Below are positions 1 to 64,000 of a stretch of DNA of 64,000 nt, one piece after another; within the stretch, counting starts at the first letter, position 1, and every line of letters starts with the position of its first letter. The translations under genes were made by a program, and so were the position numbers. Below the pieces are notes generated by a model. That model had not been told where the DNA came from and ran no database searches. It worked only from the letters and a program-made list of their open reading frames with translations. Where the stretch lies: NCBI GenBank assembly GCA_947503305.1, contig CANNDF010000002.1, positions 434,001 through 498,000 on the forward strand. The letters are read 5' to 3'. Source of the DNA: an uncultured Dokdonia sp. (GTDB lineage: Bacteria; Bacteroidota; Bacteroidia; Flavobacteriales; Flavobacteriaceae).

Positions 1-1222
1 CAAACCCTGCCACTCCTATATCTTGAATATTTGATGTAGAAACATCAAAATCTGCTCGAAGCTTATATTTTTCTAAAGGCGTAAGACGTATACTGGCTAT
101 TAAATCTGTTCCAGTACTATCTGCAGGATCCTCTTGATATTGAATACTCGGATATTTAAACGTGTTTAATCGACTTAATCGTGTAAGTGTCTGTGTGCGA
201 TCAATATCTCTATAGATAGCACCTGGTTTTAAAGGAATAATATCTGTAATAGCATTTGTCCTATAGTTTAATTTATCATAAGCAAAAAAGTTAAATCCTT
301 CTGCAGTTATAGAATCGTTATAAATATTATTTCTATTTGCATAGCTATAATCAGTTATAATATTGATCTTACTTACTTTATGTACCTTAAAAGGAAAATC
401 AATGACAGAATCATTAATCGTTTGCTTCCTGTTATCTATAATGAGTTCAATATTAGCAGTATTTCCTGTATCGACAGTATCAATGACCGCCCGTATACGA
501 TCTAACTCAAAATGATATAAACCATTATTTCTGAATAGATATTCTAGACGTCGGGTTTCAGCATTGAATTTAAGGGTTTGATAACGTTCTCCTTTTTTAA
601 GAAAAGAATTACGTTTATAGGCTTGATAAATAGAATCTGCAATAGGTGATGCTATAATTGGATTTATAGAATCTATGATATACGGTTTATGCCGTTTTAC
701 TTTATAATCGACTGTTGCACGCTGGTTACTGTCTCGTTTTATCTCATAAGCAACTTCTGTATTAAAGTATCCATTATTTATATAGAATTGAGCAAGTCGA
801 TTTGCAGACTTCTGCGAGATATTATCGTTTACAACTGCTGGAGCCTCACCAGCTTTTTTAATGCCAGAATTAAAATCTTTTTTAAAGCGTCTAAAGGATT
901 CTACCTGTTTTCTAGAAAGTAAACGGGTCCAAAAATTGCGTCGGATATCATTTTTAGCTCGCTGAGCACTGAGTATAGAGTCTATATCAGGACGAGCCCA
1001 ATTATAAATATACAAACGTAAAGGTGCTCCAAGTAGTTTAGTATTAGGCTTTTGATATAAAAAATTATAAATGCGCTGGTCAGTTACCTTTTCTTCATCT
1101 ACTGTAATTGTATTTTTAGTAAGTAGATGATCATCCTTAGAAACTCGTTTGGTAGCATCACAACCCAAAAGTAAGAGGGATAGAAGTATAAATAGTGATA
1201 TTTTTGTAAACGTATGTTTCAA
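1..1222 (-). CDS. tamL: TamL-like outer-membrane assembly lipoprotein, partial (cut by window start)
   Basis: The reverse strand is open from position 1222 to the window edge, giving 407 codons without a stop; the 3' end lies outside. It begins with a lipoprotein signal peptide: basic start, a run of Leu, then LLLLGC with the lipobox Cys at residue 21. A segment reading NTKLLGAPLRLYIYNWARPD follows, which I recognise from Bacteroidota BamA/TamA-family lipoproteins. Low-complexity Ser/Thr/Asp-rich strands near the window edge fit POTRA domains leading into an Omp85 barrel. The family inserts or assembles outer-membrane proteins with TamB. The only sensible start is TTG (1222-1220), because the nearby in-register ATG at 1233 hits a stop after four codons. 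It diverges from the RNA methyltransferase, 37 bp away. The subtype (TamL rather than another BamA-like lipoprotein) is inferred. Confidence 0.8.
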   Translation of the reverse strand, partial: MKHTFTKISLFILLSLLLLGCDATKRVSKDDHLLTKNTITVDEEKVTDQRIYNFLYQKPNTKLLGAPLRLYIYNWARPDIDSILSAQRAKNDIRRNFWTRLLSRKQVESFRRFKKDFNSGIKKAGEAPAVVNDNISQKSANRLAQFYINNGYFNTEVAYEIKRDSNQRATVDYKVKRHKPYIIDSINPIIASPIADSIYQAYKRNSFLKKGERYQTLKFNAETRRLEYLFRNNGLYHFELDRIRAVIDTVDTGNTANIELIIDNRKQTINDSVIDFPFKVHKVSKINIITDYSYANRNNIYNDSITAEGFNFFAYDKLNYRTNAITDIIPLKPGAIYRDIDRTQTLTRLSRLNTFKYPSIQYQEDPADSTGTDLIASIRLTPLEKYKLRADFDVSTSNIQDIGVAGF

Positions 1223-1259
1223 GCGGGCGTCATTAATAAATCAAAAATACATCTTAATA

Positions 1260-1991
1260 GTGTTAAGCAAAAGTAATATCAAACGAATAACGGCATTGAC
1301 TCAAAAAAAGTACCGACAACGAGAGGGTGTTTTTGTGGCAGAGGGTATAAAAGTAATTAATGAGTTGCTAGAGTCAAGTTTTGATCTAGAAGTATTATAT
1401 AGTATTGATGAGTACGCTTTCGCGAAAGCGCAACCAGAAAAAATAACTGCAACAGAACTTAAAAAAATAAGCTTCCTTAAAACACCTCAGACTGCTCTGG
1501 CATTGTTTAAAATTCCGAATGCTAAATCATTGGAGAGATACGGAGTTACTGTCGTACTAGATGATATACGAGATCCGGGTAACTTAGGAACGATTATTAG
1601 ACTTTGTGATTGGTTTGGAATATCCAGTTTGGTATGTTCAAAACAAACCGTAGATTGTTACAATCCTAAAGTTGTACAGGCAACTATGGGATCTCTTTCA
1701 AGAGTATCCATTATATATACAGATATTGAAGTTTATTTAAAAGAAGAAAAAAGACCTATTTACGGAACGTTTATGAATGGGGAAAATTTGTATACTACTT
1801 CTGTATCTGGAGACAGTGTTATTGTAATGGGTAATGAAGCAAACGGGATATCATCTCTTATAGAAAATCTAGTTACAAAACGTATTGCCATACCACGTTT
1901 TGGGAAGCTTCAAAAAACAGAAAGCCTTAATGTAGCAACAGCGACAGCAATATGTTTAAGCGAGTTTAAAAGGCAGGCTATTGAAAAGTAA
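1260..1991 (+). CDS. TrmH/SpoU-family RNA 2'-O-methyltransferase
   Basis: SPOUT-fold methyltransferase expected to methylate a ribose 2'-OH in rRNA or tRNA using SAM. With the GTG at 1260 as start the protein has 243 residues, normal for the family. An N-terminal substrate-binding region (VFVAEG near residue 25) precedes the three SpoU motifs: DDIRDPGNLGTIIR at about 101-114 (Asn108, Arg114), MGNEANGIS at 190-198, and SLNVATAT at 222-229, which form the trefoil knot. An upstream in-frame ATG at 1149 is rejected because it would run through the opposite-strand tamL coding sequence and its residues look nothing like the family. Residues 53-57 (AFAKA) are encoded by a copy of the dispersed palindrome. 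The 3' end overlaps porT tail to tail by 14 bp. The exact RNA target cannot be told from sequence. Confidence 0.9.
   Translation: MLSKSNIKRITALTQKKYRQREGVFVAEGIKVINELLESSFDLEVLYSIDEYAFAKAQPEKITATELKKISFLKTPQTALALFKIPNAKSLERYGVTVVLDDIRDPGNLGTIIRLCDWFGISSLVCSKQTVDCYNPKVVQATMGSLSRVSIIYTDIEVYLKEEKRPIYGTFMNGENLYTTSVSGDSVIVMGNEANGISSLIENLVTKRIAIPRFGKLQKTESLNVATATAICLSEFKRQAIEK
1416..1429. repeat. Dispersed palindrome copy 1 (inside TrmH-family gene)
   Basis: Perfect GCTTTCGCGAAAGC, extended by one matching base pair on each side (1415-1430). It is read in the frame Ala-Phe-Ala-Lys-Ala. Confidence 0.95.
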
Positions 1992-2682
1992 AATTCAAAA
2001 AGACACCTCGAGAAGATAATTTGTTGATATTACCAGTCCAGGGACTATTAGGTCTGCTATCCCTTACCAATTCATCCGAAGTAGCAAATACTCCACGAAT
2101 ACTAGGTGTAAATTTAAAATAGAAAAGGTATAAGTCTATTCCAAAACCTACTTCATAAAAGAAAGGACTACTCGTCGTTCTAAACTGTCCAGCAAAATTA
2201 TCATCTGGATTATCTTCATTACTAGAAAGATTTATAGCAGTAGATACTCCGAAAGTAACAAAAGGTCTTACATTATTAAGACGCTTGGTATTGATTTTTA
2301 ATAATAAAGGCAAATAGATATAAGTAGCTGGGACTTCACGTATTAAATCACTTTCATTCTCAAAACGCGGATCTGGTGCATATATTAAATTACGTTGCGT
2401 AAAGGATAATCCTGGTTCTGTACGAAGGTCTACATATTCAGAAAGTCTGAGGTTTCCTATAAGGCCTACATTAAAACCTACACTACGTTCTACCTGTATG
2501 TCTTCTTGTTGATCTTGATAGTCAAAATTATAATCAAAAGAATTGATCCCAAAATAATACCCCCATGATATAGGTTTTTTGTCAAAATTTTGATCATTTT
2601 GTACACGAGGTCTTGTAAGCCATTGTGCATCAATGGTTTGAATAAATGTAAAAAAAAATGCTACTACAACAATAATTCTCAT
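1978..2682 (-). CDS. porT: PorT/SprT-like type IX secretion outer-membrane protein
   Basis: A 234-residue protein with a clear signal peptide (MRIIVVVAFFFTFIQTIDAQ) followed by alternating polar/hydrophobic strands and aromatic C-terminal strands ending in FLNFTFQ, as in an eight-stranded outer-membrane barrel. The segment KPISWGYYFGINSFDYNFDY and the position directly after menG match the PorT arrangement in flavobacteria. PorT is required for the type IX secretion system, which exports proteins carrying C-terminal sorting domains; two such cargo candidates are encoded in this window. The start is 4 bp after the menG stop, so the two are probably co-transcribed. The family call is from recognition of sequence and context. 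A generic outer-membrane beta-barrel protein is the alternative. Confidence 0.8.
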   Translation of the reverse strand: MRIIVVVAFFFTFIQTIDAQWLTRPRVQNDQNFDKKPISWGYYFGINSFDYNFDYQDQQEDIQVERSVGFNVGLIGNLRLSEYVDLRTEPGLSFTQRNLIYAPDPRFENESDLIREVPATYIYLPLLLKINTKRLNNVRPFVTFGVSTAINLSSNEDNPDDNFAGQFRTTSSPFFYEVGFGIDLYLFYFKFTPSIRGVFATSDELVRDSRPNSPWTGNINKLSSRGVFLNFTFQ

Positions 2683-2686
2683 GGAT

Positions 2687-3415
2687 CTATTTTGTGGCTG
2701 TATAAATGGTGGCTACACCAAAGGTTTGAGGTTTGTCTTCCACGTTGGTAAACCCAATTTTACGTAAAATATTGTTCAATGCTTCTCCAAAAGGAAAAAC
2801 TGAAGCACTTTCACTTAAATATGAATAGGCATCACGATCTTTAGAGAATAGGCGTCCTATAAGTGGCATAATGTATTTGCAATGTATGGTATATCCTTGT
2901 TTAAAAGGAGTTTTAGTAGGGACTGAAGTTTCTAAAATAACAAAAATTCCACCAGGTTTAAGGACTCTGTATATTTCTGCTAATCCTTTTTCTAAGGTTT
3001 CAAAATTACGAACACCAAATGCAACAGTAATAGCATCAAAACTATTATCTTCAAATGGCATAGCCTCACTATCTGCTTGTATCATCTGAATACGGTCTTC
3101 AAGCCCGCTTGCTTTTATTTTTTTACGACCTACAGATAACATGCCTTCAGAGATATCCAAACCTATAAGTTGGGATGCGCCACTTTCTGCCATATTTAAA
3201 ATAAGATCTCCAGTGCCTGTCGCAATATCAAGAATACTATCTGGATGGGTATCTGTAACCAGTGCCACTACCTTCTTTCTCCATTTTACATCAATCCCAA
3301 AAGAGATGACTCGATTAAGCCCGTCATATTCTCCAGAAATCGTGTCAAACATATGTTCGACTTGTTCTTTTTTTGATTGATCTGAAGATTTATATGGCGT
3401 TACTTTTTTTGCCAT
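2687..3415 (-). CDS. menG: Demethylmenaquinone methyltransferase
   Basis: Class I SAM methyltransferase of the UbiE/MenG family, performing the last C-methylation step of menaquinone synthesis. From the ATG at 3415 (MAKKVTPYKSS) it has 242 residues, the usual size. Visible motifs: HMFDTISGEYDGLNRVISFG near residues 21-40, the SAM-binding LDIATGTGD at 62-70, and AFGVRNF followed by EIYRVLKPGG, all signatures of UbiE. An ATG six codons upstream (MPKNCT) is possible but less likely. Bacteroidota generally use menaquinone, so menG is preferred to ubiE. A TATATTTG promoter-like element lies about 15 bp upstream. Confidence 0.93.
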   Translation of the reverse strand: MAKKVTPYKSSDQSKKEQVEHMFDTISGEYDGLNRVISFGIDVKWRKKVVALVTDTHPDSILDIATGTGDLILNMAESGASQLIGLDISEGMLSVGRKKIKASGLEDRIQMIQADSEAMPFEDNSFDAITVAFGVRNFETLEKGLAEIYRVLKPGGIFVILETSVPTKTPFKQGYTIHCKYIMPLIGRLFSKDRDAYSYLSESASVFPFGEALNNILRKIGFTNVEDKPQTFGVATIYTATK

Positions 3416-3429
3416 TGTGCAATTTTTTG

Positions 3430-3437
3430 GCAAATAT
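3430..3437 (-). promoter_or_regulatory. Candidate -7 box of menG-porT
   Basis: The reverse strand reads TATATTTG, fitting the Bacteroidota TAnnTTTG element, 15 bp before the menG ATG. No clear -33 TTG is seen at the expected spacing. Confidence 0.4.
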
Positions 3438-3548
3438 ACGGTATCAAAGTATAATGGAAGCCCATATATTGAAAGGGATTTTATACTTTAATACGGATGC
3501 TTGTATCACAATTATGAGTCTAATGTGTACTATATCTTATCAATCATG

Positions 3549-3556
3549 TATCTTTG
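3549..3556 (+). promoter_or_regulatory. Candidate -7 box of trkA
   Basis: TATCTTTG matches TAnnTTTG and lies 24 bp before the chosen trkA ATG. This supports the downstream start over the one at 3554, which would fall inside the promoter element. Confidence 0.45.
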
Positions 3557-3580
3557 CACTACTTTTCAGTTCATCATTAT

Positions 3581-4930
3581 ATGAAGATTATCATTGCAGG
3601 TGCTGGTGAGGTGGGCTTCCACCTAGCAAAACTGCTATCATACGAGTCTCAGGACATAACACTTATTGACACCGACAAAGAAAGCCTGGCGTACGCAGAT
3701 ACTCATTTGGATATACGTACGATTAAGGGAGATGCTACCTCAATTGCTATTCTCCAAGATTCACGTGTAGAAAATGTGGATCTTGTAATTGCTGTTACTG
3801 CAAGTGAGACAACAAATATTACTGTCTGTGTACTAGCAAAACAGCTTGGTGCTGCCAGAACTATTGCTCGTATCTCAAATACAGAGTTTATTGAGCATAA
3901 AGAGCTGGCAGGATTTTCTAAATTTGGTATTGATGAATTGATATCTCCAGAGAGTTTAGCAGCTTCAGAAATTGAGTTATTATTAAATCAAAGTGGTTTT
4001 AGTGATAGTTATGAGTTTGAAGAAGGGGCATTAACAATGGTAGGTACAACGCTTTCTCGTACAGCTTCTTTTGTAGGTAAAAGTGTAAAGGAGGCGGCTT
4101 CTATATTTCCAGAGCTACATTTTATGCCTATTGCTATTCAGCGATTTGGAACACAATATACTTTAATCCCCAGAGGAGATACTCTTTTTAAAGAAGGAGA
4201 TCAAGTATATTTTATGACCATTCAAGGCGGGGTAGAAGAGATCTATAAACTTACTGGGAAAATCAAACAAGAGATCAAAAACGTAATGATTCTCGGAGGT
4301 AGTAAAATAGGGTATAAAACAACTAGAGATTTATGTTCTCATAAATTTAATGTAAAACTTGTTGAACGTAATAGAGAAAAAGCAACAGATCTTGCAGATA
4401 TACTTCCTAAAGCACTAATCATAAATGGAGATGGTCGTAATGTAGAATTACTAGATGAAGAGAACATTCATGATATGGACGCTTTTATATCTGTTACAGG
4501 AGATAGTGAAACCAATATTATGTCTTGTCTTGTGGCTAAATCAAAAGGAGTTAAAAAGACAATAGCATTAGTTGAAAATATGGACTATTTTCAATTATCT
4601 CAAAGTATAGGAATTGACACATTGATTAATAAAAAACTTCTTGCAGCAAATAATATCTTTAGATACATACGAAAAGGAGAAGTAGTTGCTATGACAAAGC
4701 TCAATAACATGAATGCAGAGTTATTAGAGTTTATCGTAAAGCCCACTTCTCAAGCAGAAGGGAAGCTTATTCGCGATATAGATTTTCCTAGATCGGCTAC
4801 TATAGCAGGAGTCGTTCGTAATGGAAAGGGATGTATTGCACTAGGTGATTATAAAATTACAGCTGGTGACCGTGTTGTCGTTTGTTGTTTACCTCGTTCT
4901 ATTAAACAGGTCGAAAAAATGTTTGTTTAA
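3581..4930 (+). CDS. trkA: Trk potassium uptake system regulatory protein TrkA
   Basis: Cytosolic gating ring subunit of the Trk K+ channel. It has 449 residues, the double-length form with two RCK (regulator of K+ conductance) halves. The first Rossmann motif GAGEVG is at 7-12, followed by an acidic strand end (LIDTDKESL). A second nucleotide-binding motif (ILGGSKIG) appears near residue 235, each followed by a TrkA-C subdomain. The start at 3581 (MKIIIAGAGEVG) is used; nine extra residues from the ATG at 3554 do not look like the family. trkH follows 10 bp downstream, so the two are one operon. Confidence 0.94.
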   Translation: MKIIIAGAGEVGFHLAKLLSYESQDITLIDTDKESLAYADTHLDIRTIKGDATSIAILQDSRVENVDLVIAVTASETTNITVCVLAKQLGAARTIARISNTEFIEHKELAGFSKFGIDELISPESLAASEIELLLNQSGFSDSYEFEEGALTMVGTTLSRTASFVGKSVKEAASIFPELHFMPIAIQRFGTQYTLIPRGDTLFKEGDQVYFMTIQGGVEEIYKLTGKIKQEIKNVMILGGSKIGYKTTRDLCSHKFNVKLVERNREKATDLADILPKALIINGDGRNVELLDEENIHDMDAFISVTGDSETNIMSCLVAKSKGVKKTIALVENMDYFQLSQSIGIDTLINKKLLAANNIFRYIRKGEVVAMTKLNNMNAELLEFIVKPTSQAEGKLIRDIDFPRSATIAGVVRNGKGCIALGDYKITAGDRVVVCCLPRSIKQVEKMFV

Positions 4931-4940
4931 GGAAAAAAGG

Positions 4941-6437
4941 ATGCCTAAACTTAATTACAAAATTATATTTCATTTAATGGGTCTATTATTGCTTTGCAAT
5001 GGTGGCTTTATGATGATTTCTGCTTTGGTAAGTTTTTTGGCAAAAGATGGAGTAGCTATTCAAATAACATCTGCTGGATTACTTACATTATTTGCAGGAA
5101 TGCTCTTGATGTTTATGACCAGAGATCATAAAAAAGAGATAAAGAAAAGAGAAGGGTATATTGTAGTAACCTTTGGTTGGTTATTTATGTCATTAAGTGG
5201 GATGTTACCGTATTTAGTGACAGATACGATTCCTAATGTAACCAATGCATTTTTTGAAACGATAAGTGGTTATACGACAACAGGGGCTACTGTACTTTCT
5301 GAAATTGAGTCTTTACCTAAAGGAATCCTTTTCTGGCGTAGTACTACACACTGGATCGGAGGTATGGGGATTATCGTACTGGCAATTGCAATACTTCCTC
5401 TTTTAGGGATTGGTGGAATGCAACTTTTTGCAGCCGAAGCCCCTGGCCCAAGTGCCGATAAACTTCACCCTAGAATTACGGATACTGCAAAACGATTGTG
5501 GCTAATTTATTTTGGATTTACTGCAGCAGAAACGATAGCACTAAAAATAGCAGGGATGTCATTTTTTGATGCCATTAATCATGCTATGAGTACCTTATCC
5601 ACAGGAGGTTTTTCTACTAAAAATGCAAGTATAGCCCATTGGAATGATACCCCTATCATACAATATATTATTATATTCTTTATGATGCTTGCGGGGATGA
5701 ACTTTGTACTAAGTTATTTTGCTTTTAAAGGAAAAGTACAAAAGATTATAAAAGATGAAGAGTTTCGACTTTATATGATTTTTATTATTGGTTTTACGAT
5801 TATTACTTCATTTGTTATTTATTTTAAGGTAGATATGAATGTATCTACAATAACACACCCTATGGTATTGGGTGCTGGAGAAGGAGCTTTTAGACATGGA
5901 TTGTTTCAAGTACTAGCGGTAATTACGACTACAGGTTTTGTAACTTCAGATTTTACAGCATGGACTCCATTTCTCACAGTAATTTTCTTTGGACTTATGT
6001 TTTTAGGAGGATCTGCAGGATCTACAGCTGGAGGTATAAAAGTAGTAAGGCATTTATTAACTATCCGTAATGCTTTTGTAGAGTTTAAACGTACGTTACA
6101 CCCTAATGCAATAGTACCAGTACGGTATAATACCCGTTCTGTAGATCGAACTATTATCTTTAATATCCTTGCTTTTTTTATACTATACATGCTCTCATGG
6201 ATTATAGGAGCTAGTGTATTAGGAGCATTAGGACTGGATTTTATGACAGCATTAGGAGGTGCTGCATCTGCTCTTGGAAATGTAGGCCCTGCTTTTGGTG
6301 ATTTAGGCCCTGTAGATAATTATGGAGGACTTCCCACAGCTGGAAAATGGTGGTTATCATTTTTAATGCTTATTGGTCGTTTAGAATTATTTACTGTATT
6401 AATTTTGTTGACGCCATTCTTTTGGCGTAATCGATAA
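4941..6437 (+). CDS. trkH: Trk-type potassium transporter TrkH
   Basis: Polytopic membrane subunit that carries K+ across the inner membrane. It has 498 residues and four pore-loop segments with the selectivity-filter glycines: TTGATV, LSTGGFST, TTTGFVTSD and LGNVGPAFG. The C-terminal FGDLGP and final hydrophobic helix are also typical. The start is the ATG at 4941, preceded by the purine-rich AAGGAAAAAAGG; an earlier in-frame ATG at 4845 lies deep inside trkA. It is followed after 2 bp by ypdA, suggesting transcriptional coupling. Confidence 0.95.
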   Translation: MPKLNYKIIFHLMGLLLLCNGGFMMISALVSFLAKDGVAIQITSAGLLTLFAGMLLMFMTRDHKKEIKKREGYIVVTFGWLFMSLSGMLPYLVTDTIPNVTNAFFETISGYTTTGATVLSEIESLPKGILFWRSTTHWIGGMGIIVLAIAILPLLGIGGMQLFAAEAPGPSADKLHPRITDTAKRLWLIYFGFTAAETIALKIAGMSFFDAINHAMSTLSTGGFSTKNASIAHWNDTPIIQYIIIFFMMLAGMNFVLSYFAFKGKVQKIIKDEEFRLYMIFIIGFTIITSFVIYFKVDMNVSTITHPMVLGAGEGAFRHGLFQVLAVITTTGFVTSDFTAWTPFLTVIFFGLMFLGGSAGSTAGGIKVVRHLLTIRNAFVEFKRTLHPNAIVPVRYNTRSVDRTIIFNILAFFILYMLSWIIGASVLGALGLDFMTALGGAASALGNVGPAFGDLGPVDNYGGLPTAGKWWLSFLMLIGRLELFTVLILLTPFFWRNR

Positions 6438-6439
6438 AT

Positions 6440-7414
6440 ATGCTTGCATTGAAAAATTACGATCTTATTATTATAGGTGCTGGTCCTATAGGGCTTGCTT
6501 GTGGAATAGAAGCACAAAAAAACGGACTTTCTTATATAATTATAGAGAAAGGGGTTTTAGTAAATTCAATATATAACTTTCCTGAGCAGATGACTTTCTT
6601 TAGTACATCAAACTTACTGGAAATAGGAGAGGTCCCTTTTATATCACATACAGATAAACCTACTCGTAAAGAAGCATTAGAGTATTATCGTCGTGTGCAG
6701 GAAAGTTGGAAACTCAATATCAAGCTGTACACAGAAGTTGTAGCAATGAATCACTCTGATGATGGATATACAATAGAAACTGATAAGGGGGATGCTTTTA
6801 CTAAAGCAGTCATTGTCTGCACAGGATTTTACGACACTCCTAGAGAGCTTGGAGTGCCTGGAGAAGAACTACCTAAAGTAAAACACTTTTATGACAGCCC
6901 TCATCCGTATGTAGGGCAAAAACTGGTTGTCGTGGGAGCTGCAAACTCTGCCTGTGATGTAGCGCTAGAAACTTATTATAAAGGGGCTGAGGTTACAATG
7001 GTAATTAGAGATTCAGAAATTTATCCAAAAACGAAATATTGGATCAAACCTAACATAGAAAATAGAATTAAAGAAGGAGCCATTAAAGCTTATTTTAACG
7101 CTACTGTTACAGAGATAAAAAATGAGTCTGTAGTATTACAAACTCCAGAAGGTTCTAAAGAAATTGAAAATGATTTTGTACTAGCAATGATAGGGTATAA
7201 GCCAGATTATAGTCTTTTTGAAAAATTAGGATTACCCATAGCAGATGACATACATAAAACACCTATTCATGAGCCCAAATCATTAGAAACACCGCTTAAA
7301 AATGTATATGTTGCTGGAGTCATAAATGCAGGTTTGCAGACTAGTAAGCTTTTTATAGAAAATACTCGTGAACATGCTCCTATTATTTTAAAAAATTTGA
7401 TGGAGAAGTTGTAA
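6440..7414 (+). CDS. ypdA: YpdA-family bacillithiol disulfide reductase (putative)
   Basis: FAD/NAD(P)H-dependent oxidoreductase of 324 residues. The FAD-binding GAGPIG is at 13-18, and a second Rossmann motif (VVGAANSACDVALE) near 165-178 binds NADPH. The C-terminal DFVLAMIGYKPD is typical of thioredoxin-reductase-like folds. There is no CxxC redox pair, as expected for YpdA rather than thioredoxin reductase. YpdA (Bdr) reduces oxidised bacillithiol in Firmicutes, and flavobacteria also carry the family. It sits 2 bp after trkH and is probably the last gene of that operon. The substrate is inferred from family membership. Confidence 0.83.
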   Translation: MLALKNYDLIIIGAGPIGLACGIEAQKNGLSYIIIEKGVLVNSIYNFPEQMTFFSTSNLLEIGEVPFISHTDKPTRKEALEYYRRVQESWKLNIKLYTEVVAMNHSDDGYTIETDKGDAFTKAVIVCTGFYDTPRELGVPGEELPKVKHFYDSPHPYVGQKLVVVGAANSACDVALETYYKGAEVTMVIRDSEIYPKTKYWIKPNIENRIKEGAIKAYFNATVTEIKNESVVLQTPEGSKEIENDFVLAMIGYKPDYSLFEKLGLPIADDIHKTPIHEPKSLETPLKNVYVAGVINAGLQTSKLFIENTREHAPIILKNLMEKL

Positions 7415-7440
7415 TTTTGTTCCATAAAATGTTTCCTTAA

Positions 7441-8382
7441 ATGATACAAACTGGACAAATTACAGATACGATTTTAATGGTTCGCCCTATAAATTTCAGG
7501 CTCAATGAGCAAACAGCTGTAAATAATTACTTCCAAGAAGAGTTAGCCATTAAAAACTCTGAGATCAATGCCAAAGCACAAGAAGAATTTGATGCTTTTG
7601 TTATAAAATTAAGGGAAGTAGGTGTCCATGTCATAGTAATAAATGATGATGAAAAAGCAGATACCCCAGATTCTATATTCCCAAATAATTGGGTAAGTTT
7701 TCACAAAAATGGATCCGTAGTTGTCTATCCTATGTATGCAGAAAATAGACGTAAAGAACGTAGAGAAGATGTCTTTACACGGCTAGAGGAAGAAGGGTTT
7801 CTTATAGAAGATATAATAGACTATACAAGTGCAGAAGAAGAAGGTTTCTTTTTAGAAGGGACGGGTAGTATTCTTATGGATAGAGTCCATCAAAAAGTCT
7901 ATTGCGCTTTATCAGATAGGGCTCATGAAGAATTAATCATAGAATTTTGTGAAGATTTTAATTGTATGCCTGTAATTTTTACTGCAAATCAAACAGTAAA
8001 TAATAAACGAAAACCTATTTATCATACAAATGTTATGATGTGTCTGGCAGAGCATTTTAGTGTTATCTGTTTAGACGCTATCGATGATAAAAAAGAACGT
8101 AAAAATGTTGAAAAGCATCTTAAAGAAAGTGGGAAAGAAATTATAGACATTACACAAGAACAGATGCATCAATTTGCAGGGAATATGCTTCAAGTACTTA
8201 ATAACAATGGTAAACGAATTATGGTAATGAGTCTTGCAGCACATAAAAGCTTATCAAAAGAACAGATTCATAAAATAGAACAACATTGCGAGATCGTAAG
8301 TAGCGACCTTACAACTATAGAAACCTGTGGTGGTGGAAGTGCTCGATGTATGATGGCAGAAGTATTTCTACCAAAAAAATAG
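7441..8382 (+). CDS. ctlX: CtlX-type citrulline/guanidino-modifying hydrolase
   Basis: A 313-residue member of the guanidino-group-modifying (amidinotransferase/deiminase) fold. It shows MVRPINFRLNEQTAVNNYFQ at the N-terminus, the DSIFPNNWVSFH segment that contributes acidic substrate-binding residues, a GTGSILMDR motif, YHTNVMMCLA with the active-site region His, and the nucleophile in TCGGGSARC (Cys296). This pattern is that of CtlX, named for citrulline utilisation. In Bacteroidota it may feed arginine or citrulline degradation to ornithine. No other arginine-catabolic gene is next to it here. The substrate is inferred. Confidence 0.82.
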   Translation: MIQTGQITDTILMVRPINFRLNEQTAVNNYFQEELAIKNSEINAKAQEEFDAFVIKLREVGVHVIVINDDEKADTPDSIFPNNWVSFHKNGSVVVYPMYAENRRKERREDVFTRLEEEGFLIEDIIDYTSAEEEGFFLEGTGSILMDRVHQKVYCALSDRAHEELIIEFCEDFNCMPVIFTANQTVNNKRKPIYHTNVMMCLAEHFSVICLDAIDDKKERKNVEKHLKESGKEIIDITQEQMHQFAGNMLQVLNNNGKRIMVMSLAAHKSLSKEQIHKIEQHCEIVSSDLTTIETCGGGSARCMMAEVFLPKK

Positions 8383-8384
8383 TG

Positions 8385-8392
8385 TACTTTTG
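8385..8392 (+). promoter_or_regulatory. Candidate -7 box of the Rrf2 gene, almost touching the start codon
   Basis: TACTTTTG fits TAnnTTTG and ends 4 nt before the ATG at 8397. Transcription from it would start at or just after the ATG, implying a leaderless mRNA, unless the gene is read from upstream. Confidence 0.35.
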
Positions 8393-8396
8393 AAGT

Positions 8397-8807
8397 ATGC
8401 TTTCGCGAAAAACAAAATATGGACTTAAGGCAATGACCTATATTGCAAAAAGAAGTGATAGGGCTACTGTATTAATCCAAGAAATTGCAGAAGCTGAGAA
8501 TATTTCGAGAAAGTTTTTAGAGAGTATTTTACTTTCCTTACGCAAGGCAGGATTTTTAGGAAGTAAGAAAGGAAAAGGAGGAGGATATTACCTTATAAAA
8601 GAACCTAAGGATATCAAAATGGCGTCGGTTATCAGAACACTAGAAGGGCCTATAGCAATGCTCCCTTGTGTGAGTCTTAATTTTTATGAAAAGTGTGAAG
8701 ATTGCCCAGATGAAGGTGCATGTAGTTTACATGTTTTAATGGAAGAAGTAAGAGATAGGACACTTGAAGTTCTTGAAAATAAGACACTTGAAGACCTTAT
8801 TTCGTAA
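8397..8807 (+). CDS. Rrf2-family transcriptional regulator with four cysteines
   Basis: A 136-residue winged-helix regulator of the Rrf2/IscR family. The DNA-binding half includes LIQEIAEAENISRKFLESIL and the wing GSKKGKGGGYYL. After the dimerisation helix come Cys91, Cys100, Cys103 and Cys109 (LPCVSLNFYEKCEDCPDEGA), a spacing suited to a sensory Fe-S cluster. It could sense iron, sulfur, nitric oxide or redox state. The first codons (ATG CTT TCG CGA AAA) contain 12 nt of the dispersed palindrome. It follows ctlX by 14 bp and may share its transcript. The regulon cannot be deduced from this window. Confidence 0.88.
   Translation: MLSRKTKYGLKAMTYIAKRSDRATVLIQEIAEAENISRKFLESILLSLRKAGFLGSKKGKGGGYYLIKEPKDIKMASVIRTLEGPIAMLPCVSLNFYEKCEDCPDEGACSLHVLMEEVRDRTLEVLENKTLEDLIS
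8399..8410. repeat. Truncated palindrome copy at the Rrf2 start
   Basis: GCTTTCGCGAAA, 12 of 14 bases of the dispersed palindrome, overlapping the start codon. It is read in the Leu-Ser-Arg-Lys frame, unlike the full copies inside genes. Confidence 0.7.
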
Positions 8808-9115
8808 AATATATAGAATCCTAGTAATTATATAGGAAAATAACTATATTAGTATTTAGTTTAAAAGCACATTGATAGTAATTATAGAAAGGCGTTATAA
8901 CTGTGTTTGTAGTTTTCACAGATATACAACTTAAACCAATTAATTGAGTTGAAATTTAGGTTACATTTTTTTAGTAGGATTTAAAAAGCAACCGTCATTA
9001 CCTCTCTATAGTCTATCAACTGTGCTTTTTTCTTTTTGTATAATTTCTATCGATACATTCTATTAAACGCCTACGGTTATTCACTATTTAGAAGGATAAT
9101 AATCTTCTATTTTGG

Positions 9116-9123
9116 TATCTTTG
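9116..9123 (+). promoter_or_regulatory. Candidate -7 box of argS
   Basis: TATCTTTG fits TAnnTTTG. It predicts a transcript start near 9130 and a leader of about 40 nt beginning just before the hairpin at 9134-9153. Confidence 0.45.
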
Positions 9124-9133
9124 CATTTTAGTT

Positions 9134-9153
9134 ATGCCCGCTTATGCGGGTAT
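9134..9153 (+). promoter_or_regulatory. GC-rich hairpin at the 5' end of the argS leader
   Basis: CCCGC and GCGGG (9137-9141 and 9146-9150) flank a TTAT loop. A G-T wobble and two A-T pairs extend the stem to 8 bp. No T-run follows, so it is not an ordinary terminator. It lies 16 nt before the argS ATG, at or near the predicted mRNA 5' end, and could stabilise the mRNA or gate translation. Confidence 0.5.
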
Positions 9154-9169
9154 CTTAGTATACAAACTT

Positions 9170-10948
9170 ATGTCTTTGCAAAATACCCTTTCCATACATG
9201 TAAAAAATGCAGTTCAAGAACTGTATCAAGCTCAATTACTATCGGTAGAATTTCAAGCTACTCGCAAAGAGTTTGAAGGAGATATTACTGTAGTTGTATT
9301 CCCCATGCTACGTGTACTAAAAGGGAATCCAGTGCAAATAGGGACGCAAATAGGAGAATATCTAGTAGCTCATGTATCTGATGTAACAGGATTTAATGTA
9401 GTAAAAGGATTTTTGAATATTGTTATAGCAGATAGCTATTATTTAGACTTTTTTAAAGGAATTCAGGAAGAGGGTAACTATGGAATAAAAGTACCAGAAG
9501 GGAAAGCGGTAATGGTAGAATATTCTTCACCTAATACTAACAAACCACTACACTTAGGACATGTACGTAATAATTTATTAGGATATGCTGTCGCAAAAAT
9601 TATAGAAGCTTCTGGAAAAAAAGTATATAAAACTCAGATTATAAATGATCGTGGTATCCATATATGTAAGTCTATGTTGGCTTGGCAACGCTTTGGAAAT
9701 GGGGAAACACCAGAAAGTACTGGACTCAAAGGAGATAAACTGGTAGGGAACTATTATGTGAAGTTTGATCAGGAGTATAAAAAAGAGATTACACAATTAG
9801 TTGCCGAAGGAGTTGCAGAAGAGCATGCAAAAAAAGAAGCGCCTATTCTTGTAGAAGCCCAAGAAATGCTTCGTAAATGGGAAGCAGGAGATGATGAAGT
9901 AGTGGCATTATGGAAAAAGATGAACCAATGGGTATATGATGGATTTGATGTCACCTATAAAAATTTAGGAGTCGATTTTGATCATTTATATTATGAGAGT
10001 AATACCTATTTATTAGGAAAGGATAATATCCAGGAAGGACTTGAAAATGGTGTGTTCTTTAAAAAAGAGGATGGCTCTGTATGGTGTGACCTTACAGAAG
10101 ATGGTCTAGATGAAAAAATTGTCCTACGGTCAGATGGTACTGCCGTCTATATGACTCAGGATATTGGTACTGCAATCCAGCGTGTAAAAGATCATCCCGA
10201 TGTAGGAGGTATGATCTATACAGTAGGAAATGAGCAAGATTATCATTTTAAAGTTCTGTTTTTAATCCTAAAAAAATTAGGATATGACTGGGCAGAAAAT
10301 CTATTCCATTTAAGTTATGGAATGGTAGATCTTCCCTCTGGAAAAATGAAATCAAGAGAAGGTACCGTAGTAGATGCCGACGACTTGATTTCAGAAATGG
10401 CCAAAACTGCAGGTACTATCTCCGAAGATTTAGGAAAGTTAGATGGGTATTCTCAAGAAGAAAAAAATGGATTATACAAGACCATAGGGTTAGGAGCGCT
10501 TAAATATTATATTCTTAAGGTAGATCCCAAAAAGCGCATCCTTTTTAATCCCGAAGAATCCGTAGATTTTCAAGGAAATACAGGGCCTTTTATACAATAC
10601 ACCTATGCACGTATCCAGTCTATATTACGTAAAGCAAAAGAAACAAACGTTGCAACAACTATAGGTAACTCAACAGTGTTACATGCTAAAGAAAAAGAGT
10701 TGTTAAAGTGTATACAAGACTATCCGGCAACTATAGAGTTGGCGGCAGAAAATCATAGTCCAGCATTGATTGCAAACTATACCTATGATCTAGTTAAGGA
10801 ATTTAACTCGTTCTATCAGCAAGTCTCTATTCTAGGGGCAGATACTGAAGAAGAAAAATCATTTAGAGTTGCATTAAGTGCACAAGTAGCACAGGTTATT
10901 AAAAGCGCATTTGGACTCTTAGGGATCGATGTGCCAGAGCGTATGTAA
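9170..10948 (+). CDS. argS: Arginine--tRNA ligase
   Basis: Class I aminoacyl-tRNA synthetase, charging tRNA-Arg with arginine in the cytosol. It has 592 residues from the ATG at 9170 (MSLQNTLS). An upstream in-frame ATG at 9134 would encode MPAYAG from inside the leader hairpin and is rejected. An N-terminal arginyl-tRNA-synthetase domain precedes the HIGH motif, here HLGH at 128-131 (SPNTNKPLHLGHVRNN). The KMSKS-equivalent loop is KMKS at 392-395 (GKMKSREGT). The C-terminal DALR anticodon-binding domain contains the typical QYTYARIQSI and ends in LGIDVPERM. It is probably monocistronic, with its own promoter. Confidence 0.97.
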   Translation: MSLQNTLSIHVKNAVQELYQAQLLSVEFQATRKEFEGDITVVVFPMLRVLKGNPVQIGTQIGEYLVAHVSDVTGFNVVKGFLNIVIADSYYLDFFKGIQEEGNYGIKVPEGKAVMVEYSSPNTNKPLHLGHVRNNLLGYAVAKIIEASGKKVYKTQIINDRGIHICKSMLAWQRFGNGETPESTGLKGDKLVGNYYVKFDQEYKKEITQLVAEGVAEEHAKKEAPILVEAQEMLRKWEAGDDEVVALWKKMNQWVYDGFDVTYKNLGVDFDHLYYESNTYLLGKDNIQEGLENGVFFKKEDGSVWCDLTEDGLDEKIVLRSDGTAVYMTQDIGTAIQRVKDHPDVGGMIYTVGNEQDYHFKVLFLILKKLGYDWAENLFHLSYGMVDLPSGKMKSREGTVVDADDLISEMAKTAGTISEDLGKLDGYSQEEKNGLYKTIGLGALKYYILKVDPKKRILFNPEESVDFQGNTGPFIQYTYARIQSILRKAKETNVATTIGNSTVLHAKEKELLKCIQDYPATIELAAENHSPALIANYTYDLVKEFNSFYQQVSILGADTEEEKSFRVALSAQVAQVIKSAFGLLGIDVPERM

Positions 10949-10955
10949 TAGTTTT

Positions 10956-10977
10956 ATATGCTTTCGCGAAAGCATAT
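10956..10977. repeat. Dispersed palindrome copy 2 (22-bp perfect palindrome after argS)
   Basis: The core GCTTTCGCGAAAGC (10960-10973) is extended by ATAT/ATAT to a perfect 22-bp palindrome, 7 bp past the argS stop. A short TTTT follows. It could act as a transcript-end hairpin, or be only a copy of the repeat. Confidence 0.9.
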
Positions 10978-11010
10978 TTTGCCTATCTTCATGATTGAAA
11001 TATATTGATT

Positions 11011-12186
11011 ATGAGATTACCACTACTTTTATTGACAATCTTATGCACTCTTTCTGTATCTGCACAAGAAGCATGGACACAGCTCAATAATTTTCCTTTT
11101 GAAACATATACAAGTTCGAGCTTTGTAGTTAATGACGAAGCATACATAGTAGTAAGTGAAGAATCAGGTGTAGATGATATTATTTACAAGTATGATGTAA
11201 ATAATGATATATGGATGATGGTTGCGACTATTCCTGAAGAAACATTTTTTCTTGCAGATCCATTTGTAATAGGAACCCGTGTTTTTTTTGTAGGCTTGGG
11301 TTCAGAGATTGATGCTAGTATAGAGCTATGGGAATATGTTCCTGTCACTAATAGTTTTGAAGAACGCACTGGGTATGATTTTAATGATTTTGGTTTGTAT
11401 GGATATGATGCTATTACTTTTTCTATTGGAAATATAGGTTATGTATTGACATCGGCTTCTGCATTTGATGATAATGTAAATTTTGTAGCTTATGATCCTA
11501 CTACAGATAGTTGGGATTCAAAATCTAATTATCCTAGTGACATTAGTGGTGATTCCCGTTCTTTTTCAATAAATAATAAAGGATATGTCAGTTTTAGTAT
11601 GGACGTTGGATCTGAAGGGAATTTTATTAATGATTTATGGGAATATGATCCTGATATAGATAGTTGGACAGAAAAGACTACTTATCCATTAAGTTATGTA
11701 ACGGGCCCTGTAAGTTTTGTATTAGATGATTTGGCTTATTTTGCATCTGGCTTTATCAATGATACTGTTTATCGTTATAGCCCTGTTGAAAACTCTTGGG
11801 AGCTTATTGAATCTCCGGGTATATTTTTTTATAATTCTTTTGGGTTTGCTATTAATGGAATAGGGTATATAGGATTAGGGTCTATAGATGACCTTGGTCT
11901 TGAGGCTTCAGATCAAATCTGGCGTATGGATCCAGGACTTTTATCTATAACTGAGAGGAACACTATTGATGTATCTATTTTTCCCAATCCAGTAACAGAT
12001 ATACTATATCTTCAAAGTAATACAGCAATAAAGGAAGTTACAATGTATACCTTATTAGGACAGGAGATTATGACGAGTACTATTGAAAATAACCAATTAG
12101 ATTTGTCATTCCTGTCTGGAGGGATATACCTCATAAAGATCACAAATGATCGAGGTGAGTTAACTCAAAAGTTGATTAAAACATAG
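11011..12186 (+). CDS. Secreted Kelch-like repeat protein with T9SS sorting domain
   Basis: A 391-residue exported protein. The signal peptide (MRLPLLLLTILCTLSVSAQ) leads into repeated segments of about 50 residues such as DLWEYDPDIDSWTEKTTYP and FVAYDPTTDSWDSKSNYP, which are Kelch-type beta-propeller blades. The last 75 residues, from VSIFPNPVTDILYL through TLLGQEI to GGIYLIKIT and a basic end, form a type A T9SS C-terminal sorting domain. The protein should therefore be secreted or anchored on the cell surface by the T9SS. The ATG at 11011 is preferred; the TTG two codons earlier is possible. The ligand or role is unknown. Confidence 0.85.
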   Translation: MRLPLLLLTILCTLSVSAQEAWTQLNNFPFETYTSSSFVVNDEAYIVVSEESGVDDIIYKYDVNNDIWMMVATIPEETFFLADPFVIGTRVFFVGLGSEIDASIELWEYVPVTNSFEERTGYDFNDFGLYGYDAITFSIGNIGYVLTSASAFDDNVNFVAYDPTTDSWDSKSNYPSDISGDSRSFSINNKGYVSFSMDVGSEGNFINDLWEYDPDIDSWTEKTTYPLSYVTGPVSFVLDDLAYFASGFINDTVYRYSPVENSWELIESPGIFFYNSFGFAINGIGYIGLGSIDDLGLEASDQIWRMDPGLLSITERNTIDVSIFPNPVTDILYLQSNTAIKEVTMYTLLGQEIMTSTIENNQLDLSFLSGGIYLIKITNDRGELTQKLIKT

Positions 12187-12269
12187 CGATAGTAGATAGA
12201 AAGAACATCATATAGTTAGTGTCAAAATGATATTACGATAGATTCCCGTTATTATCCATTAAAAAATAG

Positions 12270-12277
12270 TACTTTTG
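12270..12277 (+). promoter_or_regulatory. Candidate -7 box of typA
   Basis: TACTTTTG fits TAnnTTTG, 38 bp before the typA ATG. It lies in the 129-bp gap after the Kelch-like gene. Confidence 0.4.
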
Positions 12278-12315
12278 CACCGCCAAAATAGGCCCTAAAC
12301 AAGAAAGCTATAGTT

Positions 12316-14112
12316 ATGGATATCAAGAACATTGCAATTATTGCTCACGTAGACCACGGTAAGACAACATTGGTAGATAAAATCATGTACCACTGTCAGT
12401 TGTTCCGTGAAAATGAAAATACGGGAGATTTGATCTTAGATAATAATGATCTTGAGCGCGAGCGCGGGATTACCATTACCTCAAAAAACGTTTCTGTAAA
12501 ATATAAAAACACAAAAATTAATATTATTGATACGCCTGGTCACGCCGATTTTGGAGGAGAAGTAGAGCGTGTATTAAATATGGCAGATGGCGTGTTATTA
12601 CTTGTAGATGCTTTTGAAGGCCCAATGCCACAAACCCGCTTTGTATTACAGAAAGCAATAGATTTAGGGTTAAAGCCATGTGTAGTTATCAACAAGGTAG
12701 ATAAGGAAAATTGTACACCCGATGAAGTGCATGAGAAAGTATTTGATCTTATGTTTGAATTAGGTGCAGAAGAATGGCAATTAGACTTTCCTACCGTATA
12801 TGGTAGTGCAAAGAATAACTGGATGAGTGATGACTGGCAAGATGAGACAGATTCTATAGAACCATTATTGGATATGGTAATGGAGCATATCCCATCTCCA
12901 AAAATAGCAGAAGGAACTCCTCAAATGCTTATTACTTCTTTAGATTTTTCTTCATTTACAGGTCGTATTGCTATAGGGCGTGTACAACGTGGAGAACTTA
13001 AGGAAGGAATGCAAGTTTCATTAGTAAAACGAGATGGAACGATTAAGAAAACAAGAATTAAAGAACTCCATACGTTTGACGGTTTAGGACGTATTAAAGT
13101 AAGTAGCGTACCTGCAGGAGATATATGTGCGATTGTAGGATTAGAAGGATTTGAGATAGGGGATACTGTTGCCGATCTTGAAAACCCAGAAGGATTAAAA
13201 ACCATCGCTATCGATGAGCCTACAATGAGTATGCTTTTTACCATTAATGATTCTCCATTTTTTGGAAAAGACGGAAAGTTTGTAACCTCTCGTCATATCA
13301 AAGATCGTCTTACTAAAGAATTAGAAAAAAACCTTGCACTTCGTGTTAATGAAACCGATAGTGCCGATAAGTTCTTAGTCTATGGACGTGGGGTATTGCA
13401 TTTATCAGTATTGATAGAAACAATGCGTCGTGAAGGGTATGAATTACAGATTGGACAACCACAAGTAATTATAAAAGAGATTGATGGTGTAAAATGTGAA
13501 CCTATTGAAGAGTTAACGATTGATTTACCAGAGCATGTCTCTGGAAAGGCTGTAGAAATGGTAACCATGCGTAAAGGGGAGATGCTTTCTATGGAAGCCA
13601 AAGGAGATCGTATGATTATTGAGTTTATTATCCCTTCCAGGGGCATTATAGGATTGCGTAATCAATTGCTTACAGCTACCGCTGGAGAAGCAATCATGGC
13701 ACATCGCTATAAAGAATATCAACCTCTTAAAGGCGATATTCCAGGTCGTATAAATGGATCATTAGTATCAATGGAAAATGGAAATGCAATTCCTTATTCT
13801 ATTGATAAATTACAAGACCGTGGAAAATTCTTTGTAGATCCAGGAGAAGACATTTATGAAGGGCAAGTAATAGGTGAAAATAGTCGTCAGGATGATATGA
13901 CGGTTAATATTACAAAGACCAAAAAATTATCAAATGTGCGTTCATCAGGCGCAGATGACAAAGCTAAGATTGTTCCTGCAATCAAATTTTCTTTAGAAGA
14001 AGCTTTGGAATATATTCAGAAAGATGAATACGTTGAGGTTACTCCTAGTCATTTACGATTACGTAAGGTGTATTTGAAAGAGGTAGATCGTAAACGTAAT
14101 AAAATTGTATAA
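12316..14112 (+). CDS. typA: Ribosome-associated GTPase TypA/BipA
   Basis: Translational GTPase of the elongation-factor family, needed for 50S assembly and growth under stress. At 598 residues it is full length. G1 is AHVDHGKTT at 10-18, the switch regions contain RERGITI and DTPGHADFGGEVERV, and G4 is NKVDKE. EF-G-like domains III and V follow, including the conserved GRGVLHLSVLIETMRREG and MEAKGDRMIIEFIIPSRGI. The C-terminal domain specific to BipA ends in LRKVYLKEVDRKRNKIV. It is followed by a strong intrinsic terminator, so it appears to form a single-gene unit. Confidence 0.97.
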   Translation: MDIKNIAIIAHVDHGKTTLVDKIMYHCQLFRENENTGDLILDNNDLERERGITITSKNVSVKYKNTKINIIDTPGHADFGGEVERVLNMADGVLLLVDAFEGPMPQTRFVLQKAIDLGLKPCVVINKVDKENCTPDEVHEKVFDLMFELGAEEWQLDFPTVYGSAKNNWMSDDWQDETDSIEPLLDMVMEHIPSPKIAEGTPQMLITSLDFSSFTGRIAIGRVQRGELKEGMQVSLVKRDGTIKKTRIKELHTFDGLGRIKVSSVPAGDICAIVGLEGFEIGDTVADLENPEGLKTIAIDEPTMSMLFTINDSPFFGKDGKFVTSRHIKDRLTKELEKNLALRVNETDSADKFLVYGRGVLHLSVLIETMRREGYELQIGQPQVIIKEIDGVKCEPIEELTIDLPEHVSGKAVEMVTMRKGEMLSMEAKGDRMIIEFIIPSRGIIGLRNQLLTATAGEAIMAHRYKEYQPLKGDIPGRINGSLVSMENGNAIPYSIDKLQDRGKFFVDPGEDIYEGQVIGENSRQDDMTVNITKTKKLSNVRSSGADDKAKIVPAIKFSLEEALEYIQKDEYVEVTPSHLRLRKVYLKEVDRKRNKIV

Positions 14113-14135
14113 TAATAGTATATACTCCATTTTAG

Positions 14136-14165
14136 AGCCTTCTCATCATATGAGAAGGCTTTTTT
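14136..14165 (+). terminator. Intrinsic terminator after typA
   Basis: A 10-bp perfect stem (AGCCTTCTCA / TGAGAAGGCT) with loop TCATA is followed by TTTTT, 23 bp after the typA stop. Confidence 0.9.
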
Positions 14166-14184
14166 ATTTACTATTTTAGACCCA

Positions 14185-15738
14185 ATGTACGCCGAAAAAA
14201 TAAAATTTAATTACAGAAACCTCGACAGTTGGCTTTTCATACTTGTATTAGCGTGTACATTTATTAAAATACTGTTAGTAGGCAAGGGGCTTCTAGCTTT
14301 TCCAGATGAAACACGCGTATTTGCATCTGCAAATATGCTTAGGAATGGAATAGAAGGAAACCTACAACAGGTGATTGTAGATTTGTTTTCTACAAATGGG
14401 CGTCCAGGGGAGGTATTACTTAATCTTATTCCAGTAAGTATACAATATATTACGGGACAATTATTCAATTTGTCTACCTTTCAAAGCAGCAATACATGGC
14501 CTTTTTTTCTTTTTAATTTTATCACGTATTTAGGTATTTTATGGTTTCACTATAAGATTGCTTTTTTACTTTTTAAAAAGAAACGACATGCCTTACTATC
14601 TGTCTTACTTTTAGTATGCCTTGTCAACGGATACATTTACTTACGTCATGCATTACCGTATGATAAAAGCTTGGTTATATTTTACTTTTTGATCTATAGA
14701 TTCTTATCCTACAAAGATGTGTATAAAACAAAAAACCTGATTGCATATGGTGCATTAGCATTTTTTGGCTTCTTAGTATATCCAGGGTATATTATATCAT
14801 ATATAATCGTTAGCGCTTTCTTTTTCTTTTTTCGCTTAAAGCGAAAAAATGTACAACAACACTTAAAAAAGATAGCAGTATTTGCATTAGGAGGAGGTAT
14901 CTTATTTTTAATGTTTGAGCTCCTTTCTAGAGCAGGAGGAGTATCATATCTCGCGATATCAAGTACACTTTCAAATACCATTATTCAAGGTGATTTTTCA
15001 GAATCTTTCTCATTTATAATATCTTATTTGTATGAGGTAGAAGGGGTCTTAGGAATACTTATTTTAATAGGAGTAGTTCTCTATGTGTTACATGGTTTTA
15101 TCCATTTCCAAAAAACGTTTATGGATTTTAATGATCCATTAATGATTTTGACAATTCTGATTATTGGACTATGGTTTGCCTATGCATGTGCTGGATATGT
15201 ATTCCATAAGGTTACTTTTTATGGGAGATTAATACATCAATTTATTCCGTTAATGTGCTTGATCACAGTAAGCGTGTTTTCTATATGGATTTCATCTAAA
15301 AAATGGGGAGTACTTTCTGTTATTGTGTTGACAGGAATTTCGGTTTTCAGCTTTTTGCCAAGATTTATAGATTATTTATCGTATGATTATCCCAAAGATG
15401 TTGCTTGGTCGTTTGAAGATAATCATCCAGATATACTATTTACTGAGCATTGTGAAGCAGGTGAAAGTTGGTCAATGTTAAATAATTATAATGAGCAACA
15501 CGCTACTGCTACTGTTTCTAAGATGTATCATATCGTCAATGCTTGTTTCTTTTACCCTATTGTAAAACCAGAAACGGTCACAACCTATGTTCCTCCTCAA
15601 AAAAATGAATTATTGATAGAAGTCCCCTATTTTCAAAATTTTATAGCTTATCAATTTGAGGGGCTATCCCCTGAGCAGCGTAGACGCTTACAGGCTATGG
15701 ATTTAAAAATTAAAATCTATCACTTACTCGAAAAGTAG
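14185..15738 (+). CDS. Polytopic membrane protein, GT39/ArnT-like glycosyltransferase (putative)
   Basis: A 517-residue integral membrane protein with about ten predicted hydrophobic helices. The first extracytoplasmic loop, LLAFPDETRVFASANMLRNG, carries the acidic pair (PDE) seen in GT-C polyprenyl-phosphate glycosyltransferases of the PMT/ArnT type. A soluble C-terminal tail of about 110 residues follows the last helix. This fold usually transfers a sugar from a lipid-phosphate donor to a glycan or lipid A on the periplasmic face. It opens the surface-glycan locus and is followed 13 bp later by the FemAB-like gene. An 11-bp inverted repeat around one base lies inside the gene at 14827-14849. 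Donor and acceptor are unknown. Confidence 0.65.
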   Translation: MYAEKIKFNYRNLDSWLFILVLACTFIKILLVGKGLLAFPDETRVFASANMLRNGIEGNLQQVIVDLFSTNGRPGEVLLNLIPVSIQYITGQLFNLSTFQSSNTWPFFLFNFITYLGILWFHYKIAFLLFKKKRHALLSVLLLVCLVNGYIYLRHALPYDKSLVIFYFLIYRFLSYKDVYKTKNLIAYGALAFFGFLVYPGYIISYIIVSAFFFFFRLKRKNVQQHLKKIAVFALGGGILFLMFELLSRAGGVSYLAISSTLSNTIIQGDFSESFSFIISYLYEVEGVLGILILIGVVLYVLHGFIHFQKTFMDFNDPLMILTILIIGLWFAYACAGYVFHKVTFYGRLIHQFIPLMCLITVSVFSIWISSKKWGVLSVIVLTGISVFSFLPRFIDYLSYDYPKDVAWSFEDNHPDILFTEHCEAGESWSMLNNYNEQHATATVSKMYHIVNACFFYPIVKPETVTTYVPPQKNELLIEVPYFQNFIAYQFEGLSPEQRRRLQAMDLKIKIYHLLEK

Positions 15739-15751
15739 TATTTTTAACCAG

Positions 15752-16732
15752 ATGGAGACCACCTATAGTGTAGTTACATATACAGATCAGCACAAAACTG
15801 TTTGGGATACCTTTTGTAAAGAGGCAAAAAATGCGACATTCTTGTTTGAGCGTGATTTTATGGATTATCATCAGGATCGTTTTGAGGATCACTCTCTTAT
15901 GATCTACAAGAAAAATATGCTCGTAGCTGTCATGCCGGCAAATAGGGTAGGGACTGCTATCCATACCCATCAAGGACTAACCTATGGAGGTATCCTATTA
16001 TCTGCTAAAGTAAAGTTACTGGATTGTATAGAGATTTTTAAAGAGCTCTTAATGTTTCTTAATAACGATGGGTTTACGACACTTTATATAAAACAAATTC
16101 CAAGATTTTATACGCGCCTACCATCTGAAGAATTGGAATATCTTTTCTTCCTGCTAAATGCTAAATGCTCAAGGGTAGATACAGCTTCTGTAATAGATTA
16201 TTCAAATAAATTACCGATACAATCTAATCGTAATGAAGGCGTAAAAAAAGCCCAAAGACATGAATTAAGTATTAAAGAAGATGACAATTTTAAGGATTTT
16301 TGGGATAGAATATTGTTGCCTAATTTAGAAAAAAGACATCAAGCAACTCCCACACACACCTTAGAAGAAATTATTTTACTTAAAAAAAGATTTCCTGAGC
16401 AAATTAGACAGTTTAATGTCTATAAGGAAGGAAATATTGTAGGAGGAGCAACTCTTTTTGAGACTCACACTACAGCGCATGTACAATACATCTCTGCAGA
16501 TACCAATAAGCAAGAATTGGGAACACTAGATTTTCTTTTTGACTATTTAATTACAGAAAGATTTACCGATAAAAAGTATTTTGATTTTGGAATCTCAAAT
16601 GAATTTGATGGGACAAAATTGAACAAAGGGCTTTCATACTGGAAAGAAAGTTTTGGAGCGCGTACTTTTGTGCATCGTTTTTATGAAATACCTATTGAAA
16701 ATTTCACCCTTTTAAATGATGTCGTGATATGA
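15752..16732 (+). CDS. FemAB/GNAT-like acyltransferase
   Basis: A 326-residue protein that looks like the FemAB/GNAT superfamily. It has two tandem acyl-CoA-like halves, with the second containing YKEGNIVGGATLFETHTTAHVQYISADTNK and a C-terminal KYFDFGISNEFDGTKLNKGLSYWKESFGA, typical of FemAB-type proteins in polysaccharide clusters. Its stop overlaps the start of the aminotransferase by 4 bp (ATGA), so the two are translationally coupled. This suggests it acylates the amino group made by that aminotransferase, or a peptide/glycan amine. No acceptor specificity is visible. Confidence 0.65.
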   Translation: METTYSVVTYTDQHKTVWDTFCKEAKNATFLFERDFMDYHQDRFEDHSLMIYKKNMLVAVMPANRVGTAIHTHQGLTYGGILLSAKVKLLDCIEIFKELLMFLNNDGFTTLYIKQIPRFYTRLPSEELEYLFFLLNAKCSRVDTASVIDYSNKLPIQSNRNEGVKKAQRHELSIKEDDNFKDFWDRILLPNLEKRHQATPTHTLEEIILLKKRFPEQIRQFNVYKEGNIVGGATLFETHTTAHVQYISADTNKQELGTLDFLFDYLITERFTDKKYFDFGISNEFDGTKLNKGLSYWKESFGARTFVHRFYEIPIENFTLLNDVVI

Positions 16733-17829
16733 TCCCTTTTTTAGATTTATATAGTGTGAATGCTCGATATGATAATGCGTTTCAAGAACGTTTTAAAGAT
16801 TTTCTTGAGAAAGGGTGGTATATCTTAGGAGAAGAAGTGTGCGCTTTTGAGAAAGAATTTGCTGCGTATTGTGGGACACAGTATTGTATAGGTACTGCAA
16901 ATGGACTTGATGCGATACGGATGATTTTAGAAGGGTATAAAATTTTAGGGAAGTTATCAGAAGGCGATGGAGTATTGGTAGCTTCAAATACATATATAGC
17001 TACTATTTTAGGAATACGTCAAGCGGGATTAACTCCTGTATTTGTAGAAGCTCACTTAGGAACTTATAATTTTGATTTTGAAGATCTTAATGCTAAAATT
17101 ACGGCAACTGCCAAAGTGATTATGCCTACACATCTATATGGTCAATTAACGGATATGGATATGGTAAATGCTTTCGCGAAAGCGAATAACTTACTTGTCA
17201 TAACCGATTCTGCACAGTCTCATGGAGCAATCGCCTCAAACGGGAAACGAAGTGGAAACTTAGCAGATGCTTCGGGGTTTAGTTTTTATCCTACAAAAAA
17301 CTTAGGTGCACTAGGTGATGGTGGGGCTGTGACTACAAATGATCAGGAGCTTGCTGAGGTATTACTAAAGTATAGAAACTACGGTTTTGGTAAACGTTAT
17401 GTGAGTGCCTATGAAGGGATAAATTCAAGACTAGATGAAGTTCAAGCCCTTTTTCTACGTTTAAAATTAAAAGATCTAGATACAGATAATCAACAAAGGA
17501 GGAGTATTGCAAGACGCTATTTAGAAGGTATAAAAAACACAAAAATACAACTCCCTGTTTGGGATGGTACAGACAATCATGTATTTCATCTTTTTGTAAT
17601 CAGAAGTAAAAATAGGGATCATTTACAAGAATATCTTACAGATAACGGTATAGGTACTATTGTTCATTATCCGATACCTCCATATCAACAGGAAGCATTA
17701 AAAGCGTATAACTATTTATCTTTTCCTGTTTCGGAAGAGATACATCGTACAGTGTTGAGTATTCCGTTAAGTCCTGTTATGAATGAGGAAAGTGTAGACG
17801 AGGTTATACGTGTTTTAAATAAATATTAA
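16729..17829 (+). CDS. DegT/DnrJ/EryC1-family sugar aminotransferase (FdtB/QdtB-like)
   Basis: PLP-dependent aminotransferase of 366 residues that should convert a keto sugar nucleotide to an amino sugar. The cofactor lysine is Lys190 in GFSFYPTKNLGALGDGGAV, and ITDSAQSHGA around 158-167 holds the pyridoxal ring. The C-terminal DNGIGTIVHYPIPPYQQEAL is typical of the FdtB/QdtB group making 3-amino-3,6-dideoxyhexoses. An FdtA-type ketoisomerase is encoded at 22074-22475 in the same locus, which supports a dTDP-Fuc3N or dTDP-Qui3N pathway. AFAKA at 148-152 comes from a palindrome copy. It overlaps the gene before it by 4 bp and abuts the one after it. Confidence 0.88.
   Translation: MIPFLDLYSVNARYDNAFQERFKDFLEKGWYILGEEVCAFEKEFAAYCGTQYCIGTANGLDAIRMILEGYKILGKLSEGDGVLVASNTYIATILGIRQAGLTPVFVEAHLGTYNFDFEDLNAKITATAKVIMPTHLYGQLTDMDMVNAFAKANNLLVITDSAQSHGAIASNGKRSGNLADASGFSFYPTKNLGALGDGGAVTTNDQELAEVLLKYRNYGFGKRYVSAYEGINSRLDEVQALFLRLKLKDLDTDNQQRRSIARRYLEGIKNTKIQLPVWDGTDNHVFHLFVIRSKNRDHLQEYLTDNGIGTIVHYPIPPYQQEALKAYNYLSFPVSEEIHRTVLSIPLSPVMNEESVDEVIRVLNKY
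17170..17183. repeat. Dispersed palindrome copy 3 (inside aminotransferase gene)
   Basis: Perfect GCTTTCGCGAAAGC in the Ala-Phe-Ala-Lys-Ala frame, within the helix before the PLP-binding ITDSAQSHGA strand. Confidence 0.95.
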
Positions 17830-19311
17830 TTGGAGAGCGATAAGCAATCATATCAAAGTGTATTGAAAGCTACATCACTATTTGGGGGTGTTCAGGTAAT
17901 TTGCATTTTGATTACAATTATCCGTTCAAAAGTTCTTGCTTCTTTACTAGGCCCAGAAGGAGTAGCAATCTCTAATCTTTTTACAAGGCCTCTGCAATTA
18001 ATTACCACAGCAACACAATTAGGACTTGATAAGAGTGCAGTAAAAGATATTTCTTTTCAATATGAGAAAGATGATGTAGATACGTTTCGTACTATCGCTA
18101 TTTTACAAAGATTGGTATGGATAACAGGTCTTGCAGGTGCATTATTAATGGTCCTTTTTTCACCGTTGTTAAGTAGGTTTACTTTTGATACAGATGCATA
18201 TACACAAAGTTTTATTTGGTTAGGACTGGCAGTAATGTTTAATCAACTAGCCATGAGTCAATTGGCAATTCTACAAGGACTCCGTAAATTAGAATTTTTG
18301 GCAAAAGCAAACTTACTAGGTGCATTTTTAGGGCTTTTAGTGACAATACCTTTGTATTTTTATTTTGGACTGAATGGGATTTTACCCGCTATTATAATTA
18401 CTTCAGGATTTGTGTTTCTTTTTGCATATATATATGCAAAAAGAGTAGTTCGTTCACATATTAAGATAAGTACTAAAGATGCTTTTACAGAAGGTAAACC
18501 TATGGTCAAATTAGGACTTGCTCTTAGTGTAAGTAGTATTGTAGGTTTACTTGTAGCCTATCTTATTTTAGTTTTTGTAAGGTATGAAGGCGGTACTTTA
18601 GAAGCAGGGTTTTATGGTGCTGGTATCGTTATACTAAATACATATGTAGGGCTTATTTTTAATGCCATGTCTACAGATTATTATCCTAGGTTAGCAGCAG
18701 TTTGTGATGACCTTAAAGCGATAATTAAAACTGTTTTTGAGCAAGCTTTTATTGCACTTTTGTTGATTACACCTATTGTTATTGGGTTTATTGCATTTGC
18801 CCCTATAGTTATTGAAATATTGTACTCTGGAGAATTTGAGCCTACTATTGGGCTTGTGCGCTGGGGGATAGTAGGTATGGTTTTTAAAGCTGTATCCTGG
18901 TCTATGGGTTATATAATTATTGCAAAAGGCGACTCTAAGCTATTTATGAAAACAACTGTAGGTTTTAATAGCTTATTATTACTACTTAATATTTTAGGAT
19001 ATCATTATTTTGGATTGGTAGGGATAGGCGCAGGGTTATTAATTTACTTTACCATCCATTTTATAGTTGTAAAAACAATCGTATTTTATAAGTATGATTT
19101 TAAAATGAGTGCTGGGTTTTACCCTATTTTTATAAAATGTATACTATTATGTATGGCCGCTTTTGGAGCTACTTATATACAGAACCTTTTATTTAAATAT
19201 AGTATACTAGTCGCATTAATTGGTATTTCTTGTTTATATTCATTCCGATTACTAGATAAAAAAGTAGGTTTCAAATCTCTAATAAATACTATTTTTAAAA
19301 AGAAAAAGTAA
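17830..19311 (+). CDS. Wzx-like O-antigen/polysaccharide flippase
   Basis: A 493-residue polytopic protein of the MOP (oligosaccharide flippase) superfamily, expected to flip lipid-linked glycan units across the inner membrane. The N-terminus reads LKATSLFGGVQVICILITII followed by RSKVLASLLGPEGVAISNLF, the usual Wzx opening, and about 12 hydrophobic segments follow. The only start that keeps the first helix is the TTG at 17830, directly after the aminotransferase stop with zero spacing, so translation probably depends on coupling. The stop overlaps the next ATG by one base. Confidence 0.85.
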   Translation: MESDKQSYQSVLKATSLFGGVQVICILITIIRSKVLASLLGPEGVAISNLFTRPLQLITTATQLGLDKSAVKDISFQYEKDDVDTFRTIAILQRLVWITGLAGALLMVLFSPLLSRFTFDTDAYTQSFIWLGLAVMFNQLAMSQLAILQGLRKLEFLAKANLLGAFLGLLVTIPLYFYFGLNGILPAIIITSGFVFLFAYIYAKRVVRSHIKISTKDAFTEGKPMVKLGLALSVSSIVGLLVAYLILVFVRYEGGTLEAGFYGAGIVILNTYVGLIFNAMSTDYYPRLAAVCDDLKAIIKTVFEQAFIALLLITPIVIGFIAFAPIVIEILYSGEFEPTIGLVRWGIVGMVFKAVSWSMGYIIIAKGDSKLFMKTTVGFNSLLLLLNILGYHYFGLVGIGAGLLIYFTIHFIVVKTIVFYKYDFKMSAGFYPIFIKCILLCMAAFGATYIQNLLFKYSILVALIGISCLYSFRLLDKKVGFKSLINTIFKKKK

Positions 19312-20054
19312 TGAGTATGTTCAATCCTTTGCGCAGACTTCGCAAACGCTGGAAATCTTTCTGGAGTGTTAACTGGTTGAAGACTTATTATTTTAACCTG
19401 AAGAAATTTCCTCTTGCTACGGCTTTACAACTCCCTGTTTATATCTATGGTAATTATAAGCTTACTAATATAAGTGGAGATGTAAAAATAGAAGGTCCTA
19501 TTAAAAGAGCTATGATAGGTATAGGTCATCCTTTTGAAGCTCAAACACGTTCACGAGGTGTAGGAGAAATAGTCATTGTCGGGACTGTTGTCTTTAAAGG
19601 TTATTTCCATTTTGGAAAGGATGTTTATTTTCAAGTAGGTTCTGGAGCGTATTGTGAGATGGGAAATTTTTCATGCTTAGGCTCTCAAACAGTATTCATT
19701 TGCAAAGAGGAAATAATTTTGGGGGATTACGTCCGTATAGCCTATGAAACACAGTTATTAGATTCTATTTTTCATCAATTAATAGATCTTACTACAGATA
19801 CTAAAAAGCCTATTACTGCTCCTATACATATAGGTAATTATAACTGGATAGGAAACAGATCTACAATTATGAAGGGGACTACCACTCCTGACCATTGTAT
19901 TATAGGTTCTAATTCTCTTTGTAATAAAGACTATAAACATCTAGGGAATCATATACTCATAGGTGGGATTCCTGCAAAACTCCTTAAAACAGATATTGCA
20001 AGAGATTGGAAAGGTGAGCAACATATTTTTGATAGCTTATTAAGGCATTCCTAA
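19311..20054 (+). CDS. Hexapeptide-repeat (left-handed beta-helix) acyltransferase
   Basis: A 247-residue protein. After a basic N-terminal segment (LRRLRKRWKSFW), residues from about 60 onward show imperfect hexapeptide repeats ending in IGNYNWIGNRSTIMKGTTTP and GGIPAKLLKTD, the trimeric beta-helix signature of O- or N-acetyltransferases. It has an internal segment of about 50 residues (FHQLIDLTTDTKKPITAPIHIG) like WbbJ/maltose-acetyltransferase relatives. It could acetylate the 3-amino sugar predicted here (QdtC/FdtC-like role) or a hydroxyl of the polymer. The length is greater than typical QdtC, so an O-acetyltransferase is at least as likely. Confidence 0.8.
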   Translation: MSMFNPLRRLRKRWKSFWSVNWLKTYYFNLKKFPLATALQLPVYIYGNYKLTNISGDVKIEGPIKRAMIGIGHPFEAQTRSRGVGEIVIVGTVVFKGYFHFGKDVYFQVGSGAYCEMGNFSCLGSQTVFICKEEIILGDYVRIAYETQLLDSIFHQLIDLTTDTKKPITAPIHIGNYNWIGNRSTIMKGTTTPDHCIIGSNSLCNKDYKHLGNHILIGGIPAKLLKTDIARDWKGEQHIFDSLLRHS

Positions 20055-20061
20055 TTCATCT

Positions 20062-21204
20062 TTATGCCTTCCAAATATCAAGATATTGCTTTGCAACAGT
20101 ACTATGATTATGATACTTTTCGACAAAATCTTTTGCATTTTTTCCAATACTAACTATACGATCTGGGTGTAAAATTAACTCTTCTAATGCTGCTGCAATT
20201 TGATGTGGGTCTGGGGTCGCATCTATTGCTACTATTTTTTTTAAATTATAATGTTCTTTAAAATGTTTTCCAGCACCGGTAAATACAACTTTACCTTTTG
20301 CCATGGCTTCCAGAGCATTATATCCTTGATCATGAGAATATACTTGATCTAATAAAATATGAGCCCTATCATAAGCTTTCAGATATTCGGAGTAAGGTAG
20401 GGATGTAGCAGTAATGATTTCTATACAATACGAATAAGTATCTTTTATAATTTCTAGCGCTTTTTCAAAAATATCATTTCCTTTTTTCAGGTAATTTGTT
20501 TTATTAATTCCATGAAAAATAACGATCGTGTCTTCTATAGGTGGTTGCAAAAACTCTAATCTTTCGATGTTAATTGGAGTAGGAATAAGCGATGTTGTTT
20601 TTTTTATGTGTTGTAAGCCTATAAAATAATCCATATCTGTTGGAATAACAGCTTTTACTTTATTGTAAAGAAATGCATAGAGGCTTTTATGGTCTTCTCT
20701 TATATATCTTAATGTGGGGGTATATGCATTTTTTAAGCTCGGATCATTTTTATAAGGTGTTAGGATAGTATATGGTAATTGTGTGTCATTAAGTATACTT
20801 TCTACCCATGGGCTATCAGTACCACAAGCCGACAAGAACAAATGCGTATTGTTTTTTTCTATGAAACGTATGCATTTTTTTTCTTTTGCAATCGTAGTAC
20901 GTATACTCCATGAGTTTATAAATTGTACAATATCATAGCCTTTTAATAAATGTCGTTGTTTCCAAAACCGATAACCAGTTTCTATTTTTGCGATATCTAT
21001 GGTTAGAAATTTAAAAAGCGCATGACGGATTTTTATAATCAACCAATTGGCATTACTTGTTTTAGGACTAATATCAATATCTACAGGGTATTTTTTGAAA
21101 CCATCGCCACTCCCTACAATAGTAACGGTGTGTCCCAAGCTCTGTAATCCTTCTTTTAAAGAATTATGAAAACGACTATATTCGCCTATGAGAAGTATTT
21201 TCAT
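20062..21204 (-). CDS. GT4-type glycosyltransferase
   Basis: A GT-B fold glycosyltransferase of 380 residues from the ATG at 21204 (MKILLIGEYSRFHNSLKEGL); an ATG six codons earlier is possible. The N-terminal Rossmann half contains LIGEYSRFHNSLKEGLQSLGH. The C-terminal donor-binding half includes IVIFHGINKTNYLKKGNDIF and YDRAHILLDQVYSHDQGYNA followed by LEAMAKGKVV, corresponding to the EX7E-like region of GT4. It faces the acyltransferase gene tail to tail with 7 bp between and diverges from a GT2 gene across 38 bp. The sugar donor cannot be told. Confidence 0.83.
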   Translation of the reverse strand: MKILLIGEYSRFHNSLKEGLQSLGHTVTIVGSGDGFKKYPVDIDISPKTSNANWLIIKIRHALFKFLTIDIAKIETGYRFWKQRHLLKGYDIVQFINSWSIRTTIAKEKKCIRFIEKNNTHLFLSACGTDSPWVESILNDTQLPYTILTPYKNDPSLKNAYTPTLRYIREDHKSLYAFLYNKVKAVIPTDMDYFIGLQHIKKTTSLIPTPINIERLEFLQPPIEDTIVIFHGINKTNYLKKGNDIFEKALEIIKDTYSYCIEIITATSLPYSEYLKAYDRAHILLDQVYSHDQGYNALEAMAKGKVVFTGAGKHFKEHYNLKKIVAIDATPDPHQIAAALEELILHPDRIVSIGKNAKDFVEKYHNHSTVAKQYLDIWKA

Positions 21205-21242
21205 ATAATTGTACGCACTCAAATATAGTATAATCCATCTAG

Positions 21243-22073
21243 ATGATAAACTCCCAAATAAGTTTTGAGATTTTGATTTCGACTATGTTTCGATCTGATC
21301 TGCTTTTTTTGGAAAAGATGTTTCCTAAAGGAAATTTTGAGAAATTTTCTATTTTGATAGTTAATCAGACAGATGCTAAGCGACAACTCAAATCTCCGTA
21401 TACAAATGTACGAGTTATAAATACAGAAGAGCGGGGTCTGCCACAAAGTCGTAATATGGCAATACGTAATGCTATCGGGGATATTTGTTTAATTGCAGAT
21501 GATGATGTTCTTTATAAAGAAGGCTTTGAATCTATTATTTTACAGGGATATATACAATATTCAAATGCTGCAGTAATTACCTTTCAACTAGAAGATACAG
21601 AGGGTACGTTATACCGAAAATATCCTAATAATCATGTCCATGATAATCAGTCTATTCATAGTGTTAATAGCGTTGTGATTAGTTTTAAGAGAAAATCGAT
21701 AATAGATTATAATATCTTATATAATCCGCATTTTGGTCTTGGATCCATTTTTGAAAGTGCCGATGAATACGTATTTATGAAGGATGTATTAAAGGCTGGA
21801 CTTCCCTCTTATTTTATCCCTAAGATACTACTTATTCATTCTAATCACAGTTCAGGAAGAGATCAAGGTAGCGATCGTTTATTATATGCCCGTGGAGCGT
21901 TGTCGTATAAATATTATGGAGCTTTAAGTTATCTTTGGGTAGTAAAGTACCTGTTTTTTATTGTTAGAAAGCGATATATTACTCCTAAGTACGCTTTCGC
22001 GAAAGCAAAAATAGCTTATGCTGGGATTAAAAAATATAAGTCATTATTAAAAACAGGAGAAGAACGTCGATAG
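21243..22073 (+). CDS. GT2-type glycosyltransferase
   Basis: A 276-residue GT-A glycosyltransferase. NTEERGLPQSRNMAIRNAIGD leads to the metal-binding acidic triad in IADDDVLY (Asp86-88). It has a C-terminal hydrophobic patch (YLWVVKYLFFIV) that may attach it to the inner membrane. AFAKA at residues 251-255 is encoded by a palindrome copy. The next gene, the FdtA homologue, begins immediately after its stop codon, so both are in one operon. Confidence 0.83.
   Translation: MINSQISFEILISTMFRSDLLFLEKMFPKGNFEKFSILIVNQTDAKRQLKSPYTNVRVINTEERGLPQSRNMAIRNAIGDICLIADDDVLYKEGFESIILQGYIQYSNAAVITFQLEDTEGTLYRKYPNNHVHDNQSIHSVNSVVISFKRKSIIDYNILYNPHFGLGSIFESADEYVFMKDVLKAGLPSYFIPKILLIHSNHSSGRDQGSDRLLYARGALSYKYYGALSYLWVVKYLFFIVRKRYITPKYAFAKAKIAYAGIKKYKSLLKTGEERR
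21993..22006. repeat. Dispersed palindrome copy 4 (inside GT2 gene)
   Basis: Perfect GCTTTCGCGAAAGC near the 3' end of the gene, in the Ala-Phe-Ala-Lys-Ala frame. Confidence 0.95.
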
Positions 22074-22475
22074 ATGATAGAAAAAGTACACATATTAGAC
22101 ATTCCTAAAATAGCAGACCCTCGTGGCAATCTTGCTGTTGTTGAGAAAGAGACCTTACCCTATGAGATAAAACGGGTATATTATTTATATGATGTTCCTA
22201 GTGATGCATATAGAGGGGGGCATTCTCATAAAGAGTGTCAAGAATTTTTAGTGGCTTTGAGCGGTAGTTTTGAAGTGGTTTTGGATAATGGATTTCAAAA
22301 GCAGCGGATCACCCTTAATAAACCTAATAAAGGTCTTTTAATACCAACAGGTATATGGAGAGAGCTAGAAAATTTTTCTTCGGGAGCAGTGTGTCTAGTA
22401 CTGGCATCTCATGTATATCTAGAAGATGATTATATACGTAAGTATGATGAGTTTTTAATCTCCGTAAACGCCTAG
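22074..22475 (+). CDS. FdtA/QdtA-like dTDP-4-oxo-6-deoxyhexose ketoisomerase
   Basis: A small cupin (133 residues) of the FdtA/WxcM family, which moves the keto group from C4 to C3 of dTDP-4-keto-6-deoxyglucose so that a 3-amino sugar can be formed. The signature YRGGHSHKECQEFLVALSGS carries the two active-site histidines, His50 and His52, and DPRGNLAVVE near 15-24 is also diagnostic. The matching aminotransferase is 5 kb upstream in the same locus. Whether the product is the galacto (Fuc3N) or gluco (Qui3N) epimer is not decidable here. The 3' end overlaps the opposite-strand GT2 gene by 21 bp. Confidence 0.88.
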   Translation: MIEKVHILDIPKIADPRGNLAVVEKETLPYEIKRVYYLYDVPSDAYRGGHSHKECQEFLVALSGSFEVVLDNGFQKQRITLNKPNKGLLIPTGIWRELENFSSGAVCLVLASHVYLEDDYIRKYDEFLISVNA

Positions 22476-23393
22476 TCGTATCCCCATTTTTTCTAAAACT
22501 CTTTTTAATCCAAAGAGTAGTTTAATGACAACTCTAGGGGTATTTACTAGAAATCGTTGCTTCTTACTTAAATTTTCAGGAGCAATACGTTGTTTAAAAA
22601 ATAATGCTTCCTCGGGTTCGTTCCAGAGCTTTGCTCGTATAGCAAGGCTAAAGCGGTTGAGGTCTAAAAATTTTTTTAAAGCAGGATGATGAGCTTCCAA
22701 GCTTTCAAATTTTGAGAACTTAGGTCGGTGTTTTACAGAACCTATACTTTTATAAAGACTTATCGGGGCATATGTGTAGGTTGCACATGAAACTGTGCTA
22801 AAAGCAATACGATAATCAAGACCTATGCGTATCCATAAATCGGTATCTTGCCCACTTTTTATAGATGCATCATAGGTACCTATTGTCTCAAAAACACTAC
22901 ATTCTATAACCGTAGAACTGCTTGTTAAGAGTGTGTTTTTGTAACTACTTTCAAAGTAATCGAGGTCTAGATACCTATTGTTATTTGGATTTGAAAATGT
23001 GTATTGTGATGCTCTAATTCCATCATGATCTTCTATATCAATAGCGGTTGCAAAGACATGATGATCTGGAAAGGTAGTTATAAGGTTATTAATTTCTGAT
23101 AGATACTTAGGGTGCCAGATATCGTCACCATCTAATAAGGCAATGTATTGTCCTGTAGATAGTTTAATGCCTTTATTCCGTGCTGCACCAGCTCCTTGGT
23201 TTTGAGTAAAACAATGATAGGTGATTCTTGAATCTTTGATCGTTAATAACTCTTCTTCACTTCTGTCTGTAGAGGCGTCATTAATAATAATTATTTCAAA
23301 ATCCTGTTCTGTTTGTGCTAGTACAGCAGCGAGGGTATTGGCTATAAAACCTTGCTTATTATATACAGATATGACTACAGAAAATTTAGGCAT
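22455..23393 (-). CDS. GT2-type glycosyltransferase
   Basis: A GT-A glycosyltransferase of 312 residues from MPKFSVVISVYNKQGFIANT. It has the classical INDASTDRS donor strand near residues 38-46, NQGAGAARNKGIKLSTGQYI, and a DGDD metal/nucleotide motif at 88-91. The start at 23393 overlaps the stop of the upstream GT2 by 8 bp, a coupled pair; the ATG at 23399 is an equal alternative. Earlier residues (from 23441) lie inside the upstream gene and are rejected. Sugar and acceptor are unknown. Confidence 0.87.
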   Translation of the reverse strand: MPKFSVVISVYNKQGFIANTLAAVLAQTEQDFEIIIINDASTDRSEEELLTIKDSRITYHCFTQNQGAGAARNKGIKLSTGQYIALLDGDDIWHPKYLSEINNLITTFPDHHVFATAIDIEDHDGIRASQYTFSNPNNNRYLDLDYFESSYKNTLLTSSSTVIECSVFETIGTYDASIKSGQDTDLWIRIGLDYRIAFSTVSCATYTYAPISLYKSIGSVKHRPKFSKFESLEAHHPALKKFLDLNRFSLAIRAKLWNEPEEALFFKQRIAPENLSKKQRFLVNTPRVVIKLLFGLKRVLEKMGIRLGVYGD

Positions 23394-24279
23394 TTTCATT
23401 TTTTTTAAGTTGTATATAATGGTAAATGCGATAAAGATCAAATAGGAGCAGTGATGGCCTTTTTCCTAATAGATTTTTATGTAATACGCCCTCAAAAGGC
23501 CGTATGCTTATTGCAACAATTCTTGTAATACCAAGGGAAGATAGCCTATTGTAAATACGTTGTATGGGTCTTAAGTTATTTTGAATTATTCCTCTTTTTT
23601 CAAATAGAACCGTAGTCTTTAATGAATCTATAGATTTTTTTAAGAATATTTCATTAGACTCTAATCCTTGATGATACGCCTCATTATCTATATGAATTAC
23701 GTGGGTGTTCCTTCGTTTTAATTCGCTGGAGAAAATATTATCCAGACCATATAAATTTTCATTGTAAGTATTTAGACTAAGGAATAGTTGTTTTTTTATA
23801 AGTAGATTTTGAGAAATTATAAAATGAGGTTGTTTAGATCTTTCCGATGCTTTTTTTGATTCTTTTTCTTTTCCATATAACCATCGTAAATACTGTTCTT
23901 TTGGGGGTATTTTGTCAGTATATGCAATTCCTCCAAAAATGATATCTGCCTGTGGGTTATTGAGGATTATCTGGAGATAATTTTTTATAAAATTTTCGGA
24001 TACCGGAATTGTATCAGCATCTAAAAAAAGTAACCAGTCGTATCGAGCTTTCTGTGCAATGCTATTACGTGTTGCCGTTCTTCCCTTATTTGTTGGGTTT
24101 GCTGTATATATAAGATGAGGAAGAGTTGAAATAGATGTATTTGCATCAATTTTTATTGTAGAGGCATCATCATAGATTATGATTTCAAAAGTAAGTTCAG
24201 CAAGAGTCGCTTGCTTGTGTATCATATGAACAAGCGTACTTATATCTGTATTATATGTAGGAATTCCTATAGAAAGCAT
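23386..24279 (-). CDS. GT2-type glycosyltransferase
   Basis: A 297-residue GT-A glycosyltransferase. It begins MLSIGIPTYNTDIS, has IIYDDAST near 35-41, NKGRTATRNSIAQKARYDWL, and the DxD motif in FLDADT (Asp87, Asp89). It starts a two-gene unit with the overlapping GT2 downstream. A promoter-like TAGATTTG and an operator-like dyad lie in the 85-bp divergent gap in front of it. Confidence 0.87.
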   Translation of the reverse strand: MLSIGIPTYNTDISTLVHMIHKQATLAELTFEIIIYDDASTIKIDANTSISTLPHLIYTANPTNKGRTATRNSIAQKARYDWLLFLDADTIPVSENFIKNYLQIILNNPQADIIFGGIAYTDKIPPKEQYLRWLYGKEKESKKASERSKQPHFIISQNLLIKKQLFLSLNTYNENLYGLDNIFSSELKRRNTHVIHIDNEAYHQGLESNEIFLKKSIDSLKTTVLFEKRGIIQNNLRPIQRIYNRLSSLGITRIVAISIRPFEGVLHKNLLGKRPSLLLFDLYRIYHYIQLKKNENA

Positions 24280-24291
24280 GATCTAATGATA

Positions 24292-24299
24292 CAAATCTA
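24292..24299 (-). promoter_or_regulatory. Candidate -7 box of the GT2 pair
   Basis: The reverse strand reads TAGATTTG, fitting TAnnTTTG, 12 bp before the ATG at 24279. Confidence 0.4.
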
Positions 24300-24311
24300 T
24301 TACTTATGAAG

Positions 24312-24329
24312 TACCTTTACTAAAAGGTA
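24312..24329. promoter_or_regulatory. Operator-like dyad in a divergent gap
   Basis: TACCTTT and AAAGGTA are perfect inverted halves around ACTA. The dyad is 12 bp upstream of the candidate GT2 -7 box and 35 bp before the oxygenase start. It could be a regulator site for both directions. Confidence 0.35.
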
Positions 24330-24364
24330 ACTAATATAGTTTATTAGGTTTTAATAATATCAGT

Positions 24365-25189
24365 ATGACTACATTTACTAGAGTCGAACTTGCCGATTTA
24401 ATTTTTGAACGCATCGTTTCTGAAAAAGAAACATTAAAAGCTCAATATCAAAAGACCCAAAATGGTATTGCTCACTTTTATATAGATAATGTATTTCCTG
24501 AGGCTATAGTCCAAGCTATTTATAATGCTTTTCCTTCTACAAAAGAGACTGTATTAAAAAAGAGTCTTCGAGAATTTAAGCATGTTGCAGCTCAAATGGA
24601 TCTATATAACCCGCTTCTGGAAGAGGCTATCTATGCTTTTCAAGATGCTCGTATTGTTACTGTAATAGGTGAGATTACAGGAATTAAAAACCCTCTTCCC
24701 GATGAAAATTTATATGCTGGAGGAATTTCTATGATGGCAAAAGGTAATTTTTTAAACCCACATCTGGATAATTCTCATGATAAAGATAGAAACCTATGGC
24801 GGGTATTAAACTTACTGTATTATGTAACTCCTGATTGGGAAGATACCTATGGAGGACATTTGGAAGTATGGCCTGAGGGTACTCAAAAAACGCCTGTAAC
24901 GATACATAGTAAGTGTAATAGACTTGCCATTATGGCTACTCATGATGGTTCCTGGCATAGCGTAAGTCCAGTAGTTTATGATGGAGTGCGATGTTGTGTT
25001 TCTAATTACTATTTTTCAGAAGTCCCTTTACGATCATCAGATCGTTTTCATGTTACTTCTTTTCGAGGTAGGCCTGGTCAATATATTGTAGATAAAATAC
25101 TTCGTACTGATGCTGCTATTAGAATGGGATTACGTAAAATCTTTAAAAAAGGAATTAGAGAAAATCCGCATGTGTATAAAAAAGAATAA
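24365..25189 (+). CDS. 2OG-Fe(II) oxygenase (prolyl-4-hydroxylase-like)
   Basis: A 274-residue non-haem iron dioxygenase. The iron ligands are visible as HLD (His133, Asp135) and the distal His198 in GSWHSVSPV. Arg209, 11 residues later, is placed to bind 2-oxoglutarate. The double-stranded beta-helix core is also marked by LNLLYYVTPDWEDTYGGHLE. Such enzymes hydroxylate proteins, sugars or lipids. Here the gene lies inside a surface-glycan locus and 6 bp before a GT-C-like membrane protein, so a glycan or lipid-linked substrate is suggested but not shown. Confidence 0.88.
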   Translation: MTTFTRVELADLIFERIVSEKETLKAQYQKTQNGIAHFYIDNVFPEAIVQAIYNAFPSTKETVLKKSLREFKHVAAQMDLYNPLLEEAIYAFQDARIVTVIGEITGIKNPLPDENLYAGGISMMAKGNFLNPHLDNSHDKDRNLWRVLNLLYYVTPDWEDTYGGHLEVWPEGTQKTPVTIHSKCNRLAIMATHDGSWHSVSPVVYDGVRCCVSNYYFSEVPLRSSDRFHVTSFRGRPGQYIVDKILRTDAAIRMGLRKIFKKGIRENPHVYKKE

Positions 25190-25195
25190 ACTTTA

Positions 25196-26710
25196 GTGTT
25201 TGTGAGTATTCATTCTTCGACCTACGATTCTTTATATAAAAAAGCTTCTAAAATAGTTTTGAGCTTAGGAATACTCCTTGCTAATATTCAATATTTCTCT
25301 GGTCGCAGTATCTGGCTTGATGAAGCTAGAGTTGCACTTAATGTCATTGAAAGGTCGTATATAGGACTTTTAGAACCCTTGCATAGTAATCAAGTAGCGC
25401 CTATTCTGTTCTTATGGGTAGAGCGCTTATTTGTTGATGTTTTTGGAGCCAATGACCTTTCTTTACGCTTATTCCCATTACTTGCTTATGTCATTACTGC
25501 CATTGTATTTTATAAGATTGTCAATCATTTATCAAAAGATGGGAAGTTTATATTTGTAGCTATTACCCTTTTTGCTTTTTGCCAACCTATTATTTATTTC
25601 TCATCTGAGCTTAAACAGTATATGCTAGATGTATGTATTGCCTGTATAGCATTGTATATTATCATAAAACCATATCGATCAGTATTCCAGAAAATACTAG
25701 TTCTAAGCTTTTTTGGTATTTTGAGTATAGGCCTTTCAAATATAGCAGTAGTTGTTCTTTTTACCATAGGTCTATACGGCTGGTACACTATATTTAAGCA
25801 AGGAAAAAAGGTATTTAATTATATGATTATTCCCATTGGAGTATGGGGCATTGTGTTTGGGTTGTATTATATGTTTTTTATATCAGGACATCCTAATCGA
25901 AGTATGATGATGCCTTTTTGGGAATATGCGTTTATGCCTTCTAACCCATTTTCTCAAGAGTTTTGGATATGGTGTTATGATCGTTATCGGATGACTTTTG
26001 GGCGTATTATGGGAGCAAATCCTAAGATTCCTTTTTTATACCATATGTATGGAGCTGTTTTTTTTATAGGGGTATATGCTTTCGCGAAAGCAAAAAAATG
26101 GGCTTTATTGTTTTTACTCTTATTTCCAATACTTACGCATTTGGGATTGTCATTATTTGAGCTATATCCTTATGAACGCAGAGTGGCTTTATATATACAA
26201 CCCCTACTAGCTCTAGTATGTGCCAAAGGGTTTGTGGCAGTAATTACAACTATCCAAGAACAATGGCCATTATTAAAAAAAGTAGGAATGTTAAGTTATT
26301 CTGTGCCTGGCCTTTTTTTACTGATCATTACATTATATACCTTTCCTAAAGAACGTGAAGAATTTAAAAAAAGCTATACACATATAAAAACACATATACG
26401 GGAAACAGATAAAATTTTATTAAGCCCTTCTACCGATAATGCATGGGAGTATTATAAAAGTATAGGATATATTCAACTTAAAAATAGAGTGCTTAATAGC
26501 GGTTACCATCGATCTGATTTTAATAAACATATTCAAGAACTAGATACCCTTAGTGGCAGGGTGTGGTATTTATTTTCTCATGACTATATAGATAAGCATA
26601 CTGATACTCGTGAGACAGATTTTATGATTAATCATATGAAAACCAATGGTGATGTTTTATTAGAAGAGAGGGCTACAGGAACTGGGGTATATCTATTTGA
26701 TTTTAAATAG
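25196..26710 (+). CDS. Polytopic membrane protein, GT39-like glycosyltransferase (putative)
   Basis: A 504-residue protein with about ten hydrophobic helices. The first loop, SGRSIWLDEARVALNVIERS, has the Asp-Glu pair of GT-C enzymes, and SSELKQYMLDV is typical of the ArnT/PMT-related group. A C-terminal soluble domain of about 130 residues includes LLSPSTDNAWEYYKSIGY. It would transfer sugar from a polyprenyl-phosphate donor outside the cytosol. The start is GTG at 25196; a second GTG two codons later is equally possible. It ends 2 bp from the opposite methyltransferase gene. Confidence 0.68.
   Translation: MFVSIHSSTYDSLYKKASKIVLSLGILLANIQYFSGRSIWLDEARVALNVIERSYIGLLEPLHSNQVAPILFLWVERLFVDVFGANDLSLRLFPLLAYVITAIVFYKIVNHLSKDGKFIFVAITLFAFCQPIIYFSSELKQYMLDVCIACIALYIIIKPYRSVFQKILVLSFFGILSIGLSNIAVVVLFTIGLYGWYTIFKQGKKVFNYMIIPIGVWGIVFGLYYMFFISGHPNRSMMMPFWEYAFMPSNPFSQEFWIWCYDRYRMTFGRIMGANPKIPFLYHMYGAVFFIGVYAFAKAKKWALLFLLLFPILTHLGLSLFELYPYERRVALYIQPLLALVCAKGFVAVITTIQEQWPLLKKVGMLSYSVPGLFLLIITLYTFPKEREEFKKSYTHIKTHIRETDKILLSPSTDNAWEYYKSIGYIQLKNRVLNSGYHRSDFNKHIQELDTLSGRVWYLFSHDYIDKHTDTRETDFMINHMKTNGDVLLEERATGTGVYLFDFK
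26078..26091. repeat. Dispersed palindrome copy 5 (inside GT39-like gene)
   Basis: Perfect GCTTTCGCGAAAGC in the Ala-Phe-Ala-Lys-Ala frame, in the cytosolic turn before a transmembrane helix. Confidence 0.95.
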
Positions 26711-26712
26711 TA

Positions 26713-27453
26713 TCAGTATTTGGTAGCCTGTAATATAGTTTCTGTATGCCAGGCATGCGGATGGTTCTCATCTTTTGCAACAGTAAATTGTAATACTGTT
26801 ACCTGAAATCCAGATAGTTCTAGTCGTTCTTGCAAACTTTCTATAGAGTAGATACGGACATGATCTTTTTGCCCAAATGCTTCTAGACGACCTTCCTCGG
26901 TCTTAATCGTATCATCTTCATAAATAGCTCCTTCTTTAAACGGAGTTTGAATCAGACATATGCCCTCTGGTTTAAGCACTCTGTAAAGCTCACTCATAGC
27001 TTTTAGGTCTTCTGATATGTGCTCGAGAACGTGATAGCAAATAATCGTATCAAACGTATTGTCTTCACAATCTATAGCAGTAATATCATACTGATAATCT
27101 GCTGTAAATTCATTTTCATAATCAGTAGCAAAATACGTGATTTCTGGAAGTTGCTTTAACTTTTTGTAGAGTATTCTTGGCGGTGAAAAATGAAGTATAG
27201 TACCACGTAACCATTGGTTTTCTAGAAGCAAATGATATAATCTTCGGGATCTAGCTCTGCTTCCACATACAGGACATAAATGATCACCACTATCTAATTG
27301 TATGAATTTTTTTAATCCAGTATCACAGACATTACATCGATAGGTGTTTCCTCTGTTTTTTAAGGAAAATAATTTTCGTAGTAGCATCTCATTATTTAAC
27401 AAAAATGATTTTGGAAGTATAGTTTTGGCTATTTTTTTGGCAAGGTGATACAT
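26713..27453 (-). CDS. Class I SAM methyltransferase with N-terminal zinc ribbon
   Basis: A 246-residue protein. Two CxxC pairs (Cys40/Cys43 and Cys60/Cys63, as CNVC and CPVC) form a probable zinc ribbon before the methyltransferase fold. The SAM domain shows YFATDYENEF, DCEDNTFDTIICYHVLEHI and ELYRVLKPEGICLIQTP, with the VLEH motif of small-molecule or sugar methyltransferases. In a glycan locus it could cap or modify a sugar. The C-terminal KDENHPHAWHTETIL is typical of a subgroup I recognise only as a methyltransferase-domain protein. It is 18 bp upstream of ftsE on the same strand. Confidence 0.8.
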   Translation of the reverse strand: MYHLAKKIAKTILPKSFLLNNEMLLRKLFSLKNRGNTYRCNVCDTGLKKFIQLDSGDHLCPVCGSRARSRRLYHLLLENQWLRGTILHFSPPRILYKKLKQLPEITYFATDYENEFTADYQYDITAIDCEDNTFDTIICYHVLEHISEDLKAMSELYRVLKPEGICLIQTPFKEGAIYEDDTIKTEEGRLEAFGQKDHVRIYSIESLQERLELSGFQVTVLQFTVAKDENHPHAWHTETILQATKY

Positions 27454-27471
27454 TTTAAGACGCTTATAAAG

Positions 27472-28155
27472 CTATACGGTTTTTTGTACGACTTCAAAAA
27501 CTTTGTTGTTATCACATTTTAATGTTTTGGAAGGGTATTTAAGTAGTAATGCATAATCGTGTGTTGCCATAAGAATGGTATTTCCATTCTTATTAATTTC
27601 TTGCAATACTTCCATAATTTCTACACTTGTCTGTGGATCCAGATTTCCTGTAGGTTCATCTGCAAGGATAAGTTCGGGATCATTTAATAGTGCTCTGGCT
27701 ATAGCTACACGTTGTTGCTCTCCTCCAGATAATTGATAAGGAAATTTAAATCCTTTACTTTTCATACGAACCTTGTCTAATACGTCATCTATTTTGGCAT
27801 CGATAGCAGCTTTATCTTTCCAACCAGTAGCTTTAAGAACAAATACCAAATTTTCTTTTACAGTACGATCATTAAGTAATTTAAAATCTTGAAAAACGAC
27901 ACCTAATTTCCTTCTTAAAAATGGAATTTGTTTTTCTTTTAATCCATTTAACGTAAATCCTACAATCTCACCTTGACCTTCTGATAATGGTAAATCACCA
28001 TAAAGTGTTTTCATAAAACTACTTTTCCCAGACCCTGTTTTTCCGATTAGATATACAAAGTCACCTGGATGAACTATGACATTAACATCAGAAAGAATAA
28101 GATTTTCTCTCTGATAGATAGTAGCATTGTTAAGATGTAATACTGGACTTGACAT
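27472..28155 (-). CDS. ftsE: FtsE-like ABC transporter ATP-binding protein
   Basis: A 227-residue ABC ATPase. Walker A is GKTGSGKSS at 38-46, the Q-loop is VVFQDFKLL, the signature is LSGGEQQRVAIARALL, and Walker B is LILADEPTGNLD. The short form and the RRKLGVVFQDFKLLNDRTV segment are those of FtsE, which with FtsX couples the divisome to peptidoglycan hydrolases. No ftsX is adjacent. The gene is flanked by glycan genes, an arrangement that may be ordinary in flavobacteria. An ATPase for another FtsX-type permease is the alternative. Confidence 0.82.
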   Translation of the reverse strand: MSSPVLHLNNATIYQRENLILSDVNVIVHPGDFVYLIGKTGSGKSSFMKTLYGDLPLSEGQGEIVGFTLNGLKEKQIPFLRRKLGVVFQDFKLLNDRTVKENLVFVLKATGWKDKAAIDAKIDDVLDKVRMKSKGFKFPYQLSGGEQQRVAIARALLNDPELILADEPTGNLDPQTSVEIMEVLQEINKNGNTILMATHDYALLLKYPSKTLKCDNNKVFEVVQKTV

Positions 28156-28194
28156 ATAAGATATTATCTAACGATAAAAGTATGGCAAATCTTG

Positions 28195-29556
28195 CTATTG
28201 AACAGAAAAACTCTTTTTAAAATACCACTTTTTATAAACATAGTGAGTAACAACAAGAAGTATAAAAGGAGTAAAAGGCACAGAAAAACGAGCATTGTTC
28301 CCATAAATAACAAGTGCCTGCCCTAATGAAGACCCTATAATAAGAGCGACACAAAAGAATTCAAAATCAAACAGGAAACGTCTTTTTTTAATACGATGAT
28401 AGGTCATTAATATACTTATTGCTAGGAAACTAATGGTAAGAATAAATAAAAGAGGTCTTTGAATAAATAACCATGTTCCAGAAAGTATCCATTTTGAAGG
28501 TTTGTTTTTGAATTTTTTATAATTCCATAGCAATTCATCTTTCCAGAAATCTCTCCAAGAAATACTTACTTGCTTGATATATGGCCATGGATGATTTTTT
28601 ATTAATTCTTTATTCATAGGGTCTAGCCTTTCTGAAAGCTCATATACCGTAATCCCTTCTTTTTGTTGTAGTTCGCCATATACAGCCCAGATGCTCATTG
28701 ATATATCTCCTTTATGGGCTATAATAGAATCTCTTTTATGTACGTATAAATTGCGAAGGGGCGCATATTCATCACTGGCATGTTCAATAAAAGACACACA
28801 ATTTTGTGCAAGGTTGACTCCAGAAAATGCAGTAACAGATTTATAGCCCGTATTATATGCATTTAACGAACTCCATGCTTGATAACTTAATGTAGCGGGG
28901 AGACAAATAATAAAAGCTTTTGTGATTAATTTTATAAGCTTTTGATCTTTGTATATAACTAAGTAAAAAAATGTAATCAAAGGCGGTATCACAATAAACA
29001 TAGGCCTTACTAAAAACACAATGGTAGTTAATAACCCTACGAAGCATAACTGCCAAGAAGATGGTGATATTCTTTTATGTTTCTTAAAAAAATCTATTTT
29101 AACAAGATACCACAAGCACCATGTTAATGTAAAGAGCGTAAGTGTCTCAGTAAGGATAGCGCGCTCATAAAATAATAGATGTAAAAAAAAGGAAGCACTA
29201 ATTCCATTAAAAAGAGCGATACGTATACTCTTTAAAATACGTATACTAGTATCATATATAAAAAGAGATGTGACAATACCTAGAATACTTTGTATAATAA
29301 CCACAAGATGAAAGTTAAGGTTAGCGATCATTAATAAAAAAGGATACCCAGGGGTGCGTATACCATCGTATCCTTTTAAGTCGAACGTACTTAATCTTTC
29401 TGCTAGTGGGAGGTAACTCCCTGTATCATTAAATTCTGATACCTGACCGCTATATGCAATAGCAATAAACGCTCTGGAGAGTACTCCAAACAGAATTAAA
29501 AACAGATATGGTCTGTTAGATATCTGGTGTTGTATGTTTTTTATACTCTTATTCAC
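28195..29556 (-). CDS. Polytopic membrane protein, GT39-like glycosyltransferase (putative)
   Basis: A 453-residue membrane protein with about nine hydrophobic helices. The first loop, FNDTGSYLPLAERLSTFD, and the following GYDGIRTPGYPFLL are typical of ArnT/GT39-like GT-C proteins, with Asp in the catalytic loop position and the R-x-PGYP motif. A loop of about 100 residues (YAPLRNLYVHKRDSIIAHKG) lies in the second half. It is the third GT-C-like protein of the locus and ends it. It is upstream of ftsE by 39 bp on the same strand. Substrates are unknown. Confidence 0.68.
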   Translation of the reverse strand: MNKSIKNIQHQISNRPYLFLILFGVLSRAFIAIAYSGQVSEFNDTGSYLPLAERLSTFDLKGYDGIRTPGYPFLLMIANLNFHLVVIIQSILGIVTSLFIYDTSIRILKSIRIALFNGISASFFLHLLFYERAILTETLTLFTLTWCLWYLVKIDFFKKHKRISPSSWQLCFVGLLTTIVFLVRPMFIVIPPLITFFYLVIYKDQKLIKLITKAFIICLPATLSYQAWSSLNAYNTGYKSVTAFSGVNLAQNCVSFIEHASDEYAPLRNLYVHKRDSIIAHKGDISMSIWAVYGELQQKEGITVYELSERLDPMNKELIKNHPWPYIKQVSISWRDFWKDELLWNYKKFKNKPSKWILSGTWLFIQRPLLFILTISFLAISILMTYHRIKKRRFLFDFEFFCVALIIGSSLGQALVIYGNNARFSVPFTPFILLVVTHYVYKKWYFKKSFSVQ

Positions 29557-29654
29557 AGCTTTAAGAAGCTAATATACTAGAATATGAGCAGGATGTATCT
29601 TTTACAGTTCCTATTTGAATATTATAGGGTAGCGGTTTGAATTTTACAAAGTGT

Positions 29655-30872
29655 CTAAAACTTGAAAAGACTATAAGAAAGCGTGATCATTAAATTAGAA
29701 TATTCAGAACTATTATTTAAAAACTCAGAACCAATATGATCTTTATTTGTATTGTAACGAAGCTCTCCAGATATACGCTTGTTAGAATACCCAATAGCAA
29801 GTCCTATAGCACCTACACCACTAGAAGTTTCTAAATCATTACTGAATTCATAAGTAGCCGAAAAGTCTGAAATAAAATCTATAGAATAATTAAGTCCTAT
29901 GTAAATAGAACTTGTGTCATTTATAAACATATAATGACGTGCTCCAATACCAAAGTCTATTGCAGAATAATCGATACTCGCATTTTCAGTTCTAACTTCA
30001 TTAGAGGCAATAAGAACAAATTCAGATGTTGTATTTGCTTCAAAACTAAGATAACGGGCATCAATAAAAATTGACCATTTATTATTATTAAAAGGAAGAA
30101 TATTTTCTAGTTCGATTCCAGCAACAAAACCTGTCGAAGATCCATAATCAATACCTCGTCTATCATCGGTGTCTATACTTATAGAACTGAAATTTATACC
30201 TCCTAAAGCTTTTAATCGGAATGATTTTACTTTTTCCTTATTACTGACTATCGAGGTTAATGTGTTTGTACATGTACCATAAGCTTCAAAATAAGTAACT
30301 AAGCTTGATCTTGTATACCTTAGATTCTCAAGTGATGGTAACTTGCCGGATGTACAAATAAGATCATTTGTTAGTTGTTGTTTGAAAAAATTGTTTTTGC
30401 CTATATCCCCATTTGTTTTGATGTAGCGTTTATAAATAAGAGGAGAGATAAGATCTTCTTTCTTATAAAAGAATTTTACAAGATTACCATCTACATACTC
30501 ATAAAGTGTTGCACTACCCTCTATTAAAACTTTTAATAATAAGCTTTCTTTTTTCATTGCAGGCTCCCTAAGGGGGCCTAAGCTAGATAAATTATCAGAT
30601 GAACGATCAATATTTACAATATGCTTTTCATATTTACTTATTCCATTTATAGTAAATTCTTGAATGTTAGAAATTTGTAAAACAACGCGTTCGTCTGTAT
30701 CTATAGATTTTTTAAATGTGATTTGAGAAGGGTTGCTTCTCCAGTCTAAGTTTTCTATATAACCTGATTTTTTTGTTCCCGAATTATCGATATAATAACC
30801 TGGTTCATAATTGTTTTGGCTATGCAATGAGCCTATAATAAATAGAAATGCGAATAAAGTATATAATTTCAT
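29655..30872 (-). CDS. Outer-membrane beta-barrel protein of unknown function
   Basis: A 405-residue exported protein from the ATG at 30872 (MKLYTLFAFLFIIGSLHSQ signal peptide). The N-terminal half begins YEPGYYIDNSGTKKSGYIEN, a beta-rich domain that I have seen upstream of barrels but cannot name. The C-terminal 170 residues alternate polar and hydrophobic strands and end in LMITLSYSLFKF, a barrel with a terminal Phe. It stands alone between the glycan locus and a divergent TPR gene. No function is assigned. Confidence 0.7.
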   Translation of the reverse strand: MKLYTLFAFLFIIGSLHSQNNYEPGYYIDNSGTKKSGYIENLDWRSNPSQITFKKSIDTDERVVLQISNIQEFTINGISKYEKHIVNIDRSSDNLSSLGPLREPAMKKESLLLKVLIEGSATLYEYVDGNLVKFFYKKEDLISPLIYKRYIKTNGDIGKNNFFKQQLTNDLICTSGKLPSLENLRYTRSSLVTYFEAYGTCTNTLTSIVSNKEKVKSFRLKALGGINFSSISIDTDDRRGIDYGSSTGFVAGIELENILPFNNNKWSIFIDARYLSFEANTTSEFVLIASNEVRTENASIDYSAIDFGIGARHYMFINDTSSIYIGLNYSIDFISDFSATYEFSNDLETSSGVGAIGLAIGYSNKRISGELRYNTNKDHIGSEFLNNSSEYSNLMITLSYSLFKF

Positions 30873-31115
30873 ATGAAAATTTAAAAGATGCAAATATATA
30901 GTTTTAAGGGAAGTCGTATGATTTATTTTTTAAGAAAATTCTTACAAATTATTAATTAAGTTGACCACATACTATAGCTTTACCATATTGTTAATAGTAT
31001 AGATACAATAGTTTCATTTTTTATTCTCTTCTCTTTATTAAGGCATTGTTCATTTCCTTTTCAAAACTCCACATAATTATACTGTATTTCTCCCGTTATG
31101 CATAAAGAAGAAAAG

Positions 31116-31123
31116 TATCTTTG
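31116..31123 (+). promoter_or_regulatory. Candidate -7 box of the TPR gene
   Basis: TATCTTTG fits TAnnTTTG. Transcription would start near 31130, placing the palindrome at 31156-31175 inside a leader of about 80 nt. Confidence 0.4.
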
Positions 31124-31155
31124 AGATAGAAATTAAATCTATAATGTTATGAGTT

Positions 31156-31175
31156 TATGCTTTCGCGAAAGCATA
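31156..31175. repeat. Dispersed palindrome copy 6 (20-bp perfect palindrome in a leader)
   Basis: The core GCTTTCGCGAAAGC (31159-31172) is extended by TAT/ATA. It lies 36 bp before the TPR start codon, in the predicted mRNA leader. Confidence 0.92.
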
Positions 31176-31211
31176 CTTTTCCTCACATCACTCAAAAAAC
31201 AATCGATTATT

Positions 31212-34200
31212 ATGCAGAAAATAATCACGGTAATTACCGCATTCCTACTATACACAACGATACTTAACGCGCAACAAACAGCTATTTATACAGATGACCT
31301 CGTAAAATATAACAAAGCGTTGTCACTCTATAACAGTCAGCAATATCTAGCAGCACAATCACTTTTTGAAGAAGTGAAGACAGAATCTAGTGATAACACC
31401 ATACAAGGAGATTGTGCCTATTATATAGCAAATGCCGCTGTACGTCTCAATCAACAGGGAGCAGATGACCTTATGCAACGTTTTGTGACAGAGTTTCCTA
31501 CAAGTACAAAACGTAATGCGGCCTTTCTAGATGTAGCATCCTTTTATTTTGACAATGGAAAATATGCCTATGCACGTAAATGGTACGATCGCGTAGATGA
31601 AGATAAACTCACGGGAGGAACACGTGAGTTATTTGATTTTAATAATGGATATTCCTATTATAAAAGTAAGCAATACGATCAGGCAAAAAAATACCTAAAC
31701 CGTGTTAGTGACTCGCCAAAATATGGATCGCAGGCAAAGTATTACTTAGGATTTATGGCCTACGAAGGTGATGACTATGAAGAAGCAGACGAACTTTTTG
31801 AGCAAGTAGAAGGAGAAGAAGATTACAAAGAAGAACTCGCTTATTTTAAAGCAGATCTTAATTTTAAACTTGGGAAATTTGAGGAAGCTATCACCGAAGG
31901 AAAATCTCAACTTCCTAATGCAAATCCAAAAGAAAAATCTGAACTCAATAAAATCATAGGGGAAAGCCTTTTTAATCAAGAGAAGTATACGGAAGCTTTA
32001 CCTTATCTAAAAGAATATAAAGGAAAACGCGGTAAGTGGAATAATACAGATTATTACCAACTAGGATATACCTTTTACAAACAAGGCGATTACGAAAACG
32101 CCATAAATGAGTTTAATAAAATTGTAGATGGTAATAATCGAGTTGCTCAAAATGCCTATTACCACTTAGCAGAAGCTTACTTGAAAACGGATCGTAAGCA
32201 ACAGGCTTTAAATGCATTCAAAAATGCATCAGAAATGACCTTTGATGAAAAAATCAAAGAAGATAGTGGTTTGAATTATGCAAAGTTGAGTTATGAAATA
32301 GGAAATGCCTATCAGACAGTACCTCAAGTAGTATCAAACTATATCAAAGAGTACCCCAAAACCCCTGCAAAAGAAGAGTTAGAAACATTATTAATAGATT
32401 CATATATAACATCAAAAAATTATAAAGAAGCCCTCGTATTACTGGACAAATCAAAAAGTTTTGAAAACAAAGTGGCCTATCAAAAAGTAGCTTTCTATAG
32501 AGGTGTAGAATTATACAATGCAGGGAATTATCTGGATGCCAGAGTTACCTTTGGAAAATCTCTTGAAGAACCTCGTGATGAACAATTTGTAGCACGAGCT
32601 ATCTATTGGCAAGCCGAATGCGATTATGTGCTCAGCAATCACAAGGAAGCAGTAATAGGGTACAAGCAATACGCACAAACCACTGCTGCAAGTACAACAC
32701 CCGAATATAAAGATCTTAATTACAATCTAGCATACGCCTATTTTTCTGATAAAGAGTATGACAATGCGGCTACCTATTTTGAGCAATTTGCATCTCAAAA
32801 CTCGGAGGATATAGCACGTACTAATGATGCCTATTTACGATTAGGAGATAGTCGTTTTATATCTAGTAAATACTGGCCAGCATTAGAAGCTTATAATAAA
32901 GCGATTGCTCTTAATACAGCAGATAAGGACTATGCGGTTTTTCAAAAATCAATGAGTTATGGTTTTGTAGATCGTAATGAATCTAAAATAGAAGGGCTTA
33001 AAAACTTTACAACTAACTTTCCAAAATCAAGCTATCGTGATGATGCGTTATATGAACTTGGAAATGTATATGTATCTCAAAATAAAAATGAGCAAGCAAT
33101 AGCGGCATATGATCAATTAATGCGAGATATACCCAGAAGCTCATATATCTCTAGAGCCATGCTCAAAAAAGCACTTATTTATGATAATAGTGGAAAATCT
33201 GATGAAGCTCTGTCCATTCTTCGTGCTGTGGTAAGTACCTATCCGGGCACGCCTGAATCGTTACAAGCAATAACTACTGCAAAGCTTATATATATTGATT
33301 TGGGACGGGTAAACGAATATGGACAATGGGTAAGCACGCTAGATTTTATAGATGTGGAAGATGCAGAGCTAGATGATGCAGCATATACATCTGCCGAAAA
33401 GCAATACCTGGAAAATAATATAAATCCTGCGATGCGTTTATTTTCAGAATATCTGGAAACCTATCCTAATGGACAGCATGCATTAAAAGCGCATTTTTAT
33501 TTGGGACAATTGGCTTTCGCCAAAGAAGAGTACTCCACAACAATTCCTCACTATCAATTTGTGATTGAAAAGGAAAGATCAGAATTTACAGAGCAAGCTT
33601 TAGCTAGGTTGGGACAAGTATTTTTAACCGAAAGTAAATATGCCGAAGCAATTCCAGTATTAGGAAGACTAGAAACAGAAGCCGATTTTCCTCAGAATAT
33701 CATCTTTGCACAATCCAACTTAATGAAATCACATTACGAGCTGGAGAGCTATGTAGATGCTGTTTCATACGCAGAAAAAGTATTGACAAACACAAAAATT
33801 GATAATACGGTAAAAAGCGATGCTCAAGTAATTATTGCTAGAGCATCTATAAAAACAGGAGATGAGGATCGTGCAAAAACAGCATATTCCGAGGTTCAAA
33901 AAATAGCGACGGGCGCCTTAGCTGCAGAAGCACTGTATTACGATGCCTATTTTAAGCATATAGAAAACGACTTTAAAGGATCAAATACGGCGGTTCAGGA
34001 ATTGGCAAGAGACTATAGCGGTTATAAAGAGTATGGAGCAAAAGGACTCGTACTCATGGCTAAGAATTTTTATGCATTAGAAGATGCATATCAAGCAACC
34101 TATATTCTCGAAAGTGTCATTACCAACTTTGAAGATTACCCAGAAACGGTACAAGAAGCACAAGAACAGTTGGCACTTATCAAAGCTAATGAAGCCAAAA

Positions 34201-34232
34201 CAAATTCTTCTGTAGAAGAAGGCGGAAACTAA
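31212..34232 (+). CDS. Large periplasmic/outer-membrane-associated TPR protein
   Basis: A 1006-residue exported protein from the ATG at 31212 (signal peptide MQKIITVITAFLLYTTILNA). An upstream in-frame ATG at 31149 translates the palindrome and lacks a signal peptide, so it is rejected. Almost the whole length consists of tetratricopeptide units, e.g. YYQLGYTFYKQGDYENAINE, YHLAEAYLKTDRKQQALNAF and ALYELGNVYVSQNKNEQAIA. Such solenoids scaffold protein complexes. The next gene, 33 bp downstream, encodes an outer-membrane beta-barrel, so the two may form an envelope complex. Residues 768-772 (AFAKE) come from a degenerate palindrome copy. Confidence 0.88.
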   Translation: MQKIITVITAFLLYTTILNAQQTAIYTDDLVKYNKALSLYNSQQYLAAQSLFEEVKTESSDNTIQGDCAYYIANAAVRLNQQGADDLMQRFVTEFPTSTKRNAAFLDVASFYFDNGKYAYARKWYDRVDEDKLTGGTRELFDFNNGYSYYKSKQYDQAKKYLNRVSDSPKYGSQAKYYLGFMAYEGDDYEEADELFEQVEGEEDYKEELAYFKADLNFKLGKFEEAITEGKSQLPNANPKEKSELNKIIGESLFNQEKYTEALPYLKEYKGKRGKWNNTDYYQLGYTFYKQGDYENAINEFNKIVDGNNRVAQNAYYHLAEAYLKTDRKQQALNAFKNASEMTFDEKIKEDSGLNYAKLSYEIGNAYQTVPQVVSNYIKEYPKTPAKEELETLLIDSYITSKNYKEALVLLDKSKSFENKVAYQKVAFYRGVELYNAGNYLDARVTFGKSLEEPRDEQFVARAIYWQAECDYVLSNHKEAVIGYKQYAQTTAASTTPEYKDLNYNLAYAYFSDKEYDNAATYFEQFASQNSEDIARTNDAYLRLGDSRFISSKYWPALEAYNKAIALNTADKDYAVFQKSMSYGFVDRNESKIEGLKNFTTNFPKSSYRDDALYELGNVYVSQNKNEQAIAAYDQLMRDIPRSSYISRAMLKKALIYDNSGKSDEALSILRAVVSTYPGTPESLQAITTAKLIYIDLGRVNEYGQWVSTLDFIDVEDAELDDAAYTSAEKQYLENNINPAMRLFSEYLETYPNGQHALKAHFYLGQLAFAKEEYSTTIPHYQFVIEKERSEFTEQALARLGQVFLTESKYAEAIPVLGRLETEADFPQNIIFAQSNLMKSHYELESYVDAVSYAEKVLTNTKIDNTVKSDAQVIIARASIKTGDEDRAKTAYSEVQKIATGALAAEALYYDAYFKHIENDFKGSNTAVQELARDYSGYKEYGAKGLVLMAKNFYALEDAYQATYILESVITNFEDYPETVQEAQEQLALIKANEAKTNSSVEEGGN

Positions 34233-34265
34233 TTTTTCATCAATCTAAGATTAATACCTCAATAC

Positions 34266-36032
34266 ATGATAGTTCATAAAATCAAATCTTATAAAACTAT
34301 TTGTTTGTTCATTTTTGCATTAAGCATTGTTCCAGTAATAGCTCAGGAAGAAGAAACGCTAGGGACAGAAGTGGTAAATGTAGTAAAACCTTATACTCCA
34401 GCGATAAGCGATGCGTTTAAGGTAAAAGCAACACCGACCCTTAATGACTCTGTAAATACAACAAAGAAGAAAGTAACCTATGGTATCTTTTCTGTACCCG
34501 TAGCAAGCACATTTACTCCAGTAAAAGGAAGAGCTGCCAATGTAAAGAAAAAACCCAAATTAAAACTGTATGATAACTATGCAACTCTAGGATTTGGAAG
34601 TTTTACATCGGTACTGGCAGAGTTTTACAGTAATTTTCAAATCAGTAGAACAGAAGATTTTGGCGTGTTTTTAAATCATAACTCTTCACAAGGAGGTATA
34701 GACGATGTTGTTGTAGATGACTTCTTTTACGACAGTCGTTTAAATTTGAATTATGGAGCTAGAGAACGAGATTTTGCATGGCGCACAGATCTAGATGTTC
34801 AACATCAAGTATTTAATTGGTATGGAATACAACCAGGACTTATTGATATAGGCCCGGCAGATGCTCCTATTATTACAGAAGACTTTGATGTTACTCATTC
34901 CTATTATACGATAGGGGCCAATGGAAGTCTAAATTTTAAAGATGCAATTTTTAAAGAAGGAAAAGCGACATTGCGGTACTTTGGAGATTCAGAGAGTAGT
35001 AATGAATTACGAGCTGTCGCCACACCAACTGTAGCTTTTCCAATAGCAGGAGAAAATATTACAACAACATTTACACTAGATTATGTAAATGGAAACTTTG
35101 CCAATGATTTTTTTCCTATGCAACAAGAAATCAATTATAGCATATTGAATGTAGGAATTAATCCTAGCCTTGTGATATTAAGAGATGACCTTACAGTAAA
35201 TCTAGGGGTAGCAGGATTTGCAAGTATTGATAGTGAAAATAGCGATACCGATTTTTTTGTGTACCCAAAAATTACAGCCTCCTATCGTGTTGTAGGTGAT
35301 TACTTTATAGCCTATGGAGGATTAGAAGGAGAGTTGCATCAAAATAATTATCATGACTTTGCACAAGAAAATCCATTTGTAGCCCCTGCGTTACTCATAG
35401 CACCTACAGATAAGCAATACGATGGGTATATAGGTATGAAAGGAAAATTATCAAATAATGTAAGCTATAACCTAAGAGCAAGTTATACATCCGAAAGTGA
35501 GAAAGCCTTGTACAGATTTAATCCATCAATCAATGGTCAGTCATCAAGTATTCCTTTTCTAAATGGAAATTCGTTTAGTATTGTCTATGATGATATAGAG
35601 ACCGTAGGGGTTTTTGGAGAACTAAACTTTGATGTGAATAGTAATTTTAAGATGAAGGTCAATGCTCACTACAACTCATATAGTACAGATACAGAATTAG
35701 AAGCATGGAATTTGCCAGACTTGACGGCATCGCTATTTGCAGATTATCAAATATCCGAACAGTGGTTTGCAGGGGTGAATTTATTTTATGTAGGAGAACG
35801 TCAAGATTTGCTATTTGCAAATAGCCCGCTAGACATACTGGCGCAACCTCAAGTGAGAACTCTAGATAGTTACCTGGATGCAAATGCTCATGTAGGGTAT
35901 CGCATTAATAGTAGACTATCTGCATTTGCAAGAGTCAATAATATCTTGAGTGATAATTATGAAAAATGGTTAAATTATGAAGTACAGGGGCTTCAAGGAA
36001 TGTTAGGAGCAACCTATCGCTTTGATTTTTAG
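34266..36032 (+). CDS. Outer-membrane beta-barrel protein partnered with the TPR protein
   Basis: A 588-residue exported protein. The signal peptide ends in SIVPVIAQ, and a periplasmic segment of about 80 residues (EVVNVVKPYTPAISDAFKVK and a basic stretch of about 10 residues) precedes a long series of amphipathic strands. It ends YEVQGLQGMLGATYRFDF, with the terminal Phe of outer-membrane barrels. The late strands (VGYRINSRLSAFARVNNILS) resemble TonB-dependent receptor barrels, but I see no plug domain, and the length is short for one. It follows the TPR gene by 33 bp, probably in an operon. Function unknown; assembly or anchoring in the outer membrane is a guess. Confidence 0.75.
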   Translation: MIVHKIKSYKTICLFIFALSIVPVIAQEEETLGTEVVNVVKPYTPAISDAFKVKATPTLNDSVNTTKKKVTYGIFSVPVASTFTPVKGRAANVKKKPKLKLYDNYATLGFGSFTSVLAEFYSNFQISRTEDFGVFLNHNSSQGGIDDVVVDDFFYDSRLNLNYGARERDFAWRTDLDVQHQVFNWYGIQPGLIDIGPADAPIITEDFDVTHSYYTIGANGSLNFKDAIFKEGKATLRYFGDSESSNELRAVATPTVAFPIAGENITTTFTLDYVNGNFANDFFPMQQEINYSILNVGINPSLVILRDDLTVNLGVAGFASIDSENSDTDFFVYPKITASYRVVGDYFIAYGGLEGELHQNNYHDFAQENPFVAPALLIAPTDKQYDGYIGMKGKLSNNVSYNLRASYTSESEKALYRFNPSINGQSSSIPFLNGNSFSIVYDDIETVGVFGELNFDVNSNFKMKVNAHYNSYSTDTELEAWNLPDLTASLFADYQISEQWFAGVNLFYVGERQDLLFANSPLDILAQPQVRTLDSYLDANAHVGYRINSRLSAFARVNNILSDNYEKWLNYEVQGLQGMLGATYRFDF

Positions 36033-36060
36033 TACTAAATACATGTAATACAATCCTTGG

Positions 36061-36540
36061 ATGGTGAGAAAATTTTTTTGCATAGCGATATTCATTTTGT
36101 ATGTAAGATGTGAATCTGATACGATTCTAAATTGTGATACAGTTTCATGTGCTCCTCCACCTAGTCTTGTGTTACAGTTTATTTCGATAGAAACAGGAGA
36201 AGACCTTTTTCAAAATGGGACTTTTCAAAGAGAATCATTACAAGTAGAAGATCAAGATGGCAATTCTATTCAATTTAGGTTTGATGAATCTGAAATGGAT
36301 GATGAGTTTGTATTTATCGATAGTCAAGGTTTAATGACAGAAAATCTAGAGATCACACCACGTGTATATAGAGTTTTTGTTGAGGACGAATTTGATTTTA
36401 TAGTGAGTTTTACAATACAAAGAGTATCAGGTAGTAGCTGTTGTGATGGGTATAATTTAGAAAATGTTGATTTTGAAGGAATAGATTTTACTACAATATC
36501 AGAGGAGATCTTTTCAAGCAGATTTAGAGTGTTATTATAG
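36061..36540 (+). CDS. Small exported (lipo)protein of unknown function
   Basis: A 159-residue protein that I do not recognise. The N-terminus (MVRKFFCIAIFILYVRCESD) is a signal peptide with a Cys in lipobox position 17, but Arg before the Cys is unusual. Acidic residues directly after the Cys resemble surface-export signals of Bacteroidota lipoproteins. Further cysteines occur as NCDTVSC and SCC. The body is acidic and beta-rich. It lies 28 bp after the barrel gene and 52 bp before the amidohydrolase gene, so it may be co-transcribed with either. Confidence 0.6.
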   Translation: MVRKFFCIAIFILYVRCESDTILNCDTVSCAPPPSLVLQFISIETGEDLFQNGTFQRESLQVEDQDGNSIQFRFDESEMDDEFVFIDSQGLMTENLEITPRVYRVFVEDEFDFIVSFTIQRVSGSSCCDGYNLENVDFEGIDFTTISEEIFSSRFRVLL

Positions 36541-36592
36541 CACATATAATTTAAGAAGTCTTCGTATCTTTTGACTTTATAAATAGACTATC

Positions 36593-38233
36593 ATGAGACA
36601 CTCCTTTTTTTTGTCAATCTTAGGGATTTTTCTTTTTTTTTCATGCGATATTCCAAAAGAAAATGCAGACCTTCTTGTCATAAACGCAAATATCTACACG
36701 GTAGATACTGATTTTTCTAAGGCAAGCGCTTTTGCGATAAAGGATGACAAATTTGTAGCAGTCGGGACTACAGAAGATATACTTTCAAAGTACACAGCAG
36801 TACAAACCATTAATGCATCTGATAAAACAATTCTTCCAGGATTGATTGATGGACATTGCCACTTTTTTGGATTAGGACAGAACCTACAAGTTGTAGATTT
36901 AGTAGGAACGACAAGCTATGATGAGGTGTTGGAACGTGTATCCGCTTTCGCGAAAGCAAAACCTTCAACCACATTTCTTAGGGGAAGAGGATGGGATCAA
37001 AATGACTGGGAAATCAAAGAATTTCCAACCAAAGAGAAACTAGATGCCTTATTTCCTGAAATACCTGTAGCATTAGAACGCGTAGATGGACATGCATACC
37101 TTGTTAATCAAAAGGCACTAGATCTTGCAGGAATTACTAACACTACAGAGGTTGCTGGGGGAGAGATTGTAATGCAAGACGGTAATATCACAGGAGTTTT
37201 GGTAGATAGACCACAAGAGTTAGTAGATGCTGTAATGCCTAAAGCAAGTAGATCTCAAAACATAGCATCTCTTAAAGGAGCTCAAGAAGTGTGCTTTTCA
37301 TATGGACTTACAACAGTAAATGATGCAGGACTTAATAAGGATATCATTGATATGATTGATAGTTTACAAGTATCAGGAGATCTTAAAATGCGTGTCTATG
37401 CAATGATTAGTAATAACTCTGAAAATCTAAACCATTACCTGTCTATCGGAAAAGTAAAAACAGATTACCTGAATGTGCGTTCTGTCAAGGTTTATGGAGA
37501 TGGAGCTTTAGGGTCAAGAGGCGCAGCTTTAAAAGAGCCATATAGCGATAAAGATGGCCATTTTGGAGCCATGATAACACCCGTAGCAGAAATCCAAAAT
37601 CTTTCTAAACGTATTGCAGAAGCAGGATATCAAATGAATACACATGCTATAGGAGATAGTGCAAATGTGGTCGTATTAAGAGCCTATAAAGAAGCATTAA
37701 AAAATATTGAGGATCCACGATGGAAAGTAGAGCATGCGCAAGTAGTCTCACAAGAGGATTTTGAATATTTTACAACAAAGATATTGCCTTCAGTACAACC
37801 TACTCATGCAACAAGCGATATGTATTGGGCTGAAGATAGGGTGGGGGCTTCTCGTATAAAAGGCGCATATGCATTTAAAGACCTATTACAAAAATCTGGG
37901 AGAGTCATCTTAGGAACCGACTTCCCTGTAGAACATGTAAGCCCTTTTTATACATTTTATGCAGCAGTGGCCCGTAAAGATTTAAAGGATTATCCAGAAG
38001 GAGGATATAGAATGGAGAATGCATTAAGTAGAGAAGAAACATTAAAAGGCATGACTATTTGGGCAGCCTATTCAAATTTTGAAGAACAAGAAAAAGGAAG
38101 TATTGAAGTAGGGAAATTTGCAGATTTTGTCATTATGGATAAAGATATTATGTCTGTACCCGAAAACGAGATTCCACTCCTTACTGTAAAAGCTACCTAT
38201 GTGGGTGGAGAAAAAGTCTATGAAAGAGAATAG
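36593..38233 (+). CDS. Amidohydrolase-family lipoprotein (YtcJ-like)
   Basis: A 546-residue metal-dependent hydrolase of the amidohydrolase superfamily (Amidohydro_3 type). A lipoprotein signal peptide with FFSC (Cys18) places it in the envelope. The metal-binding HxH is His88/His90 in LPGLIDGHCHFFGLG. Other signatures are VKVYGDGALGSRGAAL, MNTHAIGDSANVVVL, WKVEHAQVV and LGTDFPVEHVSPFYT. The C-terminal EVGKFADFVIMDKDIM is the returning beta-sandwich. The substrate in this family is rarely known. AFAKA at 118-122 is encoded by a palindrome copy. The DUF3820 gene starts directly after its stop. Confidence 0.87.
   Translation: MRHSFFLSILGIFLFFSCDIPKENADLLVINANIYTVDTDFSKASAFAIKDDKFVAVGTTEDILSKYTAVQTINASDKTILPGLIDGHCHFFGLGQNLQVVDLVGTTSYDEVLERVSAFAKAKPSTTFLRGRGWDQNDWEIKEFPTKEKLDALFPEIPVALERVDGHAYLVNQKALDLAGITNTTEVAGGEIVMQDGNITGVLVDRPQELVDAVMPKASRSQNIASLKGAQEVCFSYGLTTVNDAGLNKDIIDMIDSLQVSGDLKMRVYAMISNNSENLNHYLSIGKVKTDYLNVRSVKVYGDGALGSRGAALKEPYSDKDGHFGAMITPVAEIQNLSKRIAEAGYQMNTHAIGDSANVVVLRAYKEALKNIEDPRWKVEHAQVVSQEDFEYFTTKILPSVQPTHATSDMYWAEDRVGASRIKGAYAFKDLLQKSGRVILGTDFPVEHVSPFYTFYAAVARKDLKDYPEGGYRMENALSREETLKGMTIWAAYSNFEEQEKGSIEVGKFADFVIMDKDIMSVPENEIPLLTVKATYVGGEKVYERE
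36944..36957. repeat. Dispersed palindrome copy 7 (inside amidohydrolase gene)
   Basis: Perfect GCTTTCGCGAAAGC in the Ala-Phe-Ala-Lys-Ala frame. Confidence 0.95.
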
Positions 38234-38476
38234 ATGAATACATCCCAAGATCACCTTATAGAACTTGCACATTACAAAATGCCTTTCGGTAAATATAAAG
38301 GAGAATATCTAGTAGATATTCCAGAGTATTATTATACATGGTTTCGACAAAAAGGGTTTCCTACAGGAAAATTAGGGCGTTTATTACAAGAGATGTATGA
38401 GGTAAAAATAAACGGATTAGACCCTATGATTAGAAAAGTCCAAAGGGCGTACCCAAAACCTTCAAATTTAAAATAA
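38234..38476 (+). CDS. DUF3820-family small protein
   Basis: An 80-residue cytosolic protein. MPFGKYKGEYLVDIPEYYYT followed by WFRQKGFPTGKLGRLLQEMYE is the whole-family pattern of DUF3820, whose biochemical role is not established. The ATG follows the amidohydrolase TAG with no spacer, so expression is coupled. The stop lies in the left arm of a long bidirectional terminator. Confidence 0.8.
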   Translation: MNTSQDHLIELAHYKMPFGKYKGEYLVDIPEYYYTWFRQKGFPTGKLGRLLQEMYEVKINGLDPMIRKVQRAYPKPSNLK

Positions 38477-38527
38477 ACACAATACCTCATTGATATGATA
38501 TTTTTATCAACGGGGTATTGTGTTTAT
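38473..38527. terminator. Bidirectional terminator between convergent genes
   Basis: A long hairpin. The outer arms pair AAACACAATACC (38475-38486) with GGTATTGTGTTT (38514-38525). After a wobble and one mismatch the pairing continues with TTGAT/ATCAA, about 20 bp in all. It spans the 47-bp gap and touches both stop codons, so it can end transcripts from either side. Confidence 0.85.
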
Positions 38528-39249
38528 AGCCCTTTATGAATAATAAATATGGCAGGACGTTTATGTAAATCTGGCATATTTGTTTTCCAAAAACTTGCTG
38601 TTTTAGTCTGTATAAATTCACTTGGAAGGGTAATATCACAAGCGACACAAACAAGAGTGTCTTTATGAACGGTACTCACAATATCTTGAAGCATCTTATC
38701 ATTGCGATACGGTGTTTCAATAAACAATTGGGATTGCCCTGTTTCAAATGAAATTTTTTCCAAACGTTTAATCTCCATTTTGCGTTGTTTTTGCTCAATA
38801 GGGAGATACCCGTTGAATGCAAAATTTTGTCCATTCATACCACTACTCATCATAGCCATAAGAATAGAAGATGGTCCTACTAGAGGGACAACTTGTATTC
38901 CTTTTTGATGTGCAATCTTTACAACATCTGCCCCTGGATCGGCAACGCCGGGAACACCAGCTTCAGAAAGTAAACCTACAGAGATTCCTTCAAAACAAGG
39001 ATCCAGATATGCAGGCAATTCTAGCTCGTCTGTATATTTATTTAACAGCTTTATTTGAAGCTTTGGTTGCGATTTTCCTGGAGAAATAGCCTTGATAGAA
39101 CGTCTGGCAGTTTTTTCATTTTCCACAATATAATGATCGACCATTTCGATCACTTTCTTGACAGAAATAGGAATTACTTCCAAGGCACTAGTTTCTCCTA
39201 GTGTAGTAGGAATAAGATATAATTTTCCTTTGGCTTGGGGCTCGCTCAT
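38524..39249 (-). CDS. RsmI-like SAM-dependent methyltransferase (tetrapyrrole-methylase fold)
   Basis: A 241-residue protein of the tetrapyrrole-methylase superfamily. It shares LYLIPTTLGE at the N-terminus, GLLSEAGVPGVADPGADVV around residue 92-110, and VPLVGPSSILMAMMSSGMNG with RsmI (16S rRNA C1402 2'-O-methyltransferase). It departs from canonical RsmI in the N-terminal region (TSALEVIPISVKKVIEMVDH in place of the usual G-N-L-x-D-I pattern) and lacks the C-terminal RsmI extension. It is probably a Bacteroidota-specific paralogue, and its substrate is unknown. It starts 8 bp after the sugar-dehydrogenase-like gene on the same strand. Confidence 0.8.
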   Translation of the reverse strand: MSEPQAKGKLYLIPTTLGETSALEVIPISVKKVIEMVDHYIVENEKTARRSIKAISPGKSQPKLQIKLLNKYTDELELPAYLDPCFEGISVGLLSEAGVPGVADPGADVVKIAHQKGIQVVPLVGPSSILMAMMSSGMNGQNFAFNGYLPIEQKQRKMEIKRLEKISFETGQSQLFIETPYRNDKMLQDIVSTVHKDTLVCVACDITLPSEFIQTKTASFWKTNMPDLHKRPAIFIIHKGL

Positions 39250-39257
39250 AGATGGTG

Positions 39258-40631
39258 TTACTGGATAATTAGTTTTTGTGCAACCCCAGAATTGGGGAGT
39301 TGTACGAGGTAAATTCCGCGGCTAAGATCTTGTATAGAAATCGTAGTATCTAGAGTATTGGTTTTTGTTGATTTTACTACTTTACCCATAAGGTCATAGA
39401 TAAGAATTGTCTCAGAATTTTCTTCTGTAAAATTGCTCATATGAATATGTAACTCATCGGTCGCTGGGTTAGGATATAAAGAAAAGGTATCGTTGGTATT
39501 TACATCATCTGTGCTAAGCACATTAGCATCTATAACTCTATATATATTACCACTTCCTAGTCCGATAATATAAAGTTCGTTTGTATTACCTATCCCATAA
39601 GAAACAAAAAAGTCGCCAGATCCAATACTTTGAAAAGTAATGTCGCCAGGATCTGCAGCATCTGTATAAGCCATCTCACCACTCAAAGAATCTCCAAAGA
39701 AATAAATGCCTTGCATATCTGGAAAATCACTACCACGATAAACATACCCCCCATAGATAGAACGTCTTTGCGGTGTTTGTGCATATTCTGCTACTGGAAA
39801 TGTAAGTTCACTATCATCAGGACATCCACTGGTATTAAACGGACTGCTTCCTTCATAACAGCGCCACCCATAATTGTGACCACCACCTGTGCCTCGGTTA
39901 ATTTCTTCAACAGCATTTTGTCCCACATCACCTATCCACATAGCGCCCGTTTCTGGGTCAAAAGAAAAGCGGAATGGATTACGAAGCCCCAGATCCCATA
40001 TTTCTCCTCTAAAAGCACTATCCCCTATGAATGGGTTGGTATCTGGGATACTATAATTAAGACCGGCATCTTGATTGTCTACATCGATGCGGAGCATTTT
40101 ACCTAGTAAATTTCCAGGGTTCTGTGCTCTATTTCCAGGATCGCCACCGCTACCTCCATCACCTAATGCAATGTAAAGGAAGCCATCTTCTCCAAAAGCA
40201 AGTCCCCCCGCATTATGGTTAGAAAACGGTTGTGCTACTTCCAGAATTTGAAACTCAGATGAAACATCGGCAATATCTGGATTTGAAGTAACTGTAAATC
40301 GAGATATTTGAGTATTACCACTGGAATTCGTGTAATTTACATAGAAAAAACCATTGGTTGCATAATCAGGGTGGAATGTAAGGCCTAGAAGCCCTTGCTC
40401 TCCACCGCTTAGCACGGGAATATCTATAAACGGAGTAGGATTTGTTGTGCCGTCGGCATTTAAAATTTTAATAGCTCCCGATCGCTCTACGACAAACAAA
40501 CGATCATCTCCAGCATGTTGAAGATCTAATGGACTGCTAAAACCTCCAGCGACCAATAAAATATCGATATCTGGATCTTGTCCGTACATAACGGTAGTTG
40601 CAAAAAATAAGAGTAGGATTAATTTTTTCAT
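39258..40631 (-). CDS. Secreted PQQ-type sugar dehydrogenase-like protein with T9SS sorting domain
   Basis: A 457-residue exported protein. The signal peptide MKKLILLLFFATTVMYGQ precedes a six-bladed propeller of the glucose/sorbosone dehydrogenase family: AGDDRLFVVERSGAIKIL, GGLAFGEDGFLYIALGDGGS, LLGKMLRIDVD, EIWDLGLRNPFRFSFDPETG and GWRCYEG. The last 75 residues (FSLYPNPATDELHIHMSN to GIYLVQLPN and a basic end) form a type A T9SS sorting domain. Many members of this propeller family bind PQQ or only calcium, so enzymatic activity is not certain. It is expected outside the cell or on its surface. Confidence 0.87.
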   Translation of the reverse strand: MKKLILLLFFATTVMYGQDPDIDILLVAGGFSSPLDLQHAGDDRLFVVERSGAIKILNADGTTNPTPFIDIPVLSGGEQGLLGLTFHPDYATNGFFYVNYTNSSGNTQISRFTVTSNPDIADVSSEFQILEVAQPFSNHNAGGLAFGEDGFLYIALGDGGSGGDPGNRAQNPGNLLGKMLRIDVDNQDAGLNYSIPDTNPFIGDSAFRGEIWDLGLRNPFRFSFDPETGAMWIGDVGQNAVEEINRGTGGGHNYGWRCYEGSSPFNTSGCPDDSELTFPVAEYAQTPQRRSIYGGYVYRGSDFPDMQGIYFFGDSLSGEMAYTDAADPGDITFQSIGSGDFFVSYGIGNTNELYIIGLGSGNIYRVIDANVLSTDDVNTNDTFSLYPNPATDELHIHMSNFTEENSETILIYDLMGKVVKSTKTNTLDTTISIQDLSRGIYLVQLPNSGVAQKLIIQ

Positions 40632-40677
40632 GATATATTAGTTTTTTTTAAATATACAAAAATCAAAACTCATGATT

Positions 40678-41139
40678 TTAAGAGTTCAATCTCTCAGAAA
40701 TAATATCACAAGCTTTGTCTAACATATCATATACACGTTCAAAACCCTCTTCACCACCATAATATGGGTCGGGCACATCTACCTTTTCTCCAGGAAATAA
40801 TGTATCTAGAATCATGGAAACTTTGGAACTGTCTTCTTTGCTGGTAGCAAGGGATAATACATTTTTAAGATTAGAGCTATCCATTACATAAATATGGTCA
40901 AACTCTTTAAAATCTTGAGCTGTAAATTGCCTTCCCCGTAGATTTGAAATGTCGATGCCATTTTTTTGTGCAACAGTAATGCTACGTCTATCTGGGGGAT
41001 TGCCTATATGCCAATTTCCTGTTCCTGTAGAATCTACAGTAAAATAATTAGGATCAAGTTTGTTACGGAGTATACCTTCGGCTAGTGGGGAACGGCAGAT
41101 ATTGCCCAAACATACCATTAGGATGTTGGTTTTGCTCAT
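40678..41139 (-). CDS. Low-molecular-weight protein-tyrosine phosphatase
   Basis: A 153-residue phosphatase from the ATG at 41139 (MSKTNILMV). The phosphate-binding loop CLGNICRS (Cys10, Arg16) lies at the N-terminus and the general-acid DPYYGG motif near residue 120. These enzymes remove phosphate from tyrosine, often on capsule-export kinases, but no kinase gene is in this window. An upstream in-frame ATG at 41193 falls in the palindrome (MLSRK) and is rejected. No partner gene is close by. Confidence 0.92.
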   Translation of the reverse strand: MSKTNILMVCLGNICRSPLAEGILRNKLDPNYFTVDSTGTGNWHIGNPPDRRSITVAQKNGIDISNLRGRQFTAQDFKEFDHIYVMDSSNLKNVLSLATSKEDSSKVSMILDTLFPGEKVDVPDPYYGGEEGFERVYDMLDKACDIISERLNS

Positions 41140-41173
41140 ATAAATAGTTTTGGGATAACTAAAATAAGGAATG

Positions 41174-41195
41174 TTATGCTTTCGCGAAAGCATAA
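41174..41195. repeat. Dispersed palindrome copy 8 (22-bp perfect palindrome)
   Basis: The core GCTTTCGCGAAAGC (41178-41191) is extended by TTAT/ATAA. It lies 35 bp upstream of the phosphatase start, between it and the amtB terminator. Confidence 0.92.
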
Positions 41196-41230
41196 ATAAA
41201 ACCTTTATACAGAAGAATACATTATAAAAA

Positions 41231-41263
41231 TTTAAAAGCCTCGAGTATATCGAGGCTTTTAAA
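41231..41263 (-). terminator. Intrinsic terminator after amtB
   Basis: A 14-bp perfect stem (TTTAAAAGCCTCGA with its complement) has a 5-nt loop. On the reverse strand a TTTTT tract follows directly, 20 bp past the amtB stop. Confidence 0.9.
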
Positions 41264-41282
41264 GATTAGTGAGCAAAAAAGG

Positions 41283-42515
41283 TTAATGTTCATTTAAGCG
41301 AAAATCAGGATAGGCATTCATACCATGCTCGTGACTATCGAGACCTTCTAATTCTTCTTTTTCAGAGACGCGAATTCCTATTGTTTTCTTAAGCGCATAA
41401 AGTATAATAAAAGAGGAGATAATACATATAACAGCATACGATCCTACCCCTATAAGTTGACTTACAAATTGTGCGCCTCCTGCCAGTTCACCAAAGATCC
41501 CTACAGCAAGAGTCCCCCATATACCACATATTAAATGAACCGCAATAGCTCCAACTGGATCATCCAGTCGTAGTTTATCTATTAAGGAAACTCCAAATAC
41601 AATAATAGCTCCCGCAATACTACCGATAAGAATAGCATCGGTAGGGCTCATCTGGTCTGCACCTGCAGTTATTCCTACAAGACCTCCTAAAATTCCATTA
41701 AGAAACATGGTGAGGTCGTAGTTTTTATACATAAATGTAGATACTAGAAATGCAACTACTCCTCCAGCGGCAGCGGCTAGCGAAGTGGTAACGAGTGTTA
41801 ATGATGTAAGTGCAGGATCTGCAGATAATACTGAGCCTCCATTAAATCCAAACCACCCAAGCCATAAAATAATAACGCCTGCTGTGGCCAATGGGATATT
41901 ATGCCCTGGTATTGCTTGTGGTTTTCCTTCTTTAAATTTTCCAATACGAGATCCGAGAAGGTATACAGCAACCAAAGCTGCCCATCCTCCTACAGAGTGC
42001 ACAAGCGTGGAACCTGCAAAATCATAAAATGGTGTTTCTAAGGTTTGTAAAAATCCGCCACCCCATTTCCATGAACCGGCAATAGGATAGATAAGACCTA
42101 CATATAAAATTGTAAAAATCATAAATGGGCCTATCTTGATTCGTTCTGCTACCGCACCAGATACGATAGTAGCTGCTGTAGCTGCAAACATACCTTGGAA
42201 TAAGAAATCTGTCCAATACGTATATCCTTCATTATACGCTAAGTCTAATGCTCCTGCTGCATCTCTAGGAGCATCTAGTCCAAATCCTGCAAATCCTAAA
42301 AACCCATTAAATTCTCCAGGATACATTAGATTAAAACCAACAAGGCAATATAATAATAAGCCTACAGTGATTATAAAAATATTTTTAAATAGTATATTGA
42401 TAGTATTCTTTTGACGAGTAAGGCCTATCTCCAAAAAGGCAAACCCTAAATGCATAAAAAAAACGAGTCCTGTACAGATCATCATCCATACATTATTAGT
42501 TGTTAAAATTTCCAT
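41283..42515 (-). CDS. amtB: Ammonium transporter
   Basis: A 410-residue Amt/Rh channel for NH3/NH4+ in the inner membrane, with eleven hydrophobic helices. Visible signatures: ETGLTR-like FAFLEIGLTRQKN near the start, TLVHSVGGWAALVAVYLLGS (pore His), GFNGGS and HLICGIWGTLAVGIFG (second pore His). It has no cleaved signal peptide, unlike some Amt proteins. The gene follows glnB by 24 bp, the standard glnB-amtB pairing in which the PII protein plugs the channel when nitrogen is plentiful. It ends at a strong terminator. Confidence 0.95.
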   Translation of the reverse strand: MEILTTNNVWMMICTGLVFFMHLGFAFLEIGLTRQKNTINILFKNIFIITVGLLLYCLVGFNLMYPGEFNGFLGFAGFGLDAPRDAAGALDLAYNEGYTYWTDFLFQGMFAATAATIVSGAVAERIKIGPFMIFTILYVGLIYPIAGSWKWGGGFLQTLETPFYDFAGSTLVHSVGGWAALVAVYLLGSRIGKFKEGKPQAIPGHNIPLATAGVIILWLGWFGFNGGSVLSADPALTSLTLVTTSLAAAAGGVVAFLVSTFMYKNYDLTMFLNGILGGLVGITAGADQMSPTDAILIGSIAGAIIVFGVSLIDKLRLDDPVGAIAVHLICGIWGTLAVGIFGELAGGAQFVSQLIGVGSYAVICIISSFIILYALKKTIGIRVSEKEELEGLDSHEHGMNAYPDFRLNEH

Positions 42516-42539
42516 AGTGTATTTCGTATAAATTGATGA

Positions 42540-42878
42540 TTAGTTTAATGTCTGTCCGCCTTTTTCGCCGGTTCGTATTCTATAACACTCTTTGATGTCA
42601 GAAACAAAGATTTTACCATCACCTACATCTCCTGTTTTTGCAGCTTCAATAATGGTATTGACAGTTATCTCTTCAAAATCATCATTCACAATAATAGAGA
42701 GGTAACGTCTCTGGATATCACTGGTACTATAAGATACTCCTCGGTATACAGATCCTTTCTTTTCATTACCAAGTCCGGTAACATCCCAATATGAGAAGAA
42801 GTTGACACCTACATCGTGAAGTGCTTTTTTTACCGTCGAAAATTTAGATTTTCTGATAATGGCTTCTACTTTTTTCAT
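42540..42878 (-). CDS. glnB: Nitrogen regulatory protein P-II (GlnB/GlnK type)
   Basis: A 112-residue trimeric signal protein that reads 2-oxoglutarate and ATP/ADP and controls AmtB. The T-loop region reads KGSVYRGVSYSTSDIQRRYL, with Tyr50 near the uridylylation site, and GDGKIFVSDIKECYRIRTGE is the conserved C-terminal signature. Compared with my memory of E. coli PII, position 39 is Glu instead of the Gln that helps hold Mg-ATP-2-oxoglutarate, and the T-loop is one residue shorter. Linkage to amtB points to a GlnK role. It sits between the porin gene and amtB. Confidence 0.93.
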   Translation of the reverse strand: MKKVEAIIRKSKFSTVKKALHDVGVNFFSYWDVTGLGNEKKGSVYRGVSYSTSDIQRRYLSIIVNDDFEEITVNTIIEAAKTGDVGDGKIFVSDIKECYRIRTGEKGGQTLN

Positions 42879-42892
42879 AATTACATATTTGA

Positions 42893-43954
42893 TTAAAATT
42901 TATATATAGCTGCGACTAAAAACGAAGTCAAAGAATCTGATGGTTCTAGGTCAGTATCTAGAAAAGAATCTTCACTTGTAGTGTCAAAACGTAGTTCAGG
43001 TTTAATGATAAGGTCTCCTATTTCATAACTACCCGTAAGAGTAAGGTCTATTACATTTGCGTCACCGTCTGCATCATATGCTCCTATAGCACCTGCGCCA
43101 AACTCAGTTTCTGCAAAGTACTCTGCACGTATTCCTATTGTTAAGCGTTCAGAAGTTTTGTACTGTGGATAGAGAGCAGCCCCATAAAAACCAACACCGT
43201 CAGTATCATTGTAGGTTGCATTTATACCTAGGAAAAATTCTTCAGAGATATTGTGGCTTGTGGTAAGGTCTACTTGAAATGTAGCTTCTGTATTTCCTAA
43301 TTGCTTACCGTATAAGAAATTCAGATAGGTATTTTTATATCCTATTTGTGCTCCTGCAGTAAAGTCGTTATCAAAGTTGAATTCTGTTGCATCTGTGTTG
43401 TTAAGTACTGCGAGCATCGCTGTCCATTCATTTGATAAGTCAAAATCTGCTTTAATTCCTGTATGGGAAAAAGGTCCATATGAGAACATATAGGATGTAC
43501 TGTAATTAAAATTATCTACAGGGGATATCACTTCATAGCCTAAGAAGGTATTGAAGTTTCCAAAAGTCAATGTTACTTTTTCAGAAACATCCCAATACAC
43601 ATATAACTGGTTAATAATATTTGAACTTCCATCTGGTCGTAAAAATGGCGATAAGAATGTTGCATCCTCACCTCGAGGTCCAAAAACAAGATCGGCTACG
43701 GCTCCTACTTTTCCACTTTCAAAGCTTCCTATTACATTTGCCATTCCTAATGCAAAACCATCAAGATTTGCAAAGGCAGTATTTGGAGCAATTGCGTCTT
43801 CTCCATTAGGTCCGTCAATGTTTTGTCTAAAGTAGGTGTCTAAGCTTCCACTTACAGTAAATTTCTTTTTTTTCTCTTCGGTTTCTTCTTGTGCAAATAA
43901 AGATCCCATAGCTAACAATACTATTTGTAATGTAAACGTCAATTTTTTAGTCAT
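42893..43954 (-). CDS. OmpL-like beta-barrel porin
   Basis: A 353-residue outer-membrane protein. The signal peptide MTKKLTFTLQIVLLAMGSLF-AQ leads into a short acidic/basic linker (EETEEKKKKFTVSGSLDTYF). The barrel strands that follow (YVYWDVSEKVTLTFGNFNTF, GPFSHTGIKADFDLSNEWTA) end in FLVAAIYKF. It resembles the putative beta-barrel porin-2 (OmpL-like) family often found with glnB and amtB in Bacteroidota. It leads the porin-glnB-amtB operon and may pass ammonium or small nitrogen compounds. Substrate is inferred from context only. Confidence 0.82.
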   Translation of the reverse strand: MTKKLTFTLQIVLLAMGSLFAQEETEEKKKKFTVSGSLDTYFRQNIDGPNGEDAIAPNTAFANLDGFALGMANVIGSFESGKVGAVADLVFGPRGEDATFLSPFLRPDGSSNIINQLYVYWDVSEKVTLTFGNFNTFLGYEVISPVDNFNYSTSYMFSYGPFSHTGIKADFDLSNEWTAMLAVLNNTDATEFNFDNDFTAGAQIGYKNTYLNFLYGKQLGNTEATFQVDLTTSHNISEEFFLGINATYNDTDGVGFYGAALYPQYKTSERLTIGIRAEYFAETEFGAGAIGAYDADGDANVIDLTLTGSYEIGDLIIKPELRFDTTSEDSFLDTDLEPSDSLTSFLVAAIYKF

Positions 43955-43985
43955 AATAGTTGATTTGTATGATTCATAATCACGC

Positions 43986-43993
43986 CAAATCTA
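43986..43993 (-). promoter_or_regulatory. Candidate -7 box of the porin-glnB-amtB operon
   Basis: The reverse strand reads TAGATTTG (fits TAnnTTTG), 31 bp before the porin ATG. A TTTTTTG -33 element ends 21 bp upstream (44021-44015), close to the usual 19-21 bp spacing. Confidence 0.55.
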
Positions 43994-44009
43994 ACTAAAT
44001 TGTTTTCTA

Positions 44010-44029
44010 ACCCTCAAAAAAATGGGGGT
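44010..44029. promoter_or_regulatory. Operator-like site 1, ACCC-N10-GGGGGT
   Basis: A 20-bp dyad whose central A-tract contains the candidate -33 box of the porin operon. A protein bound here would compete with RNA polymerase. It has the same layout as site 2, 53 bp away. Confidence 0.5.
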
Positions 44030-44062
44030 CAGAATATAATTTTTGTGAATATACAATATTAT

Positions 44063-44082
44063 ACCCTATAAATTTTGGGGGT
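44063..44082. promoter_or_regulatory. Operator-like site 2, ACCC-N10-GGGGGT
   Basis: A second 20-bp dyad with the same tips and spacer length as site 1. The 53-bp offset equals about five helical turns, placing both sites on the same DNA face. Confidence 0.5.
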
Positions 44083-44409
44083 ATTCAATTTTAAGTGTCA
44101 AATTTTAAGAATTCTAAATGATGAATTTTGAAGAAACTTTAATTTTTATGTTAATTTTTAGAAATAATTTTATAAAAAATCAGTTTTATTGAATTTACGA
44201 TAACGTTTTCGTGTTTTTTCCTATTTTAGGATACTAGAAAAACGGTTTCGAAAATCACAATTTTACCCCCTTATTATTTATATATTTTAATTTTTTTGTA
44301 TTAAAAAATGGGATACTCATAATAATATAATGGGCATTATGCGTAGGTGAAAACTCATTATATATTAGTAAAGATGGAATCATCCATTTCTATTTGAAAA
44401 AATGAGTTT

Positions 44410-47400
44410 ATGTTAGAAAAACAAGGGTTATATCTGCCAGAGTTTGAACACGATAATTGTGGTGCTGGATTTATATGTAGTTTAAAAGGAATTAAGTCTA
44501 ATGATATTATTCATAAGGCACTTGAAATTTTAGAAAAGTTAGAACATCGAGGTGCTGTAAGTGCCGATGGAAAAACTGGAGATGGTGCAGGGATTTTAAT
44601 TGATATTCCTCATGATTTTTTTAAGTTAGAATGTAATTTTAATTTGCCAGCTGCTGGAACATATGCAGTAAGCAATGTTTTTCTTCCGCGAAAGCAAAAC
44701 CAACAAGAGTATTGTGTTTCTATTTTTGAAAATACTCTAAAAGAACAAAACCTGTCAATCCTAGGATGGCGTGATGTTCCTGTAGATGATACTGTACTTG
44801 GAGAAATTGCTAGAGAAACAGAACCTTTTGTTAAACAAATTTTTGTAGAACGTACTTCTGCAAAAATGACAGATTTTGAATTCAATCTTAAATTATTTAT
44901 TGCTAGAAAAAAAGCAGAGCATACTATTTATAGCTCTAAGCTCTCAGAAAGTTCTTTTTTCTATCTACCTAGTTTTTCTACAAAGACAATAATATATAAA
45001 GGACTTTTACGTCCTCAGGATATCAAAGCATATTATAAAGACCTTGATGAACCTACAGTAGTTACACGTCTTGCCTTGGTGCATCAGCGTTTTTCTACAA
45101 ATACGTTTCCTACCTGGGATCTTGCCCAGCCTTTCAGATATATGTGTCATAATGGGGAGATCAATACCCTTCGAGGAAATGTATCTCGCATGTTTTCTAG
45201 AGAAGAATTAATGGAAAGTAGCTTGTTTGGTGATGAGATTAAAAACATATTACCTGTTGTATTACCTCATAAGTCCGACTCTGCTACCATGGATATGGTT
45301 GTAGAATTATTATTGATGACGGGCCGTTCATTGCCCGAAGTGATGATGATGTTAGTTCCAGAAGCCTGGGAGAAAAATAAAGAAATGTCTGTAGCAAAGA
45401 GGGCCTTTTATGAATATAACGCTTGTCTAATGGAACCTTGGGATGGACCAGCATCTATCCCCTTTACAGATGGCAATTATATAGGGGCGGTACTTGATCG
45501 CAATGGTCTGCGTCCTTCTCGATATTCGGTTACAAAAGATGGGTATGTGATTATGTCTTCAGAAACGGGGGTAGTAGACATTTCTCCTAAAAATATAGAA
45601 TATCATGGTCGCTTAGAACCTGGACGGATGTTTCTGGTTAATATGGATGAGGGCAGAATTGTGAATGACAAAGAGATTAAAGAAGAGATTGCTTCTAGGC
45701 ATCCTTATCAAAAATGGTTAGATAAAAATTTAGTACACCTTAAGGATATTCCTTATAATGAATGTCCTGTTTTTTTAAATGAAAAGCCATTAAAAACAAG
45801 ACTCCTTAGTTTTGGGTACACACAGGAAGATATCAATACAATTATCTTACCTATGGCGATTCAAGGAAAAGAGCCTATAGGGTCTATGGGTAATGATGCT
45901 CCTATTGCATTACTTTCTAGTAAACCACAGTTGTTATATAATTATTTTAAACAACTTTTTGCACAAGTGACTAATCCTCCTTTGGATGGAATACGGGAAG
46001 AACTTATTACGGATATTAGTCTTACCTTAGGAAGTGATGCCAATATTTTTGAAATTAATGATGCGCATTGTAAAAAATTAAAAATCCAAAACCCTGTTAT
46101 ATCTAAACAAGATCTGGATAAGATTAAGAGTTATCAGACATCAAATTTTAAAGTAACCTCAGTTCCTATTTTATATGAAGCCAAGCGAGGACATAATGGT
46201 CTTGAAGATGCTTTGGAGGAAACATTGCTAGCTGTTGAAAAAGCAATAGATGAAGGGACAAATATCGTAATACTTTCAGATCGTAATACATCCGAAACGA
46301 TGTCGCCTATTCCAGCATTATTGGCATGTTCCTATGTTAATAACGGACTAACAAAATTAGGAAAGCGTTCGCGTTTAAGTTTGATTATTGAATCTGCCGA
46401 ACCCAGAGAAGTACATCACTTTGCTTTACTTTTTGGATATGGTGCGAGTGCTATTAACCCCTATATGGTTAATGAGATTATAGAACAACACAGTAGAGAT
46501 CTAGAGGAAGCCAGTGTTACTGTAGAAGAAGCTATTCAAAATTTTAATAAAGCGGTAGGGAAAGGAGTTCTAAAAGTGATGAATAAAATAGGGATCTCTA
46601 CATTAAACTCGTATCGAAGTTCCCAATTATTTGAATGTGTAGGGATTAATACACGGGTAGTCACAAAGTATTTTCCTGGCACGGTTACAAGGTTAGAAGG
46701 TATTGGACTTCGTACTATTGAAAAAGAGATGTCCAAGCGTCATAAACGTGCTTTCGCTAAAGCAAATATCTCAGCAAACCTCGATATTGAAATAGGAGGA
46801 AATTATCGCTGGAGACGGGATGGGGAGCACCATCTTTTTAATCCGCTTACGGTGGCAAAACTTCAAGAATCTGTACGTAGTAATAAGCCCGAGGTATATG
46901 CAGAGTATGCTAAGCGAGTTAATGACCAAACCAAACAGTTAATGACAATTCGGGGCATGTTTGAGTTTACAAATTACGACCCTATAGATATAGAAGAAGT
47001 AGAGCCATGGACAGAGATCGTAAAACGATTTAAGACAGGCGCAATGTCTTATGGCTCTATCAGCAAAGAAGCACATGAAACACTAGCTGTTGCTATGAAT
47101 CGTATTGAAGGGAAGAGCAACTCTGGTGAGGGAGGAGAAAATCAAGATCGATTTTATAAAGATGTAAATGGTGACTGGAAGAATAGCGCTATTAAGCAAG
47201 TGGCATCAGGACGTTTTGGAGTGACATCCAATTATTTGACCAATGCAGCAGAAATTCAGATAAAAATGGCACAAGGAGCCAAACCTGGTGAAGGAGGACA
47301 ATTGCCTGGTTCTAAGGTTAATCCAGAAATTGCAAAAACTAGAAATTCGACACCTTATGTAGGTTTGATTTCACCCCCACCACATCATGATATTTATTCT

Positions 47401-48912
47401 ATAGAAGACTTATCACAATTAATTTATGACTTAAAATCTGCAAATAGAGAGGCGCGTATTAACGTAAAACTAGTTTCAGAGATAGGAGTAGGAACGGTAG
47501 CAGCTGGTGTTGCAAAAGCAAAAGCAGACGTTATTCTTATTTCTGGACATGATGGCGGTACAGGAGCCACTCCACTTACTTCTTTAAAACATGCAGGGCT
47601 TCCATGGGAGTTAGGCCTTGCCGAAGCGCAACAAACGCTAGTAATGAATGATCTTCGTAGTCGTGTAGTTTTAGAATGTGATGGTCAATTAAAGACGGGT
47701 CGCGATGTAGCGATTGCTTGTTTATTAGGAGCAGAAGAATTTGGGTTTGCAACAGCACCATTAGTAGCTTCGGGGTGTATTATGATGCGGGTATGTCACC
47801 TTAATACATGCCCTGTGGGGATTGCTACTCAAAACCCTGAATTGCGTAAAAAATTTAAAGGAAAGCCAGAACATGTGGTTAACTTTATGTATTTCGTAGC
47901 CCAAGAATTACGTGAAATTATGGCAAAACTTGGTTTTAAAACGGTTAACGAAATGGTTGGGCAAGTACATAAACTAGATCGTAATAAAACCATAGAATCA
48001 TATAAGACATTAGGTATAGATTTATCACCTATTCTTCATGAAGTAAAGGCTGCTGAAGGAGTTGCCATACGGAATACAGATATACAACAACATGATCTGG
48101 AAAAATCATTGGATTTTGAAATTATAAAGAAAGCTCATCCAGCTCTTTTTAGAAAAGAAAAAACAGTACTTGACTTTCCTATAACTAATGAAGATCGTGC
48201 CGTAGGTGCTATTCTGAGTAATGAGATTTCAAAGATATATAGTGTTCAAGGGCTTCCCGAGAATACATTAAAAATCAATTTTACAGGGTCTGCCGGTCAG
48301 AGTTTTGGTGCTTTTGCTACTCATGGGCTTACACTTTCTGTAACAGGAAATACAAATGATTATATAGGGAAAGGGCTGTCTGGAGCTAAGCTTATTGTGC
48401 GTGTGCCAGAAGATGCGACCATCACTCCAGAAGAAAATGTTATTATAGGAAATGTTGCTTTTTATGGCGCAACATCTGGAGAAGCTTATATTAATGGAAA
48501 AGCTGGAGAACGTTTCTGTGTTCGTAATTCTGGAGCAAGGGCTGTTGTAGAAGGAATAGGAGATCATGGGTGTGAGTATATGACTGGGGGTGTTGCTGTT
48601 ATTTTAGGAGAGGTAGGACGCAATTTTGGTGCTGGAATGAGTGGAGGAATTGCTTATGTATATGATAAGAAAGGGTCCCTTTTTCAAAATACAAGTCTCG
48701 AAGGACTTAATCTAGATCCTATTACTGAGAGTAAAGATAAAGATCAATTGAGACGCCTTGTTGAAAATCATTACAATGCTACTTTAAGTCCGCTGGCACA
48801 GCGATTATTAGAAAATTGGGAAAAAGAACTTACGCACTTTATAAAAGTTCTTCCTGAAGAATATAAACAAGCACTTATCCGATTAGAAAAAGAAAATACA
48901 ATAACTGCATAA
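44410..48912 (+). CDS. gltB: Glutamate synthase, large (alpha) subunit
   Basis: A 1500-residue enzyme that converts glutamine and 2-oxoglutarate to two glutamates. The class II glutamine amidotransferase domain opens with HDNCGAGFI; Cys17 is the expected nucleophile after removal of a short pro-sequence. The central domain and the FMN-binding synthase domain (GEGGENQDRFY, GAKPGEGGQLPGSKV, SGHDGGTGATPL) follow. The 3Fe-4S cysteines are Cys1123, Cys1129 and Cys1134 (CIMMRVCHLNTCPVG). The C-terminal GXGXG beta-helix has RNSGARAVVEGIGDHGCEYM. It is operonic with gltD (4 bp gap) and divergent from the porin-glnB-amtB operon. Residues 781-785 come from a one-mismatch palindrome copy. Confidence 0.97.
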   Translation: MLEKQGLYLPEFEHDNCGAGFICSLKGIKSNDIIHKALEILEKLEHRGAVSADGKTGDGAGILIDIPHDFFKLECNFNLPAAGTYAVSNVFLPRKQNQQEYCVSIFENTLKEQNLSILGWRDVPVDDTVLGEIARETEPFVKQIFVERTSAKMTDFEFNLKLFIARKKAEHTIYSSKLSESSFFYLPSFSTKTIIYKGLLRPQDIKAYYKDLDEPTVVTRLALVHQRFSTNTFPTWDLAQPFRYMCHNGEINTLRGNVSRMFSREELMESSLFGDEIKNILPVVLPHKSDSATMDMVVELLLMTGRSLPEVMMMLVPEAWEKNKEMSVAKRAFYEYNACLMEPWDGPASIPFTDGNYIGAVLDRNGLRPSRYSVTKDGYVIMSSETGVVDISPKNIEYHGRLEPGRMFLVNMDEGRIVNDKEIKEEIASRHPYQKWLDKNLVHLKDIPYNECPVFLNEKPLKTRLLSFGYTQEDINTIILPMAIQGKEPIGSMGNDAPIALLSSKPQLLYNYFKQLFAQVTNPPLDGIREELITDISLTLGSDANIFEINDAHCKKLKIQNPVISKQDLDKIKSYQTSNFKVTSVPILYEAKRGHNGLEDALEETLLAVEKAIDEGTNIVILSDRNTSETMSPIPALLACSYVNNGLTKLGKRSRLSLIIESAEPREVHHFALLFGYGASAINPYMVNEIIEQHSRDLEEASVTVEEAIQNFNKAVGKGVLKVMNKIGISTLNSYRSSQLFECVGINTRVVTKYFPGTVTRLEGIGLRTIEKEMSKRHKRAFAKANISANLDIEIGGNYRWRRDGEHHLFNPLTVAKLQESVRSNKPEVYAEYAKRVNDQTKQLMTIRGMFEFTNYDPIDIEEVEPWTEIVKRFKTGAMSYGSISKEAHETLAVAMNRIEGKSNSGEGGENQDRFYKDVNGDWKNSAIKQVASGRFGVTSNYLTNAAEIQIKMAQGAKPGEGGQLPGSKVNPEIAKTRNSTPYVGLISPPPHHDIYSIEDLSQLIYDLKSANREARINVKLVSEIGVGTVAAGVAKAKADVILISGHDGGTGATPLTSLKHAGLPWELGLAEAQQTLVMNDLRSRVVLECDGQLKTGRDVAIACLLGAEEFGFATAPLVASGCIMMRVCHLNTCPVGIATQNPELRKKFKGKPEHVVNFMYFVAQELREIMAKLGFKTVNEMVGQVHKLDRNKTIESYKTLGIDLSPILHEVKAAEGVAIRNTDIQQHDLEKSLDFEIIKKAHPALFRKEKTVLDFPITNEDRAVGAILSNEISKIYSVQGLPENTLKINFTGSAGQSFGAFATHGLTLSVTGNTNDYIGKGLSGAKLIVRVPEDATITPEENVIIGNVAFYGATSGEAYINGKAGERFCVRNSGARAVVEGIGDHGCEYMTGGVAVILGEVGRNFGAGMSGGIAYVYDKKGSLFQNTSLEGLNLDPITESKDKDQLRRLVENHYNATLSPLAQRLLENWEKELTHFIKVLPEEYKQALIRLEKENTITA
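46750..46763. repeat. Degenerate palindrome copy in gltB (one mismatch)
   Basis: GCTTTCGCTAAAGC, again read Ala-Phe-Ala-Lys-Ala. It may be an eroded or incipient copy of the dispersed palindrome. Confidence 0.6.
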
Positions 48913-48916
48913 TGCT

Positions 48917-50386
48917 ATGGGAAAAGTAACAGGATTTTTAGAATACAAAAGAGTAGATGAGACGTATGCTTCTGTAGAAGATCGTCTTAAAGATTATAAA
49001 GAGTTTACTATTCCTTTAAAAGAAAAAGAGCTCAAAAAACAAGGAGGGAGATGTATGGATTGTGGGATTCCATTTTGCCATAGTGGGTGTCCTTTAGGAA
49101 ATCTAATACCGGATTTTAATGACATGGTTTATAAAGGTCGTTGGAAAGAAGCTGCCCAGATACTGCATGCTACCAATAATTTTCCTGAGTTTACAGGAAG
49201 GTTATGTCCTGCCCCTTGTGAAGAAGCATGTGTTTTAGGAATTAATGAAGATCCAGTAAGTATAGAAAATATTGAAAAAAATATTGTAGAACGTGCCTTT
49301 TCCGAAGGTTGGATCATTGCACAACCTCCTTTGCATCGTTCAGAAAAATCGGTTGCGGTTATTGGATCTGGCCCTTCTGGATTGGCCACTGCACAGCAAC
49401 TCAATAGGGCGGGTCATTCCGTGACCGTTTTTGAACGTGATTCAAAAATAGGAGGGTTGTTGCGTTATGGAATCCCTGATTTTAAAATGGAAAAAAATGT
49501 AATCGATAGGCGTCTTGCTATTTTAGAAGAAGAGGGGATTGTTTTTATTACTAACACTGAAGTAGGTAAGGATATTAGTATAGAAACATTACAGAATAGT
49601 TTTGATGCCATTGTTCTCTGTGGTGGAGCGACTGTACGAAGAGGGATCCCGATTAAAGGTGCACATCTTAAAGGAGTATACCAAGCGATGGATTTTCTTA
49701 AGCAAAATAACGAACGTGTTGATGGTCTTACCGATTTTGAAGAAGAGCTCACGGCAGCAAATAAAAATGTCATTGTAATAGGCGGAGGTGATACAGGATC
49801 TGATTGTATAGGAACCTCCAATCGCCATGGAGCATTATCAGTTACAAACTTTGAGATTTTAAGTAAACCTACTATTGAACGACCTGAAGAGCAACCATGG
49901 CCCTACTGGCCTATGCGATTGCGTACAAGTTCATCACATAAAGAAGGTGTAGAGCGTGTTTTTAGTATTTCTACAAAAGAGTTTTTAGGAGATGCCAAAG
50001 GAAATGTAACAGGTCTCGTTACTGTAGAGGTAGAATGGATTAAAAAAGATGGTCACCGCCCTCAACTTCAAGAAATTGAAGGAACAGAAAAAAAATGGGA
50101 TTGTAATATGGTATTACTAGCTCTTGGTTTTACAGGACCTGAAAAGACACTGATAGATCAATTAGGACTAGACACAGATTTGAGAGGTAATGTAAAGGCG
50201 TCTACGGTAAATTATAGTACCAATGTTCAAGGTGTATTTACGGCAGGAGATATGCGTCGAGGGCAATCTCTTATCGTATGGGCAATCTCAGAAGGTCGTC
50301 AAGTAGCACATCATGTAGATGCGTATCTAATGGGGGCTTCCCAATTACCATTAAAAGATGAAGAAAGTGATTTGCCTAGGGTATAA
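48917..50386 (+). CDS. gltD: Glutamate synthase, small (beta) subunit
   Basis: A 489-residue NADPH-dependent flavoprotein that passes electrons to GltB. The N-terminal Fe-S domain has GGRCMDCGIPFCHSGCPLGN (Cys46, Cys49, Cys54, Cys58) and a second group in RLCPAPCEEACVLGI. FAD binding is at VIGSGPSGLATAQQL near residue 147, and NADPH binding at VIGGGDTGSDCIG near 291. The C-terminal GVFTAGDMRRGQSLIVWAIS is the second FAD motif. Full length; it ends 8 bp before a 30-bp palindrome that probably stops the gltBD transcript. Confidence 0.97.
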   Translation: MGKVTGFLEYKRVDETYASVEDRLKDYKEFTIPLKEKELKKQGGRCMDCGIPFCHSGCPLGNLIPDFNDMVYKGRWKEAAQILHATNNFPEFTGRLCPAPCEEACVLGINEDPVSIENIEKNIVERAFSEGWIIAQPPLHRSEKSVAVIGSGPSGLATAQQLNRAGHSVTVFERDSKIGGLLRYGIPDFKMEKNVIDRRLAILEEEGIVFITNTEVGKDISIETLQNSFDAIVLCGGATVRRGIPIKGAHLKGVYQAMDFLKQNNERVDGLTDFEEELTAANKNVIVIGGGDTGSDCIGTSNRHGALSVTNFEILSKPTIERPEEQPWPYWPMRLRTSSSHKEGVERVFSISTKEFLGDAKGNVTGLVTVEVEWIKKDGHRPQLQEIEGTEKKWDCNMVLLALGFTGPEKTLIDQLGLDTDLRGNVKASTVNYSTNVQGVFTAGDMRRGQSLIVWAISEGRQVAHHVDAYLMGASQLPLKDEESDLPRV

Positions 50387-50394
50387 TAATTATA

Positions 50395-50424
50395 AATCGT
50401 ACGCTTTCGCGAAAGCGTACGATT
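50395..50424. repeat. Dispersed palindrome copy 9: 30-bp perfect palindrome between convergent genes
   Basis: The core GCTTTCGCGAAAGC (50403-50416) is flanked by AATCGTAC on the left and its exact complement GTACGATT on the right. It begins 8 bp after the gltD stop and ends 13 bp before the ABC ATPase stop. As RNA it would form a stem of about 13-15 bp, so it may terminate both transcripts, though only short T-runs follow. Confidence 0.93.
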
Positions 50425-50437
50425 CCCCCATTTTTAT

Positions 50438-51109
50438 TTAACCTTTTACCATACGTCCATCCAATAGATGAATTGTACGTGATCCATAGCTAGCATTGGC
50501 CTCTGAATGTGTTGCCTGGATAATAGTGACACCATCTTCTTCATTAAGTTTTTTGAATAACTGCATAATCTCTTCGCTTTGTTTGGAGTTAAGATTGCCT
50601 GTAGGCTCATCAGCAAGAATCAATTTTGGTTTTGAAATTAAGGCCCTGGCGATTCCTACTAGTTGTTGTTGTCCACCACTTAATTGTGTAGGGAAAAGAT
50701 TTTTCTTGCCTACAATATTAAAACGATCTAGCATATCTGCAACAAGTGCTTTACGTTCTGAAGAGCTATATTTCTGATATAATAAAGGCATTTCTATATT
50801 TTCATATACAGTAAGATCATCCATCAAATGATAGGATTGAAATACAAAACCGATGTATTTTTTATAAAGTTCTATGCGGTGTTTTTCTTTTAAGTTTTGA
50901 ACGGGTTCATCCAGAAAATGATAAACACCTTCATCAAAATGATCGAGCATTCCTATGACATTAAGTAAGGTAGATTTTCCAGAACCTGAAGGTCCCATAA
51001 GAGAGATAAATTCTCCTTCCTGAACCTCTATATTGATCCCTTTTAATAGATATGTCCGATTTCCTCCTGTGGTAACCCATTTAAATATTTCGCTTAATTC
51101 TAATAACAT
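50438..51109 (-). CDS. MacB/LolD-type ABC transporter ATP-binding protein
   Basis: A 223-residue ABC ATPase. Walker A is GPSGSGKST at 39-47, the Q-loop is FVFQSYHLM, the signature is LSGGQQQLVGIARALI, and Walker B is LILADEPTGNLN. The order and length match the ATPases that pair with MacB/LolCDE-type permeases. It is the last gene of a tandem array with six permease genes upstream on the same strand (gap 23 bp). It is the only ATPase visible for them, so it may serve several or all of the permeases. Confidence 0.9.
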   Translation of the reverse strand: MLLELSEIFKWVTTGGNRTYLLKGINIEVQEGEFISLMGPSGSGKSTLLNVIGMLDHFDEGVYHFLDEPVQNLKEKHRIELYKKYIGFVFQSYHLMDDLTVYENIEMPLLYQKYSSSERKALVADMLDRFNIVGKKNLFPTQLSGGQQQLVGIARALISKPKLILADEPTGNLNSKQSEEIMQLFKKLNEEDGVTIIQATHSEANASYGSRTIHLLDGRMVKG

Positions 51110-51132
51110 ATTTTGATTTTTGATTGATAAAT

Positions 51133-53538
51133 TTATTCAGTTTGTAAACTTTTTATTGGATTTGCGAGTGAAGCTTTTATGGATTGAAAACTGCAGGTAA
51201 TTATTGCTAGAACAAGTGTTAAAAGACCTCCAATGATGAACATCCAGGGTGTCATTGTAATGCTATAAGTAAAACTTTCTAGCCAACTGTTCATAGCGTA
51301 ATAGACTATAGGGGCAGCGATTATAAAAGCAATCAGAACAACTCCAATAAACTCTTTTGAAAAAAAAGTTACATTCTGAAATAGGGTAGCTCCTAATACT
51401 TTTCTGATGCCTATTTCTTTTGTTCTTCTAGCCGTAATAAATGACATAAGACCCATAAGTCCTAGACATCCTATGCATATGGCAAGAATAGAAAAGGTCG
51501 TAAATCCATTAAAAATAAGACGTTCTATTGCATATTCTCGAGCGATCGCTTCATCTAAAAAATGATAGCGGTAAATTCCTCTTGTAAATGATTGCTTCCA
51601 AGTATCTTCTATTAGGCCTAGCGTAGTAGCATTGATATCTGTAGTTTTTATAAATGCATTATTTTTAAAGTATGCCCAGTTCATTAAAATACATGGAGTG
51701 ATCTCGTGTTGCAATGAGTTGTTATGAAAATTTTTTACAACTCCTATTATAGACGCTTCCCCTTCATTTATGGTTATTTTTTTTCCAATAGCTTCCTGAG
51801 GAGTCCACCCATAGGCTTGAATTACTTTTTCATTTACTATAAACTCATCAAAGGCTTCTTTATTTTCAGATATATTACGGCCCGCTATAAGTTCTAATCC
51901 GTAAAAATCTAAGTAGTTAGGCCCCGCAATTTTCATTTCACTTTCCATAGCTGTTTCTACAGGAGTTCCTGATAATCTGTAATTGGTGCCTAATTGTAAT
52001 CCGTTTACTGCCATAGGAGGACCTGACCCAAAAGCGACATCTGTTATAGACGCATCCTGATATAATGCCTCTTTGTAGATGTCTAATTTTGAAAATTCAG
52101 GTGCTTCGGTTATGATAATAGCTTCTTTAGAAAACCCTACATCCCCATTACTAAAAAGTTGCATCTGCTGTGAAACAATAATGGCAGCAACTACAAATAG
52201 CTGCACTACTATAAATTGAAATAATATCAATGATTTACGAAGTGATAAGCCTGTACGATTTTTAATACTAAATTGATTTTTTAAGGCTTGTATAGGTTTG
52301 AATGATGCCAGAATAAGCGCAGGATAAATAGCAGCAGATACGATGGTTAGTATTCCTATAGCTATCACGATACCTATATGGTCCCATTGCAAAGCAAGTT
52401 GTAAATCTATCACTGATAGTTTGTCATTAAGCAACTGTAATAATACCATAGTGATACCTAATGATATAAGAATTGTGATAATAATGAGTAGACTATTTTC
52501 AAATACAAACTGATATATTAAATCTAGAGGCCTACTTCCTAACACTTTTCTGATTCCTACTTCTTTAGATCGTGCTATTGATTGTGCGGTTACTAGGTTG
52601 ATAAAATTTATAATAGCGATTCCTAAAATAAACAATGCAATAACACCTGCTATATAGAGTGTTTTTAGAGGGATAGTATACCCTCCAGGACTACTTCCAT
52701 ATAAGGTTTCTGTATGAATTTCGGATACAGGTTGCAATGCGTATGTGATCCGTTTGTCATCTTCAGGTTTTAAGTATTTCTTTTTCCAAGTGTTTATTTT
52801 AGATGCTAGACCTGTTTTAATCTCTTTATTTTTTGTTGTGATAAAGGTTGTTCCTTGGTAGTTTCCTGACCAATTTTCGGATGGATAAGGGTTGTGTTTT
52901 TTAAAAAAAGAGTAGGCAATAAGCATTGTATATTTTTGAGTTGTATTGCCAGGTGCATTCTCAATAATCCCGGTAACAGTAAGGGGATCTTTACTATTAA
53001 GAAATAATGTTTTTCCTAGAATTGTATCATAATTATTTGATGTTTTACTGAAGTGTTTTTCTACAAGAGATTTTGTGAGTACGACACCATTTTCAACTGC
53101 TAGTGCTTCATCGGGGTTTCCAGCTAGCCATTGTATATTAAATACATTAGAGTAATGAGCATCTGCAAATACTACATAGGGGACTTCAAATTTTATGGAT
53201 TTTCCAGTCTCATTTTTGTACTCAAAATGCCTGCGCATAGGCCCTGCAATTTGTGTCACAATATCTATCTCTGGGATATCTTCTCGTAATGCTTGAGCCA
53301 GTGGGTACGCTGTAGTGTTCCAATACAGCGTTTGATCAGGCATTTTTGTATGTTGAACAACACGATAGGTTTGATCTGATTTTATATGATATTTATCAAA
53401 AGTAAGTTCATAATTAACAAACAATAAGATAACTATACAGGCACTTATACCTATCGATAAACCGAGGATATTGATTGTAGTGCTCATCTTATTTTTTATA
53501 AGATTCCGCCAGGCAATTTTGATATAATTAGTTAGCAT
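51133..53538 (-). CDS. ABC transporter permease, MacB/FtsX type (array member 1)
   Basis: An 801-residue permease with two MacB-like periplasmic domains and two FtsX blocks. One N-terminal helix (INILGLSIGISACIVILLFV) precedes the first periplasmic domain; three helices follow (from LYIAGVIALFILGIAIINFI); a fifth helix precedes the second periplasmic domain; the last three end the protein. The start MLTNYIKIAWRNLIKNKMST and the end LANPIKSLQTE differ from the next four members, so this is a different subfamily. The short loop TARRTKEIGIRKVLGATLFQ before the last helices is the coupling region. It is closest to the ATPase gene. Confidence 0.87.
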   Translation of the reverse strand: MLTNYIKIAWRNLIKNKMSTTINILGLSIGISACIVILLFVNYELTFDKYHIKSDQTYRVVQHTKMPDQTLYWNTTAYPLAQALREDIPEIDIVTQIAGPMRRHFEYKNETGKSIKFEVPYVVFADAHYSNVFNIQWLAGNPDEALAVENGVVLTKSLVEKHFSKTSNNYDTILGKTLFLNSKDPLTVTGIIENAPGNTTQKYTMLIAYSFFKKHNPYPSENWSGNYQGTTFITTKNKEIKTGLASKINTWKKKYLKPEDDKRITYALQPVSEIHTETLYGSSPGGYTIPLKTLYIAGVIALFILGIAIINFINLVTAQSIARSKEVGIRKVLGSRPLDLIYQFVFENSLLIIITILISLGITMVLLQLLNDKLSVIDLQLALQWDHIGIVIAIGILTIVSAAIYPALILASFKPIQALKNQFSIKNRTGLSLRKSLILFQFIVVQLFVVAAIIVSQQMQLFSNGDVGFSKEAIIITEAPEFSKLDIYKEALYQDASITDVAFGSGPPMAVNGLQLGTNYRLSGTPVETAMESEMKIAGPNYLDFYGLELIAGRNISENKEAFDEFIVNEKVIQAYGWTPQEAIGKKITINEGEASIIGVVKNFHNNSLQHEITPCILMNWAYFKNNAFIKTTDINATTLGLIEDTWKQSFTRGIYRYHFLDEAIAREYAIERLIFNGFTTFSILAICIGCLGLMGLMSFITARRTKEIGIRKVLGATLFQNVTFFSKEFIGVVLIAFIIAAPIVYYAMNSWLESFTYSITMTPWMFIIGGLLTLVLAIITCSFQSIKASLANPIKSLQTE

Positions 53539-53556
53539 ATGATCTATATTAAATGA

Positions 53557-55926
53557 TTATTCTTCTCTTAATGCTTCTATAGGGTTTTTATTTGCGGCTC
53601 TTATGGCTTGTGTGCTTACGGTTGCCATTGCAACTATAAGTGCTGTAACTCCTGCGGCAAGGAAATACCAAAGTTGTAATTCTATTTTATAAGCAAATCC
53701 AGAAAGCCAGTTTCGCGAAAGCAAGAATGCAATGGGTAATCCTATAATAATTGAAATACCTACAAGTTTTGCAAACTCACTGGAAAGTAACACCATGATT
53801 CTTGTTTTACTTTGTCCTAATGTTTTACGGATTCCAATTTCTTTCTTTCTTCGTTCTGCTGTAAAAGCAGCAAGCCCAAAGAGTCCAAGACATGATATGA
53901 TAATTGCTAAGCCTGCAAAGTATTGCGATAGTGTTGCAACTCTTTTTTCTGCCTGATATAGTTGCTGATAATTTTCATCTAAAAATGTATAATTAAAAGG
54001 AAATCCAGGATTGTACCCACTATAAAATGAAGAAATTCGGGAAAGAGTTTCTTCCTCTTGTCCAGATGCTAGCTTAACAAGGATTTTAGTCAAGCGTTCT
54101 GGCCACATATTAATAATCATAGGGCTTATACTTTCGTGAAAAGAATCAAAGTGAAAATCTTTTACTACGCCTATGATCTCTCTATCCATCCCTCTGAAAT
54201 TTACAATTTTTCCAACAGGGTCTTCAAGGTTCATTGTTGCTATAGCTGCTTCGTTAAATAGTACTTTGGTATGTTCCTGTGTAAATTCTTTTGAAAAGGG
54301 TCTTCCTGCTATAAGTTCTATATCCATCATTTCAATAGCTCCATAATAGGCGATCATATTTTGGAAGCTGATAGCATAATCTTTAGGTTCCATTCCTGAC
54401 CATTGTACACCTCCGACTCCCCAGGGTTGACCTACCATTTTATTTCGGGTAGAAGATGCATCTATAACACCAGGAATATCTTTGAGTTCGCTAAGAAATG
54501 CTTCAATAGCTTTGTCATCCATTGTTTTGCCTTCTCGATCAAAATGGATAATATGATCTTTAGAATATCCTAGGTTTTGAGTTTGTATAAATTCTATTTG
54601 TTTATAAATAACGAGTACAGAGACAATGAGTATAATAGAGATACTATATTGTACGATGATGAGTCCTCTTCGTATTTGGGTTTCGTTACCCAAGCTAGGT
54701 AATCTTCCTTTTAGTATTTCTGTAGGGTTAAAACCAGATAGGTATAATGCAGGGTAGCTCCCTGCAAGTAATCCAGTAAATAATGCTATTCCAATAATAG
54801 CAGTAAGTTGCATACCATTAAACTGAAGAATCAATTCTTTTTCTATAATTGAATTAAATTGTGGTAAAATCAATAACGTAACAATAATGGCAATGCACAT
54901 GGCAAAACTGGATGTTGCAATGGATTCACCAAGATGTTGAAGTATAAGATATTTTCTAGAAGCACCTGCGGTTTTTTTAATACCAATTTCTTTGAATCTT
55001 CGGGAAGCGCGTGCTGTAGAGAGATTCATGAAATTGATACAGGCAATGGTCAAAATAAAAATGGCAATGATGCCAAATAATCGAACGTATGTAATTCTGC
55101 CTCCTGTTTGTACTCCATTTTCATAATTGCCATAGAGATATTCTTCAGAATGTTTTGCTAAGAATAGTTTGCGATTGGTACGTTGGTTGTCTGTCTGTAC
55201 TGCAATAAAATTTTCAATTTTAGTATTGAAGGCGTTTATATCTGTATTGGGTTTCATCTTAAAAAAGATATGTGTAGATTGACTTCCCCAGTCCCTGAGA
55301 TATGTATGCTTTGCTTGCTCTTCTTCAAATGAAAAAACAAAATCAAATTGTTGAGAAGATTGCATAGGGGTGTCTTTAAAGACACCAGATACAGTATAGG
55401 TTTCTTTGTTCTGATATTCAATACTTTTTCCGATGACATTGTTTGATGTGCCAAATATCTTTTGGGCTAACGATTCAGAGATTACAATACTTTTTGTGTT
55501 CTCCCATAAGGTATTTGTAGTCCCATGAAGTAATGGGAAAGAAAACACATTAAAATATTCTTTGCTTACATAATAGCCATCTGCTTTTACTATTAGGTCA
55601 TCTACAGAAAGAGTAGCGTCATTTGGATATTTTAAAACTTCTACAGACTCTTCTATTTCTGGCATATGTTCTTTTAATAGTTCTCCAATATGTCCAGAAT
55701 TTGTATGTCCTATATTAATTCCACTAGGGCGCTGAGAGCGCTCTAATAGGTGATAAATAGAAGCCTCATTTTTATGAAATGTATCAATATGTATCTCATC
55801 TTTTATCCATAAGGATATTAGAATCACACAGGTAAGTGCAGCCGAAAGCCCAATAATATTGATTAAAAATGAATAGGTATGTTTTTTAATATTTCTAAAA
55901 AATAACAAAAAGGTGTGTCGTAACAT
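53557..55926 (-). CDS. ABC transporter permease, MacB/FtsX type (array member 2)
   Basis: A 789-residue member with the same eight-helix, two-periplasmic-domain layout. It begins MLRHTFLLFFRNIKKHTYSF, and its C-terminus reads LSRNWLSGFAYKIELQLWYF to NKNPIEALREE. It is close to members 3-5 over its whole length, pointing to tandem duplication. Coupling segments are RRFKEIGIKKTAGASRK and RRKKEIGIRKTLGQSKT. LSRN is encoded by 12 nt matching the dispersed palindrome (53711-53722), but member 4 has the same protein motif from a weaker match (58519-58530), so this may be chance. Confidence 0.87.
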   Translation of the reverse strand: MLRHTFLLFFRNIKKHTYSFLINIIGLSAALTCVILISLWIKDEIHIDTFHKNEASIYHLLERSQRPSGINIGHTNSGHIGELLKEHMPEIEESVEVLKYPNDATLSVDDLIVKADGYYVSKEYFNVFSFPLLHGTTNTLWENTKSIVISESLAQKIFGTSNNVIGKSIEYQNKETYTVSGVFKDTPMQSSQQFDFVFSFEEEQAKHTYLRDWGSQSTHIFFKMKPNTDINAFNTKIENFIAVQTDNQRTNRKLFLAKHSEEYLYGNYENGVQTGGRITYVRLFGIIAIFILTIACINFMNLSTARASRRFKEIGIKKTAGASRKYLILQHLGESIATSSFAMCIAIIVTLLILPQFNSIIEKELILQFNGMQLTAIIGIALFTGLLAGSYPALYLSGFNPTEILKGRLPSLGNETQIRRGLIIVQYSISIILIVSVLVIYKQIEFIQTQNLGYSKDHIIHFDREGKTMDDKAIEAFLSELKDIPGVIDASSTRNKMVGQPWGVGGVQWSGMEPKDYAISFQNMIAYYGAIEMMDIELIAGRPFSKEFTQEHTKVLFNEAAIATMNLEDPVGKIVNFRGMDREIIGVVKDFHFDSFHESISPMIINMWPERLTKILVKLASGQEEETLSRISSFYSGYNPGFPFNYTFLDENYQQLYQAEKRVATLSQYFAGLAIIISCLGLFGLAAFTAERRKKEIGIRKTLGQSKTRIMVLLSSEFAKLVGISIIIGLPIAFLLSRNWLSGFAYKIELQLWYFLAAGVTALIVAMATVSTQAIRAANKNPIEALREE

Positions 55927-55944
55927 GATTTTTTTGATTGATGT

Positions 55945-58344
55945 TTATTCTTCTCTTAATGCGTCTATTGGATTTCTACTAGCGGCATTAACTGTTTGAA
56001 ACCCTACTGCTATACATGCTAATGCGAGTACCGTAAAACCTGCAATAAGGAAATAAGATATCTGTAGATCTATTGTATATTCAAAGCGGGATAACCAATT
56101 AGTAATTATTAAATAACCTATCGGAAGACCTATAGCAATAGCAGTAAATACTAATTTCATAAACTCACCAGATAATAACATGACAATTTGTTGAGTTCCT
56201 TGACCGAGTGTTTTTCTAATTCCTATTTCTTTTCGCTTTTTTTCTACAGTAAATGCTGCTAAACCAAATAGACCTAAACAGGAAACAATAAATGCGATAC
56301 TTGCAAAATATTTTGATAATGTTGCTACACGTTTTTCTGCTGTATATAATGATTGATAATCATCGTCAATGAACTTGTATTCAAAAGTTAAACCGGGGTT
56401 GAATTCTTTATAAACAGCCCCTATCTTACTTAACGTTTTATTTTCAGTTCCTGATTTAATTTTTACCAGAACATTAGAGAGATCTGCATAATACTGCATC
56501 ATACAAGGTTTGACTCGCTCATGCAATGATTCAAAGTGAAAATCTTTTACAACTCCTATAATTTGTCGGTCTTTTCCCCAGACTTTAACCGTTTTTCCTA
56601 TAGGCTCTTTAAGCCCCATGATTGCTATTGCGGCTTCATTGAATATTATTTTATCTTCATTATTTCCGTATTCATCAGAAAAGACTCTTCCCTGAAGAAC
56701 TTCAATCTCTAAAAGTTCAAACCAATCAAAATCAATTTCGAGATTACTAAATTGTATATTCGCATTAGGATCTTTACCTTCCCAATTTACACCTCCTGTA
56801 CCTCCTGCATCACCAACCAAATCATGCCCAAAACTAGTCGCTTTTAATACTCCTGGGATATTTTTTATTTCACTGATAAAAGATGCATTACTCTCATATA
56901 AATTCCCTTCACTGCTAATAGCAATTACATTGTCTTTATTATATCCAAGATTTTTATTTTGGACAAAATTAATTTGTTGATGTATGATAAACACAGAGAC
57001 AATAAGTATTAAAGAAATTGAAAATTGAATAATAACTAATCCCTTTCTAGCCCATGTTTCCCCTATAGAAGTATCTAATTTCCCTTTCAAAATTCGTATA
57101 GGCCTGAATCTGGATAGGTAGAGGGCTGGGTAACTTCCTGCAATAAATCCGGTTACTAAAGTTATTCCCAGAATAATCAATACGACTTCTAGAGACAAAC
57201 TCAAGGAAATACTTTTACCAGTAATATGATTAAATTCGGGTAATATCAATATCACTGTTAAAAATGCAACACATAAAGAAAACGAAATCATAATAAGAGA
57301 TTCAAAAAGGAATTGTTTTATCAATGATTTTCGATGTGCTCCAATAACCTTCTTTACTCCAATCTCTTTTAATCGTGTAGTAGCCTTGGCTGTAGAAAGG
57401 TTCATAAAATTTATGCAGGCAATGACTAATAGAAAAATAGCAATGATTGAAAATAAAAAGATATATTCTATTCTCCCTCCCGTTTGTACCCCATTTTCAT
57501 ATACATTGTACAAATATCTATCTGAGTATTTCTGAAGAAATAATGTTCCAATATAATGGAGATATTTTGTCCCTCTTAAACTTTGATATTTTTCACGTCT
57601 ATAGTTTTTAATTTTTGCATTTACTTGTTTAATATTGCTGCCTTCCTGTAATAAAACAAAGGTTTCTGGGTTACTATTACTCCATTTTTTAAAATTTGAA
57701 GCATTGGCTTCAAGTATGGATTCATAATTAAATAAGACATCAAATTGAGCTGTAGAATTATTAGATACATCCTTAAATACACCATTCACAACATATTTTC
57801 CACTGGAACTTTCTTGAACCCAATCTATTGTTTTGCCAATAATATCAGTCGTATCAGGGAATAATTTTTTAGCAAAAGCTTCAGAAAGTAATACAGTATT
57901 TTTATCGGTTAGCACTGTATTTTTATCTCCCTGAATAATTTCCCATGAAAATATTTTTAAATAGTCTTTTTCTACAAATTGCCCTCTGGCTTTAAAATAC
58001 GTATCCTCATGTGAAATAATCCCTTTTTCATTTTCAAACCAGTTTGGTGCAATTACATTAGATGCATATTTAATTTCAGGAATATCACTTTTTAATGATC
58101 TTGCTAAAAGGCCAGGTGTTTCAATAATGGTATCTATATCATCGCCTTCTGGTAAATTTTGCATTACTTGATAAATATGACTATCGTTTTCATGAAAAGC
58201 ATTAATCTTTAATTCGTCATTTACCCATAAATAAATTAAAATTACACTGGCTAGCCCTGTAGATAAACCAATAAGGTTGATGAAAAAAGTAACCTTATAT
58301 TTTTTAATATTTCTAAAAAATAATAATAAATTATGCTTGATCAT
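55945..58344 (-). CDS. ABC transporter permease, MacB/FtsX type (array member 3)
   Basis: A 799-residue permease beginning MIKHNLLLFFRNIKKYKVTF, identical to members 4 and 5 over the first stretch of the N-terminus. Same architecture as member 2. Its second periplasmic domain has a distinctive GGTGGVNWEGKDPNANIQFS. It ends ASRNPIDALREE. Gaps to neighbours are 18 and 20 bp, fitting a single transcript. The transported substrate is unknown. Confidence 0.87.
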   Translation of the reverse strand: MIKHNLLLFFRNIKKYKVTFFINLIGLSTGLASVILIYLWVNDELKINAFHENDSHIYQVMQNLPEGDDIDTIIETPGLLARSLKSDIPEIKYASNVIAPNWFENEKGIISHEDTYFKARGQFVEKDYLKIFSWEIIQGDKNTVLTDKNTVLLSEAFAKKLFPDTTDIIGKTIDWVQESSSGKYVVNGVFKDVSNNSTAQFDVLFNYESILEANASNFKKWSNSNPETFVLLQEGSNIKQVNAKIKNYRREKYQSLRGTKYLHYIGTLFLQKYSDRYLYNVYENGVQTGGRIEYIFLFSIIAIFLLVIACINFMNLSTAKATTRLKEIGVKKVIGAHRKSLIKQFLFESLIMISFSLCVAFLTVILILPEFNHITGKSISLSLSLEVVLIILGITLVTGFIAGSYPALYLSRFRPIRILKGKLDTSIGETWARKGLVIIQFSISLILIVSVFIIHQQINFVQNKNLGYNKDNVIAISSEGNLYESNASFISEIKNIPGVLKATSFGHDLVGDAGGTGGVNWEGKDPNANIQFSNLEIDFDWFELLEIEVLQGRVFSDEYGNNEDKIIFNEAAIAIMGLKEPIGKTVKVWGKDRQIIGVVKDFHFESLHERVKPCMMQYYADLSNVLVKIKSGTENKTLSKIGAVYKEFNPGLTFEYKFIDDDYQSLYTAEKRVATLSKYFASIAFIVSCLGLFGLAAFTVEKKRKEIGIRKTLGQGTQQIVMLLSGEFMKLVFTAIAIGLPIGYLIITNWLSRFEYTIDLQISYFLIAGFTVLALACIAVGFQTVNAASRNPIDALREE

Positions 58345-58364
58345 GATTATGTTTTTTGATTGAT

Positions 58365-60743
58365 TTATTCTTGTTGTAATGCTTCTATAGGGTTTTTATT
58401 AGATGCTGTAATTGTTTGTGTAATAACTGTAATTAATGCAATGCCCATTGTGATGACTCCTGCTGATAGGAAATGCCATAATTTTATATCTATTTTATAG
58501 GCAAAACCCGAAAGCCAGTTTTGCGAAAGCATAAAAGAAATAGGCAATCCGATAAGAATAGCAATCCCTACAAGCTTTACAAATTCACTAGATAGTAATA
58601 GAGTGATTTGAGTTTTTCCCTGCCCTAATGTTTTACGAATACCTATCTCCTTTCTTCTGCGTTCCATGGTAAATGTAGCTAACCCAAACAGGCCTAGACA
58701 AGAGATTACTATAGCGAGGCCTGCAAAGTATTTGGATAATTTGTTTACTTGCTGTTCGGCAACATATTGAGCTTGAAAGTCACTATCTAAAAAAGTATAA
58801 TCAAATGAATAACCAGGGTTAAATTGTGAATATGCTTTTGCTAATTTTGTAAGAGCAATTTCTTCTTTTCCCTTTGCAATTCTGGCAACAAGCTCTGAAG
58901 AGCGTTTTTTGTTTTCCAATCTAAAAAACATAGGGTTTACTTCTTCTCGTAATGACTTAAAGTGAAAGTCTTCGAGTACGCCTATTATGGTATAATCAAT
59001 ATCCCCATAACGAACGGTATGGCCAATAGGGGTATCTAATCCCATCATTTTAATGGCTTTCTCATTAAAAATAATCGAAGTGCTATCGGTCGTAATTTTT
59101 TTTGAGAATGCCCTTCCTTCTTTTAAAACCATACCCATGGTTTCTATAAAATCATGTCCTATACGTAGTTCATTAAAACGAGATCTGCGCTCCTCCTGGT
59201 CTCCAGACCATACCATTCCAGCTGTCATGTTTATATCTGCGCCTATAATATTTTGACTAGTAGTTGCTATGTTTACAATTTCTGGGATTTTCCTGGCTTC
59301 TTCTAAGAATGCTTTTTTATGTTGTTTTAGACGTCCTTCTTCACCAAAATAGATAACATTGTCTTTATCTAGTCCTAAGCTTTTGGACTGGACATATTGT
59401 ACTTGTAAGGAAACAAGTAGGACAGCTATTATTAAAACGATGGATAACGAGAATTGGAAAATAACCAACCCTTTACGAATCCATAATTCACTCCAGGAAC
59501 TTTTTAATTGATCTTTTAATATGGATACAGGGTTAAATCGAGAAAGATGTAATGCTGGGTAACTTCCTGCAAGAACTCCTGTTAATAGTACAATAGAGAG
59601 TACCAAGCCTGTTTTTACAAGATCTAACTCAAAAGACAATGATTTTCCTGTGATATCATTGAATGTAGGAATCATAATGATCGTGAGTATACAAGCTACT
59701 AATAGCGCTATAAATGAAGTAAGTATAGACTCACTAAAGTATTGTAAAATCAAAGTTTTTCTACTTGAACCCAACGCTTTTTTAACACCAATTTCCTTAA
59801 GTCTTCTTGAAGCATTTGCTGTAGAAAGATTCATAAAGTTAATACATGCAATAATTAGAATAAATAATGCAATTACAGAAAATAGGTATACGTAATCCAT
59901 ACGTCCTGCTACTTGTTTTCCATTTTTAAAATTTCCGTAGAGGTAGTTAGATGAATACTTTGTCATTACGAGATCTGCTGTTACATCTTCGTTCTGTAGT
60001 TTTGAGAACCCTTCTATTTTTGATGCAAATTCTTTGGCATCTGTTCCTTCTTTTAATACGATATAGGTTGCAGGATTATTACTTACCCAATTGATCTCTC
60101 CTCCAGAATGTATAATGGCATTTTTCCATGCTTCAAAAGGGAGTACGTAATCAAATTGAGTTGTTGAGTTAGAAGGAATGTCTTTAAAAACGCCACTTAC
60201 TTGATGGGTCGCTTGAGTTTTCATAAGATCCCATTCTATGGCTTTTCCTATCGCTGCTTCTGGGGATCCAAATAATTTTTTTGCAAGTGATTCTGAAATA
60301 ACTATTGTATTTATGTCTGTTAAGACTTGATTTTTACTGCCTTCTATCAATGGATAAGAAAAAATAGTGAAGTAGTCTTTTTGTGCAAAAATTCCTGAAG
60401 CTTTTGTGGTTTTACCATTTACACGAAGAGGTGTGTTTTTATACCATTCAGGAAGTGTCTGTGCTGTTGCATAGATGACTTCAGGTAATTGTGCTAGCAT
60501 AGCATCTGGTAACACCGGAGGAGTCCATGTCATCACGCGTGTGCCTTCAGGAGTTTCAAATTTATTCCATATTTGATATACGGTATTCTCATGGAAAGTA
60601 TCAACCTCTAGTTCATCTACTACCCATAATGCAATCAATAATACACAGGTTAAACCAGACGAAAGCCCAATAAGATTAATAAAGAAGGTAGTTTTGTACT
60701 TCTTGATGTTTCTAAAGAATAAAAGGAGATTATGTTTGATCAT
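58365..60743 (-). CDS. ABC transporter permease, MacB/FtsX type (array member 4)
   Basis: A 792-residue permease beginning MIKHNLLLFFRNIKKYKTTF. The first coupling loop is SRRLKEIGVKKALGSSRKTL and the second is ERRRKEIGIRKTLGQGKTQI. The periplasmic segment around residue 500 (MTAGMVWSGDQEERRSRFNE) differs from the other members, as expected if periplasmic parts define specificity. It ends SNKNPIEALQQE. Its 5' end shares a 37-bp identical stretch with member 5. Confidence 0.87.
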   Translation of the reverse strand: MIKHNLLLFFRNIKKYKTTFFINLIGLSSGLTCVLLIALWVVDELEVDTFHENTVYQIWNKFETPEGTRVMTWTPPVLPDAMLAQLPEVIYATAQTLPEWYKNTPLRVNGKTTKASGIFAQKDYFTIFSYPLIEGSKNQVLTDINTIVISESLAKKLFGSPEAAIGKAIEWDLMKTQATHQVSGVFKDIPSNSTTQFDYVLPFEAWKNAIIHSGGEINWVSNNPATYIVLKEGTDAKEFASKIEGFSKLQNEDVTADLVMTKYSSNYLYGNFKNGKQVAGRMDYVYLFSVIALFILIIACINFMNLSTANASRRLKEIGVKKALGSSRKTLILQYFSESILTSFIALLVACILTIIMIPTFNDITGKSLSFELDLVKTGLVLSIVLLTGVLAGSYPALHLSRFNPVSILKDQLKSSWSELWIRKGLVIFQFSLSIVLIIAVLLVSLQVQYVQSKSLGLDKDNVIYFGEEGRLKQHKKAFLEEARKIPEIVNIATTSQNIIGADINMTAGMVWSGDQEERRSRFNELRIGHDFIETMGMVLKEGRAFSKKITTDSTSIIFNEKAIKMMGLDTPIGHTVRYGDIDYTIIGVLEDFHFKSLREEVNPMFFRLENKKRSSELVARIAKGKEEIALTKLAKAYSQFNPGYSFDYTFLDSDFQAQYVAEQQVNKLSKYFAGLAIVISCLGLFGLATFTMERRRKEIGIRKTLGQGKTQITLLLSSEFVKLVGIAILIGLPISFMLSQNWLSGFAYKIDIKLWHFLSAGVITMGIALITVITQTITASNKNPIEALQQE

Positions 60744-60745
60744 TG
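60709..60745 (-). repeat. 37-bp direct repeat at the start of permease 4
   Basis: Identical to 63089-63125 at the start of permease 5. It covers the start codon and the first 11-12 codons (LLLFFRN), including the GTTTGATCAT-type junction at the start codon. Confidence 0.85.
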
Positions 60746-60765
60746 TTTGATTTTTTGATGGGTAA

Positions 60766-63123
60766 TTATTCTTCTCTTAATGCGTCTATAGGGTTTTTAT
60801 TTGCAGCCCGTATAGCCTGAACGCTTACTGTTGCTAATGCTATAAAAAGTGTGATTATACCAGTCATAATAAAATAGGATGGTTTTAAAGCTATTTTGTA
60901 AGCAAAATCCGAGAGCCAATTTTGCATGAGTAAAAAGGCAATAGATAACCCTATAACCATAGAGACACTTACTAACTTTGCAAACTCACTGGAAAGAAGT
61001 AAGGTGATTTGGCTTTTTCGTTGCCCTAATGTCTTACGAATGCCGATCTCTTTTCTTCGTTGAGAAGCAGTAAATATGGCAAGCCCTAAAAGTCCTAAAC
61101 ATGAAATTAAAATGGCAATTCCTGCAAAGTAAGTAGAGAGTGTAGCTACTCTTTTTTCAGAGGTATATAATGCTTGATAATTTTCATCTATAAATTTAAA
61201 ATCAAAAGGGATCTCTGGATTAAACTGGCTATGTAAAGCTTCGATCTTGGCAATAGCCTCTCTATTATCTATTCTAACAATAAAATTATCACCATCAGAA
61301 AGGATAAAAAACATAGGTTTAATAGGCTCGTACAACGACTCAAAATGAAAATCTTTTACGACACCTACAATGGTCTTGTAGCCATCATAATACACTTTTT
61401 CTCCTATAGGGTTATCCCCGTAGTTTATCAATTTAATAGCAGCTTCATTAAGAATGATTCGTTCATTCTCAAGACCAAACTCTTTAGAAAAAGACCTTCC
61501 CTTTACCATCTCAAGATCTAGTAAATCAATCATATTATAACCTCCCTCTACAAAACTGAATTGTATTTTTGATTCTTCTTCCTTTTGACCTTTCCATTGA
61601 AAACCAGATCCACCACTTATCTGATTGAATAAATCTCCCCACATATGAGAGGCCGAAGAAACGCCTGGTATGTTTTTTATTTCTAAAAGAAAAGCTTCAT
61701 CGCCTTCATTTAATTCTCCTTCTTTCTTGAAAGAAATAATCTGATCTTTCTCAAAACCGATATCTGCATTTTGGACATAGTTAACCTGCTTGGAGATAAT
61801 AAATACAGCTAGTAAAAGGGTAGTAGATACAGAAAACTGAGTGATAACCAATCCTTTTCTAATCCAAAAATCACTATGCTTGCTATTGAGTTTTCCTTTT
61901 AAACTATGAATAGGTCGTAATCCAGATAAATAAATGGCAGGGTAGCTTCCCGAAATAACACCTGCAAATAGTACAATACCTAAAAATGTATTTATCGTTA
62001 CTAAATCAAAAGAAAATGATAATTGAGTACCAATGATCTCATTAAATTTAGGTAGTGCTAGTAGTACGAGAATCATAGCAATAACAAAAGACATTAATGA
62101 CATTAAAATAGATTCTCCATAGTATTGTAGAATTAATAATCTTCTTGAAATCCCCGTCGCTTTTTTAACACCAATTTCTTTTAATCTTCTAAATGCATTT
62201 GCGGTTGATAAATTGGTGAAGTTGATACAGGCTAAAATGAGAATGAATAAAGCAATCATAGAAAATAACTTAACATATCTAATTCTTCCACCCGAGGGCT
62301 TCCCATTTTCGTACGTTCCATAGAGATATGTCTCCGAATATTTTTGTGCAAATAAGGTATGATCTAAACCTTTTATCTTGGTTTTTAAAAAACCTTTAAT
62401 CTTATTATTTAATTGATCAATAGTGACACCAGGTTGCATTACCATATGTGCTTGAACACCACCATTATTCCATTTTTTAAGATTAGGACGACCTTCTAAA
62501 AAACGATCAAAATTTAATAAGAAATCGTAGGCAACAGAGTTATTGGTAGATTCTTTGAAAACCCCAGATATTGTATAAATACCATCAAAATATTCATTGT
62601 TGAAAGCAATGGTTTTTCCAATGATATTATCTTTAGTTTGAAATAAGGCAAATGCCATTTTTTCTGATATAACAATTGATTCTTTTTTGTCAAGTGCATA
62701 CTCTTTATTTCCTTGTATAAAATCAGAATCAAAAACATTAAAGAATCCATCACCTACAAATTGGGGTTTTGCTCTCACTTTTTTATCATCTCTAGACAGT
62801 ATGCCATTGTAAAAAGAGCGAGGTACTATAACAGGAACGCCATATGCTATTTCTGGAATCTCTTCCCCTAGGGCCATCGTCAAAGGACCAGGGGTTATAT
62901 TTTCAGTAGCGATAGAAGAGCCTGCATCATAATTGACAAAAACTTGCACATGACGATCACTATCTTTCTGAGAAAAATGATCTTTGTTGGTCTCATTAAG
63001 TACCCATAGCGCTATCAATAATACACAGGCCAATCCTGATGATAGACCTATGATATTAATAAGAAAAGTAGTCTTGTATTTCTTTGCATTTCTAAAGAAT
63101 AAAAGGAGATTATGTTTGATCAT
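60766..63123 (-). CDS. ABC transporter permease, MacB/FtsX type (array member 5)
   Basis: A 785-residue permease beginning MIKHNLLLFFRNAKKYKTTF. Same eight-helix layout as members 2-4, with coupling segments FRRLKEIGVKKATGISRRLL and SQRRKEIGIRKTLGQRKSQI. It ends RAANKNPIDALREE, nearly matching member 2 in sequence and DNA. The 22-bp gap before member 4 and 24-bp gap after member 6 fit an operon. Confidence 0.87.
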   Translation of the reverse strand: MIKHNLLLFFRNAKKYKTTFLINIIGLSSGLACVLLIALWVLNETNKDHFSQKDSDRHVQVFVNYDAGSSIATENITPGPLTMALGEEIPEIAYGVPVIVPRSFYNGILSRDDKKVRAKPQFVGDGFFNVFDSDFIQGNKEYALDKKESIVISEKMAFALFQTKDNIIGKTIAFNNEYFDGIYTISGVFKESTNNSVAYDFLLNFDRFLEGRPNLKKWNNGGVQAHMVMQPGVTIDQLNNKIKGFLKTKIKGLDHTLFAQKYSETYLYGTYENGKPSGGRIRYVKLFSMIALFILILACINFTNLSTANAFRRLKEIGVKKATGISRRLLILQYYGESILMSLMSFVIAMILVLLALPKFNEIIGTQLSFSFDLVTINTFLGIVLFAGVISGSYPAIYLSGLRPIHSLKGKLNSKHSDFWIRKGLVITQFSVSTTLLLAVFIISKQVNYVQNADIGFEKDQIISFKKEGELNEGDEAFLLEIKNIPGVSSASHMWGDLFNQISGGSGFQWKGQKEEESKIQFSFVEGGYNMIDLLDLEMVKGRSFSKEFGLENERIILNEAAIKLINYGDNPIGEKVYYDGYKTIVGVVKDFHFESLYEPIKPMFFILSDGDNFIVRIDNREAIAKIEALHSQFNPEIPFDFKFIDENYQALYTSEKRVATLSTYFAGIAILISCLGLLGLAIFTASQRRKEIGIRKTLGQRKSQITLLLSSEFAKLVSVSMVIGLSIAFLLMQNWLSDFAYKIALKPSYFIMTGIITLFIALATVSVQAIRAANKNPIDALREE

Positions 63124-63125
63124 TG
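63089..63125 (-). repeat. 37-bp direct repeat at the start of permease 5
   Basis: Partner of 60709-60745. The identity at DNA level points to recent duplication or gene conversion between the two permease genes. Confidence 0.85.
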
Positions 63126-63147
63126 CTAGATATTTTAATTGATGAAT

Positions 63148-64000
63148 TTACTCTACTCGTAATGCCTCTATGGGATTAGTAATTGCAATTTTCCAACTTT
63201 GCCAACTTACAGTCATTGTTGCTATGAATAGGGTAATCCCTCCTCCAAAGGCAAAGACCCACCAGCTTAACTCAGTTTGATAGGCAAAGCCTTCTAACCA
63301 TTGTCTCATTGAGAAGTAAGCAATGGGTATAGCGATAATAAATGCAAATATGATAAGTCTTAAAAATTCTTTGTTTAAGTAGAGTATATCTCTGGATAGT
63401 GAAGAACCATGTACCTTCCGAATACCAATTTCTTTTTTGCGTTGGTGCATATAAAAAGAGGCCATTCCTAAGATTCCGAGTGCAGATATAATTAATGATA
63501 ACAAGGTAAAGTATCCTATGATTTTTGCTGTTTTTTCTTCTTTTACATACCACTCATGGATACTTTCATCCACAAACCCATAGGTATATGGCGTCTCAGC
63601 GATAAGAGATTCGTAGGCTGTTTTAATCTGAGGAATTGCATCTATACTGGCAGTGCCTTGAAGTTTTATAAATATTTGATACGGTTGTAGTCCTTTCCAT
63701 GATGGTCTTATAAATGCAGGACCTATTGATTTACTTAATTCATTAAAATTAAAGTCATTTACAACTCCTAAAATTTTAAATTGCCCATCCTCAAGAGGAA
63801 GTAGTGAAGGAAACGAAGTAAATCCTAATACGTTTGCTCCTGTTTCATTTATATAAACACCTGTCTGATCCCATGCAACATTATTTTTTTGAGTACTGAT
63901 ATCAAATACATCTAGAAAATGTTCATCTACTCTAAATTCTTGAAAACTCATTGGTTCATTATTCCTATAAAATGATATATTACTACCACCATCCAGAGGG
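63148..64000 (-). CDS. ABC transporter permease, MacB/FtsX type (array member 6, partial)
   Basis: C-terminal 283 residues of a permease whose 5' part lies past the window edge. The frame stays open through 64000 (PLDGGSNISFYRNNEPMSFQ), so the internal ATG at 63951 is not the real start. It contains the second periplasmic domain and the last three helices, with the coupling loop HQRKKEIGIRKVHGSSLSRD, and ends ITNPIEALRVE. Like member 1 it belongs to a subfamily separate from members 2-5. Further array genes or the operon promoter must lie beyond the window. Confidence 0.87.
   Translation of the reverse strand, partial: PLDGGSNISFYRNNEPMSFQEFRVDEHFLDVFDISTQKNNVAWDQTGVYINETGANVLGFTSFPSLLPLEDGQFKILGVVNDFNFNELSKSIGPAFIRPSWKGLQPYQIFIKLQGTASIDAIPQIKTAYESLIAETPYTYGFVDESIHEWYVKEEKTAKIIGYFTLLSLIISALGILGMASFYMHQRKKEIGIRKVHGSSLSRDILYLNKEFLRLIIFAFIIAIPIAYFSMRQWLEGFAYQTELSWWVFAFGGGITLFIATMTVSWQSWKIAITNPIEALRVE

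Follow-up and report, generated by a model that had tools for sequence, protein, structure and literature searches.

The window analyzed here, a 64,000-nucleotide stretch of a Dokdonia genome, contains nine exact copies of GCTTTCGCGAAAGC, a perfect palindrome of 14 letters, all of them at the coordinates given in the original prediction. Five copies lie inside open reading frames (ORFs), each in the frame reading A-F-A-K-A (AFAKA). They are found at 1416..1429 in an RNA methyltransferase-like (RlmB/TrmH) ORF, where the palindrome reaches 16 bp, at 17170..17183 within a PseC-like aminotransferase ORF, at 21993..22006 within a glycosyltransferase-like ORF, at 26078-26091 in the ORF 25196-26710 (16-bp palindrome, 26077..26092) and at 36944..36957 in an amidohydrolase-like ORF, which we compared with its orthologues. 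The remaining four copies, previously called intergenic, are indeed parts of longer perfect palindromes: 22 bp at 10956..10977 (14-mer 10960-10973) between argS and the next ORF, 20 bp at 31156..31175 (14-mer 31159-31172), 22 bp at 41174..41195 (14-mer 41178-41191), and 30 bp at 50395..50424 (14-mer 50403-50416) between convergent ORFs, i.e., a gltD-like ORF and its neighbor. None of these features is assigned to a strand. The intergenic call needs qualification for two of them, as the copies at 31159 and 41178 fall inside mechanically called ORFs of a TPR protein and a Wzb-like phosphatase, respectively, although at the very start of each. At 41178, the palindrome includes the ATG of the ORF, and the family match sets in only at residue 22-23, so that the true start is probably located downstream. 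This copy is thus probably intergenic, and the one at 31159 may be. Five degenerate copies had also been listed and all of them exist, with two mismatches at 8399..8412, 33513..33526 and 44682..44695, one at 46750..46763, and two at 53709..53722, the last of which had been placed at 53711.

A chance expectation far below one copy agrees with our control, since 100 dinucleotide shuffles of the window yielded no exact match to the 14-mer. The entire genome of 4.26 Mb holds 570 copies, while the reversed control sequence is found 0 times and Markov models of orders 1-5 predict only 0.001-0.013. A count near this expectation had been named beforehand as a refutation, and the count found lies far above it. 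Neither are the copies confined to the window, as they occur across the genome and by the hundreds in relatives. With 570 copies, a control of zero and a Markov expectation of at most 0.013, the 14-mer displays the strong over-representation of an exact oligonucleotide that is characteristic of uptake sequences. It is also nearly invariant: 400 kb of the Dokdonia genome G016 contained 104 exact copies versus 7 with one mismatch. These data confirm the repetition of the palindrome and show that it reaches far beyond the window, and they bear out genome-wide the proposed likeness to a highly iterated palindrome such as HIP1 with a different sequence.

Among the Flavobacteriaceae, carriage is concentrated in three groups. 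All 17 genomes of Dokdonia relatives sampled contain 369-905 copies each, eight genomes of the Nonlabens group contain 551-701, and one genome of the genus g210 contains 408; the other 391 Flavobacteriaceae genomes sampled have 0-19. Copies in other genera may trace DNA that passed through Dokdonia or Nonlabens, e.g., a metal-resistance island. Palindrome dialects in other genera were considered and rejected: inspection of one 20-kb stretch from each of 17 other genera revealed no iterated palindrome of this kind in 16 of them, and the sequence found in the remaining one, ACTTTGSCAAAGT in G063, is clustered and paired and occurs in 127 copies versus 2 in a sister species. Among open PMC papers, we found none that contains the 14-mer or 12-mer.

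Sites are enriched between genes, with 24 of 62 located outside ORFs where roughly 10% of the sequence is non-coding; the other 38 lie inside ORFs. The peptide AFAKA occurs 23, 34 and 27 times in three samples against an expectation of 0.1, and is encoded by the motif in 16/23, 33/34 and 27/27 of these cases, respectively, which makes it a clean case of a DNA-level signal dictating protein sequence. Beyond the exact 14-bp core, base preferences extend outwards for several bp. At the amidohydrolase gene, 12 loci from Dokdonia, taken from the plus strand, form an ungapped segment, in which six carry the exact site and six differ from it by 1-5 mismatches. The alignment indicates that the site arose by substitution and not by insertion, i.e., by point mutation as expected of an uptake sequence, at the one gene compared. 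The excess outside ORFs could also be explained by a small mobile palindrome (REP or MITE-like) or by a hairpin terminator, yet we consider this very improbable given the 38 sites within ORFs and the rarity of close pairs. A mobile palindrome, which the original prediction had offered as one role, is contradicted at the single site compared: in the amidohydrolase alignment, the orthologous protein segments carry no insert there. The terminator was rejected because no T-run was seen in the flanks of the sites; convergent gaps, which harbor 6 of the 24 sites, are not clearly enriched either.

The copies are more evenly spaced than by chance where this was measured, as is also the case for uptake sequences, with a CV of 0.44-0.61 versus 0.95-0.98. 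Even spacing was likewise seen on two D. pacifica contigs; the exception is C1 with its islands included, where all 100 sites among the matches listed give a CV of 1.15 and are not regularly spaced. Along the chromosome of G016, each of 20 bins contains 2-8 copies with no clear trend. A segregation mark with regional bias, as suggested previously, is therefore not supported by the 20 bins of this one chromosome, on which origin and terminus were not placed.

Such a distribution might also arise if the sites anchored a nucleoid or chromosome-organizing protein every few kilobases and were kept by selection for regular anchor spacing, an explanation that we regard as possible but doubtful. It would accommodate the even spacing, the flat profile over the 20 bins and the absence of copies from a conjugation-gene stretch and two phages (see below), and the perfect symmetry suits a cytoplasmic dimer. 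Moreover, Karlin and colleagues, as cited from PMC1939737, interpreted the regular spacing of uptake sequences as pointing to a function in replication, repair or compaction. However, the invariant 14-mer amounts to ~28 bits, where 11.8 would suffice for 899 sites in 3.29 Mb, and is thus more than recognition needs. Sites of Noc, SlmA and MatP show a regional bias along the chromosome, which is not seen in the 20 bins of the one chromosome analyzed. Furthermore, a carrier-specific ParB paralogue was not found among 14 carriers compared with 14 low-copy genomes. Chromosomal ParB is present in 28/28 of these genomes, and additional ParB-type genes of ~600 aa occur in 2/14 carriers and 4/14 low-copy genomes, plus one broken fragment; hence no ParB-family reader beyond chromosomal ParB, as in a Noc-type system, goes along with carriage. 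The residues of the ParB recognition helix do not sort cleanly with carriage (8 and 14 of 28 proteins recovered), and Leeuwenhoekiella ParB has the same residue as Dokdonia. We therefore rejected a ParB/Noc-like protein as the reader.

One motif-free stretch of 63 kb, picked for lacking copies, contains the gene of a T4SS conjugative coupling protein, and two related Nonlabens phages (35.7 kb) have 0 copies; some unidentified viral contigs carry 2-3 each. Presence in resident DNA and absence from the two phages and the one conjugation-gene stretch would also befit a self-DNA mark that serves, instead of uptake, a system of defence or of recombination repair (Chi-like or self/non-self), and regular spacing would tag every long fragment. 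Unlike the present site, the Chi sites known so far are short and oriented and do not form palindromes, and we judge such a mark unlikely. Still less probable is a long methylation or restriction site of the HIP1 kind. It would agree with the perfect palindrome and its CGCG center, with the lack of TCGCGA in both phages, and with the finding that TTCGCGAA lies within TTTCGCGAAA in 72/72 cases in the G000 sample, a relation less sharp elsewhere (125/127 in G016 and 61/81 in G230). Usual methyltransferases, however, recognize sequences shorter than a 14-bp exact core with outward base preferences.

Among the roles listed in the original prediction, the profile of an uptake-type signal fits best. 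We tentatively favor, at somewhat below even odds, that the palindrome is a genome-wide tag of self DNA acting like a DNA uptake sequence, and prefer this to the chromosome-architecture site. The substitution origin at the one gene compared, the spacing, AFAKA and the absence from the 63-kb stretch and the two phages speak for a drive maintained by a putative DNA reader rather than for a small mobile palindrome. Counted in favor of the uptake tag are also the copy number with its near-invariance, the intergenic excess, the motif-free 63-kb conjugation stretch and the two motif-free phages, as well as ComEC in 14/14 carriers. Against it count the perfect palindrome, the viral contigs with 2-3 copies, and the outcome for the uptake machinery. 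ComEC does not discriminate carriers, since it is likewise found in 14/14 low-copy genomes, and a T2SSE-type motor ATPase above the cut-off occurs in only 4/14 carriers (the genome of the window included) and 2/14 low-copy genomes, so that we rejected a type IV pilus motor as a marker of carriage. No reader gene emerged from the three families compared between carriers and low-copy genomes, namely ParB, T2SSE and ComEC. As for the literature, the cited parts of PMC7811141 describe uptake sequences as originating by point mutation and as scarce in newly acquired and constrained sequence. The uptake sequences treated in the cited part of PMC1939737 are evenly spaced and not palindromes. Riemerella columbina, assigned to the Flavobacteriaceae by the authors of PMC7965970, prefers its own DNA in transformation according to the section cited.

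Under the uptake-type reading, a putative reader protein, which probably acts as a symmetric dimer, would be present in Dokdonia, Nonlabens and genus g210 and bind the site with high specificity. Site-bearing DNA would have an advantage when it is taken up or recombined among cells of one kind, and the recombined alleles would spread the site by molecular drive. A site near another one would gain little, which would even out the spacing. In its fullest and more doubtful form, the proposal would make the motif the first DNA uptake tag known to be a palindrome, and also the first uptake sequence from the Bacteroidota, common to Dokdonia, Nonlabens and a third genus, with a symmetric reader that takes up or selects self DNA, without a type IV pilus in the majority of carriers, and a drive that wrote the motif into many proteins. 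If true, this would extend the small set of known self-DNA tags by one phylum, by a symmetry class and probably by a new reader.

In its genomic profile, the Dokdonia palindrome resembles the DNA uptake sequences of Pasteurellaceae (USS) and Neisseriaceae (DUS), as portrayed in the parts cited of PMC7811141 and PMC1939737: near-exact copies occur by the hundreds, many of them in genes, originate by point mutation and are evenly spaced. It differs from these oriented signals in being perfectly palindromic, in its longer invariant core and in belonging to Bacteroidota; moreover, 10/14 carriers have no pilus-type motor above the cut-off. HIP1, the highly iterated palindrome of cyanobacteria, is the octamer GCGATCGC. 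Both are perfect iterated palindromes within and between genes, but the present one has 14 bp instead of 8, is sparser, differs in sequence and resides in Flavobacteriaceae. Noc-binding sites of the ParB family are dispersed palindromes with TTTC/GAAA arms, and the Dokdonia site shares these arms and a similar length; unlike them, it occurs in hundreds of copies with no regional bias seen and no carrier-specific ParB paralogue. Finally, it is dispersed and enriched between genes like REP/RAYT palindromes, from which it is set apart by a substitution origin instead of an inserted element at the one gene compared, by its frequency in ORFs and by its even spacing.

The window holds nine exact copies of a perfect 14-bp palindrome, at positions 1416, 10960, 17170, 21993, 26078, 31159, 36944, 41178 and 50403 as the original prediction had placed them, and 100 shuffles of the window gave 0 matches. 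Its five degenerate copies were also all present (8399, 33513, 44682, 46750 and 53709), the last starting at 53709 and not at 53711 as first given, and the four copies called intergenic indeed sit within perfect palindromes of 20-30 bp. The proposed iteration beyond the window was borne out: genome-wide (G000; 57 contigs, 4,264,867 bases) there are 570 copies of the 14-mer. A reversed-letter control has 0 copies, and Markov models (orders 1-5; training on 464 kb, motif masked) predict 0.001-0.013. The window also carries a tandem of five consecutive ORFs on the minus strand (51133-63123; 785-801 aa).

The 14-mer was abundant in all 18 sampled genomes of Dokdonia, with 369-905 copies in the 17 other than G000. 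Among 397 genomes of the family, six carried at least 408 copies (two Dokdonia, three Nonlabens and one of a third genus, g210), 74 carried 1-19 and 317 none. The top counts outside these carrier genera in this sample, 16-19 exact copies each, came from G116 and G326 (genus g96) and G091 (g71). Twenty further genomes were counted, namely those reached via motif-bearing loci. Four Nonlabens genomes and BBFL7, which clusters with Nonlabens in a TypA tree, held 551-701 copies, two Dokdonia genomes 857 and 903, and Cytophagaceae bacterium SAT149 369, equal to the count of a Dokdonia genome (G005); the remaining 11 held 1-10. Cytophagaceae bacterium SAT51 (G443), intermediate between carriers and the rest with 89 copies in 5.0 Mb, may be a mixed MAG or a diverging lineage. 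Across the phylum, only G000 exceeded 11 copies of the 12-mer core among 395 genomes, a sample in which it was the sole member of the three carrier genera. Some genomes of g147 reached up to 11 copies of this core versus 0-1 for the control, with no strong tag. Another odd palindrome, ACTTTGSCAAAGT, is iterated in G063 (contig 1, L370), with 127 copies in 2.6 Mb, clustered and often in pairs 18 bp apart, and two in a sister species.

Judging from TypA sequences of 30 genomes, a single clade of all carriers is weakly rejected (p-AU 0.038). In this single-gene tree g210 adjoins Dokdonia (support 86/85, not starred) and Nonlabens is separate; for ArgS, likewise one gene, tag-free genera are closer to the window's protein than Nonlabens.

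Exact copies outnumbered one-mismatch copies, of which 42 forms are possible, by 104 to 7 in 400 kb of the Dokdonia genome G016, 62 to 12 in 464 kb of G000 and 50 to 11 in another genome, G230. TTCGCGAA lay inside TTTCGCGAAA in 72/72 cases in the G000 sample, 125/127 in G016 and 61/81 in G230. In the Dokdonia and Nonlabens samples, flank preferences extended beyond the 14-mer: position +1 favours G (0.62-0.88), position +3 favours A (0.53-0.79), and at +4 to +6 G is scarce (0-0.10). An invariant 14-mer holds ~28 bits, whereas 11.8 bits are enough to mark out 899 sites in 3.29 Mb; such a surplus would be expected if molecular drive, not recognition alone, fixes sites.

The 36944 copy lies within an amidohydrolase-like gene. 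Among 12 Dokdonia loci (the window's own included; loci read in the right strand, minus-strand loci excluded), six have the exact 14-mer and six differ from it by 1-5 mismatches, in a segment that aligns without gaps throughout; four of the latter still encode AFAKA. Outgroup proteins align here without an insert, one with a deletion. Because exact and mismatched alleles are ungapped and the outgroups show no insert, this site arose by substitution, and sites turn over. Another copy lies ~235 bp upstream in five of the six loci without the exact site; L402 has 0 copies in its 4.6-kb locus.

The 62 sites in 464 kb of G000 comprise 38 in ORFs and 24 outside, an excess over the ~10% non-coding share (binomial 1e-9) in which the outside count is likely a lower bound, as the ORFs are mechanical and some starts probably wrong. 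The in-ORF sites encode AFAKA (19), FRES (11) or LSRK (8), an inequality with p 0.08. The G000, G016 and G230 samples contain AFAKA 23, 34 and 27 times, where composition predicts 0.1; 16/23, 33/34 and 27/27 of these are encoded by the motif. A control of 20 stretches from genomes with few or no copies, excluding G063 and three stretches picked for motif clusters, held one AFAKA, not motif-coded.

Spacing was more even than random placement (CV 0.95-0.98) in two stretches of G000 contig 1, picked once gaps had been seen (CV 0.48, 51 sites; 0.44, 31 sites), and over 67 listed G016 sites (0.61). Gaps shorter than 1 kb numbered 1, 0 and 2 in these three sets, versus 7.1, 3.8 and 16.4 at random. 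The CV was 0.33 in the window and 0.54 and 0.64 in two D. pacifica contigs; when the 100 sites listed for G000 contig 1 were taken together, large gaps included, it was 1.15, not regular. Twenty 20-kb bins of the G016 chromosome held 2-8 copies each, the variance being half the mean (P 0.035), and showed no clear trend, with origin and terminus not firmly placed; G230 bins held 0-6 (mean 2.5, variance 2.2). Sites of a chromosome-organising nucleoid protein would fit both the symmetry and the regular spacing, and for that reason this explanation, in itself rather unlikely, stays a close rival to the reading that the palindrome works like an uptake sequence.

Two long gaps interrupt G000 contig 1, at 326-389 kb (63 kb without the motif; a conjugative T4SS coupling protein in one of ten ORFs scanned) and 747-823 kb. 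Two whole Nonlabens phages, which count as one since they are close relatives, have 0 copies versus ~7 each expected at host density by our arithmetic. Counting against phage scarcity, 11 of 120 viral-contig stretches, taken regardless of host, hold 2-3 copies among the matches listed; all 120 had been retrieved for holding the motif. Some low-copy genomes of other genera contain clustered copies, which we read as transfers of tagged DNA; others, e.g. G389 and G390, have a few scattered ones. Two sites 933 bp apart are common to G118, G127, G141, G200, G254 and G454. L379 in G118, the one cluster scanned for protein families, proved to be an island of metal-resistance genes (RND pump, OEP, multicopper oxidase, ArsP-type permease, P-type ATPases), resembled at 75-79% by L380, L387 and L070; this motif-bearing island, with its two sites 933 bp apart in those six genomes, is common to several Flavobacteriaceae genera.

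A protein recognizing the 14-mer was not found among ParB, T2SSE and ComEC, tested in 14 carriers and in an equal number of genomes holding 0-7 copies. Chromosomal ParB was present in 28/28, and extra ParB-type genes did not track carriage; ComEC was present in 28/28. The T2SSE motor was above cut-off in 4/14 carriers, G000 included, and 2/14 low-copy genomes.

Uptake sequences are described as originating by point mutation and as scarce in acquired and constrained sequence (PMC7811141), and as evenly spaced (PMC1939737). Riemerella columbina, placed in Flavobacteriaceae by its authors, is reported to prefer its own DNA in transformation; the word search described there (up to 10 bp) gave only A+T-rich words, on whose action the authors are undecided, and Flavobacterium johnsoniae is given as not competent (PMC7965970). 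The 14-mer is a palindrome, unlike the known uptake sequences as PMC1939737 describes them, and a pilus-type motor is absent from most carriers tested, a poor fit; we liken it to an uptake sequence but, for these two reasons, do not class it as one. By analogy, and on present evidence, we tentatively suggest that the palindrome may work as uptake sequences do.
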